This document shows positions 1 to 64,000 of a stretch of DNA of 64,000 bases, one piece after another. Position 1 is the stretch's first letter. Every line of letters begins with the position of its first letter. The notes beneath the pieces are model-generated. The model saw only the letters and a list, made by a program, of their open reading frames with translations, was not told the origin of the DNA and made no database searches. The stretch spans positions 1,364,001-1,428,000 of the forward strand of contig NZ_JUGR01000001.1 of assembly GCF_000800015.1 (NCBI RefSeq). Reading direction: 5' to 3'. This DNA comes from Terriglobus sp. TAA 43 (GTDB lineage Bacteria > Acidobacteriota > Terriglobia > Terriglobales > Acidobacteriaceae). The translations under genes were made by a program, and so were the position numbers.

Positions 1-105
1 ATGCTGCGCCAGGGCGACAAGTTCGGCGACATCCTGATCAAGAAGACCGACAACTTCGACGAAGTCCTTGCACATCAGGAACGTATGCGCGATGACTGGA
101 GGTAA
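1..105 (+). CDS. C-terminal end of an unidentified protein (partial)
   Basis: An open frame runs from the first base of the window to a TAA at 103-105 and encodes 34 residues ending in ERMRDDWR. The window happens to begin with an ATG codon, but with no upstream sequence visible this is more likely an internal methionine of a gene cut by the window edge. The tail is charged and has no motif I recognise, so I assign no function. The gene converges on the GH63-like gene that ends four bases later on the other strand. Confidence 0.5.
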   Translation: MLRQGDKFGDILIKKTDNFDEVLAHQERMRDDWR

Positions 106-109
106 CACT

Positions 110-1702
110 TTAACGCTGCATGGCTCTCATGCGGTTGGGTGTTACCACTTTCCGTTCGTTCGGACGTAGCGATAGATGAACGTTGGCGCGCCCCGGTGCG
201 GACATGGCCACGGTACTTCCCTGCTCCGCGATACCGACGAGCGCTCGAAGATTTCCGTCTGCGGACGTGATCACTCGAACGCCGTTACTGGTCACTGTGG
301 CGATGGTTCTTCCATCGATCGATAGCATTGCGGCACCAGCACCGTAACGAAGTTCCACCTGATTTCCGTTGTCGCACTTCGCCATAAACATGGCATCTTC
401 GGCTGCGGGGTGATTGCAGCGCACGTTCCACCAGAGTTCGTCGCCCTCTTCATGTACCCCAGCCAGTCGCCATGTGTACGTGACCATGACCAGCGAGGAT
501 GGCGAGTAGTTTGGCGCTTCCGCTTCCGTGATAGCGCCGCTGACGGGATCAATCTGCTGGCGGAAGGTACCGTCTCGCTGCAGCGCCGCGCACCATGCGT
601 CCATCATTTGCGCAAATTCCGCGGAGCGGCCGTAGTGATCCATCCATCGCGGGGCGCGCATAGCGGTGAGCGATTGCGATGCTCCACCCCACGAGTTGCG
701 CGGGATGGGGCGTACGAAGCTTGGCTCGTCCATGGCCGACGACGGCAAAGGGTACACGGGCCAGAAGCCGTCTTTGCGATGGATCTGCTTCTCCCACAGG
801 GTGTTGAAGAGCGCCTGATCCGGCACATGCTCACCGCACACGCGGGCAAGGATGTCACAGTTGATTTTGACGAATTTGTTCTGGGCGTCGAGATCGTAAA
901 ACGCGTGGTCTTCTGCGACGTAAAGCTTCTGGAGAATCAGGTTGCGAAGCGAAGCGGCATGCTCTTCCCACCGGGCTGCATCGTCGTTTTTACCGAGAGC
1001 CTTCGCCATGGCCGCAAGCGCGATTCGCGCGCCGTAGGCGGTTGCGGAGAGATCCGGGCATAGTCTTGGCAACGACGGATTGGCGGGCATGTTGCGCGCG
1101 CTCCCGTCAGGACAGTTGTTGCGCATGCCCCGCCAGCGTGGGCTGTTGTCCATGCCGGTGTCGTAGGTGCAGAAACCCTCGACCAATCCTGTGCCGCGCG
1201 TATTGCGATACTTCATGAGCCAGCTATCCCAGCGCGAGCAGGAGAGGTATGCCTTCTCCAGCAACTCCTGATCGCCCGTGGCCTTTGCGACGTCCCACGC
1301 GGTGGCCGCGATGGGAACCACCATCTGTATCTGCGCCCAGCCTGGCTGGTCAACGTTCGCCTTGTTGTTTGCTGGGAGTTGGCCATCCGCTGCCTGAAGC
1401 GCGAAGAAGGTCAGATGGCTATGGCGCGCAACATCTGGCCGGAACTTGCGATAGAGCAGCGATTCATGGGGGCCACACTCCATCCAGATGCCGAGATAAG
1501 ACGATCCTTCAATCAGCACAGGACCGGGATAGCGCGGCATAACGCGGACATTGCCTGCGAGCACGGTGAGTGCCTTGTCATACGTCCGCTGCCAGCGTGC
1601 GTTGGAGGTTCGATACACCGGAGCATCGCCTGCCAGAGCGAACGCCGGACGCACTGTGGCGAGCACAGCCGCCGATCCCGCAAGGAATTCACGCCGATTC
1701 AT
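110..1702 (-). CDS. Tat-exported GH63/MGH1-like six-hairpin glycoside hydrolase
   Basis: A 530-residue protein starting at the ATG at 1702. The frame is open further upstream but that part reads as arginine-rich antisense of the neighbour, whereas MNRREFLAG begins a typical twin-arginine signal peptide ending near FALA. The mature part has features of the (alpha/alpha)6 GH63-type or mannosylglycerate-hydrolase-like family: TYDTGMDNSPRW (the GMDNSPR block near the catalytic acid), SWGGASQSL, and the late block NYSPSSLVMVTYTW. It probably hydrolyses an alpha-linked oligosaccharide in the periplasm; the substrate cannot be read from sequence. It lies just downstream of the macro-domain gene on the same strand (20-base gap) and may be co-transcribed. 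A decayed C-terminal piece of a related glycosidase is present at 61658-62081. Confidence 0.8.
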   Translation of the reverse strand: MNRREFLAGSAAVLATVRPAFALAGDAPVYRTSNARWQRTYDKALTVLAGNVRVMPRYPGPVLIEGSSYLGIWMECGPHESLLYRKFRPDVARHSHLTFFALQAADGQLPANNKANVDQPGWAQIQMVVPIAATAWDVAKATGDQELLEKAYLSCSRWDSWLMKYRNTRGTGLVEGFCTYDTGMDNSPRWRGMRNNCPDGSARNMPANPSLPRLCPDLSATAYGARIALAAMAKALGKNDDAARWEEHAASLRNLILQKLYVAEDHAFYDLDAQNKFVKINCDILARVCGEHVPDQALFNTLWEKQIHRKDGFWPVYPLPSSAMDEPSFVRPIPRNSWGGASQSLTAMRAPRWMDHYGRSAEFAQMMDAWCAALQRDGTFRQQIDPVSGAITEAEAPNYSPSSLVMVTYTWRLAGVHEEGDELWWNVRCNHPAAEDAMFMAKCDNGNQVELRYGAGAAMLSIDGRTIATVTSNGVRVITSADGNLRALVGIAEQGSTVAMSAPGRANVHLSLRPNERKVVTPNRMRAMQR

Positions 1703-1722
1703 GCGGCTAAGACTAGCAAAGT

Positions 1723-2244
1723 TCAGCGAAGGAGATTGCAGTACAGAGCATGCGTCTCGTCGTTGTAGGCGCAGAAGATGACTTCCTCCACACCACTGCC
1801 GTCCAGCACTTCGCTCACCGTCGCGAGGGCGATGCGTGCGGCGCGGTCTGGCGGAAAGCTGTAGATGCCGGTGCTGATGGCGGGAAAGGCGATGGAACGG
1901 ACGTCGTGTTCGCGGGCCAGTTCCATACAACGGCGATAGCAGCTTGAAAGCAATGCGTCGGCGCGGTCTTCAGCGGCAGTGCCACCGCGCGTCACGCTCC
2001 AGACAGGGCCGACGGCATGGAAGATCCACTTGGCAGGCAGGCGGAATCCGGGGGTGGGAACGGCGTCTCCCGTGGCGCAGCCGCCAAATTTTGCCGTTGC
2101 AGCCAGCAGCTCCTGTGCACCGGCGGCTCGGTGGATGGCTCCGTCGACGCCTCCACCACCCTTTAGCTGCTGATTTGCGGCATTTACGATCGCGTCCACC
2201 CGCAGGGTGGTGATGTCCGCCAGAATGCTGTCTAACCTGCCCAA
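1723..2244 (-). CDS. Macro-domain protein, probable O-acetyl-ADP-ribose deacetylase
   Basis: A 173-residue single-domain protein of the macro (Appr-1-p processing) family. Diagnostic motifs are DAIVNAANQQLKGGGGVDGAIHRAAG, split here as the NAAN adenosine loop and the GGGGVDGAIH substrate loop, and AFPAISTGIYSFP, the phosphate loop. Proteins of this type remove acetyl-ADP-ribose or ADP-ribose marks in the cytoplasm. The chosen start is TTG at 2244 because GGAGGA lies 6 bases upstream; a TTG at 2277 is in frame but has no comparable site. It precedes the GH63-like gene on the same strand with no obvious functional link. Confidence 0.85.
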   Translation of the reverse strand: MGRLDSILADITTLRVDAIVNAANQQLKGGGGVDGAIHRAAGAQELLAATAKFGGCATGDAVPTPGFRLPAKWIFHAVGPVWSVTRGGTAAEDRADALLSSCYRRCMELAREHDVRSIAFPAISTGIYSFPPDRAARIALATVSEVLDGSGVEEVIFCAYNDETHALYCNLLR

Positions 2245-2340
2245 GGGTCGTCCTCCCCTCCCCCTTGGATGCGCCAATACAGGTACACTGCTTTGAGGCC
2301 GCTGTGCGCAGTCGCCGAACCCTTTAAGCCCTGAGAACGA

Positions 2341-3615
2341 ATGAGTCTTAAGTCGAAGATCGAAGCCGTCATCTACGCCTCGGAAGAGCCCGTTACCCTT
2401 GCTCAGCTTGTTGGCCTGTTGGCTGGTGAGGCGCAGGACGAACTGGATTCACTTGCCGCCAACCAGGCCAGTCTGCCCCTGGACGAGGGCGATGCTGAGG
2501 CCGCATCCTCCGACGAGGTCGCTGAGGATGTCACGCCGGATGAGGCGGTTGAGGTAACAGAAGAGGTAGAAACCGCGCCCGAGGGCGAGGCGGCACCCAA
2601 CGAAGAAAACGCCGCTCCGAAAGAAGCTCCTGCCCATTCGTCTGAGCAATCGACGGAAGAAGTTGCCCCCTCTGAAGAGCAGGCATCTGACGTGTCCGCA
2701 GAAGCCGTTCCGACCGACGAGCAGGCTCCCGAAGTGGCTGAGCCGGCTGAAGTCTCCTCCGAAGAAGACAAGCGCATTCAGCGCGACCGCGAGAAAGCCG
2801 TGCGTGAGCACGTGCGTTGGGTGGTGGATACGCTGATCCGCGAATATGCCGAGAGTGATCGCGGTATCGAAATTCGCGAAGTTGCCAGCGGTTATCGCAT
2901 GGGCACCAAGCCGGAATATCACGATGCCGTGCGCGGCTTTGTGAAGAGCCTGAAACCGCCTCTCAAGCTGACGCTTCCCGCGCTGGAGACGCTTGCGGTT
3001 GTGGCGTACAAGCAGCCGGTGACGGCCGCGGAAATCAGTGAGATTCGTGGTGTGGATTCGGCTGGCGTGCTGGGTGGATTGATGACGCGCAAGCTCATTG
3101 CCACCGCAGGTCGTAAGCAGGTCATCGGGCGTCCGATGCTGTACAAGACCACGCGTGACTTCCTTCTGCGCTTTGGCCTGAAGGATGTGAACGAACTGCC
3201 GTCGATGGAAGAGTTCGAGCGCATGGCGGGCGAACTGGCTGAACAGGAAGACCTGCCGATGGAATCGCCCGACGCGATCATCGAAGAAGCAAATGCACGC
3301 GGCGATGCGGAGATGTTACGCGAAGCCAACGATGAAGAAGCTGGCACCGAAGACGTAGCCGGTGAGGAAGAAGCTTCTGCGACTCAGCACGAGCAGCACG
3401 CTGAAGCGACCTCGGGTGAAGAGGAAACTTCTGCCCCTCAGAATGAAGAGCCAGCGGAAGTTGCTTCCAACGAAGCCGAGAATACGGATGTGCCGGAGGA
3501 GTCCGAAGCACAAGCCGATGCCTCAGTAGAAGAAGTCACCACGGAAGAAACGGTCACGATCACTGAAGAAGAAGTTGCCGAAGTGGATCAGGACGGCGAA
3601 ACACAGCCGTCCTGA
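2341..3615 (+). CDS. scpB: Segregation and condensation protein ScpB with large acidic insert and tail
   Basis: 424 residues, about twice the usual ScpB length. ScpB joins ScpA and SMC in the bacterial condensin. Residues 1-30 (SKIEAVIYASEEPVTLAQL) are the beginning of the first winged helix. Residues about 46-145 are a Glu/Ala/Pro/Ser-rich low-complexity insert. The fold resumes at about 150-210 (VRWVVDTLIREY, IEIREVASGYRM) and the second winged helix is clear at 212-280 (LETLAVVAYKQPVTAAEISEIRG, seen as two halves, then GRPMLYKTT). Residues about 283-424 are another acidic tail with repeated EEE(A/T)SA-type segments. scpA is not adjacent. The acidic parts are probably disordered; they do not replace conserved core residues, so I expect a working ScpB. 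Confidence 0.93.
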   Translation: MSLKSKIEAVIYASEEPVTLAQLVGLLAGEAQDELDSLAANQASLPLDEGDAEAASSDEVAEDVTPDEAVEVTEEVETAPEGEAAPNEENAAPKEAPAHSSEQSTEEVAPSEEQASDVSAEAVPTDEQAPEVAEPAEVSSEEDKRIQRDREKAVREHVRWVVDTLIREYAESDRGIEIREVASGYRMGTKPEYHDAVRGFVKSLKPPLKLTLPALETLAVVAYKQPVTAAEISEIRGVDSAGVLGGLMTRKLIATAGRKQVIGRPMLYKTTRDFLLRFGLKDVNELPSMEEFERMAGELAEQEDLPMESPDAIIEEANARGDAEMLREANDEEAGTEDVAGEEEASATQHEQHAEATSGEEETSAPQNEEPAEVASNEAENTDVPEESEAQADASVEEVTTEETVTITEEEVAEVDQDGETQPS

Positions 3616-3624
3616 TTCGCCGGT

Positions 3625-4659
3625 TTATTCTGACGCAATCTCCATGACGATTCGTCCTTCTATCTTGCCTGCAATCATGCGGTCGAAGATGCTGTTGATG
3701 TCTTCGAGCTTCTCCGTGGAGTAAGTGGATTTCACCTGTCCCTGCGCGGCAAAATCAAGGCATTCTGCCATGTCCATGCGCGTGCCGACGATGGAACCGC
3801 GCAGTGTCTTCCGCTGCAGCACCAGGTCGCAGATGGAAACGGGGAATTCGCCCGGCGGTAGCCCCACCAAAGACATGGTTCCCATGCGGCGCAGGAGGTT
3901 TACGCCGAGGCTGAACGCGGCAGGCGAAACCGCTGTGACTAGTGCGCCGTGAACACCTCCACCGGTTGCAGCAATCACCTTGCCCGCAACTTCGGGTTCA
4001 TTGGCATCCACGACAATCTCTGCTCCCAGCTTCCTCGCGAGGTCGAGTTTGTCCTGCGCCACATCCACGGCAACCACATGCATGCCCATCGCCTTGGCAT
4101 ACTGCACCGCCAGATGTCCGAGGCCGCCAATGCCGGAGATGGCGACCCACTGGCCGGGTTTCACCTCTGACTCCTTCAATCCCTTGTAGACCGTGACGCC
4201 TGCACAGAGGATGGGCGCGATGGGCGAAAAGCCGATCTTTGGCGGGAGGTGGGCCACAAAATTCGGATTCACCAGGACGTACTCCGCGAAGCTGCCGTTG
4301 ACGGAGTAGCCACTGTTCTTCTGGTACGGGCAGAGCGTCTCCCACCCTTTGAGGCAGTATTCACAAACACCGCACGCACTGTGCAACCAGGGGATGCCGA
4401 CGCGGTCGCCTTCGCGAAGGCCTTTCACATCTGCGCCTACAGCAGCGACATATCCTGCGCCCTCATGGCCGGGGATGAAGGGCACCGCTGGCTTCACAAG
4501 CCAGTCGCCGTGCGCGGCGTGCAGATCTGTATGGCAAACGCCGGTAGACATGACCTTCAACAGCGCCTGCCCTGCACCCACCTCCGGTACGGGAACCTCT
4601 TCCACGCTGAGCGGACTACCGAACTGCCGCACCACTGCCGCTTTCATCGTCTTTGCCAT
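3625..4659 (-). CDS. Zinc-dependent alcohol dehydrogenase (AdhP/AdhA type)
   Basis: A medium-chain dehydrogenase of about 344 residues. Catalytic zinc ligands are in GVCHTDLH and GHEGAG; the structural zinc loop has the four cysteines of ACGVCEYCLKGWETLC; the NAD-binding Rossmann motif is GIGGLGHLAVQYA. This matches soluble alcohol:NAD oxidoreductases acting on ethanol and similar primary alcohols. ATG 4659 is chosen since AAGGAGG lies 9 bases upstream; an in-frame ATG at 4665 would leave only 3 bases. The gene converges on scpB with a 9-base gap and diverges from the pseudouridine synthase gene. Confidence 0.92.
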   Translation of the reverse strand: MAKTMKAAVVRQFGSPLSVEEVPVPEVGAGQALLKVMSTGVCHTDLHAAHGDWLVKPAVPFIPGHEGAGYVAAVGADVKGLREGDRVGIPWLHSACGVCEYCLKGWETLCPYQKNSGYSVNGSFAEYVLVNPNFVAHLPPKIGFSPIAPILCAGVTVYKGLKESEVKPGQWVAISGIGGLGHLAVQYAKAMGMHVVAVDVAQDKLDLARKLGAEIVVDANEPEVAGKVIAATGGGVHGALVTAVSPAAFSLGVNLLRRMGTMSLVGLPPGEFPVSICDLVLQRKTLRGSIVGTRMDMAECLDFAAQGQVKSTYSTEKLEDINSIFDRMIAGKIEGRIVMEIASE

Positions 4660-4759
4660 GCCCATTTCCCTCCTTACGACTCAACTTACGCCCGCAGTGA
4701 CCATAAGACTGTGACGGGAGACACGAAACTGTCAGAAAAACGGGCGATAATAGAACGTG

Positions 4760-5710
4760 ATGAACAACGTACGTAAGACCGCCGTGAAGGCAGCCAGACC
4801 CGCCAAGAAGTCCACCGTTCCCGCAAAAGAAGAACCGGTAGGGACTCGGCTGCAAAAGATCCTCGCCGACGCCGGCATCGCCTCGCGTCGCAAAGCCGAA
4901 GAACTGATCCTGGAAGGCCGCGTCCATGTGAATGGTGAGATTGTCACCGAACTGGGCACTCGCGCCGATGCCGCCAAAGACCACATCCGCGTTGACGGCA
5001 AGCTACTGCAGGGACCGCAGGAACACCGCTATTTCATGGTGAACAAGCCGCGCGGTTATGTAACCACGATGAGCGATCCGGAACGCCGCGATACCGTGGT
5101 GGATCTGCTGAAGGAGTCCGCACGACTTTCCGGCAAGAAGCTGGACACGCGTCTGTACCCGGTAGGCCGTCTGGATTACAACTCGGAAGGCTTGCTCTTG
5201 ATGACCAACGATGGCGACCTCGCCAACTCGCTCTCAAAAGCTGCCAATTCCGTAGAAAAGACCTACCTGGTGAAGGTCGCGGGACGCCCCACGGGAGAGG
5301 CTCTGGAACAGCTTCGTAGCGGCGTGATGATTGATCGCGGCCGTCTCGCAGAAACGCGAGGCAATCGTCGTGACCGTGTTCTGACAGCGCCTGCAAAGGT
5401 GGAGCTGGCGCGCGGTGGCGAAAATCCCTGGTACGAAGTAACGCTGACCGAAGGCCGCAATCGTCAGCTTCGCAAAATGTTTGAAGAGATTGGCCACCAC
5501 GTAGAGAAAATTCGTCGTATTGGTTACGGCGCGCTGGTGTTGGATATTCCTACCGGTGAATTCCGCGAACTGACGCAGGGCGAAGTGCAGGCGCTGGGTC
5601 GCGCTGCCGCAGGTAAGAAAGTGGAACGTAAGCATAAGCTTCCCGAAGCTGCCCGGTTGAAACAGCCAGGACAGAAGACCGGTAGCCGCGGCGCGCGTCC
5701 GCGTTTCTAA
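4760..5710 (+). CDS. rRNA pseudouridine synthase, RsuA/RluB family
   Basis: 316 residues. A lysine-rich N-terminal extension (1-25) is followed by an S4 RNA-binding domain (LQKILADAGIASRRKAEELI), then the pseudouridine synthase domain with the catalytic-aspartate block LYPVGRLDYNSEGLLLMTNDG and the family block EGRNRQLRKMFEEIGH. The PRGYVTTMSDPE stretch resembles RluB, which modifies U2605-equivalent of 23S rRNA, but RsuA cannot be excluded. The C-terminus is basic (KKVERKHKLP, GSRGARPRF). The start is the ATG at 4760; a GTG lies immediately before it. A clear terminator follows. Confidence 0.92.
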   Translation: MNNVRKTAVKAARPAKKSTVPAKEEPVGTRLQKILADAGIASRRKAEELILEGRVHVNGEIVTELGTRADAAKDHIRVDGKLLQGPQEHRYFMVNKPRGYVTTMSDPERRDTVVDLLKESARLSGKKLDTRLYPVGRLDYNSEGLLLMTNDGDLANSLSKAANSVEKTYLVKVAGRPTGEALEQLRSGVMIDRGRLAETRGNRRDRVLTAPAKVELARGGENPWYEVTLTEGRNRQLRKMFEEIGHHVEKIRRIGYGALVLDIPTGEFRELTQGEVQALGRAAAGKKVERKHKLPEAARLKQPGQKTGSRGARPRF

Positions 5711-5731
5711 ATACCTTCGCAACATCGAACG

Positions 5732-5768
5732 AACCCACTCGCTGCGACATGTGCGAGTGGGTTTTGAT
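5732..5768 (+). terminator. Rho-independent terminator after the pseudouridine synthase gene
   Basis: Arms AACCCACTCGC (5732-5742) and GCGAGTGGGTT (5753-5763) form an 11-bp stem with a 10-base loop, followed by TTTGATTT. It begins 21 bases after the stop codon. Confidence 0.85.
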
Positions 5769-5838
5769 TTCTGCTTTGTAAAAAATCAAATGCCACGACG
5801 CGCAACGCTGCACCCTCTTGCTGAGAAGCGCCATCCAA

Positions 5839-6693
5839 ATGCGCATGAGCATCCAGAAGACATTCCTCCTCGGTGGCGATCTTGAAATCAATCGCCTTGG
5901 TTATGGCGCAATGCGAATCACCGGCGACGGCATCTGGGGGCCTCCCAAGGATCACGACGGCGCCATCAAGGTGCTGAAGAAAGCCGTGGAACTGGGTGTC
6001 AACTTCATTGACACCGCCGACAGTTACGGCCCGTATGTGAGCGAAGATCTGATTGGCGAAGCACTCGCGCCGTATAAGAAGGGTTTAATTATTGCCACGA
6101 AGGCTGGCCTCGCTCGCACGGGTCCGAACAAGTGGCTGCCGTTGGGACGCCCGGAGTATCTGGAGCAGGAAGCGCTGATGAGTCTGCGGCGCCTGAAGAC
6201 CGACGTGATCGATCTATGGCAACTTCACCGCATTGATCCGAAGGTCCCCGTAGAGGATTCGCTGGCTCCCATTGTGGAGTTGCAGAAGCAAGGCAAGATC
6301 AAACACATTGGCCTGTCGGAAGTGAAGCCGAACGAGATTGATCAGGCGCGCAAAGTCGCAACCATTGTCTCCGTTCAGAACGAGTACAACATTGCCGAAC
6401 GCAAGAGCGAAGACACGCTGAATTATTGCGAGAAGAACAACATCGCTTTCATTCCGTGGTTCCCTGTCGCATCCGGCAAGCTGGCACAGGAAGGCGGCCC
6501 TCTGGATAAGGCAGCGAAGAAGCATAACGCTACCGTGTCGCAGCTTTCACTGGCGTGGTTGCTGCATCGCAGCCCGGTGATTCTGCCTATTCCGGGAACA
6601 ACCTCGATCGAACATCTTGAACAGAATGTGAAGTCGCAGGATGTGGAACTGAGCGATGCTGAGTGGAAAGAACTGGAAGCTGCCGCGAAGTAA
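5839..6693 (+). CDS. Aldo/keto reductase
   Basis: About 284 residues with a complete AKR signature: FIDTADSYG (catalytic Asp and Tyr), IATKAG (Lys), WQLHRID (His), and the late nucleotide-binding block PIPGTTSIEHLEQN. These soluble TIM-barrel enzymes reduce aldehydes or ketones with NADPH; the substrate is unknown. The frame is open to a TTG at 5818, but ATG at 5839 or 5845 gives the usual short N-terminus (MSIQKTFLLGGD); no strong ribosome site discriminates. It stands alone between two terminators. Confidence 0.9.
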   Translation: MRMSIQKTFLLGGDLEINRLGYGAMRITGDGIWGPPKDHDGAIKVLKKAVELGVNFIDTADSYGPYVSEDLIGEALAPYKKGLIIATKAGLARTGPNKWLPLGRPEYLEQEALMSLRRLKTDVIDLWQLHRIDPKVPVEDSLAPIVELQKQGKIKHIGLSEVKPNEIDQARKVATIVSVQNEYNIAERKSEDTLNYCEKNNIAFIPWFPVASGKLAQEGGPLDKAAKKHNATVSQLSLAWLLHRSPVILPIPGTTSIEHLEQNVKSQDVELSDAEWKELEAAAK

Positions 6694-6716
6694 ACGAATC
6701 GCGAAACAGGAAATAG

Positions 6717-6741
6717 AAAGGGCCGCTATCCGCGGCCTTTT
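6717..6741 (+). terminator. Terminator between convergent aldo/keto reductase and SDR genes
   Basis: GGCCGC (6721-6726) and GCGGCC (6732-6737) form a stem that extends with AAAG/TTTT on the outside. T-rich sequence on one side and A-rich sequence on the other suggest it can serve both converging genes. Confidence 0.7.
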
Positions 6742-6761
6742 TCTATTGGTGAAGTGAAAGA

Positions 6762-7736
6762 CTAGAAACTCTCGCCGACCATCTCTTCGCTCTTCGCCCA
6801 CAACGCCTTTGCGCGCTCGGGGTTCAGCGCATAGTGGCGAACACCCTCGCTGACGGGAGTGATGACTACGTCGTCATCGACCTCGCGACTCACGTGGCAG
6901 TTCTCGCAGTACTTGCCTCCGACCTCTTCTCCGGAAGCAACCACGCCTGCCCATACCGAAGTAGCCGAGCCCTGCGGCACCGTCTTGAATTCGAACGGAG
7001 GCTGGCCCTGATCAGCCAAAGCCTGGTTGACCGAATCGAGAAGCTGCTTAAGTCCACCATCGCCCATGTGACGAGCCAACTCCGTATAGATTCCACCGGG
7101 ATGCACAGCAGTGGCGCGCACGCCGCGATGCTTGTGACGACGATCAAACTCGACTGCGAAGAGGATGTTCGCCGTCTTTGAACGTCCGTATGCCGCGAAG
7201 GGCGCGTACTCCGTGTGATCGAAGTTCGGGTCTTCCAGATCGACATCCGAGAAGCGATGGCCGGAAGAAGCGAGACTTACGAAACGTCCGCCATCCTTGA
7301 TCACCGGAGCGATGCGGTTTACCAGTACAAAATGGCCGAGATGGTTGGTTCCGAACTGCATATCGAAACCATCCTTGGTGCGCCACTGCGGCGTCGCCAT
7401 CACACCTGCATTCGCGATCACCACATCGAACGATTCGCCACGTGCCAGCAATGCGTCGGCGCAGGCACGGACGCTCGCCAGGTCAGCAAGATCAAGTTCG
7501 ATCAATTCGAATCGAGCGCCACTTGCAGCAGCGGCCTCGCGAACCTTTGCGGTCGCGCCTTCCGCCTTCTTCAGGTCACGCGCAGCACCCACCACGTCGG
7601 CTCCGTGGGCCACCAGCGCACGCGCGGTCTCTACGCCCAGGCCGGCAGACACGCCCGTTACCAGGATTCGCTGACCCTTCAGATTGACGCCGGCCAGCAC
7701 CTCTTCTGTCGTGCTTTTCGCTCCAAATACGCTCAT
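6762..7736 (-). CDS. Short-chain dehydrogenase/reductase (retinol-dehydrogenase-like)
   Basis: 324 residues. The cofactor site TGVSAGLG is near residue 27, NAG in VIANAGVMA follows, and the active site is SLASSGHRF with YGRSK as the Tyr/Lys pair. The length and HPGG-Y segment resemble the WWOX/retinol-dehydrogenase-like branch of SDRs. The substrate is unknown. The ATG at 7736 has only a weak GGGGATT upstream. It is divergent from the TetR gene at 7867, with two TetR-type palindromes between them, so it is the likely target of that regulator. Confidence 0.88.
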   Translation of the reverse strand: MSVFGAKSTTEEVLAGVNLKGQRILVTGVSAGLGVETARALVAHGADVVGAARDLKKAEGATAKVREAAAASGARFELIELDLADLASVRACADALLARGESFDVVIANAGVMATPQWRTKDGFDMQFGTNHLGHFVLVNRIAPVIKDGGRFVSLASSGHRFSDVDLEDPNFDHTEYAPFAAYGRSKTANILFAVEFDRRHKHRGVRATAVHPGGIYTELARHMGDGGLKQLLDSVNQALADQGQPPFEFKTVPQGSATSVWAGVVASGEEVGGKYCENCHVSREVDDDVVITPVSEGVRHYALNPERAKALWAKSEEMVGESF

Positions 7737-7800
7737 TTTCTAATCCCCTGCCGTGCGAAACGGCGTGATGCAACAATGAAGTGCGGGTATCCACCCGTAA

Positions 7801-7851
7801 CCGGAGAATCTCTCCGGTTCAAAGGAATAGACGAAGCGGAGACACTCTCCG
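7801..7851. promoter_or_regulatory. Two tandem palindromes, probable TetR operator
   Basis: CGGAGA-N3-TCTCCG occurs twice: 7802-7816 (CGGAGA, ATC, TCTCCG; extends one base each side) and 7837-7851 (CGGAGA, CAC, TCTCCG). Centres are 35 bases apart and each is followed by a TTCAAA(A/G)GAA-like tail, so the whole unit is duplicated. A weaker inverted repeat CGGGT/ACCCG lies at 7784-7797. The sites sit between the divergent SDR and TetR genes. Confidence 0.7.
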
Positions 7852-7866
7852 ATTCAAAAGAAACTC

Positions 7867-8448
7867 GTGCCCAAGAAAGAATCGCAACCCGCTCCCCGCA
7901 AACCGCGCGCCGACGCCAGCCGGAACCGTGAACGCATTCTCGCTGTCGCTCGCGATGCCTTCACGGCCGACAGCGTGAACGTAAGCCTGGACGAGATTGC
8001 GAAGCAGGCCGAAGTGGGCCCGGGAACGCTTTACCGGCACTTTCCGACGCGCGACGACCTTCTTGAAGCCGTTTACCGCAGCGAGTTGCAAAAGCTATCG
8101 GACGCTGAACAAACGCTGGCCAAATCGCACTCGCCGGTGGAAGCGCTTCGCGCGTGGATGCGCCTGTTTGTGGACTACATTGCTACAAAGCAGATCATTG
8201 CGCCTGCGCTGAACAACATTGTGGGAGGGCCATCGCGCATTTATGCCGATAGCGGCGCCATATTGACTGGTGCAATTGAATCGCTGGTGCGACGCGCTGT
8301 TGAGTCTGGGGACATCCGACCGGACCTGGACCCGATGGATCTACTCCGCGCACTTGTCGGTGTTTCGAATGTGGCCTCTGCCCCGAACTGGAAGAGCAGC
8401 GCCCATCGCCTGGTGGACATTCTTATTCTGGGTTCCCGACAGCAATAA
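7867..8448 (+). CDS. TetR/AcrR family transcriptional regulator
   Basis: 193 residues. The N-terminal helix-turn-helix is evident: RNRERILAVARDAFTAD, then VSLDEIAKQAEVGPGTLYRHFPTRDDLLEAVY. The C-terminal ligand domain ends in a helix rich in LVDILILG and resembles the domain found in regulators of SDR or efflux genes. The start is GTG at 7867, 15 bases after the second palindrome; there is no strong ribosome-binding site. It probably represses itself and the divergent SDR. Confidence 0.9.
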   Translation: MPKKESQPAPRKPRADASRNRERILAVARDAFTADSVNVSLDEIAKQAEVGPGTLYRHFPTRDDLLEAVYRSELQKLSDAEQTLAKSHSPVEALRAWMRLFVDYIATKQIIAPALNNIVGGPSRIYADSGAILTGAIESLVRRAVESGDIRPDLDPMDLLRALVGVSNVASAPNWKSSAHRLVDILILGSRQQ

Positions 8449-8465
8449 CTCTAGGCGGTCATTGC

Positions 8466-9359
8466 TTAGGCGCGTAACCATTCGCCGGGAGTGATGCCAA
8501 CACGCGACCGGAAACTTCGGATGAAGTTGGTTGCGGAAGAGAACCCGCTCTGCTGCGCAATGTCAACGATGGGCATCTGCTTTAACCGCAGCAGCAATTT
8601 CGCACGTTCGATGCGGCGTTCCAGCACGTATTGGTGTGGTGTGATGCCGGTAGTTTCACGAAACAGTCGTGCAAAGTGAAACGGACTTAGTTCTGCCTCA
8701 GCGGCAAGTTGTTCCAACCGCACATCCGTGTGCAGGTGCGCCTCAATGAACTCCAAGACTCGACGCAACCGCGCCAGAGGAATACCTCCGCGCGCGTCTT
8801 TCAGTGCGACAGGCAATGCGGCATGACGACGAAGTAGTGTGTGAGCCAGCGACATGCCGAGCAGTTCTCCGTAGAGTGATCCGGCAGGCCAGCCCGCCTC
8901 TGCTTCACGGCCCATCTCCGCCAATAGCGCGCGCAGACCTTCATCATGGAGATGCCATTGCATAGCGACATGAGGCGAAGTCTTAAGGCCAGCTTCTTCT
9001 GCGGCTCTCCTCATGACCGCAGGAGTTACGGAGACGATCAATCGTTCCGACGTACCTTCCCATCGCAGACGATCTCTTGTGCCCTCGGGCAACAGGATCA
9101 TCGAACCGGCGCGTGGCTGCTCTATAGCATTGCGGCCTTCGGACCACCATTCCATCTCGACATCGCCGCGCAATTGCAGGTGCATGCACAGGCTGCCGTG
9201 ATCGTGTTCCGGAACTTCAACGGAACCAACCGTGTGGCGCTCCAGCACAATGCCCTTCCACGGCGAATCAGACGAAGTGAGACGAGGTCGTCCTGCCAGC
9301 AGGGGTTCTTCCCTGCTGTTGCGAACCACGATCACTCGTTCTGTGGCAGATGCAGCCAT
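8466..9359 (-). CDS. AraC family transcriptional regulator
   Basis: 297 residues. An N-terminal cupin-like sensor domain (HDHGSLCMHLQLRGDVE) is followed by two C-terminal helix-turn-helix motifs: VRLEQLAAEAELSPFHFARL and MPIVDIAQQSGFSSATNFIR, the second ending with the usual FRSRVGITPGEW. It converges on the TetR gene and diverges from a small membrane-protein gene. The effector and targets are not evident. Confidence 0.9.
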   Translation of the reverse strand: MAASATERVIVVRNSREEPLLAGRPRLTSSDSPWKGIVLERHTVGSVEVPEHDHGSLCMHLQLRGDVEMEWWSEGRNAIEQPRAGSMILLPEGTRDRLRWEGTSERLIVSVTPAVMRRAAEEAGLKTSPHVAMQWHLHDEGLRALLAEMGREAEAGWPAGSLYGELLGMSLAHTLLRRHAALPVALKDARGGIPLARLRRVLEFIEAHLHTDVRLEQLAAEAELSPFHFARLFRETTGITPHQYVLERRIERAKLLLRLKQMPIVDIAQQSGFSSATNFIRSFRSRVGITPGEWLRA

Positions 9360-9464
9360 GCTTCTACTATGCTCTAACCGCAGCAGAGGATGCAGTTCAC
9401 CGCAAGATTTGCATATTGCCGTGCCGCCCCGCCGCTATACCGGATACAGCGAGGTGAACACACC

Positions 9465-9635
9465 ATGGCAGACATCACGAAACAGCTCAGCGAAGGCTTC
9501 ATTCTTACCGTAGGCATTACGCCTCCGGGAAAGAACCGCGAACGCACCGCAGCACGCTACATCACCGGTATGCTGGCGCTTACGGTAGCGGGTGCTGCGG
9601 CGATGTTCGCCTTCATCCTGTCGCGCGTGCTGTAG
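9465..9635 (+). CDS. Small single-pass membrane protein
   Basis: 56 residues starting at ATG 9465, with GAGGTG 8 bases upstream. Residues about 30-54 (YITGMLALTVAGAAAMFAFIL) form one hydrophobic segment; the N-terminal half is polar. No family recognised. It faces the ABC permease gene tail-to-tail with a 6-base gap. The good ribosome site and clean membrane helix argue that it is real. Confidence 0.55.
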   Translation: MADITKQLSEGFILTVGITPPGKNRERTAARYITGMLALTVAGAAAMFAFILSRVL

Positions 9636-9641
9636 ATCTAT

Positions 9642-12266
9642 CTATTCCGTACGCAGGGCGACCATCGGATCTACGGCGGCAGCACGACGCGCAGGTAGCC
9701 ACGTTCCCACCACTGCAAGCAATGGCAGCGTACACATAACTAGCGCAAACGTGACCGGGTCATACTGCGAAGTCTGGAACAACTGGCTCTTTGCGAAGCC
9801 CGCTGCAACAAAGGCCAACGGCAGCCCCACGGCGATGCCAAGTGCGGCCAGACCGCAGGCCTGACGCAGCACCATCCAGATCACGTCGCCGCGATCTGCT
9901 CCCAGCGCCATGCGAACGCCAATCTCCTGCGTTCTGCGCGAAGTGGCGAACGAGAACACACCATAGATACCGATGAGGCAAAGCAGCAGAGCCGACGCCG
10001 CGAAGGTTCCAAATAACATTAAGGCGAAGCGCGGCCCAGCGTAGCCGTAGCGCTCCAACAACTGACGTAACGCCATAGCATCCGTTACGGGTTGATCCTT
10101 GTCCATGGCGGCTACCACCTTACGCACGGGTTGCAGAAGGCTTTCCGCAGGCAGGTTCGTTGCAATCACCAACGTATCCATCACTGGCGCAACCGTATAC
10201 GGAATAAACATGTGCGGGAAGTTTTGGCGATAGCCAGGATGTATGGGCAGGTTTTGGATGATGCCCACAATCGTGAATGTGTTCTCTGTAAGTTCCTTGT
10301 CTGCGCGAGAAGCATCGACCATCTTGAATGTCTGACCAACAGCATTCCCCGCCGGAAAGTAGTGCGTAACAAAATCCTGTGTCACCACGGCATCGTGCGC
10401 GTGCACTGAGATCTCGCGTTCGTCAATGAAGTGACCTTCCATCATGCGTAGACCAGACATTGCGAGGTACTCGGGAGTGACCATGTGGAGATTGCTGTAA
10501 TCGTTCCGCTGAAATGGCCTGCTACCGAGCTGAATACGGCTTCCATAGCCCCATAGAAATGGCAACTCTGCATCCAACGTGACGGCCTTCACACCGGGCA
10601 CATTCTGTATCTGTTTCTGCATCTCGCTGAAGAAGCGAATCTTGTCTTCATCCTTGGGATAGCGTTGTGGAGACAGCGGTACACGCATCATCAGCGTATG
10701 TTCCGGCTGGAAGAGAACCGGTACTTTCTCCACGGAGATCATCGATCGCATCATCAGACCGGCGACTGTCATCAACGCAAGCGAAAGCGCAATCTCGGCT
10801 ACAACAAAACCATTCAGCAAACGCCGATGCGCATGGCTCCCCGTGGAGCGAACGCTGGTCAGCGCAGCAGCCAGTCGTGGATTCGCGCTGTGCCATGCGG
10901 GTGAAACGCCGAACACCAGCACGGAAAACACAGCCATACCGATGGAAACAAGCAGCACTGGCACATTCAGCGCGATCAATGCTTCATCTGGGATGGTGCC
11001 TTCGGGTACCAGATGCAACATGGCGTTGAGTCCGCCATAGGCGAAAAGGATCGCCATAGGAACAGAGATCGCCATCAGGAGAAGCGATTCCACGATGACC
11101 TGGCGGAACAAGCGTAAGCGTGAAGCGCCGATGGCTGCTCGAAGTACAAACTCATGTTCGCGGCGTACAGCGCGAGCCAGCAGCAGGCTCGATACGTTTA
11201 CGCATGCGATCAGGAGAAGAACAAGAACGGCTCCGAGTAACAGATACAGGGTTCCAGCAAGACCCGACTGAAACATCTCGGCAAAAGGCATCAGGCCACC
11301 GATGCGGAGATTCTTTGGATGACGATGCGGGTCTTGCTTTACGAAATCATTGAAGAGAGGTTGCAGTTCGCCTGCAGCCTGCACATCGGTGACGCCGGGG
11401 CGAACACGCCCTACCAGCGTGAGTCGCGAATGCCCTTGAATCTCCTGCACAGGCGTAATCGCCACGGGAAGATAAACGTCGGCACCACGCCATAAAAAAC
11501 GCGGCGGCATGACGCCGACGACTGTGCGAGCATGGCCGTCCACCGTGATGACTTTTCCCACCACCGACTGGCTGCCGCCAAAGTGAGAGAGCCAGTAGCG
11601 GTTGCTCAGAACCGCCACTTCTTCATGGTTCGCAGAAACATCTGCATCGTTCGGAGAGCGCCCCAACATGGGCTGCACGCCCAGCACATCAAACGTATTC
11701 GCCGTGATGTAGTTGCCACGGATCTGCTGGGCTTCGCCGTCGCCTGTCAGCGTTACGTTACCTACAGTGGAGGCAGTCACGCCCTGAAAGATGTTGGTCT
11801 TCTGCTGAATCTCAAGAAACTCTGAGGGAGTGTAGTCGTCCCAGAAACAACGCGAGTCTTCAGGGGAACACAGTCTTGGTGTCGCCAGTTCTTTCACATC
11901 GCGATACGGAAATGGATTGACCAACACGCCGTAGGCCACGCTGAATACTGCAGTGGCAGCCCCGATGCCGAGCGCAAGCATCAGAACGGCAACGACCGTA
12001 ATGCCGCGTGACTTCCAAAGCTGTCGTGCAGCATAACGAATATCCGCGAAGAACAACTCAACGCTCTGCCATTGCCACGCTTCGCGGCCACGCTGTTCCG
12101 TCAACAACACGTTGCCAAATTGCCTGCGCGCGGCGTGTTCCGCATCTTTGCGCGACACGCCTTCTTCCATTAGTTCGTCAATCTTCTCTTCCAGGTGCTC
12201 CTGCACGGAAACAGAAAGATCGTTATAACGGCGACGACGCGAAAAGAGCTGACTGAGCCATCCCAT
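9642..12266 (-). CDS. ABC transporter permease of the ADOP type (MacB/FtsX fold)
   Basis: 874 residues. An N-terminal cytoplasmic helical segment (HLEEKIDELMEEGVSRKDAE...ARRQFGN) is typical of acidobacterial duplicated orphan permeases. It is followed by two copies of a MacB periplasmic core plus FtsX domain: first hydrophobic segment near residue 80 (ITVVAVLMLALGIGAATAVF), then a three-helix group near 310-430, a second core, and a terminal three-helix group ending in GTWLPARRAAAVDPMVALR. No ATPase is adjacent, as is usual for this family. ATG 12266 has AGGAG 6 bases upstream. It lies 9 bases after the PadR gene, so the two form an operon. The substrate is unknown. Confidence 0.93.
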   Translation of the reverse strand: MGWLSQLFSRRRRYNDLSVSVQEHLEEKIDELMEEGVSRKDAEHAARRQFGNVLLTEQRGREAWQWQSVELFFADIRYAARQLWKSRGITVVAVLMLALGIGAATAVFSVAYGVLVNPFPYRDVKELATPRLCSPEDSRCFWDDYTPSEFLEIQQKTNIFQGVTASTVGNVTLTGDGEAQQIRGNYITANTFDVLGVQPMLGRSPNDADVSANHEEVAVLSNRYWLSHFGGSQSVVGKVITVDGHARTVVGVMPPRFLWRGADVYLPVAITPVQEIQGHSRLTLVGRVRPGVTDVQAAGELQPLFNDFVKQDPHRHPKNLRIGGLMPFAEMFQSGLAGTLYLLLGAVLVLLLIACVNVSSLLLARAVRREHEFVLRAAIGASRLRLFRQVIVESLLLMAISVPMAILFAYGGLNAMLHLVPEGTIPDEALIALNVPVLLVSIGMAVFSVLVFGVSPAWHSANPRLAAALTSVRSTGSHAHRRLLNGFVVAEIALSLALMTVAGLMMRSMISVEKVPVLFQPEHTLMMRVPLSPQRYPKDEDKIRFFSEMQKQIQNVPGVKAVTLDAELPFLWGYGSRIQLGSRPFQRNDYSNLHMVTPEYLAMSGLRMMEGHFIDEREISVHAHDAVVTQDFVTHYFPAGNAVGQTFKMVDASRADKELTENTFTIVGIIQNLPIHPGYRQNFPHMFIPYTVAPVMDTLVIATNLPAESLLQPVRKVVAAMDKDQPVTDAMALRQLLERYGYAGPRFALMLFGTFAASALLLCLIGIYGVFSFATSRRTQEIGVRMALGADRGDVIWMVLRQACGLAALGIAVGLPLAFVAAGFAKSQLFQTSQYDPVTFALVMCTLPLLAVVGTWLPARRAAAVDPMVALRTE

Positions 12267-12275
12267 GGTGAACTC

Positions 12276-12620
12276 CTAAGCCTTTACCACCGCAAGCACG
12301 CGGGTAATTCCTGCAAACATCTTTTCGAAGCTGGACTTCTCCTGCTCCAGCCGTTTCATACCGGACTTTGTCAGTTGGTAAATGCGCGTGGGACGTCCCT
12401 TTGCGGAAACTCCCTCTTCCGCTTCCAGCCAGCCTTCGCGCAGCATCCGTTGCAGCGCGGGGTACAGCGAACCTTCTTCAATCTGCAGAAGATCGTCAGA
12501 AACCTGCTGAATGTGTTTGACCAGAGCGTAGCCATGCATCGGCCTGATGCGCAGCGAATGCAGGACCATCAGCTCCAACGCACCAGCGAAGAGGTCACGA
12601 TGTTGAGGACTCTTTCCCAT
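12276..12620 (-). CDS. PadR family transcriptional regulator
   Basis: 114 residues: FAGALELMVLHSLRIRPMHGYAL, then EEGSLYPALQRMLREGWLEAE and GRPTRIYQLTKSG, the winged helix of PadR. The ATG at 12620 is preferred; the open frame extends upstream to 12680 but that part runs through the palindromic operator. It is first in an operon with the ADOP permease, a pairing common in Acidobacteriota, and probably represses both. Confidence 0.92.
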   Translation of the reverse strand: MGKSPQHRDLFAGALELMVLHSLRIRPMHGYALVKHIQQVSDDLLQIEEGSLYPALQRMLREGWLEAEEGVSAKGRPTRIYQLTKSGMKRLEQEKSSFEKMFAGITRVLAVVKA

Positions 12621-12631
12621 GTGCCGGAGTC

Positions 12632-12665
12632 TATACCGCGTATACCTATTTTGGAAATAGGTATA
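12632..12665. promoter_or_regulatory. Perfect palindrome upstream of padR, probable PadR operator
   Basis: Arms TATACCTATTT (12641-12651) and AAATAGGTATA (12655-12665) pair perfectly around TGG. A second, smaller palindrome TATAC-CGC-GTATA (12632-12644) overlaps it. Both lie 12-45 bases upstream of the padR start, where binding would block the promoter. Confidence 0.7.
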
Positions 12666-12761
12666 TCGACGAAATTTCACTTTATGACCACTGGAATGGG
12701 TGTATTCCTATCGGTGGACAGGGCTCGCATCCGGTGTAGTCGGGACTGAATCTAATCAGCA

Positions 12762-13667
12762 GTGCACAGCCAATACCATTCCGGCGAGCGCGAGGCCCAA
12801 CGACTGGCGGGCGAGCAGGACATCGCGGACGCTCGCGAAGGAATGGTGAGATCGACAATTCCACGACAGGTTTTCGCGTGGTTGAGAGAGCAAACGTTCC
12901 TTGCGATCGCAACGATAGACGGTGCTGGCCACCTGTGGGCGACGGTTGTTCCTGGTAAGCCCGGATTTCTGCAGCCGGATGCGAGCGGGACCCATCTCTG
13001 GGTCGAACGCACCATGCCACAAACTGTCCTTGCCAATCTGAAAAGCGGCGGCAACATCGGTCTGCTTGCTATCGATCTGATCAGCCGCCAGCGCATGCGC
13101 ATTAACGGAACTGCCACGGCTCTGCCCGCAGGTCTCCACGTCAGCGTTCAGGAAGCGTTCTTCAATTGCCCAAAATACATCACGCGTCGCACAGCTCTAC
13201 CTTCCGAAACGGACGGCGAGAGGGACGAACACGAAGGCTCGCGGCTTCTTGCCGAACACCTGCAATTGCTAAGCGAAACAGACGTGCTCTTTCTCGCGAC
13301 GACTCATCCTGAACGCGGCCTGGACGTCTCCCATCGTGGAGGTGATCCCGGCTTTGTTCAACTGCTGCCCGATGGCCGCATCCGCATACCGGACTACACG
13401 GGAAATTCGCTGTTCAACAGCCTTGGCAATCTTCTGATCGATCCCAGGATCGGGATTGCGATCCCCAATCTGCGTACTGGCACGATTCTTCAAATCACTG
13501 GCACCGCCACCGTTGCCTGGCACGATCGCGATGAGGATGACAGCACAGGCGGCACACATCGCTTCGTGGACATTACACCTGTCGCTTGGCACACAGAAGA
13601 AGGTGGGCCCGTCTCACGAGGAGCTTCCGAGCTATCGCCCTTCAATCCACATCCGCATGCCGCCTAA
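12762..13667 (+). CDS. Pyridoxamine 5'-phosphate oxidase-like FMN-binding split-barrel protein
   Basis: 301 residues containing two halves of a split beta-barrel of the PNPOx-like flavin family: first QTFLAIATIDGAGHLWATVVPG, seen as the FLAIAT and WATVV strands, then a second copy TDVLFLATTHPERGLDVSHRGGDPGF. The N-terminal GEREAQRLAGEQD segment is typical of this subfamily. Such proteins bind FMN or F420; the substrate is unknown. The GTG at 12762 is the first available start but lacks a clear ribosome site, so the N-terminus is uncertain. It converges on the PRISE-type SDR. Confidence 0.85.
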   Translation: MHSQYHSGEREAQRLAGEQDIADAREGMVRSTIPRQVFAWLREQTFLAIATIDGAGHLWATVVPGKPGFLQPDASGTHLWVERTMPQTVLANLKSGGNIGLLAIDLISRQRMRINGTATALPAGLHVSVQEAFFNCPKYITRRTALPSETDGERDEHEGSRLLAEHLQLLSETDVLFLATTHPERGLDVSHRGGDPGFVQLLPDGRIRIPDYTGNSLFNSLGNLLIDPRIGIAIPNLRTGTILQITGTATVAWHDRDEDDSTGGTHRFVDITPVAWHTEEGGPVSRGASELSPFNPHPHAA

Positions 13668-13692
13668 CACCGGCGATCTGCTGAAAGAAGTG

Positions 13693-14757
13693 TTAGGGAA
13701 TGATGTGGTCTTCACGCAGGCGCGTAAATAGATCGAAGAAGCTATCGTCTGTGGGCTGAAAGTCGAGGAAACCAAGGCGGCGACTCTTACTCATGTCGGC
13801 CACCACTTCAATCGGTCTCCCCAGGTCAGCATCGGTATGCCATGCCGAGACAAGCCGGGTTATATCGGATTCTTGCAGACCATACTTCTCTGCAATGGCT
13901 TTCCAACGCGGAGCAGAGTTCGCAAGCTGTTCTTCCAGCGGAATACCCTGGCCTGTGAACGGCGCGGCTTCCACACCGAAAAAGCTGGCCAACCGTTCCC
14001 ACATCCAACTCCAACGGAATACATCCCCATTCACAATGTTGAAGTCCTGATTCTTCGCAGCATCCGTCGTCGCAGCCCACAGTAAATGCTTCGCCAGGAT
14101 GCGAGCGTCGGTCATATCGCTCAACCCGTGCCATTGTGCAGAAGATCCGGGAAAGATCATCGGCGTGCCCGCTTCCTTGCACAGGGACGCATAGACCGCC
14201 AGCGTCACACCCATATTCATGGCATTGCCCAGCGCATAGCCAATGATGGTGTGAGGGCGATGCACGGACCACGTAAAGCCGTCGCGTTGTGCAGCAGCAA
14301 ACACCTCGTCTTCCTGCGCGTAGTAGAAGTTTTCTACGGGGAGCCTGCCCTGCTCTTCACGAAACGGAGTTTGCGGCAGCGTGCCCTTGCCGTAGTTCTC
14401 GAACGGTCCGAGATAATGCTTCAGGCCCGTTACAAGCGCCACGTGTTCCACGCTTCCGGCCGGAGCCACAGCCTCCAGCAAGTTCCGCACCATGCCTCCG
14501 TTCACACGGATGTTCTCCACCTCTGTGGGCTGACGGAGCCATGTGGAGAGAAACACGTGCGTCGGCTTCTGCCCCGCAAGTGCCTCCTTGAGCGAGTCAA
14601 ATTGTTGCAGGTCAGCTGGGATCGGCATCACACCAGGCTGTGGCAATGGATTGCGCGCCAATCCCAGTACCTGCCATCCCTGTTCCACCAACAATGAAGC
14701 GAGGTTCTGGCCCACAATTCCGCTTGCACCCACGACTAACGCAACACGATCGCTCAT
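13693..14757 (-). CDS. PRISE-type SDR (progesterone 5-beta-reductase/iridoid synthase-like)
   Basis: 354 residues. The NAD(P) loop GASGIVGQN starts near residue 10. The PRISE family signatures are ALVTGLKHYLGPFENYGKG (catalytic Lys) and ENFYYAQED (catalytic Tyr), with RPHTIIGYALGNAMN downstream. These enzymes reduce C=C bonds of enones with NADPH; the bacterial substrate is unknown. The start codon is 122 bases from divergent pyrG and has no obvious link to it. Confidence 0.87.
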   Translation of the reverse strand: MSDRVALVVGASGIVGQNLASLLVEQGWQVLGLARNPLPQPGVMPIPADLQQFDSLKEALAGQKPTHVFLSTWLRQPTEVENIRVNGGMVRNLLEAVAPAGSVEHVALVTGLKHYLGPFENYGKGTLPQTPFREEQGRLPVENFYYAQEDEVFAAAQRDGFTWSVHRPHTIIGYALGNAMNMGVTLAVYASLCKEAGTPMIFPGSSAQWHGLSDMTDARILAKHLLWAATTDAAKNQDFNIVNGDVFRWSWMWERLASFFGVEAAPFTGQGIPLEEQLANSAPRWKAIAEKYGLQESDITRLVSAWHTDADLGRPIEVVADMSKSRRLGFLDFQPTDDSFFDLFTRLREDHIIP

Positions 14758-14783
14758 GAAAGTTAGAGATGCGTTTTAGATAG

Positions 14784-16535
<1,752 letters not shown>

Positions 16536-16552
16536 TTTGATTGAAACCTGAT

Positions 16553-16584
16553 CCGCCGCGGCAAACCACGCCGCGGCGGTTTTG
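16553..16584 (+). terminator. Terminator after pyrG
   Basis: CCGCCGCGG (16553-16561) and CCGCGGCGG (16571-16579) form a 9-bp GC stem with a 9-base loop followed by TTTTG. Confidence 0.85.
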
Positions 16585-16641
16585 CGTAGCGCAGAATCCT
16601 GCATCCTCCGCGCACGTTGTACGATCAAAAGAGAGATATAG

Positions 16642-17070
16642 ATGTTGAAGCTGAGCCAATCCGACTACGAAGCACTGCGCGCACATGGCGAAGAAACCTA
16701 TCCGCACGAATGTTGCGGCATTCTTCTGGGCCATGCGGGCGAGGTGAACCAGGTGGTCGAGATTATGCGTGCGGGCAATACGCGCACTGACTCCGCCCAC
16801 AACCGCTATCACATTGCACCGCAGGAACTTATCAAGGCGCAGCGTGAGGGGCGGAAGAAGGGACTGGATATCGTCGGCTTCTATCACTCGCACCCCGACC
16901 ATCCGGCGCAGTGGTCCGTTACGGACTTTGCCGAAGCCCACTGGTTCGGATGTAGCTACGTCATCACGGCCGTAGCGCAGGGCAAGGCCGAGGTGACGAA
17001 TGCATTCCTTCTGCGCGGCACCAGCGAAGAGGACAAGCAGTTTGAGGACGAAGAAGTCGTCGTCGGCTAG
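16642..17070 (+). CDS. JAMM/Mov34 metallopeptidase, Mec-like
   Basis: 142 residues, a single JAMM domain. The zinc site is complete: Glu23 in YPHECCGILLG, His82 and His84 in YHSHPDHP, Ser92 and Asp95 in the HxH-x7-S-x2-D pattern. Bacterial stand-alone JAMM proteins such as mycobacterial Mec remove amino acids or peptides from the C-terminal Gly-Gly of ubiquitin-like sulfur carriers. The next gene, 62 bases downstream, encodes exactly such a carrier (CysO-like) fused to its E1 enzyme, which supports this role. The gene lies after the pyrG terminator and probably heads a two-gene operon. Stand-alone cysM was not found nearby. Confidence 0.92.
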   Translation: MLKLSQSDYEALRAHGEETYPHECCGILLGHAGEVNQVVEIMRAGNTRTDSAHNRYHIAPQELIKAQREGRKKGLDIVGFYHSHPDHPAQWSVTDFAEAHWFGCSYVITAVAQGKAEVTNAFLLRGTSEEDKQFEDEEVVVG

Positions 17071-17132
17071 TTCACTTCACCCGGAACACCCCGCTGCATC
17101 CAACAGCATGCAGCCGTAATCCAAAGGAAGTT

Positions 17133-18626
17133 ATGACGATTCTGATTCCAACACCGCTGCGTGGATTTACGGACAACAAGTCCACCGTTGACGTAACCGC
17201 AGCCAATGTCAAAGAAGCTCTTGCCGCGCTGACTGAAGCGCATCCCGCTATTAAGGGCCACCTGTTCACCGCCGAAGGCAAGCTGCGCTCCTTCGTGAAC
17301 GTTTATGTGAACGACGACGACATCCGCGATCTGCCGGGCAAGGATGAGACGGCGTTGAATGCTGGCGACGAAATCTCCATCATTCCGTCCATCGCTGGCG
17401 GCGCACCCGCTATTGCGGAAGAAGCGATTGCAGAAGAATTGCCGACGCTGACCAACGAAGAGATTGCGCGTTACTCGCGCCACCTGATCCTGCCGGAAGT
17501 GGGCATGGACGGCCAGCGCAAACTGAAGGCCGCGAAGGTACTGTGCGTAGGCACGGGCGGCCTTGGCGCGCCACTGGCTCTGTATCTTGCAGCGGCGGGC
17601 GTGGGCACCATCGGCCTCGTTGATTTCGACGTAGTCGACGAGAGCAATCTCCAGCGCCAGATCATCCACTCGCAGTCCACCGTCGGTCAGCTGAAGGTAG
17701 ACAGCGCCGAACAGATGCTAAAGGGTTTGAACAAGAACATCAATGTTGTGAAGCACAACACGATGTTGACCTCTGCGAATGCTCTGGAGATCTTTAAGGA
17801 TTACGACGTCATTGCCGACGGCACGGACAACTTCCAGACGCGTTATCTGGTAAACGATGCCTGCGTTCTGACGGGCAAGCCCAATGCGTATGGCTCCATC
17901 TTCCGCTTTGAGGGACAGGCATCTGTCTTCGCCACGGAAGAAGGCCCCTGCTATCGCTGCCTGTACCCCGAACCGCCGCCGCCGGGACTGGTTCCCTCGT
18001 GCGCAGAAGGTGGCGTACTTGGCATCCTGCCGGGTCTTGTTGGCGTGATTCAGGCTACGGAAGTGATCAAGCTGATCCTTGGCATTGGCGAGCCGCTCAT
18101 TGGTCGCCTGCTGCTGGTGGATTCGCTGGGCATGACCTTCCGCACGCTGAAGCTGCGCAAGAACCCCAACTGCCCCGCTTGCGGAACGCACGAGATCAAA
18201 GAGCTGATTGATTACAACCAGTTCTGCGGTGTTGCAGCACCGGCAGAGGTTGGTCCGCTGGAAGTGGCATCGCATGGCGTGGTGACCGGCCTGGAAGACA
18301 AGGACGGCATTCCGCAGATCAGCGTGGAAGAGTTGAAGGCGAAGCGCGAAGAAGGCAAGGCGTTCATTCTGGACGTGCGTGAACCGCATGAAGCGCAGAT
18401 CGTCTCCATTGGCGCACCTATGATCCCGGTGGGTGAACTTGAAGCACGCGTGGGCGAGCTGGCCGCGTACAAGGACAAGGAAGTCCTCATTCACTGCAAG
18501 AGCGGTGCACGTTCGCAGAGAGCTTCGTTGATTCTGAAGAACGCGGGCTTCACCAACGTGAAGAACGTTGCAGGTGGCATTCTGGCATGGGCCGATCGCA
18601 TCGATCCGAGCCTGCCAAAGTACTAA
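17133..18626 (+). CDS. Fusion of CysO/MoaD-like ubiquitin-like domain, MoeB/ThiF E1 and rhodanese
   Basis: 497 residues in three domains. Residues 1-90 are a beta-grasp sulfur carrier resembling CysO (SFVNVYVNDDDIRDL) ending IIPSIAGG, with the Gly-Gly at 89-90 internal, followed by an Ala/Glu linker (91-105). Residues about 107-360 are an E1-like adenylyltransferase: RYSRHLILPEVG, GTGGLGAP (ATP site), NLQRQ, zinc cysteines C273/C276 and C347/C350, and C290 in PSCAEGGVLG. Residues about 395-497 are a rhodanese domain with active-site Cys455 in HCKSGARS. MoeZ-type E1-rhodanese proteins activate and sulfurylate CysO, ThiS or MoaD. Here the carrier must be released, or work in cis, before its Gly-Gly can be adenylated, and the adjacent JAMM peptidase is the obvious candidate. 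Likely pathways are CysO-dependent cysteine synthesis, molybdopterin or thiamine sulfur transfer. Confidence 0.93.
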   Translation: MTILIPTPLRGFTDNKSTVDVTAANVKEALAALTEAHPAIKGHLFTAEGKLRSFVNVYVNDDDIRDLPGKDETALNAGDEISIIPSIAGGAPAIAEEAIAEELPTLTNEEIARYSRHLILPEVGMDGQRKLKAAKVLCVGTGGLGAPLALYLAAAGVGTIGLVDFDVVDESNLQRQIIHSQSTVGQLKVDSAEQMLKGLNKNINVVKHNTMLTSANALEIFKDYDVIADGTDNFQTRYLVNDACVLTGKPNAYGSIFRFEGQASVFATEEGPCYRCLYPEPPPPGLVPSCAEGGVLGILPGLVGVIQATEVIKLILGIGEPLIGRLLLVDSLGMTFRTLKLRKNPNCPACGTHEIKELIDYNQFCGVAAPAEVGPLEVASHGVVTGLEDKDGIPQISVEELKAKREEGKAFILDVREPHEAQIVSIGAPMIPVGELEARVGELAAYKDKEVLIHCKSGARSQRASLILKNAGFTNVKNVAGGILAWADRIDPSLPKY

Positions 18627-18646
18627 TCAACTTAACTCAAGACTGG

Positions 18647-18675
18647 AAAGGGCGTCCCTCGGGACGCCCCTTTTC
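18647..18675 (+). terminator. Terminator after the CysO-E1-rhodanese gene
   Basis: GGGCGTCCC (18650-18658) pairs with GGGACGCCC (18661-18669), flanked by AA on the left and CTTTTC on the right. It also lies just past the stop of the converging NTF2-like gene. Confidence 0.8.
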
Positions 18676-19078
18676 ATTTGCCTTCAGGGTCATGTGCGAA
18701 CGCGGCGGATGGCGCGGTGGGCACTCCGTCTTTGTGCCCCAGGCCCAGGGCAGCAATCCGTCCATCACGTATCGTGACGACGTGTACAAATTCACTATCC
18801 GATAGAAGATCACCCTGCGTGTTTCTGACGATCTGGTGCACCCGGACATGAACAGTGCCATCTTCCTGTTCGTTCATCTCAAGTGGCTCCACGGTGGGAT
18901 CGAAGTCTTGCCACTGTCGCTTCCAGTAGGCACGAATCTCGTCTTTGCCCACGGCAGTGCCGCCTTCCGAGGACTTAGGCCAGCGGACGTCAGGCGTCAT
19001 GAACTCCAGAACGCTATCCACGTCACGTCGATTAAACGCCGCGTAGGCCCGGCGAAGAGATTCGGTTGTCTCGGACAT
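18674..19078 (-). CDS. NTF2/SnoaL-like fold protein
   Basis: 134 residues. The N-terminus SLRRAYAAFNRRDVDSVLEFMTPDVRW and the later EIRAYWKRQW, HQIVRNTQGD and VVTIRDGRIAAL are typical of SnoaL-like cone-shaped proteins. The family includes isomerases, hydrolases and binding proteins, and no catalytic set is evident. It begins 3 bases after the stop of the exported NTF2-like gene, with GGAGGA inside the end of that gene, so the two are co-translated. Confidence 0.8.
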   Translation of the reverse strand: MSETTESLRRAYAAFNRRDVDSVLEFMTPDVRWPKSSEGGTAVGKDEIRAYWKRQWQDFDPTVEPLEMNEQEDGTVHVRVHQIVRNTQGDLLSDSEFVHVVTIRDGRIAALGLGHKDGVPTAPSAAFAHDPEGK

Positions 19079-19081
19079 GGG

Positions 19082-19543
19082 TCACTTTCCTCCACAGATC
19101 TTCGTGCCGGTATCGGCAACGCTGGCGATCTTCCACGTGCCGTCGACACGCACCATGTTGAAGAGATCGGTGCCGCAATGATCGACCTTGCCATCGACGA
19201 GAAAATCGAACGGTGCCCAGACGACCGCAAGATCGTTGTCGATGCGAATCAGCGGATCGTGTATGCGCTCCTCAATCTTCGTGGTGCCGGGTTTGCCGAC
19301 GCGGGCTGCAAAGTCGCTAAAAGTCATCTGCGCGGCTTTGCCATCGCGCATCAGAACCATCGTTCCACCGGGCAGCGTGGGAGCCGCGATCGCCGCGGCA
19401 TCCCGCTTCGCCATGCCGTCAAACATCGCCTGGATAGGAGCCAGAACAGCCTGTTCCGAGGGCGTCTGAGCCACGCTGATAGCTGCCGGTAGGAGAAATG
19501 CAGCAACAACCGGAATGAGGGAGCATACGCGATGCGGATTCAT
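19082..19543 (-). CDS. Exported NTF2-like protein
   Basis: 153 residues starting at ATG 19543 (an in-frame TTG at 19564 would break the signal peptide). Residues 1-26 (HRVCSLIPVVAAFLLPAAISVAQ) form a Sec signal peptide. The mature domain follows the NTF2 plan: IQAMFDGMAKRDAAAI, VVWAPFDFLVDGKVDHCG, WKIASVADTGTKICG. Two cysteines (DHCG and KICG) may form a disulfide outside the cytoplasm. It is translated with the following cytoplasmic NTF2-like gene. The function is unknown. Confidence 0.8.
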   Translation of the reverse strand: MNPHRVCSLIPVVAAFLLPAAISVAQTPSEQAVLAPIQAMFDGMAKRDAAAIAAPTLPGGTMVLMRDGKAAQMTFSDFAARVGKPGTTKIEERIHDPLIRIDNDLAVVWAPFDFLVDGKVDHCGTDLFNMVRVDGTWKIASVADTGTKICGGK

Positions 19544-19639
19544 GCGCCCGATTCTACCGCTCAAAAGCGTCGATATTCCTCATAAATGTTCAGGATTCGA
19601 TATGCTTGCAGAAACATCCACCACGAAGGGACTCGTTGC

Positions 19640-20092
19640 ATGAAACGTATCGCCGCACTTACCGCTTCGATCATTCTTATGCCTGCGGCTGTTTTCGCGC
19701 AGCAGGCAGCCGCACCGGCTGCTCCGCCCGTTCCGCCCACGCAGAAGGTTCTGATCCATGTCCACTCGAACGATCCCAAGGTGTGGCAGGCGTCGCTGGA
19801 TAAGGCCAACAGCATCATGTCCACAGCGCCCAAAGGCACTGCCGTGGTGGAGATTCTGGCTACCGGTGACGGCCTGAAGCTGGTGAACAAGGACATGCAG
19901 GGACAGAGCATTGTCACCGGCTCGCTCGATAAGGACGTCAGTTTCGTGGCCTGCCACGCGTCCATGAAGGCAAACCACATGGAGATCAGCGAGCTTCACT
20001 CCGGCGTTGGCACTGTGCCCTCCGGTGGTCGCGAAAAGGTCATGAAGAAGGCTGAAGGCTGGACCGTGCTGGACGAGACGGAAGCCAAGTAA
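19640..20092 (+). CDS. Exported DsrE-like protein
   Basis: 150 residues. The signal peptide MKRIAALTASIILMPAAVFA is followed by an Ala/Pro linker. The domain KVLIHVHSNDPKVWQASLDKA, VVEILATGDGLKLV and VSFVACHASMKAN matches the DsrE/DsrF sulfur-relay fold, with the usual cysteine in FVACHASM. Periplasmic DsrE-like proteins are widespread and of unclear function. ATG 19640 is chosen because it starts the signal peptide. It is divergent from the NTF2-like pair and followed by a terminator. Confidence 0.82.
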   Translation: MKRIAALTASIILMPAAVFAQQAAAPAAPPVPPTQKVLIHVHSNDPKVWQASLDKANSIMSTAPKGTAVVEILATGDGLKLVNKDMQGQSIVTGSLDKDVSFVACHASMKANHMEISELHSGVGTVPSGGREKVMKKAEGWTVLDETEAK

Positions 20093-20107
20093 CTCTCTCT
20101 GAACAAG

Positions 20108-20137
20108 AAAATGCCCGGCGAATCGCCGGGCATTTTT
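20108..20137 (+). terminator. Terminator after the DsrE-like gene
   Basis: ATGCCCGGCG (20111-20120) and CGCCGGGCAT (20124-20133) make a 10-bp stem with a 3-base loop, A-rich on the left and TTTTT on the right, so it can serve both converging genes. Confidence 0.88.
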
Positions 20138-20164
20138 ATTTCAAGCGAGATACGTCGCTGGTCA

Positions 20165-21454
20165 CTACTTTTTCAATGCAGGCAACAGCGGCTTCAAGGT
20201 CCCGTCGTTGGGAGCAGGCTTCAGGTCCAACAGCTTCGCTACGAAGTCATACACGTCCAGATTGCTGAAAGAGGGCAGCTTTACGCCTTTGCGAATGTCG
20301 GGTCCCGTGGCCAGGAAAAATGCCTTCATTTCCGGCATGCGAGTTACATCGTAGCCGTGGTCGCCCAGGTCTTCACGCGGGCTTGTCACGTGGGGATGCG
20401 CGATGTACGGCCCATTGGGAACCACTACGGGATCGCCATTCCGCGGGTTCTTGTTCATGTGCAGATAAGCGGGTACGTCCTTACGACGGTAAACCGTGAA
20501 GCGCGGATCGGGATGCGCGCGGAACTGCTCGTACAGCGACTGCGCTTCTGCTTCTGTCTTCGGATAGAAGGACCACTCCACGACCTTCGTATCTTTCAGA
20601 TCGACATACTGATCCCACTGAATCCAGTTGTTGTCGTTCAGAATCATGCCATGGTCCGACACGATGATCAGATCCACCGGCAATCCTGTCGCGTTCAAAC
20701 GAGCACCCAGCTCGCCCATCAGCGAGTCCACAATATGAACTGCTTCATGTTCCTGCACGGAGTTCGGGCCATACCAGTGGCCTGCGTGATCAGCAGTGGG
20801 CATATAAAACGTGATCAGGTGAGGCCGTCGCTCTGCGGGCAATTTCAACCACGCAATAACCTGTTCGATGCCAACATGGCCGTCCAGCTGATCTTCAAAC
20901 TTTGCGTAGTTGTTGGGACGATAGCCAGCGACTTCAGCTTCTGACCCAGGCCACATAAACGTTGCCGCGCGCATGCCCTGCTGACGAGCTAGCGACCACA
21001 ACGGCACACCACCGTACCAGCTTCCGTCGCCGCTGGTCTTCGGGTCCTTGTACTGGTAGGTTTCGTCCCGCGCTGGATCGTAAAAGCTGTTGCGCACAAT
21101 GCCGTGATGTTCCGGCAGCAATCCCGTCACGAGCGTCCAGTGATTGGGAAACGTCAGCGAAGGATAGGACGGCAACATGCCATCAGGAGCGGTCGCTCCC
21201 ACCTTCACTAAATCATCCAGATGTGGCGCACCGTGCAGCTTTGGGTAGTCGTAACGGAAACCGTCCAGCGACACCAACACCACGTAATGCTGCTTCATAG
21301 CGTGCGCATCGTTCGGCGCACCACCGGTATCCACGATGAGGTTCGGCATCGGACGGGCCGAACCGTATGCCGGATGCTTGGCCTGTGCGGCAACATTTGC
21401 GGTGGCCAGAACAACGGCGGAGGCTGCAACAAGAGTGCGAAGAGCGGAGAGCAT
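20165..21454 (-). CDS. Exported nucleotide pyrophosphatase/phosphodiesterase (alkaline phosphatase superfamily)
   Basis: 429 residues with a signal peptide at 1-23 (VAASAVVLATANVAAQA). Superfamily motifs: metal-binding VLVSLDGFRYDY, nucleophilic Thr in YPSLTFPNHWTLVTG, TADHAGH-like YMPTADHAGHWYG, VSDHGM and GDHGYD. This is the plan of NPP-type enzymes, which hydrolyse phosphodiester or pyrophosphate bonds outside the cytoplasm. The substrate is unknown. It stands upstream of the L-fucose locus and converges on the DsrE-like gene. Confidence 0.9.
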   Translation of the reverse strand: MLSALRTLVAASAVVLATANVAAQAKHPAYGSARPMPNLIVDTGGAPNDAHAMKQHYVVLVSLDGFRYDYPKLHGAPHLDDLVKVGATAPDGMLPSYPSLTFPNHWTLVTGLLPEHHGIVRNSFYDPARDETYQYKDPKTSGDGSWYGGVPLWSLARQQGMRAATFMWPGSEAEVAGYRPNNYAKFEDQLDGHVGIEQVIAWLKLPAERRPHLITFYMPTADHAGHWYGPNSVQEHEAVHIVDSLMGELGARLNATGLPVDLIIVSDHGMILNDNNWIQWDQYVDLKDTKVVEWSFYPKTEAEAQSLYEQFRAHPDPRFTVYRRKDVPAYLHMNKNPRNGDPVVVPNGPYIAHPHVTSPREDLGDHGYDVTRMPEMKAFFLATGPDIRKGVKLPSFSNLDVYDFVAKLLDLKPAPNDGTLKPLLPALKK

Positions 21455-21507
21455 AGGCTATTACCCAGTGTAGCGACAGCGCCAGAATTAGCCGTTCCGG
21501 CACGGCC

Positions 21508-21846
21508 CTAGCTTGTTTGCAGATCGAAAATCTTTTCCATGGGGAGCCATTTCGCGCTGGCGTCGGCGCTGGGATCGCTCTGCTGATACTTGGCCATCTC
21601 CGCTTCCCATCGCATGACCACGGGGCTGGAACGGTCCATCTCCGCCTTGCGCTCCATGGTGAAATCGTCCGTGGTTTCCATGATCATCACCATGCGGTAG
21701 CCGTCGCGAAAGATCTGCATACCGGTCACGCCAGCGGCGCGGATTGACTCCAGAATCTCCGGCCACACAGCGGCATGGCGCTGCACATACTCTTCCATCA
21801 ACACAGGATCGGGCCGCATCTTCAACGTCAGGCAAAAGCGCTGCAT
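21508..21846 (-). CDS. L-rhamnose/L-fucose mutarotase family protein
   Basis: 112 residues matching the RhaM fold: FCLTLKMRPDPVLMEEYVQRHAAVWPE, split as the LKMRPD strand and the YVQRHAAVWPEI helix with the catalytic His, then IFRDGYRMVMIMETTDDF and PMEKIFDL. It interconverts anomers of a 6-deoxyhexose. ATG 21846 is chosen because GAGG lies 5 bases upstream; an ATG at 21885 is also in frame. It is divergent from the L-fucose oxidation genes, so its natural substrate is more likely L-fucose than rhamnose. Confidence 0.87.
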   Translation of the reverse strand: MQRFCLTLKMRPDPVLMEEYVQRHAAVWPEILESIRAAGVTGMQIFRDGYRMVMIMETTDDFTMERKAEMDRSSPVVMRWEAEMAKYQQSDPSADASAKWLPMEKIFDLQTS

Positions 21847-21938
21847 CGGTACCTCGTCTTTCTTATACGTCTCAATGTCTACCATTCGGTTGGCCTGCGG
21901 GACAATCGTTACGACGAATTGCTATCCTCATCCTCCGC

Positions 21939-22793
21939 ATGACGGAAACCGCCTACTCGCAGCGAATTGATAGTCACCACCACCTTTGGCACTACACGCC
22001 AGAGGAATACGGTTGGATTGGCGATGACATGTCTTCGCTGCGCCGCGATTTTCTGCTGGAGGATCTGCGGCGAGAACTCGCCGATGCGGGTGTGGATGGC
22101 ACCGTGGCCGTGCAGGCTCGGCAGACTTTGGAAGAGACAGAATGGCTGCTGGGAATTGCAGAGAAGGATGATTCGCCAGTTCGTGGCGTTGTAGGATGGC
22201 TTCCGATTGCGAGTACACGCTTCTCTGCTGTTTTGGAGACCGTTCGGGACTCCAACCGTCTGTGCGGTCTGCGACACATTGTGCAGGGGGAACAGCCTGG
22301 TTTTCTGGATGGGGACGCGTTCAACCAGGGTATAGCGCAGTTGCGGGACACGGGGCTGGTGTACGACATCCTCATCTATGCGCGCCAACTGGAAGAAGCC
22401 ATCCGCTTTGTCGATCGCCATCCCGCGCAGTCGTTTGTGCTGGATCACATTGCCAAACCCGATATCCGCAATCATGGTTTCACCGCGTGGGCAGAGGGTT
22501 TTCGCGAACTTGCGCGACGCGATAACGTTACGTGCAAGCTCTCAGGCATGGTCACGGAAACGGACTGGAATCGCTGGTCGTCCGTCGAACTGCATCCCTA
22601 TTTTGAAACTGCGCTGAAAGCATTCAGCCCGAACCGGCTGATGACCGGCACAGACTGGCCTGTGCTTACCGTTGGCTGCACCTATTCCAATTGGTGGAAG
22701 ACCGTAGAAGATTGGACTGCGCCCTTGAGCCAGCAGGAACGCGACATGATCCTGGGCGGAACCGCTATGCGCGTTTACAACTTACGGTCTTGA
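21939..22793 (+). CDS. Amidohydrolase, probable L-fucono-1,5-lactonase
   Basis: 284 residues of the amidohydrolase-2 TIM-barrel family: IDSHHHLWHY (metal His pair), VDGTVAVQARQTLEET, GLRHIVQGEQP, VLDHIAKPDI, CKLSGMVTETDW and MTGTDWPVL with the catalytic Asp. The lactonase role is inferred from the family and from the adjoining fucP, fuconate dehydratase and dehydrogenase genes. ATG 21939 follows a TCCTCCGC stretch; the open frame extends further upstream but overlaps the mutarotase gene antisense. First gene of the + strand fucose operon. Confidence 0.87.
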   Translation: MTETAYSQRIDSHHHLWHYTPEEYGWIGDDMSSLRRDFLLEDLRRELADAGVDGTVAVQARQTLEETEWLLGIAEKDDSPVRGVVGWLPIASTRFSAVLETVRDSNRLCGLRHIVQGEQPGFLDGDAFNQGIAQLRDTGLVYDILIYARQLEEAIRFVDRHPAQSFVLDHIAKPDIRNHGFTAWAEGFRELARRDNVTCKLSGMVTETDWNRWSSVELHPYFETALKAFSPNRLMTGTDWPVLTVGCTYSNWWKTVEDWTAPLSQQERDMILGGTAMRVYNLRS

Positions 22794-22846
22794 AAACAGC
22801 GTCGCACAGCTGCACCGGTAACAGTTGATCACTTCAGGGAGAAACC

Positions 22847-24181
22847 ATGGCGTTTGCAACTCAGCTTCCCGAATCACGACAGGACGACCCCAGCGGCGCA
22901 CCGCTTCTGCCCGCAGGCGTATTCCGTACGTTTCTGCTGGTCGCGTTTGTCTTTTTGCTATGGGGCATTCCCAACAACCTGAACGATGTACTGATCCGCC
23001 AGTTCATGAAGAGCTTTGAACTGAACCGGTTTCAGGCGGGTCTGGTGCAGTTTGCGTTCTATCTGGGTTACTTCCTGCTTGCGCTGCCCGCTGGCATCCT
23101 TATGCGCCGCAAGGGTTACAAGGCTGGCTTTCTGACAGGCCTTTGCCTGTTTGCTGCTGGCTGCTTGAGCTTTCCTTTCGCTGCAAATTCCGGGCAATAC
23201 AGCTACTTCCTTGCTGCGTTGTTTGTGATTGCCATGGGGCTTTCGTTTCTTGAAACCGCGGCCAATCCATTCATGGTGCAGTTGGGACCGACAGTAACAT
23301 CAGAGCGCCGTTTGAACATTGCGCAGACGTGCAATTCACTTGGCTCCATCCTTGGCGTGGTCGCAGGCAATCTGTTCATCTTCTCCGGTGTAGAACTCAC
23401 ACCGCAGCAACGCGCCGCTATGCAGGCTGCGGGGACTTACGCGGAGTATCTACACAAAGAAACGCTGCGCATTGCCGCGCCTTATGTGGTGCTCGGCATA
23501 CTTGCGCTTGTGTGGGCAGGGTTGATCGCTGTTACAAAATTTCCTGCGTTCATTACTCAGCGAGAACACACCGCAGAAGTAGCTGGGAAACCTTCTGAAC
23601 TGCTGCGCGAGAAACACTTCCTCTTCTCGCTGCTGGCACAGTTCATGTATGTGGGTGCGCAGGTTGGATCGTGGAGCTACGTCATCCAATACGCGCATGA
23701 CTATGTTCATGCTGCCGAACGCACTGCGGGATGGATGTTGACAGGAACTTTGATCGCCTTCGCTTTAGGACGCGTTCTGTCGTCGTACCTGATGCGCAGC
23801 ATTCTCCCAAGCCGATTAATGGCAATCTATGCAGGATGCAACATCGCACTTCTGATTACGGCAATTTTCGTTCCGGGTTGGGCAGGGTTGTCTGCCGTGC
23901 TGGCTACCAGCTTCTTCATGTCGTTGATGTTCCCTACTATCTTCAGCCTTGGGTTGAAAGACCTTGGCCCCAATACGAATGTTGCTGCGTCACTACTGGT
24001 GATGATGATTGTTGGCGGCGCCGTGATGCCGCCCATCATGGGACTGATCGCGGAACATCTGCATTCCACCGCGCTTAGCTACCTCGTACCGCTTGTGGGC
24101 TACATCGTGACACTGGGCTTCGCACTCTTTATGACTCGTTACCATCGCCAACGCGAGGCGCTCTCCACCTTCGAGGTGTAA
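22847..24181 (+). CDS. fucP: L-fucose:H+ symporter, MFS
   Basis: 444 residues with about 12 membrane segments. The FucP hallmark is LWGIPNNLNDVLIRQFMKSF followed by NRFQAGLVQFAFYLGYF. ETAANPFMVQLGP and MSLMFPTIFSLGLKDLG are other conserved blocks. It imports L-fucose, possibly D-arabinose, with protons. ATG 22847 has AGGGAG upstream. It sits 53 bases after the lactonase gene. Confidence 0.93.
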   Translation: MAFATQLPESRQDDPSGAPLLPAGVFRTFLLVAFVFLLWGIPNNLNDVLIRQFMKSFELNRFQAGLVQFAFYLGYFLLALPAGILMRRKGYKAGFLTGLCLFAAGCLSFPFAANSGQYSYFLAALFVIAMGLSFLETAANPFMVQLGPTVTSERRLNIAQTCNSLGSILGVVAGNLFIFSGVELTPQQRAAMQAAGTYAEYLHKETLRIAAPYVVLGILALVWAGLIAVTKFPAFITQREHTAEVAGKPSELLREKHFLFSLLAQFMYVGAQVGSWSYVIQYAHDYVHAAERTAGWMLTGTLIAFALGRVLSSYLMRSILPSRLMAIYAGCNIALLITAIFVPGWAGLSAVLATSFFMSLMFPTIFSLGLKDLGPNTNVAASLLVMMIVGGAVMPPIMGLIAEHLHSTALSYLVPLVGYIVTLGFALFMTRYHRQREALSTFEV

Positions 24182-24244
24182 GTTCCTTCGCTGTACATGT
24201 TGCATATACTTTCACTCAAAGCTTCTGTCGGAGAGAACTCAGTA

Positions 24245-25558
24245 ATGGCCGCATCACCCAGAATCACGCGTTGTCGCACAGTTGATCTGCGATTCCCCAC
24301 ATCACGTTTCAGCATCGGGTCCGACGCCGTGAACAAAGACCCGGATTACTCCGCAGCCTACTGCGTATTGGAAACTGACAGCGGTGTGGAAGGACATGGC
24401 CTTACCTTCACGCTGGGACGCGGCACGGAACTCTGCGTGATGGCCATTGAGTTTCTTTCGCGCTTCGTCGTAGGTCGCACGCTGGAAGAGATCACCTCCA
24501 ACATGGGGGCGTTCGCACGCGAACTGACAGGCGACACACAATTCCGCTGGCTGGGACCGGAAAAAGGAGTCATTCATCTGGCCGCTGCTGCGCTGGTGAA
24601 TGCAGTGTGGGACCTGTGGGCGCGCGTGGAGAGCAAGCCGGTGTGGCTGCTGCTTGCGGAGATGACGCCGGAACAGATTGTGCAGTGCATTGACTTCCGC
24701 TATATCGATGATGCTCTATCACCGGAAGAGGCGCTCGAGATCCTTCGCCGTAACGAATCAACTCGTGCAGAGCGTATCGCCTTCCTGCGTGAAAAAGGTC
24801 TACCCGCTTACACCACCAGTGTTGGTTGGTTTGGCTTTAGCGATGAGAAGATTCGCAGACTTTGCAAGGAAGCTCTTGCCGACGGTTGGACACATTTCAA
24901 ACTGAAGGTGGGCGGTGATCCTGCGGACGATCTTCGCCGCGGCCTGCTGGTACGTGAAGAAATCGGCTGGGAAAACAAGCTTATGGTGGACGCGAACCAA
25001 AAGTGGGGTGTGCTGGAAGCCATTGACCGCACGACCGCTCTGAAGCCACTGCAGCCGTGGTGGATGGAAGAGCCCACGAGCCCGGATGACATCCTGGGCC
25101 ACGCTCGCATTCGCCGCGAAACAGGCGTTCGCATCGCCACCGGCGAACACTGCCACAGCAAGGTAATGTTCAAACAATTGATGCAGGCTGGCTCCATTGA
25201 TGTGTGCCAGATTGATAGCTGCCGCGTTGCAGGCGTGAATGAAAACCTCGCGATCATTCTGATGGCCGCGAAGTTTGGATTTCCGGTATGCCCACATGCC
25301 GGTGGTGTAGGCCTCTGCGAATATGTACAGCATCTGGCGGCGTTTGATTACATCTGGGCTTCGGCGTCCTTGCAAGATCGCGTGGTGGAGTTCGTTGATC
25401 ACTTGCACGAGCACTTCCTTGTTCCCACTCGCATTCAACGTGGTCGCTACATGCTGCCGGAAGATGCCGGATACAGCATCGAGGTCCGTAAGGAATCGCT
25501 GCAGGAATACGCTTTTCCGCAGGGAACGTACTGGGCTTCTGCCTCCACCACTGCTTAA
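24245..25558 (+). CDS. L-fuconate dehydratase (enolase superfamily)
   Basis: 437 residues. N-terminal capping domain: DLRFPTSRF, GSDAVNKDPDYSAAY, GHGLTFTLGRG. Barrel domain: WTHFKLKVGG (KxK catalytic pair), MVDANQKW, WMEEPTSPDD and ATGEHCHS (three metal ligands), CPHAGGVGLCEY (catalytic His). These match the mandelate-racemase-type fuconate dehydratase, which converts L-fuconate to 2-keto-3-deoxy-L-fuconate. ATG 24245 is chosen; an upstream ATG at 24197 adds an unconserved leader. Confidence 0.93.
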   Translation: MAASPRITRCRTVDLRFPTSRFSIGSDAVNKDPDYSAAYCVLETDSGVEGHGLTFTLGRGTELCVMAIEFLSRFVVGRTLEEITSNMGAFARELTGDTQFRWLGPEKGVIHLAAAALVNAVWDLWARVESKPVWLLLAEMTPEQIVQCIDFRYIDDALSPEEALEILRRNESTRAERIAFLREKGLPAYTTSVGWFGFSDEKIRRLCKEALADGWTHFKLKVGGDPADDLRRGLLVREEIGWENKLMVDANQKWGVLEAIDRTTALKPLQPWWMEEPTSPDDILGHARIRRETGVRIATGEHCHSKVMFKQLMQAGSIDVCQIDSCRVAGVNENLAIILMAAKFGFPVCPHAGGVGLCEYVQHLAAFDYIWASASLQDRVVEFVDHLHEHFLVPTRIQRGRYMLPEDAGYSIEVRKESLQEYAFPQGTYWASASTTA

Positions 25559-25576
25559 ACACGTAGGGAGAGATAC

Positions 25577-26338
25577 ATGACATTGCAGGGAAAGCGCGCG
25601 CTGGTTACGGGTGCAGCAAGCGGCATCGGCAGGGCGATTGCAGAAGCATTTGCATCGGCTGGTGCGGAAGTGATTCTGCTGGACCTGAATCAGGGTGTAG
25701 TCGCAGCGACTTCAGACAGCATTGCGAAAGAGACAAATGCAACCTGCCATGCGATTGCATGCGATGTTTCTGATGACGCGAGCGTCACTGCCGCCTTTGC
25801 GCAGGCGGGTGCGTTGGACATCGTGGTGAACAGTGCTGGCATTGCGCACATCGGCACAGTTGTCGATACATCGTCCGATGACTTTGATCGTTTATTCCGC
25901 GTGAATGTGCGTGGGACCTATCTGTGCATGCAGGCTGCTGTCCGCAATATGGAGCCGCGGCACGCCGGCGTCATTCTGAACATGGCATCCATCGCCGCAA
26001 CAGCGGGCATCAAGGACCGCTTTGCGTATTCCATGACGAAGGGCGCCGTTCTTTCCATGACTCTGTCTGCGGCGAAAGACTGCCTGTCGTTAGGTTTGCG
26101 TATTAACTGCATTTCGCCCGCGCGGGTTCACACGCCGTTTGTCGATGGCTTCCTGGCAAAGAACTATCCCGGCCGTGAAGAGGAAATGATGAAGACACTC
26201 TCTGCTGCACAACCCATCGGACGCATGGGAACGCCAGCAGAGATCGCACAACTCGCACTCTTTCTCTGCTCCGACTCGTCCAGCTTCATCACGGGCACCG
26301 ATGTTCTGATTGACGGTGGCTTCACCAACCTGCGATAG
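25577..26338 (+). CDS. SDR, probable 2-keto-3-deoxy-L-fuconate dehydrogenase
   Basis: 253 residues. TGAASGIG cofactor loop, NSAGIA, MASIAA with catalytic Ser region, and YSMTK active site. The segment ISPARVHTPFVDGFLAKNYPG is characteristic of the KDF dehydrogenase branch. It would oxidise 2-keto-3-deoxy-L-fuconate to the 2,4-diketo acid with NAD+. It starts 18 bases after the dehydratase stop with GGGAGAG upstream and shares its operon. Confidence 0.88.
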   Translation: MTLQGKRALVTGAASGIGRAIAEAFASAGAEVILLDLNQGVVAATSDSIAKETNATCHAIACDVSDDASVTAAFAQAGALDIVVNSAGIAHIGTVVDTSSDDFDRLFRVNVRGTYLCMQAAVRNMEPRHAGVILNMASIAATAGIKDRFAYSMTKGAVLSMTLSAAKDCLSLGLRINCISPARVHTPFVDGFLAKNYPGREEEMMKTLSAAQPIGRMGTPAEIAQLALFLCSDSSSFITGTDVLIDGGFTNLR

Positions 26339-26366
26339 ATCAACGGCAGATTTACGAGTACACGCA

Positions 26367-27167
26367 ATGGACCTTGGACTAAAGGATCACGTCATTCTTG
26401 TTACGGGCGGTGCCAGTGGCATCGGTCAGGCGATTACACGCGCCTGCCTTGCAGAAGGCGCACGTGTACTCGTGCTGAGCCGCATCTCGGAAGGGGTTGA
26501 AGAGTTTATGCAGGAGATGTGGGACCGCCATCTTCCCTGCGAACTTCGCGTAACCGAACTTGATGATCCAGAGCATTGTCGCAGCGCAATGGAATATGTG
26601 CGTGAACGCTATGGACGGTTGGATGCGCTGGTGAATAATGCCGGCTTCAACGACGGCGTGGGATTAGAACACGGTTCGATTGACGGCTTCCAACGCAGTT
26701 TGGGGGTGAACCTGTTGCATTGCTATGCACTTGCTCACTATGCCGTTCCTCTACTGAAGGTCAGCCGTGGTTCCATTCTGAATGTTGCAAGCAAGGTCGC
26801 TGTCACTGGCCAAGGCGGCACCTCAGGCTATGCTGCATCCAAAGGCGCATTGTTAGCGTTAACACGTGAGTGGGCCGCAGAGCTGATTCCCTTCAGCGTG
26901 CGTGTGAACTGCATCATTCCCGCCGAAGTCATGACGCCGCAATACACAAAGTGGCTGCGCACACTTGCGGATCCCGACGGAACTGTTGCGCATATTGCGG
27001 CGCAAGTGCCGCTGGAACACCGCATGACACGCGTAGAGGAGATCGCATCGACTGCGGTATTTCTGTTGTCTCCCACACAATCAAGCCACACAACTGGCCA
27101 ACACATCCACGTAGACGGCGGCTATGTGCATCTGGACAGGATGCTGACAGTTAAGGCGCTTCACTAA
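26367..27167 (+). CDS. SDR, probable L-fucose dehydrogenase
   Basis: 266 residues. TGGASGIGQAI cofactor loop, NNAGFNDGVGLEHGS, NVASKVAVTGQGGTSGYAASKGA with the Tyr-x3-Lys pair, and a C-terminal TTGQHIHVDGGYVHLDR. The VTGQGGTSGYAASKG block and GLEHGS segment resemble L-fucose dehydrogenases. As the last gene of the fucose operon it likely catalyses the first oxidation, L-fucose to the lactone. ATG 26367 is used; the upstream open frame overlaps the previous gene. Its 3' end overlaps oxyR by 17 bases, convergently. Confidence 0.85.
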   Translation: MDLGLKDHVILVTGGASGIGQAITRACLAEGARVLVLSRISEGVEEFMQEMWDRHLPCELRVTELDDPEHCRSAMEYVRERYGRLDALVNNAGFNDGVGLEHGSIDGFQRSLGVNLLHCYALAHYAVPLLKVSRGSILNVASKVAVTGQGGTSGYAASKGALLALTREWAAELIPFSVRVNCIIPAEVMTPQYTKWLRTLADPDGTVAHIAAQVPLEHRMTRVEEIASTAVFLLSPTQSSHTTGQHIHVDGGYVHLDRMLTVKALH

Positions 27168-28065
27168 GGGACTGCTGCGTCTTCTTCCCCTGCGACGACT
27201 GCCGTGCCATGTCCGCGAGAAATGCCCGCTGCACATGGCTGAAGCTCCGGCCGCGCAGTACAGCAGCCACAACTGTGCGAGAGGCTCGCGGTTCAAGGAT
27301 TCTCGCGTAGTGACACGCTGCGCCTGTGTCGACGGCCATCTCCGGCACAATGGATACGCCTATGCCTGCTGCCACCATACCCAGCAGGCTGCTGAACTGC
27401 CCACTTTCAAAGGCAATGTTTGGTGTGATTCGCGCATGTGTACAAGCGGCGATGGTTAGATCACGGAAACAGTGCCCGTCGCGCAGCATCACAAATGACT
27501 CACCGCGCAGTTCCTTCATCGTGAGCCCTTTTTTCCGAGCAAGCGGATGTGTCTTCGGGAGTGCAGCGAAGAGGGGTTCGGTGTGAAGCGTGTATGTCTC
27601 CAGATCCTTATGTCGGAGTGGCAACGCAAGGATGGCGATATCAATCGAGAGATCGCGCAAACCGTCGATCAGTACAGGCGTTGTCTCTTCCACAATGCGC
27701 AACTTTGCCGCAGGAAATTTCTTCGTGAAATTAGCCGTGTAACCCGGCATTCGATACGGGGCAATGGTGGGAATAACACCCACAGTGATCTTGCCTTGCG
27801 TATCTGCCGACGTCTCGGCAACGCTATTACGTGCTGCGTCAAGCTGCGACAAGATCGTTCGTGCATGCGGAAGAAAGGCCTGCCCGGCTTCCGTAAGTCG
27901 CACACGACGGCCAAGTCGGTCAAAGAGCCTGGCACCCAAATCCTCTTCCAGCTTTTGGATCTGCTGCGATAGCGATGGTTGCGCAATATGGCATGACTCC
28001 GCAGCACGGCTAAAGCTACCTGTTTCAGCAACTGCGCAGGCGTATCGGAGTTGTTGAATTTCCAT
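27151..28065 (-). CDS. oxyR: LysR family peroxide sensor OxyR
   Basis: 304 residues. The LysR helix-turn-helix is SFSRAAESCHIAQPSLSQQI. The redox pair is conserved at Cys199 (RDGHCFRD) and Cys208 (TIAACTH), the same numbering as E. coli OxyR. Peroxide forms a disulfide between them and converts OxyR to its activating state. It is divergent from katG, a classic target, and an OxyR-type box overlaps its start codon, suggesting autoregulation. No ribosome site is visible upstream of ATG 28065, so a very short leader is possible. Confidence 0.92.
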   Translation of the reverse strand: MEIQQLRYACAVAETGSFSRAAESCHIAQPSLSQQIQKLEEDLGARLFDRLGRRVRLTEAGQAFLPHARTILSQLDAARNSVAETSADTQGKITVGVIPTIAPYRMPGYTANFTKKFPAAKLRIVEETTPVLIDGLRDLSIDIAILALPLRHKDLETYTLHTEPLFAALPKTHPLARKKGLTMKELRGESFVMLRDGHCFRDLTIAACTHARITPNIAFESGQFSSLLGMVAAGIGVSIVPEMAVDTGAACHYARILEPRASRTVVAAVLRGRSFSHVQRAFLADMARQSSQGKKTQQSLSEAP

Positions 28066-28100
28066 AGTTTTCTTCTATGCCTCGCATGGCAATTATATAT
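28064..28100. promoter_or_regulatory. OxyR-type binding site between oxyR and katG
   Basis: The E. coli consensus is four elements ATAG, CTAT, ATAG, CTAT separated by 7 bases. Here ATAG (28064-28067), CTAT (28075-28078), ATGG (28086-28089) and ATAT (28097-28100) keep all three 7-base spacings and match 14 of 16 bases. A TACATT -10-like hexamer for katG is at 28125-28130. Confidence 0.72.
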
Positions 28101-28167
28101 TTCCCCTATCCATTGCCCCGGTGCTACATTCAATCTCGCTCCGCGGTGTGCGTTTCCGCCGTCATAG

Positions 28168-30528
<2,361 letters not shown>

Positions 30529-30543
30529 AGTTAAGTCAGGCAC

Positions 30544-30606
30544 AATAACGACGCGAACGCCCGCTCCTCTACCGTATCGGCTAAGGATCGGGCGTTCGAC
30601 GTTATT
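30544..30606. terminator. Long inverted repeat between katG and the LacI gene, possible terminator
   Basis: CGAACGCCCG (30554-30563) pairs with CGGGCGTTCG (30589-30598) across a 25-base loop, and AATAACG (30544-30550) with CGTTATT (30600-30606) extends the stem past a small bulge. There is no clean T tract, so a transcript-end or RNA-processing role is only likely, not certain. Confidence 0.45.
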
Positions 30607-30639
30607 CATTCCATCTGTGAGTACGGTAGGATTGCCTCC

Positions 30640-31668
30640 ATGGCAGCATCCCGGCTAAGTGACATCGCCAAACGCGCTGGCGTATCCATCGCAGCAGTTT
30701 CCATTGCACTGAACGACCGCAACACTACGCGCGTAAGTGCCGCAAAACGCGATCTGATTTATAAAATCGCCGACGAACTCTCCTATTCTCCTAACGAATT
30801 GGCAAAGGCACTGGCTGAGAAACGCAGTCGCCTTCTGGGACTCGTTGTTCCCATGCGCGATCCGATCTTCTTCAATCAATTCATCGCGCAGGCGCTTTCG
30901 GGCATCCAGTCCACGCTGATGAAGCGGGGCTATAACCTTCTGATCTTTTCGCCTTCCGGACGCCCTGGTCGCACTACCCGCGATCAGATACTGGAAAGCC
31001 GCTTTACGGATGGCCTGCTCTTCATCAACACACGTTCCTGCTCTGCACGCGACATCAACGAAACCATTCATGAGCTGAATGAAGCGAAGATTCGGTTCGC
31101 AATGATGAACAGCTACTACGGCCGCGCCCCGGTGAACTATGTGGGCGTGGATGACGCTGCAATCGGCGAAGCGGCCATTCGTTACCTTGTGCAGCGTGGC
31201 CACAAGCGCATCGCATTCCTAAGCGGTGAAAGCACATTGCCCACGCATATCCATCTGCTGCAGGGGCTGCGCAGAGCCATGATCGATTTTGGCCTGGAAT
31301 TAAAGCAGGAGCATATCGGCTGCACGCATTACGACCAAACGCAGGCGTTCAGCATTATGGACGGCTGGTTCGCGCGCAAGAAGGATCGCCCAACCGCAAT
31401 CTTTGCAGCAGACGACACACTGCTGGTGCACATCTACGACTACATGGAAGCACGCCGCCTATCCGCACCCGGCGATGTAGCCATTCTGGCTCGCGCCAAC
31501 TCCGCGAATGCGGGTGGTTTGCGACCACGTCCAACGGCATTCTTTATTCCTGTCTTCGAGATGGGACAACTCGCTGCAGACATGGTGATTGACGCTATCG
31601 AAAAGCCGGAGCGGCCACCACAGCGCGTTTTACTGCCCTTCACGTTCTCCGCCGGGAACACTACCTAG
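30640..31668 (+). CDS. LacI family transcriptional regulator
   Basis: 342 residues. N-terminal HTH: RLSDIAKRAGVSIAAVSIALND with the hinge PNELAKALAEKRSRLLGLVVP. The periplasmic-binding-protein-like core includes YVGVDDAAIGEAAIRYL, RIAFLSGE and AIFAADDTLLVHIYDYM. It precedes the MFS/FAD-oxidoreductase genes and is the likely regulator of the glycan locus up to 48 kb, where three promoters carry palindromes with a central CG typical of LacI operators. The inducing sugar is unknown. Confidence 0.92.
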   Translation: MAASRLSDIAKRAGVSIAAVSIALNDRNTTRVSAAKRDLIYKIADELSYSPNELAKALAEKRSRLLGLVVPMRDPIFFNQFIAQALSGIQSTLMKRGYNLLIFSPSGRPGRTTRDQILESRFTDGLLFINTRSCSARDINETIHELNEAKIRFAMMNSYYGRAPVNYVGVDDAAIGEAAIRYLVQRGHKRIAFLSGESTLPTHIHLLQGLRRAMIDFGLELKQEHIGCTHYDQTQAFSIMDGWFARKKDRPTAIFAADDTLLVHIYDYMEARRLSAPGDVAILARANSANAGGLRPRPTAFFIPVFEMGQLAADMVIDAIEKPERPPQRVLLPFTFSAGNTT

Positions 31669-31690
31669 CCTGACCCAAAAATAAAAGTGT

Positions 31691-31741
31691 TTGACACAGG
31701 AGGGAATGCCTTGTTAGGTTAATCGACGTTAAACGGTTAAC
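31691..31741 (+). promoter_or_regulatory. Promoter and LacI-type operator of the first MFS/FAD operon
   Basis: A perfect -35 TTGACA lies at 31691-31696; the -10 region around 31714-31719 (TTAGGT) is poor. Downstream is GTTAA-ACGG-TTAAC (31728-31741), a perfect-arm palindrome, preceded by an overlapping related half site GTTAATCG (31718-31725). The arrangement resembles the GH30 promoter at 35399-35454. Confidence 0.65.
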
Positions 31742-31746
31742 CTCTT

Positions 31747-33045
31747 ATGAGCTCCCAAACTTCGTCTGATTCGGCTTTCAGTATCCCGCCGCCCCTCACG
31801 GGCGTTGAGGTTGCTGAAAGCGGAGGAGAGACGACGTTGCACGCTGCACATGCCAGCCCACGGCGATGGCTCTATGCTGGGCTGCTATTGCTCGCATCGG
31901 TGGTGAATTACGTCGATCGGCAAACACTGTCGGTGCTCGCGGTCACGATGCAGCATGATCTGCATCTCACCGATGTGGACTATGGCCATGTTGTGCAGGC
32001 ATTCCTGCTGGCCTACATGGTGATGTACACACTCTCCGGACGTTTGGTGGATCGTTTCGGCGCACGATGGACCCAGGGCGTGTTTCTTTTGGTTTGGTCG
32101 GTCGCCGATGCATGTACAGGATTTGCGCGGGGTTTCTTCTCGCTGGCCATGAGCCGTTTCGCACTTGGCGCAGCCGAACCAGGCAATTACACCGCCTCTC
32201 TGCGCGCCTCCGGAGACTGGTTCAACGAACGCGAGCGCTCCATTGCAGTCGGTATTTACAGCATGGGCGGCACGCTGGGCGCGGCGGTCGCCGTGCCGAT
32301 TGCTGCAGGCCTCGCGACGGTCTTCGGATGGCGGTCTGCATTCTTCGTCACCGGAGCGCTTGGGGCTGTCCTGGCAGCAGTATGGATGCTGTTGTATCGC
32401 GACCCCGAAGTGCAGCATGAACGCGCAGCCTCGGTGCCTTGGCTCACTGTACTACGTCAGCCCCATATCGCAGTGCTGCTCATCACGCGCACCATGACAG
32501 ATAGCGTCTGGTACTTCTTCCTGTTCTGGTCTGTGAAGTACATGCAGGACGCACACGGACTCACATTGAAGACTGTTGGCACCACGCTTTGGATTCTCTA
32601 CGTGTCTGCCGACTTAGGCTCGCTTCTGGGTGGATTTATCTCTGGGAAACTTGTCCCACGTTTGGGCACACTGCGTGCTCGTTTTGTAGTCATGCTTCCA
32701 GTAGCTGCGTGCATGTTTGCACTTTGCACCGTGCCGCACTTGCATAGCGTCGGGGCAGCGATTGCCATACTCAGCGCATTGGCGCTATGCCATATGGCAT
32801 GGATGACAAATGCCACAGTGATGACCCTTGACCTGTTTCCGCGCTCCATGGCAACGACTGTGCAAGGCATGATTGGCTCTGCGAGCGCCGCCGGTGGGTT
32901 GATTACAGCCGCCATGATTGGCTCAAGTATTCAGACACATGGCTATGCGCCTGTGTTTTACGGGTTGTGCATGCTGCATCCGCTGGCTGCCTTGCTGTTG
33001 TGGTGGCGCATTGGATCGCGTGCAGTTGCAGGAGGACAGGGATGA
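31747..33045 (+). CDS. MFS transporter, ExuT/anion-cation symporter type
   Basis: 432 residues, about 12 membrane helices. NYVDRQTLSVLAVTMQHDLHL and the motif GRLVDRFGARW place it with hexuronate/sugar-acid symporters, as does RFALGAAEPGNYTASLRASGDWF. ATG 31747 is 5 bases after the operator and has no ribosome site. A TTG at 31837 has GGAGGAG 8 bases upstream and would start just before the first membrane helix; it may be the true start. The next gene overlaps its stop (ATGA). Imports an unknown glycan-derived sugar or uronate. Confidence 0.88.
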   Translation: MSSQTSSDSAFSIPPPLTGVEVAESGGETTLHAAHASPRRWLYAGLLLLASVVNYVDRQTLSVLAVTMQHDLHLTDVDYGHVVQAFLLAYMVMYTLSGRLVDRFGARWTQGVFLLVWSVADACTGFARGFFSLAMSRFALGAAEPGNYTASLRASGDWFNERERSIAVGIYSMGGTLGAAVAVPIAAGLATVFGWRSAFFVTGALGAVLAAVWMLLYRDPEVQHERAASVPWLTVLRQPHIAVLLITRTMTDSVWYFFLFWSVKYMQDAHGLTLKTVGTTLWILYVSADLGSLLGGFISGKLVPRLGTLRARFVVMLPVAACMFALCTVPHLHSVGAAIAILSALALCHMAWMTNATVMTLDLFPRSMATTVQGMIGSASAAGGLITAAMIGSSIQTHGYAPVFYGLCMLHPLAALLLWWRIGSRAVAGGQG

Positions 33046-35336
33046 AGCAGCAGACGGAACAATATGACGTGGTGGTGTGCGGAGGCGGTCTTGCAGGTGT
33101 ATGCGCGGCCATTGCGGCAGCGCGAGGCGGTGCCGCAACATGCCTGGTGCAGGACAGGCCGGTGCTCGGCGGCAACAGTTCTTCCGAGGTTCGCGTAACG
33201 CCGCATGGCGCTGCTGCATTTCACGCTTACGCGCGCGAAACCGGCATTCTCTCGGAACTCTTGATCGAGGAACGTGCTCAGAATCACGAAGAAATTTTCG
33301 AGAACGGCTGGACCAACTCCGTGTGGGACATGGTGCAGTACGACCTGGTGCAGCGCACGCCTAATCTGACTCTGCATTTGAACACCGCGGTGCTTGGCGT
33401 TGAGATGGAAGGGCGCACGCTAAAGGCAGTGCGCTGCCGCATTGGCAATGCGGAAGTAGACCTCACCCTGGAAGCAAAGGTCTTCATCGACTGCACAGGT
33501 GATGGCATGGTTGCAGCCGAGGCAGGTTGCGAATGGCGCATGGGCAGCGAAGGCAAAGCCGAGTTCAACGAGCCCCACGCACCTGCCGTAGCCAACGGCG
33601 ACATCATGGGAAACTCGATTCACTTCCGCGCGCGTGACATGGGGCGTCCCGTCCCTTTTAAGCGACCGGAATGGGCTATGCATTATGACGATGCGCGTTT
33701 CTTCTATGACCAGGGCCGCCTTCCGAAAGAGATCCGCGGTGGCTATTGGTGGATTGAGATCGGCGTTCCCTACGACACCATTCATCAGGCGGAAGAGATT
33801 CGTCATGAACTTACGCGGCACACTTTAGGCGTGTGGGACTGGATTAAAAATCGCGACCCAAAGACGATGAAGCTTGCGGAGAAATGGGCGCTGGATTGGA
33901 TTGGCCAGGTTCCCGGAAAACGCGAAAGCCGTCGCATCATGGGCCTCTATCTGATGAACGAATGGGATGCGATTCGTTGCACCGTTCATGAAGATGAGAT
34001 CGCCTTCGGCGGATGGTTCATTGACATCCATACACCGGGCGGGTTGTTGGCTCCTACCAGCGAACCCGCGAGTGCAGAAGGCTATTCCGAGACAAGCGAA
34101 TACGCGGCACGCTCTTATGCTGGCCCCTATGGAATTCCCCTGCGAAGCCTTGTGGCCAAGGACGTCGACAACCTGATGATGGCAGGTCGCAACGTGAGCG
34201 CTACACATTGCGCATTGTCCACCGTACGCGTAATGGCTACTACTGCATTGATGGGACAAGCTGCTGGTGTAGCCGCTGCGTTGGCTACTCAACGGAAGAC
34301 TTCGCCCGCGCACATTGCAACGGTTGAATACAAACAGGTACAGCAAATGCTTCTACGCGAGGGCTGCTTCCTGCCCAATGTGCGTAATGAAGATGCGGGC
34401 GATCTAGCTCAACGTGCCACCGTCTCTGCGTCAAGCGAAGCAAGCTTCATGGGCGTGGGTCCGGAGAGTCTTGGCGCACATGAAGGTCTTGCCTTCTGGC
34501 GTGATCAGGCAGTGCCCCTGAGAGAAGAATTGCTGCAACGCCGTGGACAGTGGGTGGCTCTTGGTGGTGAGAAGTTACAAACGTTGCGTTTCTACCTGTC
34601 GAACACAAGTGAGATCCCGCAGCGAGTCTCTGTGAAGCTGATGAAGGTGCAGCACATCTGGGACTATCGCGTGGACGATGCGATGGAAATCTGCGCAGGT
34701 GAAGTCATTCTGTTTCCAGGGCCGAAGCAATGGATTGACTGGCAAATTCCTGCAGATGCTGCGTTTCACGAAGATGGCTACATTCGCGTGGATCTGTTGC
34801 CAAACCGTCATGTTCAATGGCATGTCGCCAACGCCGTGGAGCCGGGGCACGTGTCTGCGTTTGAAATGTCACCAGGCAAGATGCGCCGCTATTCAAGCGG
34901 TGTCACGCTCTCCATGCAGGTAGAACCACCACAGAGGTCGTTCGCCGCTGCAAACGTTTTGAGCGGAGTAACGCGCCCGCATGCCACCACCAATCTGTGG
35001 CGCTCTGATCCGAAACAACCGCTTCCACAATGGCTGGAGCTGGCTTGGGCAACACCGCAAAACGTTTCGGAAGCAATCCTAACTTTCCCCGGCCATCTAC
35101 TGCGGGAATACCACGCGTATGCACCGATGTATCGCGATCCGCAGTGTGTTCGTGATTACGACATACAGATTCGCGACAACGAAAACTGGCGCACCATTGC
35201 TGAAGTTCGCGGTAACTATCAGCGAAGAAACGTAGTCACATTCGCCGAACCAATTCGCACAGATCGCATGCGCGTTGTAGTACTCGCGACGCCTGGCGAT
35301 CCTTCGGCAGCGATCTACGAAATCCGCCTGTACTAA
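33042..35336 (+). CDS. FAD-dependent oxidoreductase with C-terminal discoidin-like domain
   Basis: 764 residues. FAD site: VVVCGGGLAGVCAAIAAARGG, then the family block LVQDRPVLGGNSSSEVR. Later blocks are FIDCTGDGMVAAEAGC, QVPGKRESRRIMG and LMMAGRNVSATHCALSTVRVMAT. These define the FAD_oxidored family common in glycan loci. The last roughly 170 residues (GVTRPHATTNLWRSD to the final YEIRLY) look like an F5/8-type (discoidin) beta-sandwich, often carbohydrate-binding. There is no signal peptide, so it probably works in the cytoplasm. The ATG overlaps the MFS stop and has GGAGGA upstream. The substrate is unknown, presumably a sugar imported by the MFS partner. Confidence 0.85.
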   Translation: MKQQTEQYDVVVCGGGLAGVCAAIAAARGGAATCLVQDRPVLGGNSSSEVRVTPHGAAAFHAYARETGILSELLIEERAQNHEEIFENGWTNSVWDMVQYDLVQRTPNLTLHLNTAVLGVEMEGRTLKAVRCRIGNAEVDLTLEAKVFIDCTGDGMVAAEAGCEWRMGSEGKAEFNEPHAPAVANGDIMGNSIHFRARDMGRPVPFKRPEWAMHYDDARFFYDQGRLPKEIRGGYWWIEIGVPYDTIHQAEEIRHELTRHTLGVWDWIKNRDPKTMKLAEKWALDWIGQVPGKRESRRIMGLYLMNEWDAIRCTVHEDEIAFGGWFIDIHTPGGLLAPTSEPASAEGYSETSEYAARSYAGPYGIPLRSLVAKDVDNLMMAGRNVSATHCALSTVRVMATTALMGQAAGVAAALATQRKTSPAHIATVEYKQVQQMLLREGCFLPNVRNEDAGDLAQRATVSASSEASFMGVGPESLGAHEGLAFWRDQAVPLREELLQRRGQWVALGGEKLQTLRFYLSNTSEIPQRVSVKLMKVQHIWDYRVDDAMEICAGEVILFPGPKQWIDWQIPADAAFHEDGYIRVDLLPNRHVQWHVANAVEPGHVSAFEMSPGKMRRYSSGVTLSMQVEPPQRSFAAANVLSGVTRPHATTNLWRSDPKQPLPQWLELAWATPQNVSEAILTFPGHLLREYHAYAPMYRDPQCVRDYDIQIRDNENWRTIAEVRGNYQRRNVVTFAEPIRTDRMRVVVLATPGDPSAAIYEIRLY

Positions 35337-35398
35337 CAGGTATTCGCGCCCGATACGTAACCTTTTCCGCGAAAACAAAACGGTCCCGAGAAAAGGTC

Positions 35399-35454
35399 TT
35401 GACAATGCATTCACAGTTTTTCTAATCTCGCCGCCGTCTAGTTAATCGATTAAC
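35399..35454 (+). promoter_or_regulatory. Promoter and LacI-type operator of the GH30 gene
   Basis: TTGACA (35399-35404), 16 bases, then TCTAAT (35421-35426) form a good sigma-70-like promoter. The perfect 14-bp palindrome GTTAATCGATTAAC (35441-35454) sits where it would block transcription start, and ends one base before the GH30 ATG. Confidence 0.78.
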
Positions 35455-35455
35455 C

Positions 35456-36952
35456 ATGTCACTCCAAAGTTCCTTGATCACATCTCGAATCGTGCGACAG
35501 CAATGCCGATCCACTGCGATACTCCTGCTGTTTGCAGCAATTCCCGTTTGCTCTGTTGCGCAGAATCAAGGTGACTACACACTTCGATATGACCAGCCGC
35601 ATCAAGTGATTCGCGGACTCGGATTTGAAATCCAAAGTGATTCGATCGCGTCTGGCAATGCGGGAATGCCCGAAGAAGTAATTGCTGTTCCGCATGATCT
35701 GACACCTGAGGAGAAGGTGCGCTTCGCCAAAGAGATGTTGCATGGCTTCCGCTATGCGCGACTGGCGATGGGCCTTTATTTACGCGGTCTGGATGCGGAA
35801 CAAAAGCACATTGTGGAGCGCTATCCGGGACAGATGGCCGATCTGAAGCAGATGCAGGACCTGTCCGGCATCCAGGGATTCGATGTGGAGTACTGGTCTC
35901 CCGCGCCCTATTGGAAGCAGAACAAAACATACTATGGCGGACCCATTGCCGGGCATGACGCACAGTTTGTGAATCAGTTCAGTGATGCGATGGTGCAGGA
36001 TCTTCGCTATCTGCAATCGCATGGGTTACACGTTGCACAGTGGGGTCTTCAGAATGAACCCGTGGTGGGTCATCTGAAGTCAACGCCCGGCGCCGCTGCT
36101 GGCACAGATAAAGGGCAGTCGTACTCTACCTGCTTCTATTCGCCTGAGGACTATCACACGGTCCTTGCGCCCACCGCGCCGAAGGTCCATGCGCTGTTCC
36201 CTGCTGTAGAGATTCATGCCCCAAGCTGGGATGGCCCCGCAGGCCTGTATGCCGCTGAGATTCGTAAAGATCCCGCGCTGCTGAAGCAGATTGATGCATG
36301 GACATGGCATCAGATTGGCCACAATTCAAATGACCAGATCACGCTGCGCGAGAAGTACCTGGCAGGTGCCGCAGGTAAAGCGGTTTACCAAAATGAATTC
36401 GAGTACCAGCCTTGGGACAAGAACATGCCAGTTGATGGCTATTTCATGAACACGGGGCAAGCGTTGATGAACTGGATGACGTTTGAGGATTCGCCAGTCT
36501 GGTACTGGCTTCATGCGCTGAAGCCTGTCTCGAATTTAGAAGCCACTGGATATGCGTTGGGATTCTGGCGCCCCGAAGGTGAGCTGAAAAACAACATTGC
36601 ACCCCAGATCCAACCAGGTCATTGGGATTACAACCCGCACAGCTATAACGCGATTGCGGGATTTTTGAAGTATCTACCGTGGGATTCCACTCGGCTTGCC
36701 GTTGACGAGAGCGAAGTTCGTAATGACCAGCGCATTCTCGTCTGGCGCTCGAAGGACGGCCGATTGGGCGTCGCTCTTTCGAATAGAGGCACCGCGCCGT
36801 TCCAGTTCCATCTGCATGGAGTGCGTTCCGCTCAGCTTAGCGGACACCGCTACACCGTGCAGTCACGTGACGTTTCTCTTTCCAACAAGAAAGTATCTGC
36901 GGACCTCGTAATCACGGTGCCACCGCAGAGCTTCGAGTTCTGGATCGGGTAA
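35456..36952 (+). CDS. Exported GH30-like glycoside hydrolase
   Basis: 498 residues with a signal peptide around 17-35 (STAILLLFAAIPVCSVAQ). Clan GH-A features: GLGFEIQSDS near the N-terminus, WGLQNEPVVGH (acid/base Glu), and AVYQNEFEYQPWD (probable nucleophile Glu). A C-terminal beta domain (RNDQRILVWRSKDGRLGVALSNRG) fits GH30. Members cleave beta-linked glucose, xylose, fucose or glucuronoxylan; the specificity is not clear. ATG 35456 directly follows the operator without a ribosome site, so initiation may be unusual. Confidence 0.8.
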   Translation: MSLQSSLITSRIVRQQCRSTAILLLFAAIPVCSVAQNQGDYTLRYDQPHQVIRGLGFEIQSDSIASGNAGMPEEVIAVPHDLTPEEKVRFAKEMLHGFRYARLAMGLYLRGLDAEQKHIVERYPGQMADLKQMQDLSGIQGFDVEYWSPAPYWKQNKTYYGGPIAGHDAQFVNQFSDAMVQDLRYLQSHGLHVAQWGLQNEPVVGHLKSTPGAAAGTDKGQSYSTCFYSPEDYHTVLAPTAPKVHALFPAVEIHAPSWDGPAGLYAAEIRKDPALLKQIDAWTWHQIGHNSNDQITLREKYLAGAAGKAVYQNEFEYQPWDKNMPVDGYFMNTGQALMNWMTFEDSPVWYWLHALKPVSNLEATGYALGFWRPEGELKNNIAPQIQPGHWDYNPHSYNAIAGFLKYLPWDSTRLAVDESEVRNDQRILVWRSKDGRLGVALSNRGTAPFQFHLHGVRSAQLSGHRYTVQSRDVSLSNKKVSADLVITVPPQSFEFWIG

Positions 36953-36996
36953 GTAGCAATACATAGAAGAACGTAGACCTATCCTGGGGTGAAGGT

Positions 36997-39900
36997 ATGT
37001 TGAAGTCCTTGAGGCAAACGCAACTGGCACGAACAGCAGTGCTGGCAACGCCCATTTTCCTGTGCGCGCTTCCGCTCTATGCGCAACAGGGAACGGGCAA
37101 CATTTCTGGAACAGTACATGATTCCAGCGGTGCGGTGGTTCCGAACGCCACCGTAGACATTGAAAACGTTGACCGTAACGATGTCATCCATCTGAAGACG
37201 AATGACGCGGGCTTCTATAGTTCTCCGCCATTGAATCCAGGCAGCAACTACCGCGTGACAATCACTCGGGATGGCTTTGGAAAGTCAGTCATAAGCCATG
37301 TGATCGTAACCGTAGGCCAACGCGTGGATGAAGACGCGACTCTGACCGTTGGTGGCGTAAACGATACGGTCGTCGTCGAAGCCACACAGGCAGCCGCGCT
37401 CGACACGACATCCGCGACGCTGGGTGCCGTGATCGGTGAAAAATCCATCGAAGAATTGCCGCTGAATGGTCGTAACACCATCGCTCTCACGACGCTGACG
37501 CCGGGTGTTCGTATTAACACCACGGTGGCACAGTCCGGATTTGCGAACCGTGGTACAAATCTGTCGGCTATCTCGATCAACGGTTCGCCCACTGGATCGA
37601 ACTCTTACATCCTTGATGGTCAGAGCAATCTTTCCACTACGACCGGCGAAATCGCAGTTAATCCAACGGTAGATGCCATCCAGGAATTTAAAGTGCAGAG
37701 CGGTGTCTTCTCTGCACAGTATGGTTTCACGCTGGGTGGTGTCGTCAACCTGGTCAGCCGTAGCGGTACGAATAGCATTCACGGCTCAGCCTATGAGTTT
37801 CTGCGAAATGACGTGTTCAACGCACGCAACTATTTCGCCCGCACCGGTGTGGTCGCAAAGCCAGTACTGCGTTACAACCAGTTCGGCGGAGCCATGGGCG
37901 CCCCAATTATCAGGGACAAGGCGTACATCTTCGGCAACTTTGAAACGTACCAGTTCAAGCAGGCATCGCCCCAATTTCTTAGCGTGCCTACTGCCGCGCA
38001 ACGAGCGGGTGACTTCAGCCAACTGATCGACGCCAACGGCAACTTTATTCCGCTTTATAACCCTTACACGACGACCACCACCACCACAGGTGGCAACACG
38101 GTTTATACGCGTCAGCGTTATGCCAATAACCAGGTAACGAATCTTGACCCGGTCGCTGTTTCTTACCAGAACAACTTCTACCCATTACCGAATAACGTCC
38201 CAGCGACGGTTGCACAGCAGCGCACGAACACGAACAACTACCTGTTTAACGCACAGGGCCTGTCGCACATGTACAACGCATTGGGCCGTTTCGACTATCA
38301 CCTCGGTGAGAAGGACACGCTTTTTGCGCGCTTTGCTTACTATCAGAACTACACTAACGGCGGTACGGGCGGCGGCACATACTATCCCAATCCAATCGTA
38401 GCCAACCGCTATGACACATACACCGCGGAAGAACTGCTCGTTGGAGACACGCACGTCTTCTCTTCCTCGCTGATCAATGACCTTCGCCTCTCCATTGAGC
38501 GCCAAGAGTTCCCTTTCCAGGCAGCCAGCGCAGGACAGAACTGGCCACAGAAGTTGGGTCTTCCCTCAAACGTTCCCAACTTTGCCATTCCTACAGTGAG
38601 CAACGGACTGCCGGGTTCCAATCAGACCATCGGCTTTCGTGCTTACACACTTCCGGAAGTTACAGATACCGTCAGCAAAGTCATCCAGCGGCATGCGCTT
38701 AGCTTCGGTTTCGACTGGCGTTATAACGCTGGTGCGAACCTGCAACGCAATACACCGTCCGGAACCTTCAGCTTCGCAGCCAGTCTTACCCAAGATCCAT
38801 CCGGCACTGCTGCTGTTGCCGGAACAACAAATACCGGAAATACTTACGCGACGTTTCTTGCAGGCGCCGTCAGTTCAGCAGGCATCACCACAAATCTTGG
38901 CGAGTTAGACCGCGCGTTCAGTGTTTCTGGTTTCATTCAGGATGATTGGTCCGTATCTGATCGTCTGACATTGAACCTTGGCCTGCGCTATGACTTCCAG
39001 CAGCAGCCCTTTGAACAGAACAACGGCTACAGCAATTTCAATCCAACACTCACCTCTGGTGGCTATACCGGCATCATGCAGTATGCAAATACGCCAGGTG
39101 TAGGTCGCAACTTCGTTCCAGAGAGCTATCGTGATTTTGGTCCTCGCTTTGGCTTCGCCTATCAGCTCACGGGCGATGGCAAGACTGTGTTGCGTGGCGG
39201 TTTCGGCATTTACTATCCGCTGTTCTTTAACTCCATCTACACCGGCCAAACGAATGGCTTCTCATCCACAAGCACCAACTACAGCGCAACAACCAACCAG
39301 GCGGCCTTCCAGTTTAAGAATGGATTCCCTTATGACCCACTTCAACCTGGAGGCGCATCGTATGGTCCGCTTGGTTTCCTCGGCCAGGCCGTTGGCTATC
39401 AAACTCCGGGCGCGTGGAAGTCGCCTCAGTCACAGCAATACACATTGAGCGTGCAGCGGCAGATTCCGTACGATGTCGTATTACAGGCAACGTATGTTGG
39501 CAATCACGGCGTTCATCTTCCAGCGGGTGGTTGGAATATCAATTCGTTGAATCCTAGCTACTTCTCTCTGGGTAAGACATACCTGCAAACTCAGGTCGCC
39601 AATCCATACTCCGGTAAATTTGCGGGTTCACTCGGTGCAGCAACGGTGTCACGACAGACTTTGCTCAACCCCTTCCCCTACTACTCGAACATCAGTACAT
39701 ACAACGCGCATGTGGGCAACCTGCACGCGGACTATCTGGAACTGTCTGCACAGCGGCAAGCTAAGAATGGCCTGACCGTTCTCTTCGGATACACCATGGG
39801 CAAACTGCTCACGGATAGTGTCAATTCACCACTGGCATATCTGAATGGCTTGGCATCGAATAATGGCTATCAGAATCCCTACAACCGCGCTGCCGAATAC

Positions 39901-40527
39901 TCTCTGGACCCGTCGGACGTTTCGCAGCGTGCCACAATCAGCGCCCTCTACAATCTGCCTTTCGGCAAAGGACAACATTTCGATCTTCATAGTGGCTTGC
40001 TCAACCGCGTAGTTGGCGGATTCCAACTCAACCTGATCGGCGTTTTCCAGACAGGTACTCCGCTCACCATTACGGGCGCAAACTCACAAGGCACTGCAAC
40101 CCGTCCAAACTATGTTCCGGGTGTGAGCGTGGTGAATAAGTCTCAGAACATCAATGCATGGTTCAACACGTTGGCCTTCCAGAATCCGGATGACTACACC
40201 TTCGGCAACGTTCCGCGTACCCTGCCTCATGTTCGTGGACCGGGAACCCAGAACTTCGATCTCTCAATCTTCAAAACGACGGAGATCTATGGCCGCTTCA
40301 AGCTGCAACTGCGAGCCGAAGCATTTAACTTCCTGAACCATCCGAACTTTGGTATGCCAGGAACAGGATTCGGCGCTTCCACTAATCCTGTAGTGAACGG
40401 CAACGGTGTCAGTGCCGGTTGCCCTGCAGCAGGGGCGGGTGGCTGCAATACGAGCTCTTCCTTTGGTGTGATCAGTTCGGCTGCGGATGGACGTTCGCTA
40501 CAGCTTGCAGGCAAGATCATCTTCTAA
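36997..40527 (+). CDS. TonB-dependent receptor with carboxypeptidase-regulatory domain (Oar-like)
   Basis: 1176 residues. The signal peptide ends at LYAQQ. Residues about 30-115 are a carboxypeptidase-regulatory-like beta-sandwich (ISGTVHDSSGAVVPNATVDI). A plug domain follows (IEELPLNGRNTIALTTLTPG, AISINGSPTGSNSYILDG), then a long outer-membrane beta-barrel ending in LQLAGKIIF with the terminal Phe signal. It imports glycan fragments across the outer membrane. No SusD partner is adjacent, as is usual in Acidobacteriota. It starts 44 bases after GH30, with GGGGTGAAGG near the ATG, and is followed by a strong terminator, so GH30 and the receptor form a transcription unit. Confidence 0.93.
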   Translation: MLKSLRQTQLARTAVLATPIFLCALPLYAQQGTGNISGTVHDSSGAVVPNATVDIENVDRNDVIHLKTNDAGFYSSPPLNPGSNYRVTITRDGFGKSVISHVIVTVGQRVDEDATLTVGGVNDTVVVEATQAAALDTTSATLGAVIGEKSIEELPLNGRNTIALTTLTPGVRINTTVAQSGFANRGTNLSAISINGSPTGSNSYILDGQSNLSTTTGEIAVNPTVDAIQEFKVQSGVFSAQYGFTLGGVVNLVSRSGTNSIHGSAYEFLRNDVFNARNYFARTGVVAKPVLRYNQFGGAMGAPIIRDKAYIFGNFETYQFKQASPQFLSVPTAAQRAGDFSQLIDANGNFIPLYNPYTTTTTTTGGNTVYTRQRYANNQVTNLDPVAVSYQNNFYPLPNNVPATVAQQRTNTNNYLFNAQGLSHMYNALGRFDYHLGEKDTLFARFAYYQNYTNGGTGGGTYYPNPIVANRYDTYTAEELLVGDTHVFSSSLINDLRLSIERQEFPFQAASAGQNWPQKLGLPSNVPNFAIPTVSNGLPGSNQTIGFRAYTLPEVTDTVSKVIQRHALSFGFDWRYNAGANLQRNTPSGTFSFAASLTQDPSGTAAVAGTTNTGNTYATFLAGAVSSAGITTNLGELDRAFSVSGFIQDDWSVSDRLTLNLGLRYDFQQQPFEQNNGYSNFNPTLTSGGYTGIMQYANTPGVGRNFVPESYRDFGPRFGFAYQLTGDGKTVLRGGFGIYYPLFFNSIYTGQTNGFSSTSTNYSATTNQAAFQFKNGFPYDPLQPGGASYGPLGFLGQAVGYQTPGAWKSPQSQQYTLSVQRQIPYDVVLQATYVGNHGVHLPAGGWNINSLNPSYFSLGKTYLQTQVANPYSGKFAGSLGAATVSRQTLLNPFPYYSNISTYNAHVGNLHADYLELSAQRQAKNGLTVLFGYTMGKLLTDSVNSPLAYLNGLASNNGYQNPYNRAAEYSLDPSDVSQRATISALYNLPFGKGQHFDLHSGLLNRVVGGFQLNLIGVFQTGTPLTITGANSQGTATRPNYVPGVSVVNKSQNINAWFNTLAFQNPDDYTFGNVPRTLPHVRGPGTQNFDLSIFKTTEIYGRFKLQLRAEAFNFLNHPNFGMPGTGFGASTNPVVNGNGVSAGCPAAGAGGCNTSSSFGVISSAADGRSLQLAGKIIF

Positions 40528-40553
40528 GGATTGGAAGACTGCCTCCCCACTTT

Positions 40554-40590
40554 GCAGGATGGAGAATCCCTTCTCCGTCCTGCTTTTCTT
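40554..40590 (+). terminator. Terminator after the TonB-dependent receptor
   Basis: GCAGGATGGAGAA (40554-40566) and TTCTCCGTCCTGC (40571-40583) pair along 13 bp with one G-T pair and a 4-base loop, followed by TTTTCTT. Confidence 0.88.
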
Positions 40591-40619
40591 TACGGAAGAA
40601 CACACAGGAGACTCAACAG

Positions 40620-42323
40620 ATGAACTTCGTTCGTACCACCGCTGCAGCACTTGCACTGATGACATTTGCCAGCACAGCCTTCGCCGCGGAACGAATCTCA
40701 CTGGATGGCAGCGGCTGGACTTTCAAGACAACACTGGATAATCCGGTTCCCGTAGAAGTTCCACATTGCTGGACCGGTACAGAACGGTGGCGTCATTACA
40801 TTGGTTCGGCGCTTTATCAGCGCGATTTTGACGCGCCATCACTCAAACCCGGACAGGTCGTTCGTCTTCACTTTGACGCCGTGTACGACGTGGCAACGGT
40901 ATGGGTCAATGGCAAGCGCCTGGGCACACACGAAGGTGGTTACACAGCTTTTGAATACGATGTGACCTCGCTTCTGAAGCCGGGCAAGAACCGCATTCTG
41001 GTAGAGACGAACAATATTCCAACGATCAGTTCGATTCCTGCGTTGGCAACTGGCAATCCTTCCTCCGTGAACAATGACGGCCGCATCACGGTTGTGGGTT
41101 GGCTGCCGTATGGTGGTATTGTGCGGCCGGTGAGCTTGCTGGTGACAGATGCAGTTTATCTTCGCAACATGAAGGTGGATGCGAAGCCTGATCTAAAGAC
41201 CGGCGATGCCACCATCACTGTTCACGCATGGGCACACAACGGCGGCAACACCGATCACACTACCGACATTACGGGGACTGTGGCCGGACTGGCCGTATCG
41301 TTCCCTCATAAACGAATTGGTGCCAATGCCGACGAAGAGCTGACCTGGACCGGAAAGTTATCGCACGCCCATCTCTGGAGTGTCGCCGATCCTTTCCTGT
41401 ACGACGCACACTTGCAGACGACCGGAGACGCGCTTGATGCGAAGGTTGGCGTGCGTGACATTCGCGTTGTTGGCACAGAGCTGCAGCTCAACGGCAAGAC
41501 GGTTCATCTATATGGAGCGAATCGCGTCGGTGAAGATCCACTCGATGGATTGATTGAGTCTGACGCCACGATTGAACGTGACATGAGCGATATGCTGGCG
41601 CTCAACATGCGCATGATGCGCATTGCACATTATCCGCAGCCACCAGCGCTGCTGGATTTTGCAGACAAGCACGGGATGTTGATCATTCCTGAAGCCGGTA
41701 ATTGGAACATGAGTTCGTGGCAGATGGCTGATCCTGATATTCGCCAGCGTTTCGAGAAGCAGCAGCAAGAGATGATCGAGCAGGAATGGAACCATCCATC
41801 CGTCATTGCGTGGAGCGTGGGTAACGAGTACGAATCCTACACTGACGAAGGAAAGGCATGGACGCGTGATATGCGCGCGTTTTCATTGAAGCTGGATCCC
41901 ACGCGCTTGATCACGTTTGCCGATCGCTATACAGGCGATCCTGCAGTGAAGAAAGGCTCTGATGATGCGAGCCAGTACAGCGATTTCGTCTCAATCAACG
42001 TCTATGGCAATTACGCAAAGCGCTTCGACTACGCACACCAGCTTTATCCTGATAAGCCAATCTTTGTAACTGAATTTGGCAAGATGGGTGAACCGGGAAT
42101 GCACGATCCAAAACGCACTGCAGACATCACCGATGCAGTGAATGCGATGAAAGCGCGTCCGTGGATGGTTGGCGGCTCCTTGTGGACGTGGGCGGATTAT
42201 CGCTCATTCATCGGCGGCACACCGGACAACGGGATTCGTAGTTGGGGTGTGGTCGACTTCATGCGCCAGAAACGCGATAGCTACCCGGTGGTACAGCAGT
42301 TGTTTAAGACGGAACTTCCGTAG
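40620..42323 (+). CDS. Exported GH2 family glycoside hydrolase (beta-glucuronidase/beta-galactosidase-like)
   Basis: 567 residues. Signal peptide MNFVRTTAAALALMTFASTAFA. Jelly-roll domain: VPHCWTGTERW, YQRDFDAP, VWVNGKRLGTHEGGYTAF. TIM barrel: LYGANRVGEDPL, MRMMRIAHYPQPPALLDFADKHG, WSVGNEYES (acid/base Glu) and PIFVTEFGKMG (nucleophile Glu). The short form resembles beta-glucuronidases. It may act on fragments released by GH30. ATG 40620 has CAGGAG about 9 bases upstream. It lies after a terminator so it may have its own promoter. The 3' end overlaps the converging MFS gene by 20 bases. Confidence 0.9.
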   Translation: MNFVRTTAAALALMTFASTAFAAERISLDGSGWTFKTTLDNPVPVEVPHCWTGTERWRHYIGSALYQRDFDAPSLKPGQVVRLHFDAVYDVATVWVNGKRLGTHEGGYTAFEYDVTSLLKPGKNRILVETNNIPTISSIPALATGNPSSVNNDGRITVVGWLPYGGIVRPVSLLVTDAVYLRNMKVDAKPDLKTGDATITVHAWAHNGGNTDHTTDITGTVAGLAVSFPHKRIGANADEELTWTGKLSHAHLWSVADPFLYDAHLQTTGDALDAKVGVRDIRVVGTELQLNGKTVHLYGANRVGEDPLDGLIESDATIERDMSDMLALNMRMMRIAHYPQPPALLDFADKHGMLIIPEAGNWNMSSWQMADPDIRQRFEKQQQEMIEQEWNHPSVIAWSVGNEYESYTDEGKAWTRDMRAFSLKLDPTRLITFADRYTGDPAVKKGSDDASQYSDFVSINVYGNYAKRFDYAHQLYPDKPIFVTEFGKMGEPGMHDPKRTADITDAVNAMKARPWMVGGSLWTWADYRSFIGGTPDNGIRSWGVVDFMRQKRDSYPVVQQLFKTELP

Positions 42324-43554
42324 CCACTTCAAGCTGCTGTGGCAGGTGACCTTCTTCCCTGCTGGTATACACCGGCCACAGCAGCGTAATCGCAATGGGA
42401 TGCAATACAGCCATTAAGCAAAACACCGGCGTGTAGCCGCCGTGCATTACGAAATAACCAACGGCTTCACTGGAGAGCATCCCACCAAAGCCGCTGCCCA
42501 TTGCAACCAAACCTGCGGCCTTGCCCAACTGCTGCTGCGAATATAGATCCACCAACACGGCGGTCAGCGTAGCAAGCCACCCCATATGTGCGAATGCAAT
42601 CAGTGCAGCGATCAAGATGGATGAAAGTGTTCCGGGAACGAATGCTGCAAGCGGACTCAAAGGAACAATACAGGCTGCTGCAAGCATGATGCGGCGATAC
42701 GCAAGTCCCGGGCGCAACCCGGAGCGAATCATGCGTCCTGAGATCAGGCCGCCCAGCAACGTGCCAAGTCCACCACCTGCATAAACAATCCATCCCACTT
42801 TTGCTACCGAACCCAGCGGAAGGTGTCGTGCGCTGAGTAGATACTTCGGAAACCAGAACAGCAGGAAGTACCACACCGGATCAGTGATGCTGCGCGCGAT
42901 AAGAAGCTTCCATGTTGCGGAGCGCCGTAGTACGGCCAGGGCGCTGGCCTTTGCAGGCTGCTGCGATGCAGCACTTTCGTTGCTGCGATAGATCCAGAAC
43001 CACACAGGAACGAGAAGTAAACCCGCAACACCGTCCAAGAGAAAGATCGAGCGCCATGGAAGGTGTGTTGTAACCGCTGTGATGATGGGTAGCGCCACAA
43101 TCGCACCTACTGTCGCACCCATCGTGTAAATGGAAATCATCAGCGGACGCCGCTTCTCATCGAAGGTTTCGCCGACAGCCTTCGGCGCAGCGACCCAAAG
43201 GCCGGGCTCGCCAAGTCCAAGGCAAAAACGGGCAAGACCGAGGAGCCAGGCTGTATGCACGAATGCGGTTGCAGCTTCCGCTAGCGACCACCAGCCCACG
43301 AAAAGCGCCATGGAACGACGCGTTCCAAGCCGATCGGAGATGAATCCTGAGATGCCATAGGCAATTGCAGAGGCGAACAGAAAAAGGCTAACTATGTGCG
43401 CATAGCCCTGGTCATCCAGATTCAAAAGCGCCTGCATGCGCGGCGCTACAACGGAAAGACTTTGCCGGTCAAAATAGTTCACCAGCGCAATCAAAAAGAG
43501 CCACACCACCAATTGCCACTGCCGCGCGCTCATCCGGCTGTTCTGCTTCTCCAC
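42304..43554 (-). CDS. MFS transporter, ExuT-like (second copy of module)
   Basis: 416 residues, about 12 membrane helices. NYFDRQSLSVVAPRMQALLNL and GFISDRLGTRRSM are the ACS-family motifs, and RFCLGLGEPGLWVAAPKAVGETF resembles the 31747 transporter at the same position. It starts 21 bases after the stop of the second FAD-oxidoreductase, so the two are an operon in reversed order compared with the 31747-35336 module. Confidence 0.88.
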   Translation of the reverse strand: MEKQNSRMSARQWQLVVWLFLIALVNYFDRQSLSVVAPRMQALLNLDDQGYAHIVSLFLFASAIAYGISGFISDRLGTRRSMALFVGWWSLAEAATAFVHTAWLLGLARFCLGLGEPGLWVAAPKAVGETFDEKRRPLMISIYTMGATVGAIVALPIITAVTTHLPWRSIFLLDGVAGLLLVPVWFWIYRSNESAASQQPAKASALAVLRRSATWKLLIARSITDPVWYFLLFWFPKYLLSARHLPLGSVAKVGWIVYAGGGLGTLLGGLISGRMIRSGLRPGLAYRRIMLAAACIVPLSPLAAFVPGTLSSILIAALIAFAHMGWLATLTAVLVDLYSQQQLGKAAGLVAMGSGFGGMLSSEAVGYFVMHGGYTPVFCLMAVLHPIAITLLWPVYTSREEGHLPQQLEVATEVPS

Positions 43555-43575
43555 AGCGCTCTCCTGTTTTTACGA

Positions 43576-45879
43576 TCAGTAGCAACGAACTTCAAAGATC
43601 GCGGGGATTGCATCACCATGACCCACAATACTTATGGCGAGCTCTCCAGTCGTGATTGGCTCTGCAAGATTTAGCGTGTAGCGCGTCTGATGGTTCTCTT
43701 TCACATGCGCCAAAACTCTATCACCCGCACGAACTTCAAATGCCGTAACGCATGCTGGCATAACGCGTTCTGGATGGCCCATCAACACGGATTCCATTGG
43801 ATGATCAAAGTCCGTGTCGAAGCCAAGCACAACCTCACGGATGGACTGAGGTTCATCCCACGTTAGTTTCAACGTAGGCTGTGAATCATCCTTAGCAGGC
43901 AGCCATGCATTCGCGCCGCTCCACGGGCGTGCAACTCCGTTGCGAACATTCGCCGCAGTGAAAAGATCAAGCGCTGGCTCAAACTGCATGGCAAGGTTGC
44001 GTGCTTGTGGTCTGCGCGTGGGGAGCCAGAACGCGAAGGTGTCTACCCCTGAACCTTCCGGCGGCGACTGTACCAAGCTTTTCGCAACTGCTTTATTCAT
44101 CTTCTGAGCTAACGTCAGAATTCCCGTTACTTGCTCGGTGCTCAAGGCAACAGACACATCTTCGTTGGTATGCAGAATGGCAAACGCGTGAGCCTCGTTG
44201 GACATGCTTGCTGAAAACGCAATCACTGCCTCCTGCTCGCCTTCCTTGAGTGTGACGGCCAGTGCGTCTACCCTCACGTCAGGAGTGGTGTTGCCGTCGC
44301 GACTGCTGATCCACAACTCACAACGGAGTTCGGTAGTTGCCTTTGCTCGCGCAGCCAATGTAAACCGTGGCACAGCACCAGCAAGCAGCGGCACTAAAAG
44401 AGCCATGGGCTGTGACAGTGTCTCCCATTCACCAGAGGGCTCAAGCTCAGCGAGTTTCAGCGTGGAACTGCTCGTGATAATTGCACTCTGTGTCTTGTCC
44501 TGAGCATCCTGCAAACGCACACCGGGAATGTGTTGACCGTGTGCGAGCAGGACTTGCTGCAGTCGAACCATGTGCGCTGGTTGTGTCAGATCACGCGGCA
44601 GAAGCCGTTCGCTTTTGCAGACCACGGCAGCCATGCCCACTGCTTGTGCACTGTGAGCGCACGTGGCCATCACTCGCGTAGAACCAAATGCGATATGGGA
44701 AGCCGAGAGAATGCGACCCGCAAGAAACAGGTTGGGTACATTGCGGCTGTACATGGTGCGATACGGAATGGTGTAAACACCTTTGCTATGCCACTGCGTG
44801 CAACCCGGCTGTGAGCTATAGACACCATCCGGCGGATGCAGATCGACAGCCCATCCGCCGAAGCTAACAGCATCGTCGTGATGGCGTTGTTCAATCACGT
44901 CCTGCTGCATCAGCATGTAGTCGCCTTCAAAACGACGACTTTCACGCTTGCCCGGAATTGTTCCCATCCATTCGAGCGTCAGCGTTTCTGCTTCTGGAAA
45001 TTCACCGGAGTTCTTGATGTAATTCCAGACTCCGTACGCGACCTTCCACAGTTCGTACTTGATCTCTTCCGTTTCGTACACCGTGTCACGGGCTCCGCCG
45101 TATTCAAGCCACCACAAGCGGCATCCTGAATCCGTTACACGCAGTTCGCGAAAGCGCGGTATCGCGGTAATATCCTTCAACGCGAATGCAGGAGGCACAT
45201 ACTTCACGGGCCTGCCGGTATCGCGTGTGTAGAAGTAAAGCGAATGCCCCAACAGTGAGTGATCCTCTGTTTCAGGAGCCAATAGCTCACCGAACTCCGC
45301 GCGCGATTCCGCCCCCACACGGAAGGCTGCGCCGGCAAGGAATCCCAGGATGCCGTCGCCAGACGCGTCGCAGAAGAGCGGCGCTGTAATGTTGTAGCGA
45401 ATCTGATTCTGACTGCAGAATGCACTCACACTTGTAATGCGGCCGTCTCCGGCTTCTGTCTCTGCGGAATCCACTGCGGTGTTCAGCAAGAGTGTGATGT
45501 TGGCTTCACGTAGCGTCCACTCGAGCAGAATGGAATCAAAAACAATGGCATTCCCTTCCGGGTTGCGCCACATGTTTTCCACCAGCAACTCATCGATCAC
45601 GCCGCCTTCACGTGCCCACCGATTGTTGTTGCCCATGTGAGATGTTGCTCCCAATACCCAAAGCCGCACTTCGCTCGACGCATTCCCACCAAGCACCGGC
45701 CGGTCTTGCACCAGAACGGTCCGTACGCCCTGCCGCGCAGCGGTAATGGCGGCGCAGACGCCAGAAAGTCCTCCGCCAACCACTATCAGATCAGCGTCCA
45801 TGGTCTGCTGGCGCAAAGTCCTCGGTCCAGCCGTCGTACTAGCCCCAGTCGCGCCGATTGTGTCTTTCAGTTCATGCAT
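43576..45879 (-). CDS. FAD-dependent oxidoreductase with C-terminal discoidin-like domain (second copy of module)
   Basis: 767 residues from ATG 45879 (the frame is open to a TTG at 45924 that lies in the promoter region; ATG 45801 directly before the FAD loop is another option). FAD site LIVVGGGLSGVCAAITAARQG, then LVQDRPVLGGNASSEVRLW, FCDASGDGILGFLAGA, TIPGKRESRRFEGDY and LAGRILSASHIAFGSTRVMAT. The tail (GANAWLPAKDDSQPTLKLTW to FEVRCY) is discoidin-like. It has the same architecture as the 33042 protein but is clearly diverged. No signal peptide. It faces the GH31 gene across a shared regulatory region. Confidence 0.85.
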   Translation of the reverse strand: MHELKDTIGATGASTTAGPRTLRQQTMDADLIVVGGGLSGVCAAITAARQGVRTVLVQDRPVLGGNASSEVRLWVLGATSHMGNNNRWAREGGVIDELLVENMWRNPEGNAIVFDSILLEWTLREANITLLLNTAVDSAETEAGDGRITSVSAFCSQNQIRYNITAPLFCDASGDGILGFLAGAAFRVGAESRAEFGELLAPETEDHSLLGHSLYFYTRDTGRPVKYVPPAFALKDITAIPRFRELRVTDSGCRLWWLEYGGARDTVYETEEIKYELWKVAYGVWNYIKNSGEFPEAETLTLEWMGTIPGKRESRRFEGDYMLMQQDVIEQRHHDDAVSFGGWAVDLHPPDGVYSSQPGCTQWHSKGVYTIPYRTMYSRNVPNLFLAGRILSASHIAFGSTRVMATCAHSAQAVGMAAVVCKSERLLPRDLTQPAHMVRLQQVLLAHGQHIPGVRLQDAQDKTQSAIITSSSTLKLAELEPSGEWETLSQPMALLVPLLAGAVPRFTLAARAKATTELRCELWISSRDGNTTPDVRVDALAVTLKEGEQEAVIAFSASMSNEAHAFAILHTNEDVSVALSTEQVTGILTLAQKMNKAVAKSLVQSPPEGSGVDTFAFWLPTRRPQARNLAMQFEPALDLFTAANVRNGVARPWSGANAWLPAKDDSQPTLKLTWDEPQSIREVVLGFDTDFDHPMESVLMGHPERVMPACVTAFEVRAGDRVLAHVKENHQTRYTLNLAEPITTGELAISIVGHGDAIPAIFEVRCY

Positions 45880-45918
45880 ACCGTCATAATCCCGTCTGTT
45901 CGAGGAGGAAAAAGAGCT

Positions 45919-45960
45919 TGTCAAGCTAACGTCGAAGAGAGTACATGTTAAACGTTAAAC
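45919..45960. promoter_or_regulatory. Promoter region and LacI-type operator between second FAD gene and GH31 gene
   Basis: GTTAAACGTTAAAC (45947-45960) matches the GTTAA-N4-TTAAC pattern with one arm mismatch. A TTGTCA at 45919-45924 and TACATG at 45942-45947 could be -35 and -10 for GH31; the reverse complement of the first is TTGACA, a possible -35 for the divergent FAD gene. Confidence 0.55.
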
Positions 45961-46019
45961 CTGTAAAGAACCGGGCGGATTTTGATATCGTTTCATGGCC
46001 GCCCGTTGGAGGATTGAAC

Positions 46020-48218
46020 TTGCTTCCTTTTCGTTCCTCGACAGCGATTATGGCTGTCGCCGTCCTGCTTCCTTTCAGCGCCATTGCTCAGAGCAATATC
46101 CAGCTTTCTTCCTCCGGGATTGTCTTTCATGCGGAGCGTACGGGCGCGCGCTTTTCGATTGACAGCAATGGCAATAAAACGGTCGCGGCTTCGCCTGCTG
46201 CCGGTATCTTGATCAACGGGAGTCCGTTGACTCTCACAGATAGCTGCACGGCATCTCCCTGCACTCTGCACGGCAAGACGTCCGCCGGCGGCCTGGCGAC
46301 TCTCTCGATCCGTATTGAGCCTCACCACGTCGCTATGACCGTGCATCCAGCGCACGAGGGAGCGGAAGTGCGATTCATCACAGCTGGCGCATCGCCTGCG
46401 TATGGATTGGCAGATCACGCAGCCGAGCAAAAGCAATTCTCCACGCTTGAGAACAAACAATTCAATACGGATGTAACGGGGTTCAAAGACGATATTTTCC
46501 TATCTGGCCAGGGCCTTACGCGGCTCGTCAGCAACTTCATCATTTATCCGAAGCAGGGATTTGCGGAAGTCTTGATCGATCCGTACCGCAAAATTGTGCA
46601 CACCAGCGGCAGTGAGATTGTTCAGGGTGTCGAACATGCGCATGGCGATGTGCGCATGCATTATTTTTTCGGTGATCCGCATGCAATTTATGGAGCGTAC
46701 CTAGCCGCAAGAAACGCCGCGGGATATCGGGTTATGGTGCCGAAGTATGCCGCTTTCGGTGTGGGTTGGGAGGCATTTGGCGCACTTGGCTGGGACACCA
46801 ATCAGAAGACGGATACAGAGAGCATTGATCATTACCTGAAGGACGGCTTCCCTCTTCGCTGGATTGTGGTCGGTTCCGGCTTCTGGCCCTCGCAACCCGA
46901 ATCCATGCATGAAACCACGTCTTTCGGCTACTGGGATAAAGAAAAGTATCCCGACCCGCGCGGCATGTTCCAGCACTTCAAGGAAGAAGGACTCGTGTCG
47001 ATGCTTGGTCTTCGCATCACCTTCATCACGACGGGCCCCTACTCTGATGAAGGCGTGAAGCATGGCTATTTTCTGAAAGATGCAAGCGGAAAAGCGGAAT
47101 CCTTCACCGGCGGCTGGCCCAAGATGCCGTATTACCTTCTGGACGCACACAATCCTGCTGCTTTGGATTGGTACATGGGTCTGGTCAAGAAGTGGCAGGA
47201 CTATGGTGTGAGCGGATGGAAAGAGGACTTCTATGGCTATGGAAAGTATCCGCTACGTGATGACAAGGTAGATCCAACCAATGACCGACTGATGGCGCAA
47301 AATCAACTCATTATTGAACGCAATGGTTATCTCTCTTCGAACGGTGATCTGCACCGCATCAACGACTTCAACTACAACCAGGATCAAGATCGCGGTCCGG
47401 TGAACGCGCTCGCTCTGGCCTATGCAGGATTTCCGCTGGTGTATCCAGACATTGTTGGCGGTACGTTCGGTGAAAGCCACTTCAACACACAGCGCACGCC
47501 GCAGATGGAGACCTACATGATGCGCAACGCCATGTGGGCCTCGCTGCATAGCAGCATGGGTATGGGCGAACCACCGTGGAGCTTCCGTCCTGGAGTCGCT
47601 AACGTGATGCGCAAAGCGGCACAACTTCATGACCGCATCTCACCCTACTTGTTCCAGTACGGACGACGCTTTGCCGCTGACGGCTATCCGTGGACCATGA
47701 CGCCACTGCCCATCGCCTACCCGAATGACAGCGCCGTCTACGCCCACGAGAATGCAACAGATCATCGCTATGAGTGGCTGATCGGCGAAGCATTATTGGC
47801 GGCCCCCTTGTACGGCAATGACTACGCCACTGCGACTACACGAGACATCTATCTTCCCGCGGGTGAATGGATGGACTTCGAAACAGGAACTCTTTATAAC
47901 GGCAATCAGCTACTACGCGCCTTTGCGTTACCAGTGGATAAGATTCCTCTATTTGTTGGAGGCACTGGGATCACGCTGGAAAAGCAAAACAAGGATATCT
48001 TCGCCTGCATCTATCCTGTCGCTCGCAAGGGTTCTACTACGTTGTCACTGCCAGACGATCCACGTCCGATCCGTGTAACCGTTGCCGCCCCGCTGAAGGG
48101 CGCACGCAACATCGTAGTGAAGGATCGTTCGGGGAAAGAAGTTGCAATTAGCAAGGCGGGATTCGGGTACAGTTTCCATCCTGTAGCCGGCGAGTCCTAT
48201 ACGGTTACCACTCGCTGA
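46020..48218 (+). CDS. Exported GH31 family glycoside hydrolase (alpha-glucosidase/alpha-xylosidase)
   Basis: 732 residues. Start TTG 46020 is chosen because GGAGG lies 7 bases upstream and it begins a signal peptide (STAIMAVAVLLPFSAIAQS); the ATG at 45945 is inside the operator. An N-terminal beta domain is followed by the GH31 barrel: FGVGWEAFGALGWDT, PLRWIVVGSGFWPSQ, GVSGWKEDFYGYG with the nucleophile Asp, FPLVYPDIVGG, then RISPYLFQYGRRFAADG and the C-terminal sheet YLPAGEWMDFETG. It removes alpha-linked glucose or xylose. Last gene of the glycan locus on this strand. Confidence 0.9.
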   Translation: MLPFRSSTAIMAVAVLLPFSAIAQSNIQLSSSGIVFHAERTGARFSIDSNGNKTVAASPAAGILINGSPLTLTDSCTASPCTLHGKTSAGGLATLSIRIEPHHVAMTVHPAHEGAEVRFITAGASPAYGLADHAAEQKQFSTLENKQFNTDVTGFKDDIFLSGQGLTRLVSNFIIYPKQGFAEVLIDPYRKIVHTSGSEIVQGVEHAHGDVRMHYFFGDPHAIYGAYLAARNAAGYRVMVPKYAAFGVGWEAFGALGWDTNQKTDTESIDHYLKDGFPLRWIVVGSGFWPSQPESMHETTSFGYWDKEKYPDPRGMFQHFKEEGLVSMLGLRITFITTGPYSDEGVKHGYFLKDASGKAESFTGGWPKMPYYLLDAHNPAALDWYMGLVKKWQDYGVSGWKEDFYGYGKYPLRDDKVDPTNDRLMAQNQLIIERNGYLSSNGDLHRINDFNYNQDQDRGPVNALALAYAGFPLVYPDIVGGTFGESHFNTQRTPQMETYMMRNAMWASLHSSMGMGEPPWSFRPGVANVMRKAAQLHDRISPYLFQYGRRFAADGYPWTMTPLPIAYPNDSAVYAHENATDHRYEWLIGEALLAAPLYGNDYATATTRDIYLPAGEWMDFETGTLYNGNQLLRAFALPVDKIPLFVGGTGITLEKQNKDIFACIYPVARKGSTTLSLPDDPRPIRVTVAAPLKGARNIVVKDRSGKEVAISKAGFGYSFHPVAGESYTVTTR

Positions 48219-48222
48219 GACG

Positions 48223-48261
48223 AACCTGGGTGAATAGATCATCAACCTACTTACCCAGGTT
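48223..48261. terminator. Hairpin between convergent GH31 and HAD genes
   Basis: AACCTGGGT (48223-48231) and ACCCAGGTT (48253-48261) form a 9-bp stem with a 21-base loop. It starts 5 bases after the GH31 stop. No T tract follows. Confidence 0.45.
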
Positions 48262-48284
48262 GCACATAACTTCATCTCAATGCC

Positions 48285-49286
48285 TTATTGTCCGGGAAAG
48301 ATTGTCTTCCAATCGGATTTCATATCAATGACCGTCCAGTGCTTCTCACCGGCTTCATCTAACGCTTTATCGAGAGTTCCCACTTTCGACGCCCTATCGT
48401 AGGCGTATTCTCGTACCGCATCCGTGTGATGCACCAATGCCCCAAACCGCAGACCATTGCCTGCAGTGGTGTACTCCAGCATCTGCTGATCACCATCAGA
48501 ATTCCCGAAAGCGGCAATCGGTCGCTTGCCGATAAATCGACCGATATTGACTGGCTTTCCTGGGCCGTCATTCATCGAATCAAGCTGCGGCAAACGCATT
48601 AGAACAGCGGCCCCTCCGCTGTTCACGAACGCTGTCTTCATCTGCGTTCCGATAACATGTTCGCGTGGAATGCCATAGGCTTTGTCTGTCCAAGGGCGCA
48701 TAAATTCCTGTTCACCACCGGACACAATGTAGTTAGTAAAGCCGTTCGCCTGAAGATAGCGAAGAAGTTCCACCATGGGCTGATAGATGCATTGAGTAAA
48801 TTGGCGCTGGAAGCGCGGGTGTTTTGCATTCAGCATCCAACTTGTCACAATCCCATCAAACTGTTCATCCGTCATGCCGGTATGAGTAACTGCGAGCAAC
48901 TCTGCGGCCCCATTCTCTCCATCTGCCGCAAGTGCCTTTTCATCGTGATTCAACACTGCAGCAAAGGGCTCTTTCTTCTTCCAATCCGGGTGGTCCGCTG
49001 CCATCTGTTGAATACGGGTTTCGGTGAAGATGGCCTCGGTATAGATGGGCTGCTCTACCCAAAGCGTTCCATCGTTATCGAACGTGGCGATTCTGTCTTC
49101 CAACGGAACGAAGTTCGGGCCTTTCGCCGTCACCTGACCCACAAAATCAACGATGGCTTTCTTCGCTGGGCCGTCGTTCCATGACGGTAATGGGTCCACA
49201 CCTGCAGTCTTTACATCAGGTGAGCTCTCACATCCCGATAACAGTAGGCTGCATGCCAGAACAACGGTCGAAACTTTAATCAGCAT
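48285..49286 (-). CDS. HAD-superfamily hydrolase, lipoprotein
   Basis: 333 residues from ATG 49286. The N-terminus ends in the lipobox LLLSGC, so it is membrane-anchored outside the cytoplasm. HAD motifs: DRIATFDNDGTLW (motif I, nucleophile Asp), NYIVSGGEQEFMRPW (motif II Ser), IAAFGNSDGDQQML (motif III/IV). Probably a phosphatase of unknown substrate. It is 19 bases downstream of the formylglycine-generating enzyme gene, forming an operon, and HAD lipoproteins of this kind may serve the sulfatase system. The upstream open frame to 49361 is not used because it lacks a signal sequence. Confidence 0.87.
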   Translation of the reverse strand: MLIKVSTVVLACSLLLSGCESSPDVKTAGVDPLPSWNDGPAKKAIVDFVGQVTAKGPNFVPLEDRIATFDNDGTLWVEQPIYTEAIFTETRIQQMAADHPDWKKKEPFAAVLNHDEKALAADGENGAAELLAVTHTGMTDEQFDGIVTSWMLNAKHPRFQRQFTQCIYQPMVELLRYLQANGFTNYIVSGGEQEFMRPWTDKAYGIPREHVIGTQMKTAFVNSGGAAVLMRLPQLDSMNDGPGKPVNIGRFIGKRPIAAFGNSDGDQQMLEYTTAGNGLRFGALVHHTDAVREYAYDRASKVGTLDKALDEAGEKHWTVIDMKSDWKTIFPGQ

Positions 49287-49305
49287 AATGCTCGCCTCAT
49301 CTGGC

Positions 49306-50604
49306 TTAGGATTTTTTGGACACCTGTTTCTGAGGCTCTCTTGCAGACGCCATGGATGCATTCGGCGCGGCGTTTCTTACACAGCGAAATCCGAGATGAT
49401 TTGTTCCGGTATCCGCATCGCCCTTGCCGCGAGTTCCCAACATGTAGCGCGAACAGTACTGATCCGTACAAAGATATGATCCGCCACGGTGAACCTTTTT
49501 CTTGTGTCTTGGCTCAGAAGGATCCCATGATGAATCGGGGCCCTGGGGATTGCGAGTGACTCCGCCTTGCGCACTTAACTGCTTGTAATAATCGGGCCGA
49601 TACCAATCCGAGGTCCATTGCCATACATTTCCCGCCATGTCATATAAGCCATAGTTATTGGGAGCAAAGTGTTTCACCGGAGAGGTTCCAACATAACCAT
49701 CTTCACCAGTATTTGTGTCGGGGAAATGTCCTTCATGAGTGTTGGCCATCCAGTGTTGATGCGGACGAAACTCGTCGCCCCACACGTAGGGTTTCCCCGT
49801 CAGTCCACCACGTGCCGCGAACTCCCACTCCGCTTCTGTCGGAAGACGCTTCCCCGCCCACTTTGCATAGGCTTGTGCGTCCTCGTAGGCAATCTGCACT
49901 ACGGGATAGTCTTCTTTACCAGCGATGTTTGAGTTTGGACCTTGCGGATGTTTCCAGTCTGCGCCAGGAACATAACGCCACCACTGAAAGTAGTTATCGA
50001 GCGACACAGGATGATCCGGAGGCGTGAAGACCACAGACCCTGCAACGAGATTTTCCGGAGGTGCACCGGGATAGTCTTCTGCGCGAGGCTTTCGTTCCGC
50101 AACGGTGACGTAGCCAGTGGCCTTAACGAATTTGGCGAACTCCGCATTGGTTACGTCCGTCTTATCCATGTAAAAACCATCGACGTAGACCCTGTGAATG
50201 GGACGCGAATCATAAGTTGCTTTCATGCCAACGTCGTTGGTTCCAGCAGGTGCCTGCGCTCCCATTGAAAACTCACCTCCCGGAATCCAAGACATTTCCT
50301 CAGGAGTTGTACTGGATGGTTTGGCGGTATTTAAGACAGTCAGTTGGAAGGCTGGCTCGTTCTTGCTGCTTTGGCCTTCACGCCGCATGGCGTCAGGCTT
50401 CTCTGTATCGGCCTTCGCGCTTTCAGAGGGAGGGGTATCGTGTCCATCTTCAGAAGCTGCAGGCACCGCAACGATGGCGTTGACAGGTTTTCGAATCACA
50501 ATTGCAACCGCAACAGCAGCAACCAACAACACTCCGCCAAGAATGTACGGCGCCGCCCCCGTTCTGGCTTGCCTTTTAGAAGCGGACCTTTTCGAAGCTT
50601 TCAT
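49306..50604 (-). CDS. Formylglycine-generating enzyme (sulfatase-modifying factor), membrane-anchored
   Basis: 432 residues from ATG 50604. A basic N-terminus is followed by one membrane helix (APYILGGVLLVAAVAVAIVI), a Ser/Glu linker to about 95, and the SUMF1 domain: MSWIPGGEFSMG, RPIHRVYVDGFYMDKTDVTN, RLPTEAEWEFAARGG, LYDMAGNVWQWTSDWY. Both copper-binding catalytic cysteines are present in GGSYLCTDQYCSRYM, as in true FGE, and the end LGFRCVRN is standard. It converts the sulfatase active-site Cys to formylglycine using O2. The sulfatase at 53378-54961 has the CTAGR substrate motif, so this is its likely maturase. Confidence 0.93.
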   Translation of the reverse strand: MKASKRSASKRQARTGAAPYILGGVLLVAAVAVAIVIRKPVNAIVAVPAASEDGHDTPPSESAKADTEKPDAMRREGQSSKNEPAFQLTVLNTAKPSSTTPEEMSWIPGGEFSMGAQAPAGTNDVGMKATYDSRPIHRVYVDGFYMDKTDVTNAEFAKFVKATGYVTVAERKPRAEDYPGAPPENLVAGSVVFTPPDHPVSLDNYFQWWRYVPGADWKHPQGPNSNIAGKEDYPVVQIAYEDAQAYAKWAGKRLPTEAEWEFAARGGLTGKPYVWGDEFRPHQHWMANTHEGHFPDTNTGEDGYVGTSPVKHFAPNNYGLYDMAGNVWQWTSDWYRPDYYKQLSAQGGVTRNPQGPDSSWDPSEPRHKKKVHRGGSYLCTDQYCSRYMLGTRGKGDADTGTNHLGFRCVRNAAPNASMASAREPQKQVSKKS

Positions 50605-50689
50605 GGGGCAACCTATTCCATAGACTTTGCGGGCTAGCATGCAAAGACATTCGTGCTTCAGGTATCGCAGATCGGGCAGAGGCGCCGTA

Positions 50690-50705
50690 CTGTCACAAGT
50701 GACAG
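50690..50705. promoter_or_regulatory. Palindrome upstream of the formylglycine-generating enzyme gene
   Basis: CTGTCAC and GTGACAG around AA; it contains TGTC-N6-GACA at 50691-50704. It is 86 bases upstream of the start codon. The same TGTC-N6-GACA pattern is at 55068-55081 and 63927-63940. Confidence 0.55.
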
Positions 50706-50745
50706 GTAGACAATGTCAGATCAGGCATGTCGGCACGCTCCTGCA

Positions 50746-53277
50746 CTACTCTCTTCCGATGATCCATTGATAGTAGGCATTTTCTGGGTCGACGCTTGCG
50801 ACGCGACGAATTGCTTTCTCCCACGTTGTCCTATCGCCCGCATACGCGGCCAGGCCCGCGGTATAGAAATCGAAGAGTGCAGACTGCCTTTGCTTGACCT
50901 CCGCATTGAGTTCAGCGTTCGAACCGATTACAGGAACCTCGGTTCTAAGGTCAAGCAGTTTCGGCAACACGTGGGTGATCTCATCCTGACGCACCCACGG
51001 CCCGTACTCGATACGTGGATGATCATCCGTCACAGGGTTCGCCTCACCCGCGAACCGTTCCAGGCCGGAGCGGCCTGTGACCCATGTTGCCAGAACCGCA
51101 GCGGGAGAATCGATGCCAACTCCCTTCATACTTGCTGCCACGCTTTCTGGTGCGAACCGCTCCTGCAGAGCGTGGATATCAATGCGTATCGGCTGGGGTG
51201 AACCTACTAACAACATTTCGTGCAACTCCGTGGTCCAGAGCGTTGCATAAGGAAACGCATCCAGAAAGCTGCGTACCAATTCACGCGTTTGCTGTTCGTT
51301 CTGCGTTGCGATGGGGAGCCACTGTGCGAGGATTCCATTCTGATTCAGACGTTTTTTGGCCAACTCGTAAAACTCGAACGAGTAGAGATTTGCAACACCC
51401 TGTGCAGAAGGAGGCGGCGGCTCCAGCGTAATGACGTCGTAGAGCTCATCGCTATGCATCAGTTCCTGACGTCCATCCCGCACTCGGATGTTCAACCTGG
51501 CGTCGTTCCAGGCGTTATAGTTTTCCGGGAACATTTTCCCAGCACGCACAATAGAGGGCAAAAGTTCTGCACACACGCGCGTTGTCAGGCCAGGATAGCG
51601 AAGTGTTTCACCAGCTGTGATGCCTGTACCAAATCCAACGATCATCACAGACCTTGGCTCACCGTTGTGTATCAACAACGGGATCATCGTCTGCAAACGC
51701 ATGTAACGCATGGATGGCATAGCATCACCGGAGTTCGATACACCCTGCACGAACAGGCGACGAAATACGTTGTCTTTAGATCGTTGTTGGGCCACTGCAA
51801 CCGTCGCGCCGCGTCCCTCTTCATAGAAGACCAGTGCACCACCACCACGCGTGAGCAGCAGCAGATTTGCCAGACGGTTCGCGGGAGTTACCGCGGCTGC
51901 AACCATCGTCGATAGAGCAATGAACCCTACGACCAACTTCATCCAGCGACGCCGGGCAAAGAGCGTTGCGACGGCACCGATCGCCGCCGCGACGATGGTA
52001 AGTAGTGAGAGGGTTCGTACAGCGCCCAGCATTGGAATCATCACGAAGCCCGTGATCATGGTTCCAACGATTCCTGCCGCTGTGTTCGCGCTTAACGCGT
52101 TTCCAACAGCACTGCCTGCGCCAGACTTCCCAGTGACCAGTCTTAGAACGACGGGAAATGCTGCGCCCAACAGAAGCGTTGGAAGGAATACGAGTCCGAC
52201 ACCTGCGGTTGCGAAGCTTGCATACATGCGCAAGGCGTCTGTTCCCGTTGCTTGCAGGACAAACTCACCAATCCGCATCTGCGTAAGCACTGTCCAGCGA
52301 CCCATCACAGAAAATTCCAGCATGGAGATCAGCCCCGCGCCGCTGATGAGTAGCCCGAACGTGCCCCAGGAATCCTGCGCGCGCTTTACCAACCGCGAGC
52401 CGAACCATGCACCGAGCGCAAGGCCGGAAAGATACACCGCAAGCACAATGGAAAAGGCAAATGCGCGTGTACTTACAAATTGTGCGATGGCCTGGGACCA
52501 GACCACTTCATATCCAAGCGCAACTGCGCCGGCAAGCGCGTACAAGATGAGCGGAAGATGAGATGGAACGATTGAAGACGCATGACGTTTCTCTGTCACG
52601 ACTGCTTTCTCCGCCTGTTGTGTCATCTCCGTTCGTTGTTGCCACACCACAGCATACGCGATGAGATTGAGAAGCGCCGCGACAAGTGCAGTGCCGCGAA
52701 GGCCAATCCACGGGATGAGAGCAAAGCTCGTAATCAAAACACCGACGATGCCACCCGCCGTGTTAGCGGTATAGAGGAAACCACCGTCCACCGCCATGCG
52801 CTGAGATGACGATCGCATAGCACGGACGGCAACAGGAAGGGTCCCTCCCATGAGCAATGCAGGCATGCTCACAATAACAAAGGGAAGCACTAGAGCGAAG
52901 AAACCGACGTGGTCCTGCAGCTTCGCATACACAACTGCCATTGATGACAGCAGAAGGGTGACGGTTAACGCCGTTGCAGCAATGCTGGCTTCGAGAATTG
53001 CGTAGAGACGAAGGGGAGCTCCTACGCGATCGGCCATTCGTCCGAAAAGGGCACTGCCGCCTGCGATTCCTGCGAAGAACGCAGAAACTGCAAGGGTGAT
53101 CGCATAAACTTCAACGCCAACCACCAACGAAAGTTGACGTGCCCACAACACCTGAAAAATGAGGGCGGAGACACCTGAGAGAGCAAGTGCGACGATGAGC
53201 GTGATGCGCTTCGGATGAAACGCAGATGTTGCATCCGTAACTTTTTCCTGAATAGCAAGCATCGTTGCTGCCGTCAT
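50746..53277 (-). CDS. Membrane protein with spermidine-synthase-like methyltransferase fold domain
   Basis: 843 residues. Residues about 20-480 hold roughly 12-14 membrane helices arranged as two halves (ITLIVALALSGVSALIFQVLW; LPLILYALAGAVALGYEVVW), each followed by MALMGGTLPV-like or LLLGAAFPVVLRL blocks. The C-terminal half is a Rossmann domain like spermidine synthase: VMIVGFGTGITAGETLRYPG, VRDGRQELMHSDELYDVITLEPPPP, YELAKKRLNQNGILAQWLP. The usual D-P/A acidic position reads LEPPPP, so polyamine synthesis is doubtful. Start ATG 53277 has GGAG 5 bases upstream. It lies between the sulfatase and the FGE gene on the same strand. Confidence 0.85.
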   Translation of the reverse strand: MTAATMLAIQEKVTDATSAFHPKRITLIVALALSGVSALIFQVLWARQLSLVVGVEVYAITLAVSAFFAGIAGGSALFGRMADRVGAPLRLYAILEASIAATALTVTLLLSSMAVVYAKLQDHVGFFALVLPFVIVSMPALLMGGTLPVAVRAMRSSSQRMAVDGGFLYTANTAGGIVGVLITSFALIPWIGLRGTALVAALLNLIAYAVVWQQRTEMTQQAEKAVVTEKRHASSIVPSHLPLILYALAGAVALGYEVVWSQAIAQFVSTRAFAFSIVLAVYLSGLALGAWFGSRLVKRAQDSWGTFGLLISGAGLISMLEFSVMGRWTVLTQMRIGEFVLQATGTDALRMYASFATAGVGLVFLPTLLLGAAFPVVLRLVTGKSGAGSAVGNALSANTAAGIVGTMITGFVMIPMLGAVRTLSLLTIVAAAIGAVATLFARRRWMKLVVGFIALSTMVAAAVTPANRLANLLLLTRGGGALVFYEEGRGATVAVAQQRSKDNVFRRLFVQGVSNSGDAMPSMRYMRLQTMIPLLIHNGEPRSVMIVGFGTGITAGETLRYPGLTTRVCAELLPSIVRAGKMFPENYNAWNDARLNIRVRDGRQELMHSDELYDVITLEPPPPSAQGVANLYSFEFYELAKKRLNQNGILAQWLPIATQNEQQTRELVRSFLDAFPYATLWTTELHEMLLVGSPQPIRIDIHALQERFAPESVAASMKGVGIDSPAAVLATWVTGRSGLERFAGEANPVTDDHPRIEYGPWVRQDEITHVLPKLLDLRTEVPVIGSNAELNAEVKQRQSALFDFYTAGLAAYAGDRTTWEKAIRRVASVDPENAYYQWIIGRE

Positions 53278-53303
53278 ACGTTCTCCGTGAGAAGAAAATT
53301 TGA

Positions 53304-53334
53304 CCGGACAAACCCGTGATTGCGATTTGTCCGG
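53304..53334 (-). terminator. Hairpin between the sulfatase gene and the spermidine-synthase-like gene
   Basis: CCGGACAAA (53304-53312) and TTTGTCCGG (53326-53334) form a 9-bp stem, 13-base loop. On the minus strand it is followed by TCAAATTTTC. It may end or attenuate the sulfatase transcript. Confidence 0.5.
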
Positions 53335-53377
53335 CCAGGAAGAGGGCTACACACTATGTACGACTTCTACCTTGCAA

Positions 53378-54961
53378 CTATTTCTTCTGTGCTGCCGCCT
53401 GCCTTGCGGCCTTCACAATTATTTCGGGATCAATTGTGAAGCTGGCTGGCGGCTGGCTTGGTGGGTACTCTTTGAACGTCTCTACAAAGTCGCCTGCGGC
53501 CAACTGTCCTTGAATTGCGAGATATGCATTGTGGACCTGCCAATCGTTGTATTGGTCAGACGACATATCAGCACGTTCATAAGGATCCATGCGCAGGTTG
53601 TAGATTTTAGGAATGCGAAGACAGACAAGCGGGTTGGACCATACCTCATATCCGCCGGGCCGTCTTTGTTCGCAAAATACATACTTCCAGTTATTCACGC
53701 GCACCCCTACAAGAACCCCATCGTCGTCAAAGTAGAAGAAATTCTTGCGTGGTGAGTGTGCCTCTTTGCCTTCGAGATACGGAAGGATGTTGTAACCGTC
53801 CAGATGGACCTTGTGGGCCATGCCGCCTGGCCCTGTCCCTTTAAGCAACTGCTGCGTGATGTTTGGATTTCCTGCAGCAGCGACCAGTGTTGGGAACCAA
53901 TCAAGACCAGAGACAATCTCGTTGGACCACTGATCGGCCTTGATGTGCCCGGGCCAGCGAATGACCGCCGGAACACGGAAGGCCCCCTCGTAGTTGGAGT
54001 CCTTCTCATTGCGGAACGGCGTCATGGCGGCATCTGGCCATGTGAACATGTTTGGGCCATTATCGGTGGTAAACAGAACAATGGTGTTGTCCTTGATGCC
54101 AAGGTCATCCACCTTCTTCAGCAGTTTGCCGACATTCTGATCCATCTCCCACATGCCATCGGCATATTCGTAGCCTTTCCCAAGACCGGCTTTCCCGATG
54201 TAATCCGGACGCACATGCGTGAAGATATGCATGCGCGTGAAGTTCATCCAAGTGAAGAATGGCTTGCCTGCCTTCACCTGCTTATCCATAAAGTCCATGG
54301 CAGAACCAGTCGTCTCATCATCGATGGTTTCCATTCGCTTGATGTTCAGCGGCCCCGTATCTTCTACCTTTCCATCCGCATAGCTGTGCAGGACACCGCG
54401 CGGGTTATAGACCTTTAGGAAAGTCGGATCATCGGTGGGCCAGTAGGGCATCTCTGGCTCTTGCTCGGCGTTCAGGTGATAGAGATTGCCGAAGAACTCA
54501 TCAAAACCATGGTTGGTAGGGAGATATTCATCGCGATCGCCGAGATGATTCTTTCCGAACTGTCCGGTCGCGTAGCCAAGCGGCTTCAAGGCTTCTGCGA
54601 TAGTGATGTCGCGTTTCTGGATACCCACAGGTGCGCCCGGAACGCCCACTTTAGAAAGTCCGGTGCGGACCGGAGACTGGCCCGTTATGAAAGAAGAACG
54701 GCCCGCCGTGCAACTATTCTCCGCATAGTAGTCAGTGAACGTCATGCCCTGTTCACCAATACTGTCGATGTTCGGCGTTTTATACCCCATGACGCCATGG
54801 GTATAGCGACTAACGTTTGCCTGCCCTACGTCATCTCCAAAGATGACAAGGATGTTCGGCTTACCGGCTTCCGCGCTTGCGTCTCGCGCCAGGCCGCCTG
54901 CTAGCGTCACAATCCCGAGCATGCCGCACACCCACCGCAGCATTTTCTTCTTCGAAAGCAT
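53378..54961 (-). CDS. Exported Cys-type arylsulfatase
   Basis: 527 residues from ATG 54961, with AAGGAG 7 bases upstream. Signal peptide to about residue 31 (MLGIVTLAGGLARDASA). Metal site GDDVGQ (Asp43, Asp44). The substrate Cys84 for formylglycine formation is in NSCTAGRSS, the C-x-A-x-R motif. GKNHLGD, FTTDNGPN and FRVPAVIRWPG complete the sulfatase signatures. It would hydrolyse sulfate esters in the periplasm after activation by the FGE-like enzyme encoded at 49306-50604. It is divergent from the moxR-bat operon. Confidence 0.95.
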   Translation of the reverse strand: MLSKKKMLRWVCGMLGIVTLAGGLARDASAEAGKPNILVIFGDDVGQANVSRYTHGVMGYKTPNIDSIGEQGMTFTDYYAENSCTAGRSSFITGQSPVRTGLSKVGVPGAPVGIQKRDITIAEALKPLGYATGQFGKNHLGDRDEYLPTNHGFDEFFGNLYHLNAEQEPEMPYWPTDDPTFLKVYNPRGVLHSYADGKVEDTGPLNIKRMETIDDETTGSAMDFMDKQVKAGKPFFTWMNFTRMHIFTHVRPDYIGKAGLGKGYEYADGMWEMDQNVGKLLKKVDDLGIKDNTIVLFTTDNGPNMFTWPDAAMTPFRNEKDSNYEGAFRVPAVIRWPGHIKADQWSNEIVSGLDWFPTLVAAAGNPNITQQLLKGTGPGGMAHKVHLDGYNILPYLEGKEAHSPRKNFFYFDDDGVLVGVRVNNWKYVFCEQRRPGGYEVWSNPLVCLRIPKIYNLRMDPYERADMSSDQYNDWQVHNAYLAIQGQLAAGDFVETFKEYPPSQPPASFTIDPEIIVKAARQAAAQKK

Positions 54962-55064
54962 TGCACGTCTCCTTTTGAAGAGTTCACCCTGCACACGCGA
55001 ACCGTTCGGCACCGTCCGGGAGCGCACTGTTCGGCAATCATAGGAGCGAGGCTGGTGAAACTCA

Positions 55065-55084
55065 CACTGTCAGTTCCGACAGTG
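55065..55084. promoter_or_regulatory. Palindrome between divergent sulfatase and moxR genes
   Basis: CACTGTC (55065-55071) and GACAGTG (55078-55084) are perfect arms around AGTTCC, including TGTC-N6-GACA at 55068-55081. It is 25 bases upstream of the moxR start and about 100 from the sulfatase start. Confidence 0.6.
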
Positions 55085-55109
55085 GCTGCCACTTTTCCTT
55101 CAACGCACA

Positions 55110-56189
55110 ATGAGGAACCATGAAGCACTCCCTGATGGAGGCTTTCAAGAGGCTTGGACCTCGCACAAACGCAGTTGCCGGGAAATGCTCGGGATTGGAG
55201 AAAGCGTTTTGTCTCCTCGTGAAACCATTGTTGGTCTCAGTAAGGACATAGGCCGCACCGTACTTGGTCAGGAAGCCATGATCGAACGGCTATTGATCGG
55301 CCTTCTGGCCAACGGGAACCTTCTGGTGGAAGGACTTCCAGGTCTGGCCAAGACGCGCGCTATTAAGAAGCTGTCCACGTTTCTTGACGCTGGTCTCTCG
55401 CGCATTCAATTCACACCAGACCTCTTGCCGTCAGATATCACAGGCTCGGAGGTCTACTACACGGCAGAAGGCAGAGGCGAGTTTCGTTTTCAACCTGGCC
55501 CTGTCTTCAACAACCTCGTACTGGCCGACGAAATCAATCGAGCGCCGGCGAAAGTACAGGCGGCTCTGCTGGAAGCGATGGAAGAACGGCAAGTGACAGT
55601 CGCAGGAACAACACATCCATTGCCCCCGTTGTTTCTTGTGATGGCGACGCAAAATCCTATTGAACAGGAAGGCACGTACCCGTTGCCGGAGGCGCAGCTT
55701 GATCGTTTCCTGATGCATGTTTATGTGGACTATCCAGCGGAAGCGTCCGAGCGCGACATTATGCGTCTGGTGCGCGATGAGGAGCAGGAGGATGGCAGTT
55801 CTGCTCATGCAAGCGCCACGACGCAGAAGGTTTCCCAACAAACGATCTTCGACGCACGCAAGGAAATCCATGCAATCCATATGGCAGATGCTGTGGAAAC
55901 GTACATTGTGAACCTGATCCAGGCCACGCGAACACCGGAACGTTACGACAAAGATTTACGCAAATGGATACAGATAGGCGCGAGTCCTCGCGGAACCATT
56001 GGACTGGATAAATGCTCTCGCGCCTATGCATGGCTCAAAGGGCACGACTATGTGAGGCCGGATGATGTACAGGCCATTGCGCATGATGTTCTGCGCCACC
56101 GCATTCTGCTGACTTATGACGCACAGGCAGAGGGCATCACCGCGAATGCAATCATCGATAAAGTTGTGCAACTCGTAGCAGTTGCTTAA
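55110..56189 (+). CDS. MoxR family AAA+ ATPase
   Basis: 359 residues. GQEAMIERLLIGLLANGNLLVEGLPGLAKTRA contains the Walker A (EGLPGLAKT), followed by FNNLVLADEINRAPAKVQAALLEAMEE (Walker B and sensor region), ATQNPIEQEGTYPLPEAQLDRF and the lid ASPRGTIGL. MoxR ATPases act as chaperones for VWA-domain partners. ATG 55110 adds about 25 residues before the usual start; ATG 55185 is an alternative. It heads a tightly packed bat-type operon. Confidence 0.94.
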   Translation: MRNHEALPDGGFQEAWTSHKRSCREMLGIGESVLSPRETIVGLSKDIGRTVLGQEAMIERLLIGLLANGNLLVEGLPGLAKTRAIKKLSTFLDAGLSRIQFTPDLLPSDITGSEVYYTAEGRGEFRFQPGPVFNNLVLADEINRAPAKVQAALLEAMEERQVTVAGTTHPLPPLFLVMATQNPIEQEGTYPLPEAQLDRFLMHVYVDYPAEASERDIMRLVRDEEQEDGSSAHASATTQKVSQQTIFDARKEIHAIHMADAVETYIVNLIQATRTPERYDKDLRKWIQIGASPRGTIGLDKCSRAYAWLKGHDYVRPDDVQAIAHDVLRHRILLTYDAQAEGITANAIIDKVVQLVAVA

Positions 56190-56198
56190 GAGAAGTGC

Positions 56199-57128
56199 AT
56201 GGGAGCATACGCGGAACTCGACTCACTCATCGCGTTAGAGTTTCGTGCGCGAGGCTTTTCGCTGCGCCACAATCAACCGGTCCGCAGTCTTCTCTTTGGT
56301 CGCCGCACCTCGCATGTTCGTGGCCGCGGTCTGGACTTTGAAGAGCTTCGCAACTACGTGGCAGGCGACGATGTTCGCTCCATCGATTGGCATGTCACAG
56401 CACGCACGCAGAAGCCCTATGTCCGTGTGTATTCGGAAGAACGGGATCGTCCCACGCTGGTTCTGGTAGATCAACGCATCAATATGTTTTTTGGTAGCAG
56501 TCGAAGCATGAAGTCTGTTGTGGCTGCGGAAGTGGCTGCACTGCTAGCGTGGCGTGTCTTTTCCCAGGGCGATCGCATTGGTGCATATATTTTCAACGAC
56601 ACCGGAAGCGAGCAGGTTCCCATGCGACGCAGCCGCGCTACTGTGCTGCGCATATTGGATCGCGTTGTCACACTCAACCGGCAATTACACAGTGGTCAAA
56701 CTCAGCCCTCAGCCCCCGAAAAGCTGAACGAGGTCCTGGAGAAGACGGCACGCCTATGCCCGCGTGATGCGCTGATTCTTATCGCCAGCGATTTCGATGG
56801 TGCGGATACCAGCACACGCGAACTTCTGCTTCATCTTTCTCAGTCGAACGATGTGGTTTGCTGCCTCGTTTACGATCCCCTTGCGCTCGCTTCCACCATC
56901 CACGGCCGTTTCGTCGTTTCGAATGCAACTTTGCAGATCGAACTCCATCTGGAAAAACAGAATGTGCGCGATGATCTTCACGCAGCACTGGAAGCGCGTT
57001 TGAACGAGGTTTTGTCGTGGCAGCATGAGCTGAACATCCCAATTCTTCCGCTCTCAACAAGCGAAGACGTATCACAACAAGTTCGCCATCTGCTGGGGCA
57101 TGTCGCCACACATCGGAGGCGGCTATGA
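56199..57128 (+). CDS. DUF58 domain protein
   Basis: 309 residues. GRRTSHVRGRGLDFEELRNYVAGDDVRSIDWHVTAR carries the DUF58 signature (GRGLDFEELRNY and GDDVRSIDW), then PYVRVYSEERDRPTLVLVDQR, a divergent VWA-like fold. It starts 9 bases after moxR and overlaps the next gene by 4 bases (ATGA). DUF58 proteins accompany MoxR in most Bat-type operons and are thought to bridge ATPase and VWA proteins. Confidence 0.93.
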   Translation: MGAYAELDSLIALEFRARGFSLRHNQPVRSLLFGRRTSHVRGRGLDFEELRNYVAGDDVRSIDWHVTARTQKPYVRVYSEERDRPTLVLVDQRINMFFGSSRSMKSVVAAEVAALLAWRVFSQGDRIGAYIFNDTGSEQVPMRRSRATVLRILDRVVTLNRQLHSGQTQPSAPEKLNEVLEKTARLCPRDALILIASDFDGADTSTRELLLHLSQSNDVVCCLVYDPLALASTIHGRFVVSNATLQIELHLEKQNVRDDLHAALEARLNEVLSWQHELNIPILPLSTSEDVSQQVRHLLGHVATHRRRL

Positions 57129-57595
57129 ACGCTCCGTTGGAACGACTGCATGGCTTCCATCAACCACCACCACCTTCGTGGCGGCCACAAACGGTGGGAT
57201 CTTATGTCGCCCTTTCTATGCTCGCGATTTTATTGATTGCGTTGGCCGCATTCCTCTGGCATCGCTGGAGAAGAAATCGCTATCGTCGTGAGGCGTTACA
57301 CGAGCTTGCACACACGGACGTGGGCGATATCTCAGAATTGCTGAAACGCACGGCGCTATCCGCATGGCCGCGCGCAGAAGTCGCATCATTGACAGGGCCA
57401 GCATGGCTGGCGTTCCTAAATGGGTCCGCCAGGCAAGCGTCTTTCGACCGTTCAATTGTAGACCAGCTCGAGGCAACGGCCTTCTCGTCTTCGAAGCCGT
57501 CTCAAGAAGCCGAGTCGTCAATACGGAGTGCCGCTTCTCTTTGGATAACGCACCATACGGCGCCGCGAAAGGGGGAGAAGCATGTATCGGCTTGA
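57125..57595 (+). CDS. DUF4381-like single-pass membrane protein of the bat operon
   Basis: 156 residues. A short Pro-rich N-terminus (HQPPPPSWRP) precedes one membrane helix (VALSMLAILLIALAAFLWH) with a basic stop (RRNRYRREAL). The cytoplasmic part has the DUF4381-style ISELLKRTALSAWPRAEVASLTGPAWLAFLN. It starts by ATGA overlap with DUF58 and its end overlaps the VWA gene by 14 bases. Confidence 0.85.
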   Translation: MNAPLERLHGFHQPPPPSWRPQTVGSYVALSMLAILLIALAAFLWHRWRRNRYRREALHELAHTDVGDISELLKRTALSAWPRAEVASLTGPAWLAFLNGSARQASFDRSIVDQLEATAFSSSKPSQEAESSIRSAASLWITHHTAPRKGEKHVSA

Positions 57596-58631
57596 ACATC
57601 CGTGGCTACTTGCGATTCTCCCCCTCCCTCTCATCCTGTATTGGTTGCTGCCACCCTATCGTGAGGAACAGGATTCGCTTCGGATTACCTTCTTTGATTA
57701 CGTGGCTTCCTCTCTCCAACTGACACCGCAACATCAAGCTGTGATCTTGCGAACCAACTGGTTGGAAAAGATTGTTAGCGTGGTCAGTTGGAGCCTGATC
57801 GTTGTGGCTCTTGCGCGGCCACAGTACATAGAGCCGCCCATTCAGAAGACTGAACCGGGGCGCGATCTGATGCTGGCGCTCGACATCTCGCAATCGATGG
57901 AAACACCCGACTTCCGCACGCCCGATGGAACACGGATGCGCCGCGTGGATGCAGTGAAGCAAGTGGTGGCAGATTTTATCCGTCGAAGAAAGCACGACCA
58001 GATTGGATTGATCGTCTTCGGACAATCAGCATATCCGGTTACTCCTTTCACTCTGGATCATGAAGCATGCGAACAGATGCTGGCTCAGATTGATGCCGGC
58101 ATGGCGGGGCCGCAAACCATGATTGGCGATGCCATCGGTCTCGCGATCAAACAGTTCAACGCGAGCGACGCAAAGCAACGCGTTCTGATCCTGCTGACCG
58201 ACGGCAACGATACGGGAAGCCGCATGCCACCGCGACGTGCGGCGGAGATTGCAAAAGAGAATCACATTGTGATCCATGCGGTTGGGCTCGGTGATCCACA
58301 CGCAACCGGCGAAGACAAGATGGATTATGCGGTTTTAGCGCAGATTGCGAGCTCTACGGGCGGCAAGGTATTCCATGGGGAGAACCGCGCCGAGTTAGAG
58401 AGTGCCTATCGCGAGCTGGACAGAATCACACCGCAAAACTTCAAGACGCTAAGCTATCAACCACGCCGTGAACTAGCAATGATTCCCATCGGCACGGCTC
58501 TTCTGCTCACGGTGGGATACAACGTGCTGATGCTCCTCATCGGAATTGGCATGAGTTTGTGGCATCGTCGCGCGCAGAAGCCCTTGGACACGCAGACGGC
58601 GGAGATCGCCATGCTGAAGGTACGCCTATGA
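57582..58631 (+). CDS. VWA domain membrane protein, BatA-like
   Basis: 349 residues. Membrane helices at about 8-22 (ILPLPLILYWLL), 60-80 (IVSVVSWSLIVVALA) and near the C-terminus (IGTALLLTVGYNVLMLLIGIG). The VWA domain between has an intact metal-ion site: ALDISQSMETPD (DxSxS), later LLTDGNDTGS. The start lies inside the end of the DUF4381-like gene and its stop overlaps the next ATG (ATGA). It is a BatA partner for the MoxR ATPase. Confidence 0.92.
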   Translation: MYRLEHPWLLAILPLPLILYWLLPPYREEQDSLRITFFDYVASSLQLTPQHQAVILRTNWLEKIVSVVSWSLIVVALARPQYIEPPIQKTEPGRDLMLALDISQSMETPDFRTPDGTRMRRVDAVKQVVADFIRRRKHDQIGLIVFGQSAYPVTPFTLDHEACEQMLAQIDAGMAGPQTMIGDAIGLAIKQFNASDAKQRVLILLTDGNDTGSRMPPRRAAEIAKENHIVIHAVGLGDPHATGEDKMDYAVLAQIASSTGGKVFHGENRAELESAYRELDRITPQNFKTLSYQPRRELAMIPIGTALLLTVGYNVLMLLIGIGMSLWHRRAQKPLDTQTAEIAMLKVRL

Positions 58632-60259
58632 GCCTGCGCGAATGGTGGCAGCTACTTCACTTTCTACGACCTCATTGGCTCTGGATGATGCTGGCTATCC
58701 CGATCTTTTATGCTTCCCTCTTCATACGAGAGAACGCTCGCCGGCCGTGGCAGGGACTGATTGAACCTGCTCTTCTGGATCACCTGATAGTCCCACGCAA
58801 ACATCGGTGGCGTTTTCGTCCAGTGCATCTACTATCGCTACTGATCGCAATTGGATCGCTCGCAGCCGCAGGACCAACCTGGCGGCGTGAACAACCTCCC
58901 TTTGCAGAAGACAAAGCACCGCTTGTCATTGCACTTGATCTGTCGACGACCATGAACGCCGTTGACCTTAATCCGACGCGACTGGAGCGCGTGAAGTTAA
59001 AGTTGCGCGACCTGATTCATCGGCGCGATGGTGGACGCACGGCATTATTCGCTTATGCCGAAAATGCATACATGGTGCTTCCCTTCACCACGGACGAATC
59101 GTTGTTTGATATCTATCTGGACACGCTAAAGACCAACCTGATGCCTCGCCAAGGCAAGGATTCTGCAGGGGCGTTGCATGCGATTGAAAAGTTTCTGAAA
59201 GACGAAACCGTCCCCGGCACAATCCTTTTTGTTACCGATGGCATTGAACCGAGCGCAATGGCTTCCTTTCAGCAGTTCACAACAAAGCAGGACCAACCTA
59301 ATGAAATTCTGGTTCTGGGTGTAGGTACTTCCGAGGGAGGGCCGGTCCAGGATGGACCTTCTCATTTCCTGGAAGATCGCAGTGGACGACGTGTGTTCTC
59401 GAAACTGGATGTTGCTGCTCTGCGCGCATTAAGCCGCGATGGCATCGATGCCAGTACATTAACTCCCGATGACGATGACATCCAATGGATTCAACATCAC
59501 ACACAGCACCACATGGAGATGTTAGAAGAGAAAGACACACGCACCCGATGGATTGATGAGGGTTATCTGTTAGCTATACCTCTTGCTGTATTGAGTGCCT
59601 TCTGGTTTCGCAAAGGCTGGACGATCCGTTGGACCGTAGCGCTTCTCGCATTTGCTCTACTGCTGCCATCCTCTGCTTTCGCGATGGAAGAGAACGAGAC
59701 GTCGTCGCACTTCTCGTGGATGAACATCTGGATGACGCCCGATCAGCAGGGTCGTTATTACTTTCAAAAACAGGATTACAAAAAGGCAGCAGAGCGATTT
59801 GAAGATCCTATGTGGCGTGGCCTCGCTCTGGCGCGTTTGGGAGATTACGACGCGGCACTGAATGCCTTTGCGCTAAGCGATAGCGCTGAAGCCTGGTTCA
59901 ATCAGGGAGACGCGTTGGCGCACAGCGGCAAATACCCCGCAGCAGTCGAAGCGTTTCGTCAGGCATTGCTGCGACGTCCTGATTGGCAAGAAGCGAAAGA
60001 CAATCTGGCGCTTGTACAGTCGTTGATTCCCAAGCCTAAAGAGCAGAAGAAAGAGGACAAGGAACAATCAGAAGAGGCGCCGAATCTGCCTCCGGATCAG
60101 GTTCGCTTTGACGACAAAGGAAAGCAAGGAAAGAAGGCGCGCACCAGTATCAAGCCTGTGACCACCGCGGATATATGGATGCGCAACATTCAAACCTCAC
60201 CCGCTGATTTTCTTCGGCGCCGGTTTGCCATGCAGGATGCGAAGGAGCGCCATCCGTGA
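58628..60259 (+). CDS. VWA domain and TPR protein, BatB/BatC-like fusion
   Basis: 543 residues from ATG 58628. Membrane helices near 20-38 (MMLAIPIFYASLFI) and 55-75; a VWA domain with IALDLSTTMNAVD, where the last residue of the DxSxS motif is Thr; two helices at about 330-375; then TPR repeats (RYYFQKQDYKKAAERFED; AWFNQGDALAHSGKYPAAVEAFRQ) and a Lys/Glu-rich tail. This joins in one protein what are often separate BatB and BatC. The stop overlaps the GTG of the next gene. Confidence 0.9.
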   Translation: MSLREWWQLLHFLRPHWLWMMLAIPIFYASLFIRENARRPWQGLIEPALLDHLIVPRKHRWRFRPVHLLSLLIAIGSLAAAGPTWRREQPPFAEDKAPLVIALDLSTTMNAVDLNPTRLERVKLKLRDLIHRRDGGRTALFAYAENAYMVLPFTTDESLFDIYLDTLKTNLMPRQGKDSAGALHAIEKFLKDETVPGTILFVTDGIEPSAMASFQQFTTKQDQPNEILVLGVGTSEGGPVQDGPSHFLEDRSGRRVFSKLDVAALRALSRDGIDASTLTPDDDDIQWIQHHTQHHMEMLEEKDTRTRWIDEGYLLAIPLAVLSAFWFRKGWTIRWTVALLAFALLLPSSAFAMEENETSSHFSWMNIWMTPDQQGRYYFQKQDYKKAAERFEDPMWRGLALARLGDYDAALNAFALSDSAEAWFNQGDALAHSGKYPAAVEAFRQALLRRPDWQEAKDNLALVQSLIPKPKEQKKEDKEQSEEAPNLPPDQVRFDDKGKQGKKARTSIKPVTTADIWMRNIQTSPADFLRRRFAMQDAKERHP

Positions 60260-61581
60260 AGCGCTTCCTCCCAATCATCTTCCTATGCACGACCTTGCAT
60301 GTGGCCGCCCAATCGCCTGTGGTGCGCGCTCACCTTGAACCGTCACAGAACATCATGGTTGGGCAGCCGGTGAAGTTAATCGTTTCTGTCTTTGTCCCGA
60401 ACTACTTTACCGGAGCGCCAGATTTTCCCGAGTTTGAGATGGAGAATGCGGTGGTGGTTATGCCGCAGGATCGACCTGAGAATTCAAACACGCAGATTGG
60501 TGATGCGAAGTATTTCGGAATCACACAAACGTATGTGATTTATCCGGAGCAGACAGGCGATTTTCATCTGCCTACCATCAAGCTGTCCGTCCCCTATGCG
60601 AAGACGCCACCTCAGACCACGACCGCACAAGTTGTGGTTCCCAGTCTCAGCTTTCGCGCAGATGTCCCTGCTGCCGCTCGTGATCTCTCTTACTTTCTAC
60701 CGACAACTCAACTCACCATCGCGGAGAAGTGGTCGCCTTCTTTGAAGAAGGTTAGGGCCGGCGACACTGTCGAGCGCACCGTTACGATCACCGCTTCCAA
60801 GACGCAGGCCATGTTGATTCCTCCACTGCAGTTTTCAGCACCAGATGGTCTTCGCATTTACGGCAGTGAACCCGTCGTACGCGAACAAAAGACACCGCGT
60901 GGCGACTTCATCTATGGGCAACGTGTCGAAACGGCCAAATACTACGTTGAAAAGCCGGGCGGTTATACGTTACCTGCGATCGAGCTGCAGTGGTGGAATC
61001 TCAATACACATCGTTTGGCCACAGCATCACTGCCAGCCATATCGTTCCAGGCTGCCGCTAATCCCAGCCTGATCGCAGAGCTACCGCCACCACAGCCAAA
61101 CGCACAGACCATGCAAGCACCGACAAAGAAGGCGGCCATCCACTGGCGGCGGAATGCATTGATCACGTTGCAAGGAATTCTCTGCCTCGCAGTCATCTTC
61201 CTCTGTTACCTGGTGGTTCGAACCTTAGCGCCTCATGCAATTGCGCTACGGAAGAAACAACAGCAGTCCGAAGGAGCCTACTTCCACCGGCTGATTCATG
61301 CGGCAAAGAAAGACGATGCACAGTTGAGCTACGGGTGTCTCTTGCAATGGTTTGTACGCGTATATCCCAATCAGTCCTTCAGTGATGTCGTGGCCTTACA
61401 TATCACACCAGATTTACAGGCACAGATTTCGGAACTGACCGGTTCACTGTATGCGGAGACAGGTTCATCGCAATGGACAGGACGATCCTTCGCAAAGGAG
61501 CTTCGACAGTTTCGCGCGACAGCCGTTGCCCGGAAAACGCGAGCACAGACACATGGCTCTTTGGTTGGACTGAATCCATAG
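60256..61581 (+). CDS. BatD-like membrane protein
   Basis: 441 residues from GTG 60256, overlapping the previous stop (GTGA). Signal peptide FLPIIFLCTTLHVAAQ. Periplasmic beta-sandwich repeats: VRAHLEPSQNIMVGQPVKLIVSV and AGDTVERTVTITASKT, typical of BatD. One membrane helix near 300-320 (GILCLAVIFLCYLVVRTLA) and a cytoplasmic C-terminal helical part. Completes the MoxR-DUF58-DUF4381-VWA-VWA-BatD operon. Bat proteins are linked to stress tolerance and envelope protein assembly; the exact role is unknown. Confidence 0.88.
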   Translation: MKRFLPIIFLCTTLHVAAQSPVVRAHLEPSQNIMVGQPVKLIVSVFVPNYFTGAPDFPEFEMENAVVVMPQDRPENSNTQIGDAKYFGITQTYVIYPEQTGDFHLPTIKLSVPYAKTPPQTTTAQVVVPSLSFRADVPAAARDLSYFLPTTQLTIAEKWSPSLKKVRAGDTVERTVTITASKTQAMLIPPLQFSAPDGLRIYGSEPVVREQKTPRGDFIYGQRVETAKYYVEKPGGYTLPAIELQWWNLNTHRLATASLPAISFQAAANPSLIAELPPPQPNAQTMQAPTKKAAIHWRRNALITLQGILCLAVIFLCYLVVRTLAPHAIALRKKQQQSEGAYFHRLIHAAKKDDAQLSYGCLLQWFVRVYPNQSFSDVVALHITPDLQAQISELTGSLYAETGSSQWTGRSFAKELRQFRATAVARKTRAQTHGSLVGLNP

Positions 61582-61657
61582 AGACGATATTGATCGACCT
61601 AAAATGTCGCACTTTATCATCCATTTTCGAAACACAACTGTCATTTAAGAGAGCTTC

Positions 61658-62081
61658 ATGACCTGGCGTGGTCCCGTCTGGATGCCTGTCAACATGATGC
61701 TGATGCGAGCATTGCATCAGTTCTATCTCTACTACTGTGACGACTTCAAGATCGAATGCCCGACGGGTAGCGGACACATGGTAACGCTGTTTGAAGTGGC
61801 GGGAGAGTTGTCGAAAACGACTATCAAGCATTGTGCTTCGAAATGAGGCGGGCAAACGTGCGGTGTTCGGCGGTGAAGACTATTTCAACAATGATCCTCA
61901 CTGGCGCGATCTGGTGCGGTTTTACGAGTACTTCCATGGCGACAACGGTGCTGGCATTGGAGCGAGCCACCAGACGGGTTGAACCGGCCTGATAGCGTGG
62001 CTGATCCAACTCCATGGTGTCTCCGCAAGCGCCGTACTCCAATCCACTTCAGCGCAGGAAGCCCTGGGAAAGGTGATTTGA
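61658..62081 (+). pseudogene. Remnant of a GH63/MGH1-like glucosidase C-terminus
   Basis: Two overlapping frames together give the conserved end of a glucosidase: frame one MTWRGPVWMPVNMMLMRALH and FKIECPTGSGH, and after a shift, [30 protein letters not shown]. The shift is explained by one extra A in the run 61814-61817 (removing it restores [14 protein letters not shown]). A TGA at 61980-61982 replaces the expected Trp after HQTG, after which TGLIAWLIQLHG continues to a stop at 62079-62081. The N-terminal part of the enzyme is absent. This is a truncated, frameshifted and nonsense-containing relic. The 76 bases before it and 39 after it show no gene. Confidence 0.82.
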
Positions 62082-62120
62082 AGAAATAGGTGCAAGCCGT
62101 AATGCGCAATGGTTACATCA

Positions 62121-63728
62121 TCAAGCCGAAGTCAGGCCTGAGGCCACCCCGTCAGGAATAGACGCCCATATTTCAGTGCCGCGGCCTTTCATGGAATGGA
62201 CCCTGAATTCGCCGTTCAGCAGCTTCACCCTTTCCGTCATACTGATCAAGCCGAGTCCGGCCTTGGCAATTCCTGTGTCGAATCCGCAGCCCGCGTCCTG
62301 AATGGACATGTAGTAGGTTGAACCAAGCTTCGTGACTACAACACACGCTTTCTCCGTGTTCGCATGATGGAGCGCATTGTTCAGTGCCTCCTGCGCTATG
62401 CGGTAGAGGCAGAGTGCAATATCTTCTGATACGGATTCGGCGAAGTCATCGATATGCAAATCGACATGAAAGACAGGACGCTCGAAGTCTCTGCACATTG
62501 CCCTCATCGCGGGTGCCAGACCAAGGTGTTGCAACTTATAGGAATGAAGATTGTGCGACATCTCATGCAGGTCCGTGCAGAGAGCGTCGAGTTCATCGTG
62601 AATATGCTTTAGCTGCCCTGAACAGGTGTCTGGTAGCAGTAAAGAATCATCTGTCAGTGAAGCAATCTGACTCGTCACCAATGAAAGCCGCTGCCCGATA
62701 TCATCGTGCAGTTCACGCGAAAGACGCTTCCGTTCATCTTCCTGCGAACGAAGCAATTGAGCTGTAAGCACACGGATCTGGTGCTTCCGCTGTTCGATTT
62801 CTCGTTCCCTTGTCTCAATGCCAGACGCTGTCTTCAACGCGACAAGCTGTCGACTTCCAAGGCCATCCATGGTTGTCACAGCAACATGCGCATGCAGCGG
62901 AGACCCATCTTTGCGAGTTAGCAACTGGTCCTGGGGATCACCTAAAGAATGATCGCTTCCCTTCTTGCGCATCGCGGCACCTGAATGCCATGCGGCGAGC
63001 TGGCTGTATTGCATGGCTGCCAGTTCCTGCTGTGAATAGCCCAGAGCTGTTTGGAAGTGCGGGTTTGCTGAAAGAATTTTCCCGGAAGCATCCAGCATAG
63101 CCAGCGGAAACGGAACGGACGCGAGCAGCAATTCTTCGGTGTAGGTCGACGAATGAACCATTTCAACAGACCGGCGCGCCTGCTCCGCGTTAACCATAAG
63201 GTCAAGCAATAGATTGGCCTGGGCCGCGAAGTCTTGAGAACATGCGATCTCCTGGTGACGGGAAGCAAGGATGAGAACCGTCTGGCCAAACCCGTCCTGA
63301 CTGTGTGGGAAAACAGTCATCGAGTTGATGGGAGCACACTGAACGTTCTCAGTGGAAACGGGCGCAGTTTCTTTACGCTGCCAGTATGCTGGAATGCTCT
63401 GGCCCACCTTTTCCAGAAGTCCTGGAAAACCATTCAGGCTGCCATGTAAGAAGCGCAGAAGAACAGACTTTGGCGAGGAAGGATGTACCGGCTCAAGGCG
63501 GCCCCCATCCAGAAGATGTAACCATGCTACGTATTCACAGTGATGGAGGCGCGCGAATGCATCGATGCCCTTGCGAACTGGGTCATATGCATCCTGGCTA
63601 TAAAGCGGTGAGCGATTGGCCAGCTTGTTAAACCCATGGTCTGTTTGCTTCAGTGACCCTGGAACAAACGATCGATGATTGGGATGTACCTTCGCAGACT
63701 TGTCCATAAGATCCTCGATTTCGCTCAC
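62121..63728 (-). CDS. PAS-domain sensor histidine kinase (NarL-type HisKA_3)
   Basis: 535 residues, no clear membrane helix, so cytoplasmic. The N-terminal about 200 residues look GAF-like but I cannot define them well. A PAS domain lies at about 205-310 (LLASVPFPLAMLDASGKILSANPHF; LTRKDGSPLHAHV). The kinase core has the H box ERKRLSRELHDDIGQRLS, the N box RIAQEALNNALHHAN and the G boxes DAGCGFDTG and GLGLISMTERVKLL. Kinases of this type phosphorylate LuxR/NarL-like response regulators, but none is in the window; it may lie beyond the right edge. Confidence 0.9.
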   Translation of the reverse strand: MSEIEDLMDKSAKVHPNHRSFVPGSLKQTDHGFNKLANRSPLYSQDAYDPVRKGIDAFARLHHCEYVAWLHLLDGGRLEPVHPSSPKSVLLRFLHGSLNGFPGLLEKVGQSIPAYWQRKETAPVSTENVQCAPINSMTVFPHSQDGFGQTVLILASRHQEIACSQDFAAQANLLLDLMVNAEQARRSVEMVHSSTYTEELLLASVPFPLAMLDASGKILSANPHFQTALGYSQQELAAMQYSQLAAWHSGAAMRKKGSDHSLGDPQDQLLTRKDGSPLHAHVAVTTMDGLGSRQLVALKTASGIETREREIEQRKHQIRVLTAQLLRSQEDERKRLSRELHDDIGQRLSLVTSQIASLTDDSLLLPDTCSGQLKHIHDELDALCTDLHEMSHNLHSYKLQHLGLAPAMRAMCRDFERPVFHVDLHIDDFAESVSEDIALCLYRIAQEALNNALHHANTEKACVVVTKLGSTYYMSIQDAGCGFDTGIAKAGLGLISMTERVKLLNGEFRVHSMKGRGTEIWASIPDGVASGLTSA

Positions 63729-64000
63729 ACGTCATGTCGACGCGTAACCCGGGGGGATTGAGTCGGAGGACTTCAGATCATTCAGATTCTCAGCTATCAC
63801 CAGATGCAAAAGGCACTGTGGATTACGGACACTTACGATCGTTCCATTGCTTCCAGACAGATGCGCTCGCGAATAGCCTACACGAAGTACTTAGCATTTG
63901 TGCGTGAAATCAAAAGGATAACTACCTGTCAAAGAAGACAGGTAAGGTGATATGTCAGCGGTCTATGAAAATCAGTAACATATCACTATTTACTGTTCGA
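63729..64000. other. Upstream region of the histidine kinase with two inverted repeats, no gene seen
   Basis: No convincing open frame. ACCTGTC (63924-63930) and GACAGGT (63937-63943) form a perfect 7-bp palindrome around AAAGAA that includes TGTC-N6-GACA. Immediately after it GTGATATGT (63947-63955) pairs with ACATATCAC (63978-63986) across 22 bases. They are about 200 bases from the kinase start, so they may control it or a gene beyond the window. Confidence 0.5.

What the first reader, a model, noticed from the sequence alone, without database searches (positions are those of the whole stretch)
16642..18626. CysO-like ubiquitin-like domain fused to its E1 and a rhodanese, next to a JAMM peptidase
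Seen: one 497-residue protein has a beta-grasp carrier ending SIAGG at residues 89-90, a linker, a complete MoeB/ThiF E1 and a rhodanese with an intact Cys455. The gene 62 bases upstream is a JAMM with all zinc ligands. Known: CysO, MoeZ and Mec(+) are separate proteins in mycobacteria, and CysO needs a free C-terminal Gly-Gly. Inference: the fused carrier is a precursor that the JAMM cuts after Gly-Gly, resembling ubiquitin precursor processing, or the E1 works on it in cis through a new mechanism. Fusions of E1 and carrier domains are known in outline; this three-domain form with adjacent JAMM deserves a check.
Basis: partly seen in the sequence, partly recalled or inferred. Interest (0 to 1): 0.75.

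Follow-up and report, generated by a model that had tools for sequence, protein, structure and literature searches.

The report
Sulfur carrier capped by its E1
A ubiquitin-like sulfur carrier is made joined to the enzyme that will load it with sulfur, next to a protease gene that very probably cuts the two apart; the arrangement is widespread and partly known, and in relatives short tails, some cysteine-rich, replace the fusion as the block on the carrier's end.

Summary
In detail: window 17133-18626 encodes one 497-residue protein (CysO-like carrier, Gly89-Gly90, linker, E1, rhodanese), with an intact JAMM gene 62 bases upstream. The precursor reading is well supported by comparison, untested biochemically. 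GG is invariant in 40 aligned fusions; the linker is unconserved and predicted disordered. Carrier and E1 switch repeatedly between fused and split, yet split carriers beside a JAMM rarely end in bare GG: they carry caps (C, TSC, WE, CCL). A JAMM was found in 44 of 45 fusion-type genomes searched. Of carriers not linked to this E1, 31 of 59 are capped in JAMM-bearing genomes, 1 of 28 in genomes without a canonical JAMM. So the JAMM is best read as a decapping protease for sulfur carriers, with the E1 as one kind of cap. The parts are known: MoaD-MoeB-rhodanese fusions with an Acidobacteria link, and JAMM release of capped or fused carriers, are in print; the 'new three-domain form' is not new, and cis activity has no support. 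New here: the decapping rule, fission and re-fusion, and cysteine-rich (TGT-codon) caps in Terriglobia plus cysteine-rich leader ORFs before the operon, which suggest cysteine attenuation.

The parts
16553..16589 (+). terminator-like hairpin between the CTP synthase gene and the JAMM gene
   Evidence: 10 G-C pairs, then TTTTGCGTAG; 5 sites found against 2.8 expected in shuffles, so a single site is weak evidence; CTP synthase by Pfam
16642..17070 (+). JAMM/Prok-JAB metalloprotease gene, 142 aa, E23, H82, H84, S92, D95
17133..18626 (+). fusion gene: CysO-like carrier + E1 + rhodanese, 497 aa
17133..17402 (+). beta-grasp (ThiS/MoaD/CysO-like) carrier domain, residues 1-90
   Evidence: Pfam ThiS 3-90; PDB sequence matches 4n6e_B and 3dwg_C (that 3dwg_C is CysO is recalled)
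17397..17402 (+). Gly89-Gly90; predicted cut after Gly90
   Evidence: invariant in 40 of 40 aligned fusions
17403..17444 (+). linker, residues 91-104, start of the cap
   Evidence: no conserved column, variable length; residues 87-100 pLDDT below 50
17472..18179 (+). MoeB/ThiF E1 domain, residues 114-349; C273, C276, C347, C350 (zinc) and C290
   Evidence: Pfam ThiF 1.8e-81; all five Cys invariant in 40 fusions; roles by analogy, recalled
18321..18593 (+). rhodanese domain, residues 397-487, Cys455 at 18495-18497
   Evidence: Pfam 7e-13; C455 invariant in 40 fusions
18650..18679 (+). terminator-like hairpin after the fusion gene

Best explanation
The fusion is a capped precursor. The JAMM hydrolyses the bond after Gly90 and so frees, from one chain, the sulfur carrier with an open Gly-Gly end and its own E1-rhodanese. 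The E1 then adenylates the carrier and the rhodanese Cys455 persulfide gives a thiocarboxylate, which a CysM-type enzyme most likely uses to make cysteine. The same JAMM would also open the other capped carriers of the cell (ThiS with an RG tail, MoaD fused to MoaE, a second CysO-like carrier with a CK tail beside a threonine-synthase-like gene). Shown: domains, motifs, gene order, conservation, association of caps with JAMM. Inferred: the cut itself, its site, the thiocarboxylate, and cysteine as product.
For: GG invariant, linker free, in 40 fusions; linker disordered in the model. Tree of 85 E1-rhodanese proteins: at least 9 changes between fused and split, and the window's fusion nests inside split relatives. 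Split carriers of the operon are capped. JAMM in 44 of 45 fusion-type genomes searched. Carriers not linked to this E1: 31 of 59 capped in 21 JAMM+ genomes, 1 of 28 in 15 genomes without canonical JAMM, that one in a genome with two divergent JAMM-like genes. Second sample of 80 named loci: 60 of 64 with a JAMM in view are fused or capped; of the 16 without, 9 of 10 capped or fused have a JAMM elsewhere in the genome and 2 of 6 bare GG have one (p 0.036). The own cysM-like gene (best model TIGR01138, below its cut-off) is 68-69% identical to the operon cysM of two relatives. Cysteine-rich leader ORFs before the operon cysM in 9 of 79 loci, 1 antisense, 0-3 in shuffles. Precedents: DR JAMM cuts MoaD-MoaE (PMC8832034, passages); capped PtmS2/PtmS3, QbsD (PMC6006322, passages).
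Against: No cut was shown. One fusion genome (G140; G264 is the same genome met again) shows no canonical JAMM; its assembly is fragmented and estimated 91-92% complete or so. The JAMM+ genomes were mostly picked for having the fusion, so their 21 capped E1-linked carriers are by design. With relatedness controlled only 3 independent contrasts exist; b follows a in 2 or 3 of them and never opposes, but the sign test is p 0.25 at best. Four loci keep a bare GG beside a JAMM (L240, L280, L287, L289), and 28 of 59 carriers in JAMM+ genomes are uncapped. cysM is not adjacent in the window, so cysteine as product is less direct here.
Confidence: 0.82

Rival explanations
1. Neutral ratchet (compatible with the cut, rival on purpose): once a JAMM is present, anything after Gly-Gly is tolerated, so stop codons drift, tails grow and genes fuse without benefit; the fusion has no function of its own and only makes the JAMM indispensable.
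For: Caps are very diverse (WE, VN, AW, GQ, SRS, TSC ...) and fused and split forms interchange; other carriers of JAMM+ genomes are capped too.
Confidence: 0.45
2. The fused carrier is activated in cis, uncut, by an unknown chemistry; the JAMM removes adducts instead.
For: Fusion keeps carrier and E1 at 1:1; Mec is known (recalled) to cut CysO-Cys.
Against: Linker unconserved, split relatives common and interleaved, no free carboxylate for adenylation (known chemistry).
Confidence: 0.05
3. Protein conjugation: the carrier is a SAMP/Urm1-like modifier and the JAMM a desampylase as well as, or instead of, a precursor protease.
For: Model hits include SAMP1 for the carrier (52.4, cut-off 60) and desampylase, the best hit of the JAMM (86.7, cut-off 130).
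Against: Both are below cut-off; relatives sit beside cysM.
Confidence: 0.12

Closest known systems
Mycobacterial CysO-CysM-Mec with MoeZ
   Same: carrier family, E1-rhodanese, JAMM; in many relatives also cysM in the same cluster
   Different: separate, uncapped CysO (recalled); here carrier and E1 are one chain and the cysM-like gene lies about 250 kb away
Capped sulfur carriers with JAMM protease (QbsE/QbsD, QbsE recalled; PtmS2/PtmS3 with PtmS1)
   Same: GG followed by a cap, including a single Cys; JAMM gene near the carrier (PMC6006322, passages)
MoaD-MoaE fusion cut by JAMM DR0402; MoaX of M. tuberculosis cut after Gly82 by an unidentified protease
   Same: internal GG, cut needed for activity (PMC8832034, PMC4326299, passages)
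   Different: fusion partner there is the sulfur-accepting subunit, not the activating enzyme
MoaD-MoeBR fusions (mSystems 2024)
   Same: same three domains in one chain; authors note over 55% identity between archaeal and Acidobacteria proteins (PMC11237513, passage)
   Different: in the passage read, no JAMM, cap or split relatives are tied to this fusion
JAB, E1-rhodanese, ThiS/MoaD operons of Iyer 2006, rows 4b and 4c
   Same: gene set, one Acidobacteria entry; JAB proposed to free fused carriers (PMC1779556)
   Different: this fusion and the caps are not described in the section and passages read

Membership tests
CysO/CysM/Mec cysteine pathway | CysO-like carrier with Gly-Gly | tested here: met
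   (3dwg_C, 4n6e_B matches)
CysO/CysM/Mec cysteine pathway | dedicated cysM in the same gene cluster | tested here: not met
   upstream gene is CTP synthase; cysM-like gene at G000:C1:1631410. In many relatives it is adjacent
CysO/CysM/Mec cysteine pathway | E1 is a MoeZ equivalog | tested here: not met
   PRK07878 492.2 bits, cut-off 647
CysO/CysM/Mec cysteine pathway | thiocarboxylate used to make cysteine | not testable with these tools
   needs biochemistry
Capped carrier plus JAMM protease | residues after Gly-Gly and a JAMM with intact motif | tested here: met
Capped carrier plus JAMM protease | JAMM removes the cap | not testable with these tools
   only association
MoaD-MoeBR fusion family | carrier, E1, rhodanese in one chain | tested here: met
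   PMC11237513 passage. The published sequences were not compared
SAMP/desampylase modifier system | members pass the family cut-offs | tested here: not met
   SAMP1 52.4 of 60, desampylase 86.7 of 130
E1-E2-JAB (6A-6E, Bil) conjugation systems | E2 domain in the cluster | tested here: inconclusive
   no E2 family among the Pfam hits or the NCBIfam hits shown for the two proteins (25 of 33 NCBIfam hits shown); further neighbours were not scanned for E2
Cysteine-responsive leader attenuator (in relatives, not in the window) | cysteine-rich short ORF followed by a terminator before a cysteine gene | tested here: inconclusive
   leader ORFs enriched; strong hairpins in three stretches picked by eye (z -4.9, -7.0, -4.9), but a simple terminator scan with short loops found none after 12 leaders and no shared structure stands at the caps

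The most novel reading that the evidence does not exclude
In Terriglobia the cap is a cysteine sensor. Where carrier and E1 genes are split, the carrier's C-terminal tail is a cysteine-codon leader peptide for the downstream E1 gene: ribosomes slow on its rare TGT codons when cysteine is short and so raise E1 expression, and the JAMM then trims the sensor off the finished carrier. One gene would thus encode a sulfur carrier and its own attenuator; the window's lineage lost this when it re-fused carrier and E1.
Probability: 0.25. Interest if true: 0.78.

Novelty: new variant of a known kind. Interest (0 to 1): 0.52.

Why it matters
Lone bacterial JAMM proteases have few known substrates (recalled). 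The rule found here, that carriers carry residues after Gly-Gly almost only where a JAMM exists, gives a sequence-only way to predict their substrates genome by genome and to test it with two purified proteins. It also resembles ubiquitin, which is made as fusions that a protease must open. If cysteine-codon caps prove regulatory, a protein tail that is cut off after translation would double as a nutrient sensor.

Tried and rejected
Mobile repeat as source of the Cys caps: two cap DNA motifs were searched in 8 and 6 genomes. The first, with up to 3 mismatches, occurs once in each of the four genomes that have it as a cap, at a place that fits the carrier locus, and once at 3 mismatches in G036, so it is not a repeat. 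The second is at the carrier locus without mismatch in three genomes; other places have 2 mismatches, at the level of the reversed-pattern control. RNA hairpin at the cap or stop codon as source of the TGT bias: median local z near 0 over 34 Cys-capped entries (a few loci entered twice), though L008 and L010 reach -3; over the whole gap the medians are -1.0 (34) against +0.35 (12 others); rejected as a shared feature. Loss of methionine enzymes as reason for the threonine-synthase-like/carrier pair: two strong Cys/Met PLP enzymes are present. Phylogenetic contrast test: only 3 usable pairs from 33 of 36 genomes, inconclusive. The listing for QbsE (20 of 111 papers) did not show the primary paper.

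Full report
What is there. The window holds a pair of genes: a 142-residue JAMM (16642-17070) and a 497-residue fusion (17133-18626), 62 bases apart. The fusion is carrier (ThiS family, residues 3-90), linker, E1 (114-349) and rhodanese (397-487). The JAMM has the H-S-H-x7-S-x2-D pattern (pattern as printed in PMC8832034). Relatives with solved structures include Uba4, MoeB and ThiF for the E1; 4n6e_B (ThiS/MoaD family) and 3dwg_C for the carrier (that the latter is CysO is recalled); and 2kcq for the JAMM. Terminator-like hairpins flank the pair; the gene before it is a CTP synthase.

The rest of the genome. Four ThiS-family carriers are found and none ends in a bare Gly-Gly: ThiS ends GGG-RG, MoaD is fused to MoaE (Pfam 8.7e-40), a second CysO-like carrier ends GG-CK, and the fourth is the fusion. 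One Prok-JAB match is found. The CK carrier lies directly behind a threonine-synthase-like gene (TIGR00260, 276 bits, cut-off 167). Eight PALP-family genes are present; one is cysM-like and 68-69% identical to the operon cysM of G202 and G139. It lies about 250 kb from the fusion.

How common. In 247 genomes of the phylum, 52 give one match from carrier to rhodanese, one of them (G237) broken by a TGA; I counted the rows by eye and the list was cut at weak matches. I read 60 further stretches. The usual order where the carrier is present is cysM-like, JAMM, carrier, E1-rhodanese, with the carrier fused or separate. In 80 named loci, the best 80 of at least 585 matches, 29 are fused, 41 capped, 10 bare; fusions occur in records titled Gemmatimonadota or Gemmatimonadetes, Caldithrix and Bacteroidetes as well as Acidobacteria. 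So the architecture is widespread.

Conservation. In 40 aligned fusions (the window's and 39 picked from 68 reading frames found, some of them duplicates) Ala88-Gly89-Gly90, the E1 cysteines 273, 276, 290, 347, 350 and rhodanese Cys455 are invariant, whereas the linker has no column marked conserved and varies in length. AlphaFold gives a model with mean pLDDT 83.1 and pTM 0.67; residues 87-100 lie below 50, as do 285-288 and 371-385. That fits an exposed cut site; the model was not used to judge domain packing.

Fusion and fission. On a quick tree of 85 E1-rhodanese proteins, fused and split states need at least 9 changes among carrier-linked rows; many forks are weakly supported and some rows are long. 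The fusion of the window and two genomes of its genus is nested among split relatives of the family; a fourth genome of the genus, G241, is split, and G202 is a second separate fusion. Split carriers are not free: in this family's 19 split loci every one has a tail after Gly-Gly. Three loci with an unlike carrier ending in bare GG (L072, L085, L087) were set aside as another family (weaker hits) and counted as 'none'; L072 is next to its E1.

Caps and JAMM. Of 45 fusion-type genomes searched (G237 and the rhodanese-less G221 among them), 44 have a canonical JAMM (E below 1e-12); the miss, G140, is a fragmented assembly. Nine further fusion genomes of two genera were not searched. Of 24 genomes picked because their best E1 match was not carrier-fused, 9 have one, of which G245 is of another type, fused to an E1-like part; this is not a matched control. 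In 36 genomes I examined 111 carrier hits (107 of 114 rows and 4; 7 weak or truncated rows were not fetched); 3 were dropped for lacking GG or being cut. Of carriers not linked to this E1, 31 of 59 are capped in 21 JAMM+ genomes and 1 of 28 in the 15 others; all 21 E1-linked carriers are capped, which is mostly by choice of genomes. Caps include fusions to MoaE and ThiG. The one exception, G026, has two divergent JAMM-like genes. Fisher p is 3e-6 per carrier and 1.3e-4 per genome, but genomes are related and only 3 independent contrasts exist. In the named sample 60 of 64 loci with a JAMM in view are fused or capped; of the 16 without, capped or fused carriers have a JAMM elsewhere in 9 of 10 genomes and bare ones in 2 of 6; the miss is G140 met again. 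In G009 a second JAMM lies beside a MoaD-MoaE fusion.

Cysteine caps. In the window's family 18 of 19 split carriers have cysteine in the cap. Over the 59 distinct non-empty tails before an E1, 28 hold Cys, 60 of 383 residues are Cys, and the codons are 51 TGT to 9 TGC, against 16 to 63 in 20 window genes (the control is one genome only). Cys caps go with long gaps before the E1 gene (32 and 30 entries, p 7e-8), partly a lineage effect. Two loci whose cap lacks Cys have instead a separate short ORF there, MKPTVTDRCCMCCPSCR and MKPAIPGRPRRCCPSCC. Cysteine-rich short ORFs in the 2.6 kb before 154 E1 domains: 15 sense, 3 antisense, 2-7 in ten shuffles; with a stricter rule 10, 3 and 0-3. Before the operon cysM they occur in 9 of 79 loci, 1 antisense, 0-3 in shuffles. 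Three stretches after such ORFs, picked by eye, fold into strong hairpins, but a simple terminator scan limited to short loops found none after 12 leaders. Polycysteine attenuators are known in mycobacteria (review passage, PMC9031893). No shared RNA structure was found at the caps themselves. The stretch around the window pair shows no such leader (L001).

Mechanism. Known chemistry requires a free C-terminal glycine carboxylate for E1 adenylation (recalled; also argued for MoaX in PMC4326299, passages). With the comparative data, the simplest account is cleavage by the JAMM after Gly90, then activation in trans or within the freed complex. The company of cysM and cysteine-rich leaders in relatives points to cysteine as product, but this step is inference, weaker in the window where cysM is elsewhere.

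Novelty. The three-domain fusion is in print (PMC11237513, passage). JAMM release of fused carriers was proposed in 2006 (PMC1779556, section 12 and passages) and shown for MoaD-MoaE (through PMC8832034, passages). Capped carriers with MV or C are described (PMC6006322, passages). The listings of searches did not show a paper that ties the E1 fusion to a JAMM-opened cap, a JAMM-presence rule, or a Cys-codon cap; the library lacks most subscription journals.

Noticed in passing
G000:C1:1170807-1172148 (-), L004/L040/L213: Threonine-synthase-like gene followed at once by a CysO-like carrier ending GG-CK. The pair recurs in G202 and in Verrucomicrobia, Kiritimatiellae and Aquificaceae records (TIGR00260 above cut-off in L188, L271, L293, L291), some with bare GG; a sulfur-carrier-fed PALP enzyme other than CysM is possible.
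   Followed up: partly
L062, L060, L281, L290, L225, L218 upstream of the operon cysM: Cysteine-rich leader-like ORFs, such as MNKSCFCFCCCVCCACCWGRDR and LLACACCCACYGCMCC, with strong hairpins after three of them (L062, L060, L281): possible cysteine attenuators.
   Followed up: partly
L252 and L223, between carrier and E1: Two related free leader-like ORFs ending CCPSC plus one residue in loci whose carrier cap has no cysteine.
   Followed up: partly
L097 (G221): Carrier-E1 fusion without rhodanese in a cluster with two PALP genes and a second carrier ending in bare GG; the genome's JAMM sits elsewhere beside a carrier ending GG-L.
   Followed up: no
L145:331-1761 (-) (G015): Same three domains in another order: carrier, rhodanese, E1.
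   Followed up: partly
window 17093-17114: Inverted repeat GCTGCAT...ATGCAGC in the gap between JAMM and fusion gene.
   Followed up: no

Follow-up and report, generated by a model that had tools for sequence, protein, structure and literature searches.

Local regulons of LacI-family proteins typically keep the regulator gene next to its targets, an arrangement also found at the locus described here in Terriglobus sp. TAA 43. In Bacteroidota, SusC/SusD PULs place a TonB-type outer-membrane receptor beside secreted glycosidases, and their usual control is by hybrid two-component or sigma/anti-sigma systems. The Terriglobus locus shares the adjoining receptor and glycosidases but differs in its predicted LacI control and in an OMP_b-brl_4-type receptor, a kind that is numerous in this genome. 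A preliminary description had singled out the locus as SusD-less. SusD_RagB (PF07980) has no match anywhere in the genome, so its lack at this locus is not special and the label loses its value as a distinguishing mark.

The main text of Ravcheev et al. 2014 (PMC4052901) reports even palindromes with a central CG for 1173 of 1303 LacI-family transcription factors, and it describes local sugar regulons that resemble the present one in this operator type, in having transporters and glycosidases as targets, and in sites that lie mostly just upstream of start codons. The operator proposed here, GTTAAnCGnTTAAC, is likewise an even palindrome with a central CG. The word Acidobacteria is absent from that main text, and a full-text literature search found no paper describing this regulon or operator. 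Judged from sequence, the palindromes are very probably target sites of the adjacent LacI repressor and would make up a genuine gene switch of a familiar type. With high confidence, a LacI dimer on GTTAAnCGnTTAAC is predicted to repress MFS1-FAD1, GH30-OMP(-GH2), FAD2-MFS2 and perhaps GH31, and to be released by a sugar.

Regulator gene and candidate operators

The window, a stretch of 64,000 nucleotides, encodes a LacI-family regulator of 342 aa at 30640-31668 (+ strand), in agreement with the earlier annotation. Its N-terminal HTH matches PF00356 at 46.7 bits (Pfam cut-off 27) and its periplasmic-binding-protein-like sensor domain matches PF13377 at 87.4 bits (cut-off 26.5), with PF00532 also assigned. 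The closest solved structures are the ribose operon repressor (9ny7, 6.5e-28) and CcpA (1rzr, 2.5e-27). Seventeen NCBIfam models match the protein, each far under its own cut-off, and its scores fall short of the curated RbsR equivalog cut-offs (130.7 versus 382 bits for NF047341, the best of the 17; 118.4 versus 531 for NF007743). The nearest relatives among solved structures and in NCBIfam thus belong to the RbsR/CcpA/PurR branch, whose target genes differ.

Three palindromes occur where they had been reported: GTTAAACGGTTAAC with perfect arms at 31728-31741 (operator 1, MFS1-FAD1), the perfect 14-bp palindrome GTTAATCGATTAAC at 35441-35454 (operator 2, GH30-OMP), and GTTAAACGTTAAAC with one mismatch at 45947-45960 (operator 3). 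TTGACA, noted before upstream of two of them, is present on the + strand as a candidate -35 of MFS1-FAD1 at 31691-31696 (31 bp before site 1) and of GH30-OMP at 35399-35404 (36 bp before site 2). A strict consensus promoter scan returned nothing at any of the three window sites.

Two exact matches are found in the window against 0.007 expected, and none of 300 dinucleotide shuffles had as many. With at most one mismatch to GTTAANCGNTTAAC, three are found against 0.037 expected, a count that was again reached in 0 of 300 shuffles. Enrichment is absent at two mismatches (13 versus 9.4 expected; 17 of 100 shuffles equally high), so the signal is confined to near-perfect sites; the two-mismatch sites in the window were rejected as additional operators since their count is not above chance.

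The genome search that had been suggested as a check found GTTAA-N4-TTAAC exactly only twice in 4.95 Mb, both times at this locus. With the central CG and up to one mismatch there are seven matches genome-wide, three of which are the reported sites (binomial P about 1e-6). Two others (L034, L036) were discarded because they lie inside long ORFs. L033 stops 2 bp short of an ORF of 501 aa that has no Pfam, NCBIfam or PDB match and was rejected as a GH30 paralogue for want of similarity, and from the end of L035 it is 24 bp to the mechanical start of an ORF for an ILVD/EDD dehydratase; both are candidate operators only. The motif was derived from the same three sites, and the comparison with other genomes is therefore the independent test.

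Conservation across genomes

This comparison covered 15 loci of LacI orthologues with 44-80% identity, among which G001, G002 and G008 are near relatives of one another; G005 and G013 (98-99%) were excluded. Motif matches with at most one mismatch number 29 (5 exact) in 12 of the 15 loci, before the same unit types. Among 1,260 permuted palindromes, its own included, the motif ranks first, followed by a count of 9 against a mean of 0.30, and block-shuffled loci (n=50) gave a mean of 0.28 and a maximum of 2 sites. The sites accompany their target genes through rearrangements. Operator 1 is kept in G005, G013 and G004 (one mismatch) and stands before FAD1 in Granulicella L057; operator 2 is kept in G005, G013 and G004, and in L057 with one mismatch. 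Further sites in other genomes precede GH16, GH20, GH43, SASA and GDSL genes.

Within the genus, LacI orthologues are present in 11 of 19 genomes (own genome counted). An alignment of 18 orthologues shows VSxAA(V/A)S, a stretch of the recognition helix, retained throughout. The eight exact sites of the 19 genomes all lie at LacI loci. The LacI-positive genomes (11) together hold 50 near-exact sites and the LacI-negative ones (8) hold 4, versus 36 and 17 for a reversed-pattern control. About half of those 50 (25 by hand count) fall outside LacI loci, which counts against the regulon, as do G011 and G038, whose LacI loci, each on a short contig, lack a near-exact site. FAD2 orthologues (64-100%) occur in 8 of 11 LacI-positive versus 0 of 8 LacI-negative genomes, and GH30 orthologues in 5 of 11 versus 0 of 8. 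In this genus as well as in other genera, the motif tracks MFS1-FAD1, GH30-OMP and FAD2-MFS2 together with the LacI orthologue.

Promoter geometry and mode of control

Spacing between a -35-like hexamer and the operator, compared over hand-picked sites, is characteristic of the unit type. In all nine FAD2 rows measured, exactly 1 bp separates the hexamer from the operator that follows it. The gap is 16 bp in five of seven GH2 rows and 32-36 bp, with TTGACA, in all five GH30/OMP rows; for MFS1 it is 31 bp in two of three rows, including Granulicella L057, with no such hexamer in G004. Other rows without a TTGACA-like hexamer before the site are those of GDSL (4), OMP2-GH31 (5), GH20 (1) and one GH2; an exceptional OMP2 row has TTCACA 45 bp from its site, and the remaining gaps fall outside the FAD2, GH2, GH30/OMP and MFS1 classes. 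The observed basis of the regulon thus comprises the sites, their conservation with the LacI orthologue and the genes, and a fixed -35-like spacing at four unit types. From this we infer LacI binding, repression rather than activation, and induction by a sugar.

Site 3 had been tied to GH31, yet it occupies the operator position of FAD2 promoters in other genomes. It lies between a candidate -35 (TTTACA, 45962-45967) and a candidate -10 read by eye (TACTCT, 45938-45943), both on the - strand, and because its 1-bp gap is that of FAD2 promoters elsewhere, it is assigned, on positional grounds, foremost to the divergent FAD2-MFS2 unit. The GH31 gene (46020-48218, + strand; mechanical ORF from 45945) probably starts at TTG 46020, and the match with G013 sets in at residue 26 of that ORF. 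GH31 may at most share the site, which is the sole near-exact one between FAD2 and GH31 and is preceded at 23 bp by TTGTCA on the GH31 strand. In five other genomes GH31 stands behind OMP2, which has sites of its own; earlier control of GH31 by the same system is therefore plausible. The consensus scan gave no GH31 promoter, as it gave none at the other sites. Sharing is compatible with control of FAD2-MFS2, and we consider its chances only slightly short of even. The proposal that one LacI regulon spans the locus therefore stands for MFS1-FAD1, GH30-OMP and FAD2-MFS2, with control of GH31 possible but unproven.

The genome encodes seven LacI-family proteins, so one of the other six could share the motif. 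Conceivably, though improbably, a different LacI-family or other dimeric regulator encoded elsewhere uses these palindromes as its operators, and the adjacent LacI has other targets. G007 fits such a scheme: its LacI orthologue (70% identical, recognition-helix stretch unchanged) persists without FAD2 and GH30 and has no site with two or fewer mismatches in the surrounding 35 kb, all of which counts against the regulon. The near-exact sites nevertheless cluster around the LacI orthologue in several genera, and FAD2 and GH30 orthologues are missing from every LacI-negative genus genome, which argues for the adjacent protein.

Still less probable is that LacI acts as an activator or dual regulator at some promoters, a behavior with precedent in the family, as FruR/Cra both represses and activates according to the main text of PMC4052901. 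In the rows that have a -35-like hexamer at one of the class distances, and relative to inferred transcription starts, the site falls in the -35/-10 spacer for FAD2, roughly at the expected -10 for GH2, and close to the predicted start for GH30/OMP and MFS1; these positions over core promoter elements favor occlusion. The likelihood that the palindromes arose by chance, or are conserved merely through close relatedness, is practically nil: despite the missing two-mismatch enrichment and the three near relatives among the loci, the window shuffles and both 15-locus controls reject chance, and flanks, positions and downstream genes differ in distant genera.

Repression by LacI would then proceed through a dimer covering the core promoters at the 14-bp palindromes, and a glycan-derived sugar would release it and switch the units on together. 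Domain content suggests that glycan pieces enter via the receptor, that trimming by GH30, GH2 and GH31 takes place on the outer side of the inner membrane, and that each MFS porter hands its product to a cytoplasmic FAD enzyme.

Enzymes and transporters of the locus

MFS1 (31747-33045, + strand; PF07690) has its best NCBIfam match in a D-galactonate transporter subfamily, at 201.5 bits and below the cut-off of 395. It is followed by FAD1, a PF12831 flavoprotein (32967-35336, + strand; likely start ATG 33039) in which inspection by eye revealed no signal peptide. Their paralogues MFS2 (42304-43554) and FAD2 (43576-45924; PF12831) lie on the - strand. The predicted model of FAD2 (pLDDT 67.2) retrieved general flavoproteins as its best 50 Foldseek rows, with TM 0.18-0.25 by query length. 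This duplicated pair of MFS and PF12831 flavoprotein is the least explained part of the locus. Tentatively, and with considerable doubt, it may belong to an unrecognised oxidative glycan route, in which specialised MFS-FAD pairs serve two glycan modules under one repressor, PF12831 proteins oxidise the imported sugar or oligosaccharide first in place of a kinase or isomerase, and the product or the sugar is the inducer. The locus provides a testable regulon and operator common to several genera of soil Acidobacteriaceae; by linking PF12831 flavoproteins, a poorly understood group, and the MFS transporters paired with them to a defined glycosidase set, it may help reveal what these flavoproteins oxidise.

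The GH30-like glycosidase (35456-36952, + strand) bears the motifs NEP (E201) and NEFEY (E314), with N200-E201 and N313-E314 invariant in five of five sequences. Profile comparison with the PDB matched Xyn30A (4.2e-5) and AcXbh30A (4.8e-5), which we take to be GH30 from their names; the single-sequence E was only 0.024. No Pfam family exceeded its cut-off, and the predicted model (pLDDT 46.9) was too poor for a structure search. The original GH30 label is thus likely, given these modest profile matches, though it lacks a Pfam match. GH31 is remote from every match (alpha-galactosidase, alpha-glucosidase, MYORG; alpha-xylosidase model at 83.7 versus a cut-off of 606), and GH2 (40617-42323, + strand; mechanical ORF from 40419), with a signal-peptide-like start, is similar to structures of beta-galactosidase, beta-glucuronidase and beta-galacturonidase alike, with none standing out. 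Because these GH2 and GH31 matches are unspecific and the genes at the extra sites fit several glycans, no substrate is named; xylan, xyloglucan or uronate glycans, like a single common sugar signal, are hypotheses carried over from the preliminary description.

GH2, which follows the receptor gene (OMP, 36997-40527, + strand; CarboxypepD_reg and OMP_b-brl_4), lacks a separate operator within the window. The gap between them contains a 13-bp hairpin with a T-rich tail (40554-40583, + strand), a candidate attenuator that is kept in G005 and, in altered form, also in G013.

Gene content of the locus and its palindromes

The locus comprises the LacI gene (30640-31668), the transporter gene MFS1 (31747-33045), the PF12831 flavoprotein gene FAD1 (32967-35336), a GH30-like gene (35456-36952), a TonB-type receptor gene (36997-40527) and a GH2 gene probably starting at 40617. 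MFS2 (42304-43554) and FAD2 (43576-45924) lie on the minus strand, and GH31 on the plus strand, its start probably the TTG at 46020. The evidence supports well the reading of this region as a real local regulon of the LacI family, which adds another case to a regulon type already known. By family knowledge, the regulator would be expected to bind at the locus and to mediate repression and induction there.

Three palindromes were reported in the preliminary description, and re-checking the window returned the same positions: 31728-31741 (site 1), 35441-35454 (site 2) and 45947-45960 (site 3). The exact form, GTTAA-N4-TTAAC, occurs twice in the window against 0.007 expected, and sites within one mismatch of GTTAANCGNTTAAC occur three times against 0.037 expected; in 300 dinucleotide shuffles, neither count was ever attained. 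The two-mismatch level displays no enrichment in the window (13 observed, 9.4 expected). The genome-wide search that the same description had proposed (4,947,033 bases, 7 contigs) restricts the exact form to sites 1 and 2, and of the seven sites that the genome has at one mismatch or fewer, three are those listed above. In this family the usual operator is an even palindrome centred on CG, as counted for 1173 of 1303 transcription factors in Ravcheev et al. 2014 (PMC4052901).

The regulator has RbsR and CcpA as its closest solved structures and matches 17 NCBIfam models, every score far below cut-off; its genome carries seven LacI-family genes. The GH30 label gained no support from a Pfam search of the protein, and a single-sequence PDB search gave a match of 0.024 only. 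A five-sequence profile, in turn, matched Xyn30A (4.2e-5) and AcXbh30A (4.8e-5), and the candidate catalytic glutamates E201 and E314 are invariant in all five sequences. Judged by eye, GH2, GH31, GH30 and the receptor have signal-peptide-like N-termini, and FAD1 and FAD2 have none. Sequence and fold searches with the FAD proteins returned general flavoprotein relatives only. The earlier term "SusD-less" holds, as the genome has no SusD_RagB match, but it does not set this locus apart: with 78 OMP_b-brl_4 matches (several being pieces of one gene), receptors in this genome generally lack a SusD partner.

The MFS and PF12831 genes form two paralogous pairs (31747-35336 and 42304-45924). MFS1 and MFS2 are about 38% identical, FAD1 and FAD2 about 33-38%, as if the pair had been duplicated as one unit. 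A 13-bp hairpin followed by TTTTCTTT (40554-40583) lies in the gap that separates the receptor's stop codon from the start of GH2, and may act as an intra-operon attenuator of GH2. G005 shares this hairpin, and G013 has an altered version of it.

Conservation of motif and targets

LacI orthologues occur in 11 of 19 genus genomes (E up to 1e-60) and 12 of 150 relatives (E up to 1e-80), own genome counted in both. A wider contig scan gave nine loci. L056, L058 (Terriglobus albidus) and L060 were treated as the same loci as G009, G001 and G008; those added were Edaphobacter L053 and L054, Bryocella L055, Granulicella L057 and L059, and the Acidobacteriaceae MAG L061. The test set, leaving out G005 and G013 (LacI 98-99% identical), comprised 15 loci and 260,298 bases, not all independent, since G001, G002 and G008 are mutually near relatives. 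Across 12 of these loci, 29 sites have at most one mismatch, five being exact; the G007, G011 and G038 loci have none. Among 1,260 half-site permutations, itself included, the window palindrome ranks first (next best 9, mean 0.30), and 50 block shuffles of the loci averaged 0.28 sites, with a maximum of 2. The recognition-helix stretch is conserved in all 18 aligned orthologues, including those of G007, G011 and G038.

The sites travel with their target genes. G004 carries one module, GH30-OMP and MFS1-FAD1, plus a GH20 gene; G018, G009, G001, G002 and L055 carry the other, GH2, FAD2-MFS2 and OMP2, with GH31 behind OMP2 where the fetched stretch extends that far. In all six, a site, in some cases with two mismatches, lies near the start of each unit. 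The window lineage holds both modules together under one motif. L061 is a poorer case, with one site lacking a recognised target and a GH2 site with two mismatches.

Of the 11 LacI-positive genus genomes, 8 have a FAD2 orthologue (64-100% identical) and 5 a GH30 orthologue; none of the 8 LacI-negative ones has either. At least one of the two is present in 10 of the 11 positive genomes, G007 being the exception. Near-exact sites number 50 in LacI-positive and 4 in LacI-negative genomes, against 36 and 17 for a reversed-pattern control. By manual count, 25 of the 50 are located at LacI loci; many of those elsewhere are probably due to chance.

G007, lacking FAD2 and GH30, encodes a LacI orthologue (C1:2929488-2930510) that is 70% identical and shares the recognition-helix stretch. 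This genome has two near-exact sites: the first falls within an ORF, and the second lies 172 bp ahead of a gene for a TonB-type receptor 29% identical to the window's receptor.

Operator placement

Geometry was compared over 37 hand-listed rows, leaving out the L061 sites and allowing hexamers one mismatch from TTGACA. The hexamer precedes the operator with a gap of 1 bp in all nine FAD2 rows, 16 bp in 5 of 7 GH2 rows, 32-36 bp in all five GH30/OMP rows and 31 bp in 2 of 3 MFS1 rows. Gaps differ for SASA (8 bp), a 929-aa gene (52 bp) and the window's GH31 (23 bp). No such hexamer precedes the operator in any of the four GDSL rows, in the single GH20 row or in 4 of 5 OMP2-GH31 rows; the fifth OMP2-GH31 row has TTCACA 45 bp before it. 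Operator placement thus speaks for a repressor that acts by occlusion. Site 3, previously assigned to GH31, is flanked by TTTACA (45962-45967, minus strand) on one side and TACTCT (45938-45943) on the other, and is therefore predicted to be foremost the operator of FAD2-MFS2. A strict sigma-70 scan gave no promoter at the three window sites, so the -10 boxes would be weak or of another kind.

Candidate further targets

Three genomes, G001, G002 and G008, have a site with no more than one mismatch where a SASA-type esterase gene begins; the G008 gene is classed by the 90% identity of its protein. Sites of this quality also precede a GH20 gene of G004, a GH43 and a GH16 gene of G002, and a GH16 gene of Granulicella L059. 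G011 has one with two mismatches upstream of the gene preceding GH30. All are candidate regulon members, and they hint at acetylated glycans without singling out one.

A site with two symmetric mismatches, GTCAAACGCTTGAC (L070, 3434-3447), lies 27 bp before the mechanical start of another FAD paralogue of G009, which shares 34% identity with FAD2. In the window's own genome, GTTGAACGATTAAC (L035, 2502-2515; C2:76901), upstream of an ILVD/EDD dehydratase ORF, is a possible distant member; the identical 14 bases are found in G005. At another locus of this genome (L033, 2510-2523; C1:2269809), GTTAATCGTTTGAC lies 2 bp before a 501-aa ORF without a match in Pfam and PDB searches. This ORF adjoins a carboxylesterase gene, and the identical 14 bases are found in G005 and G013.
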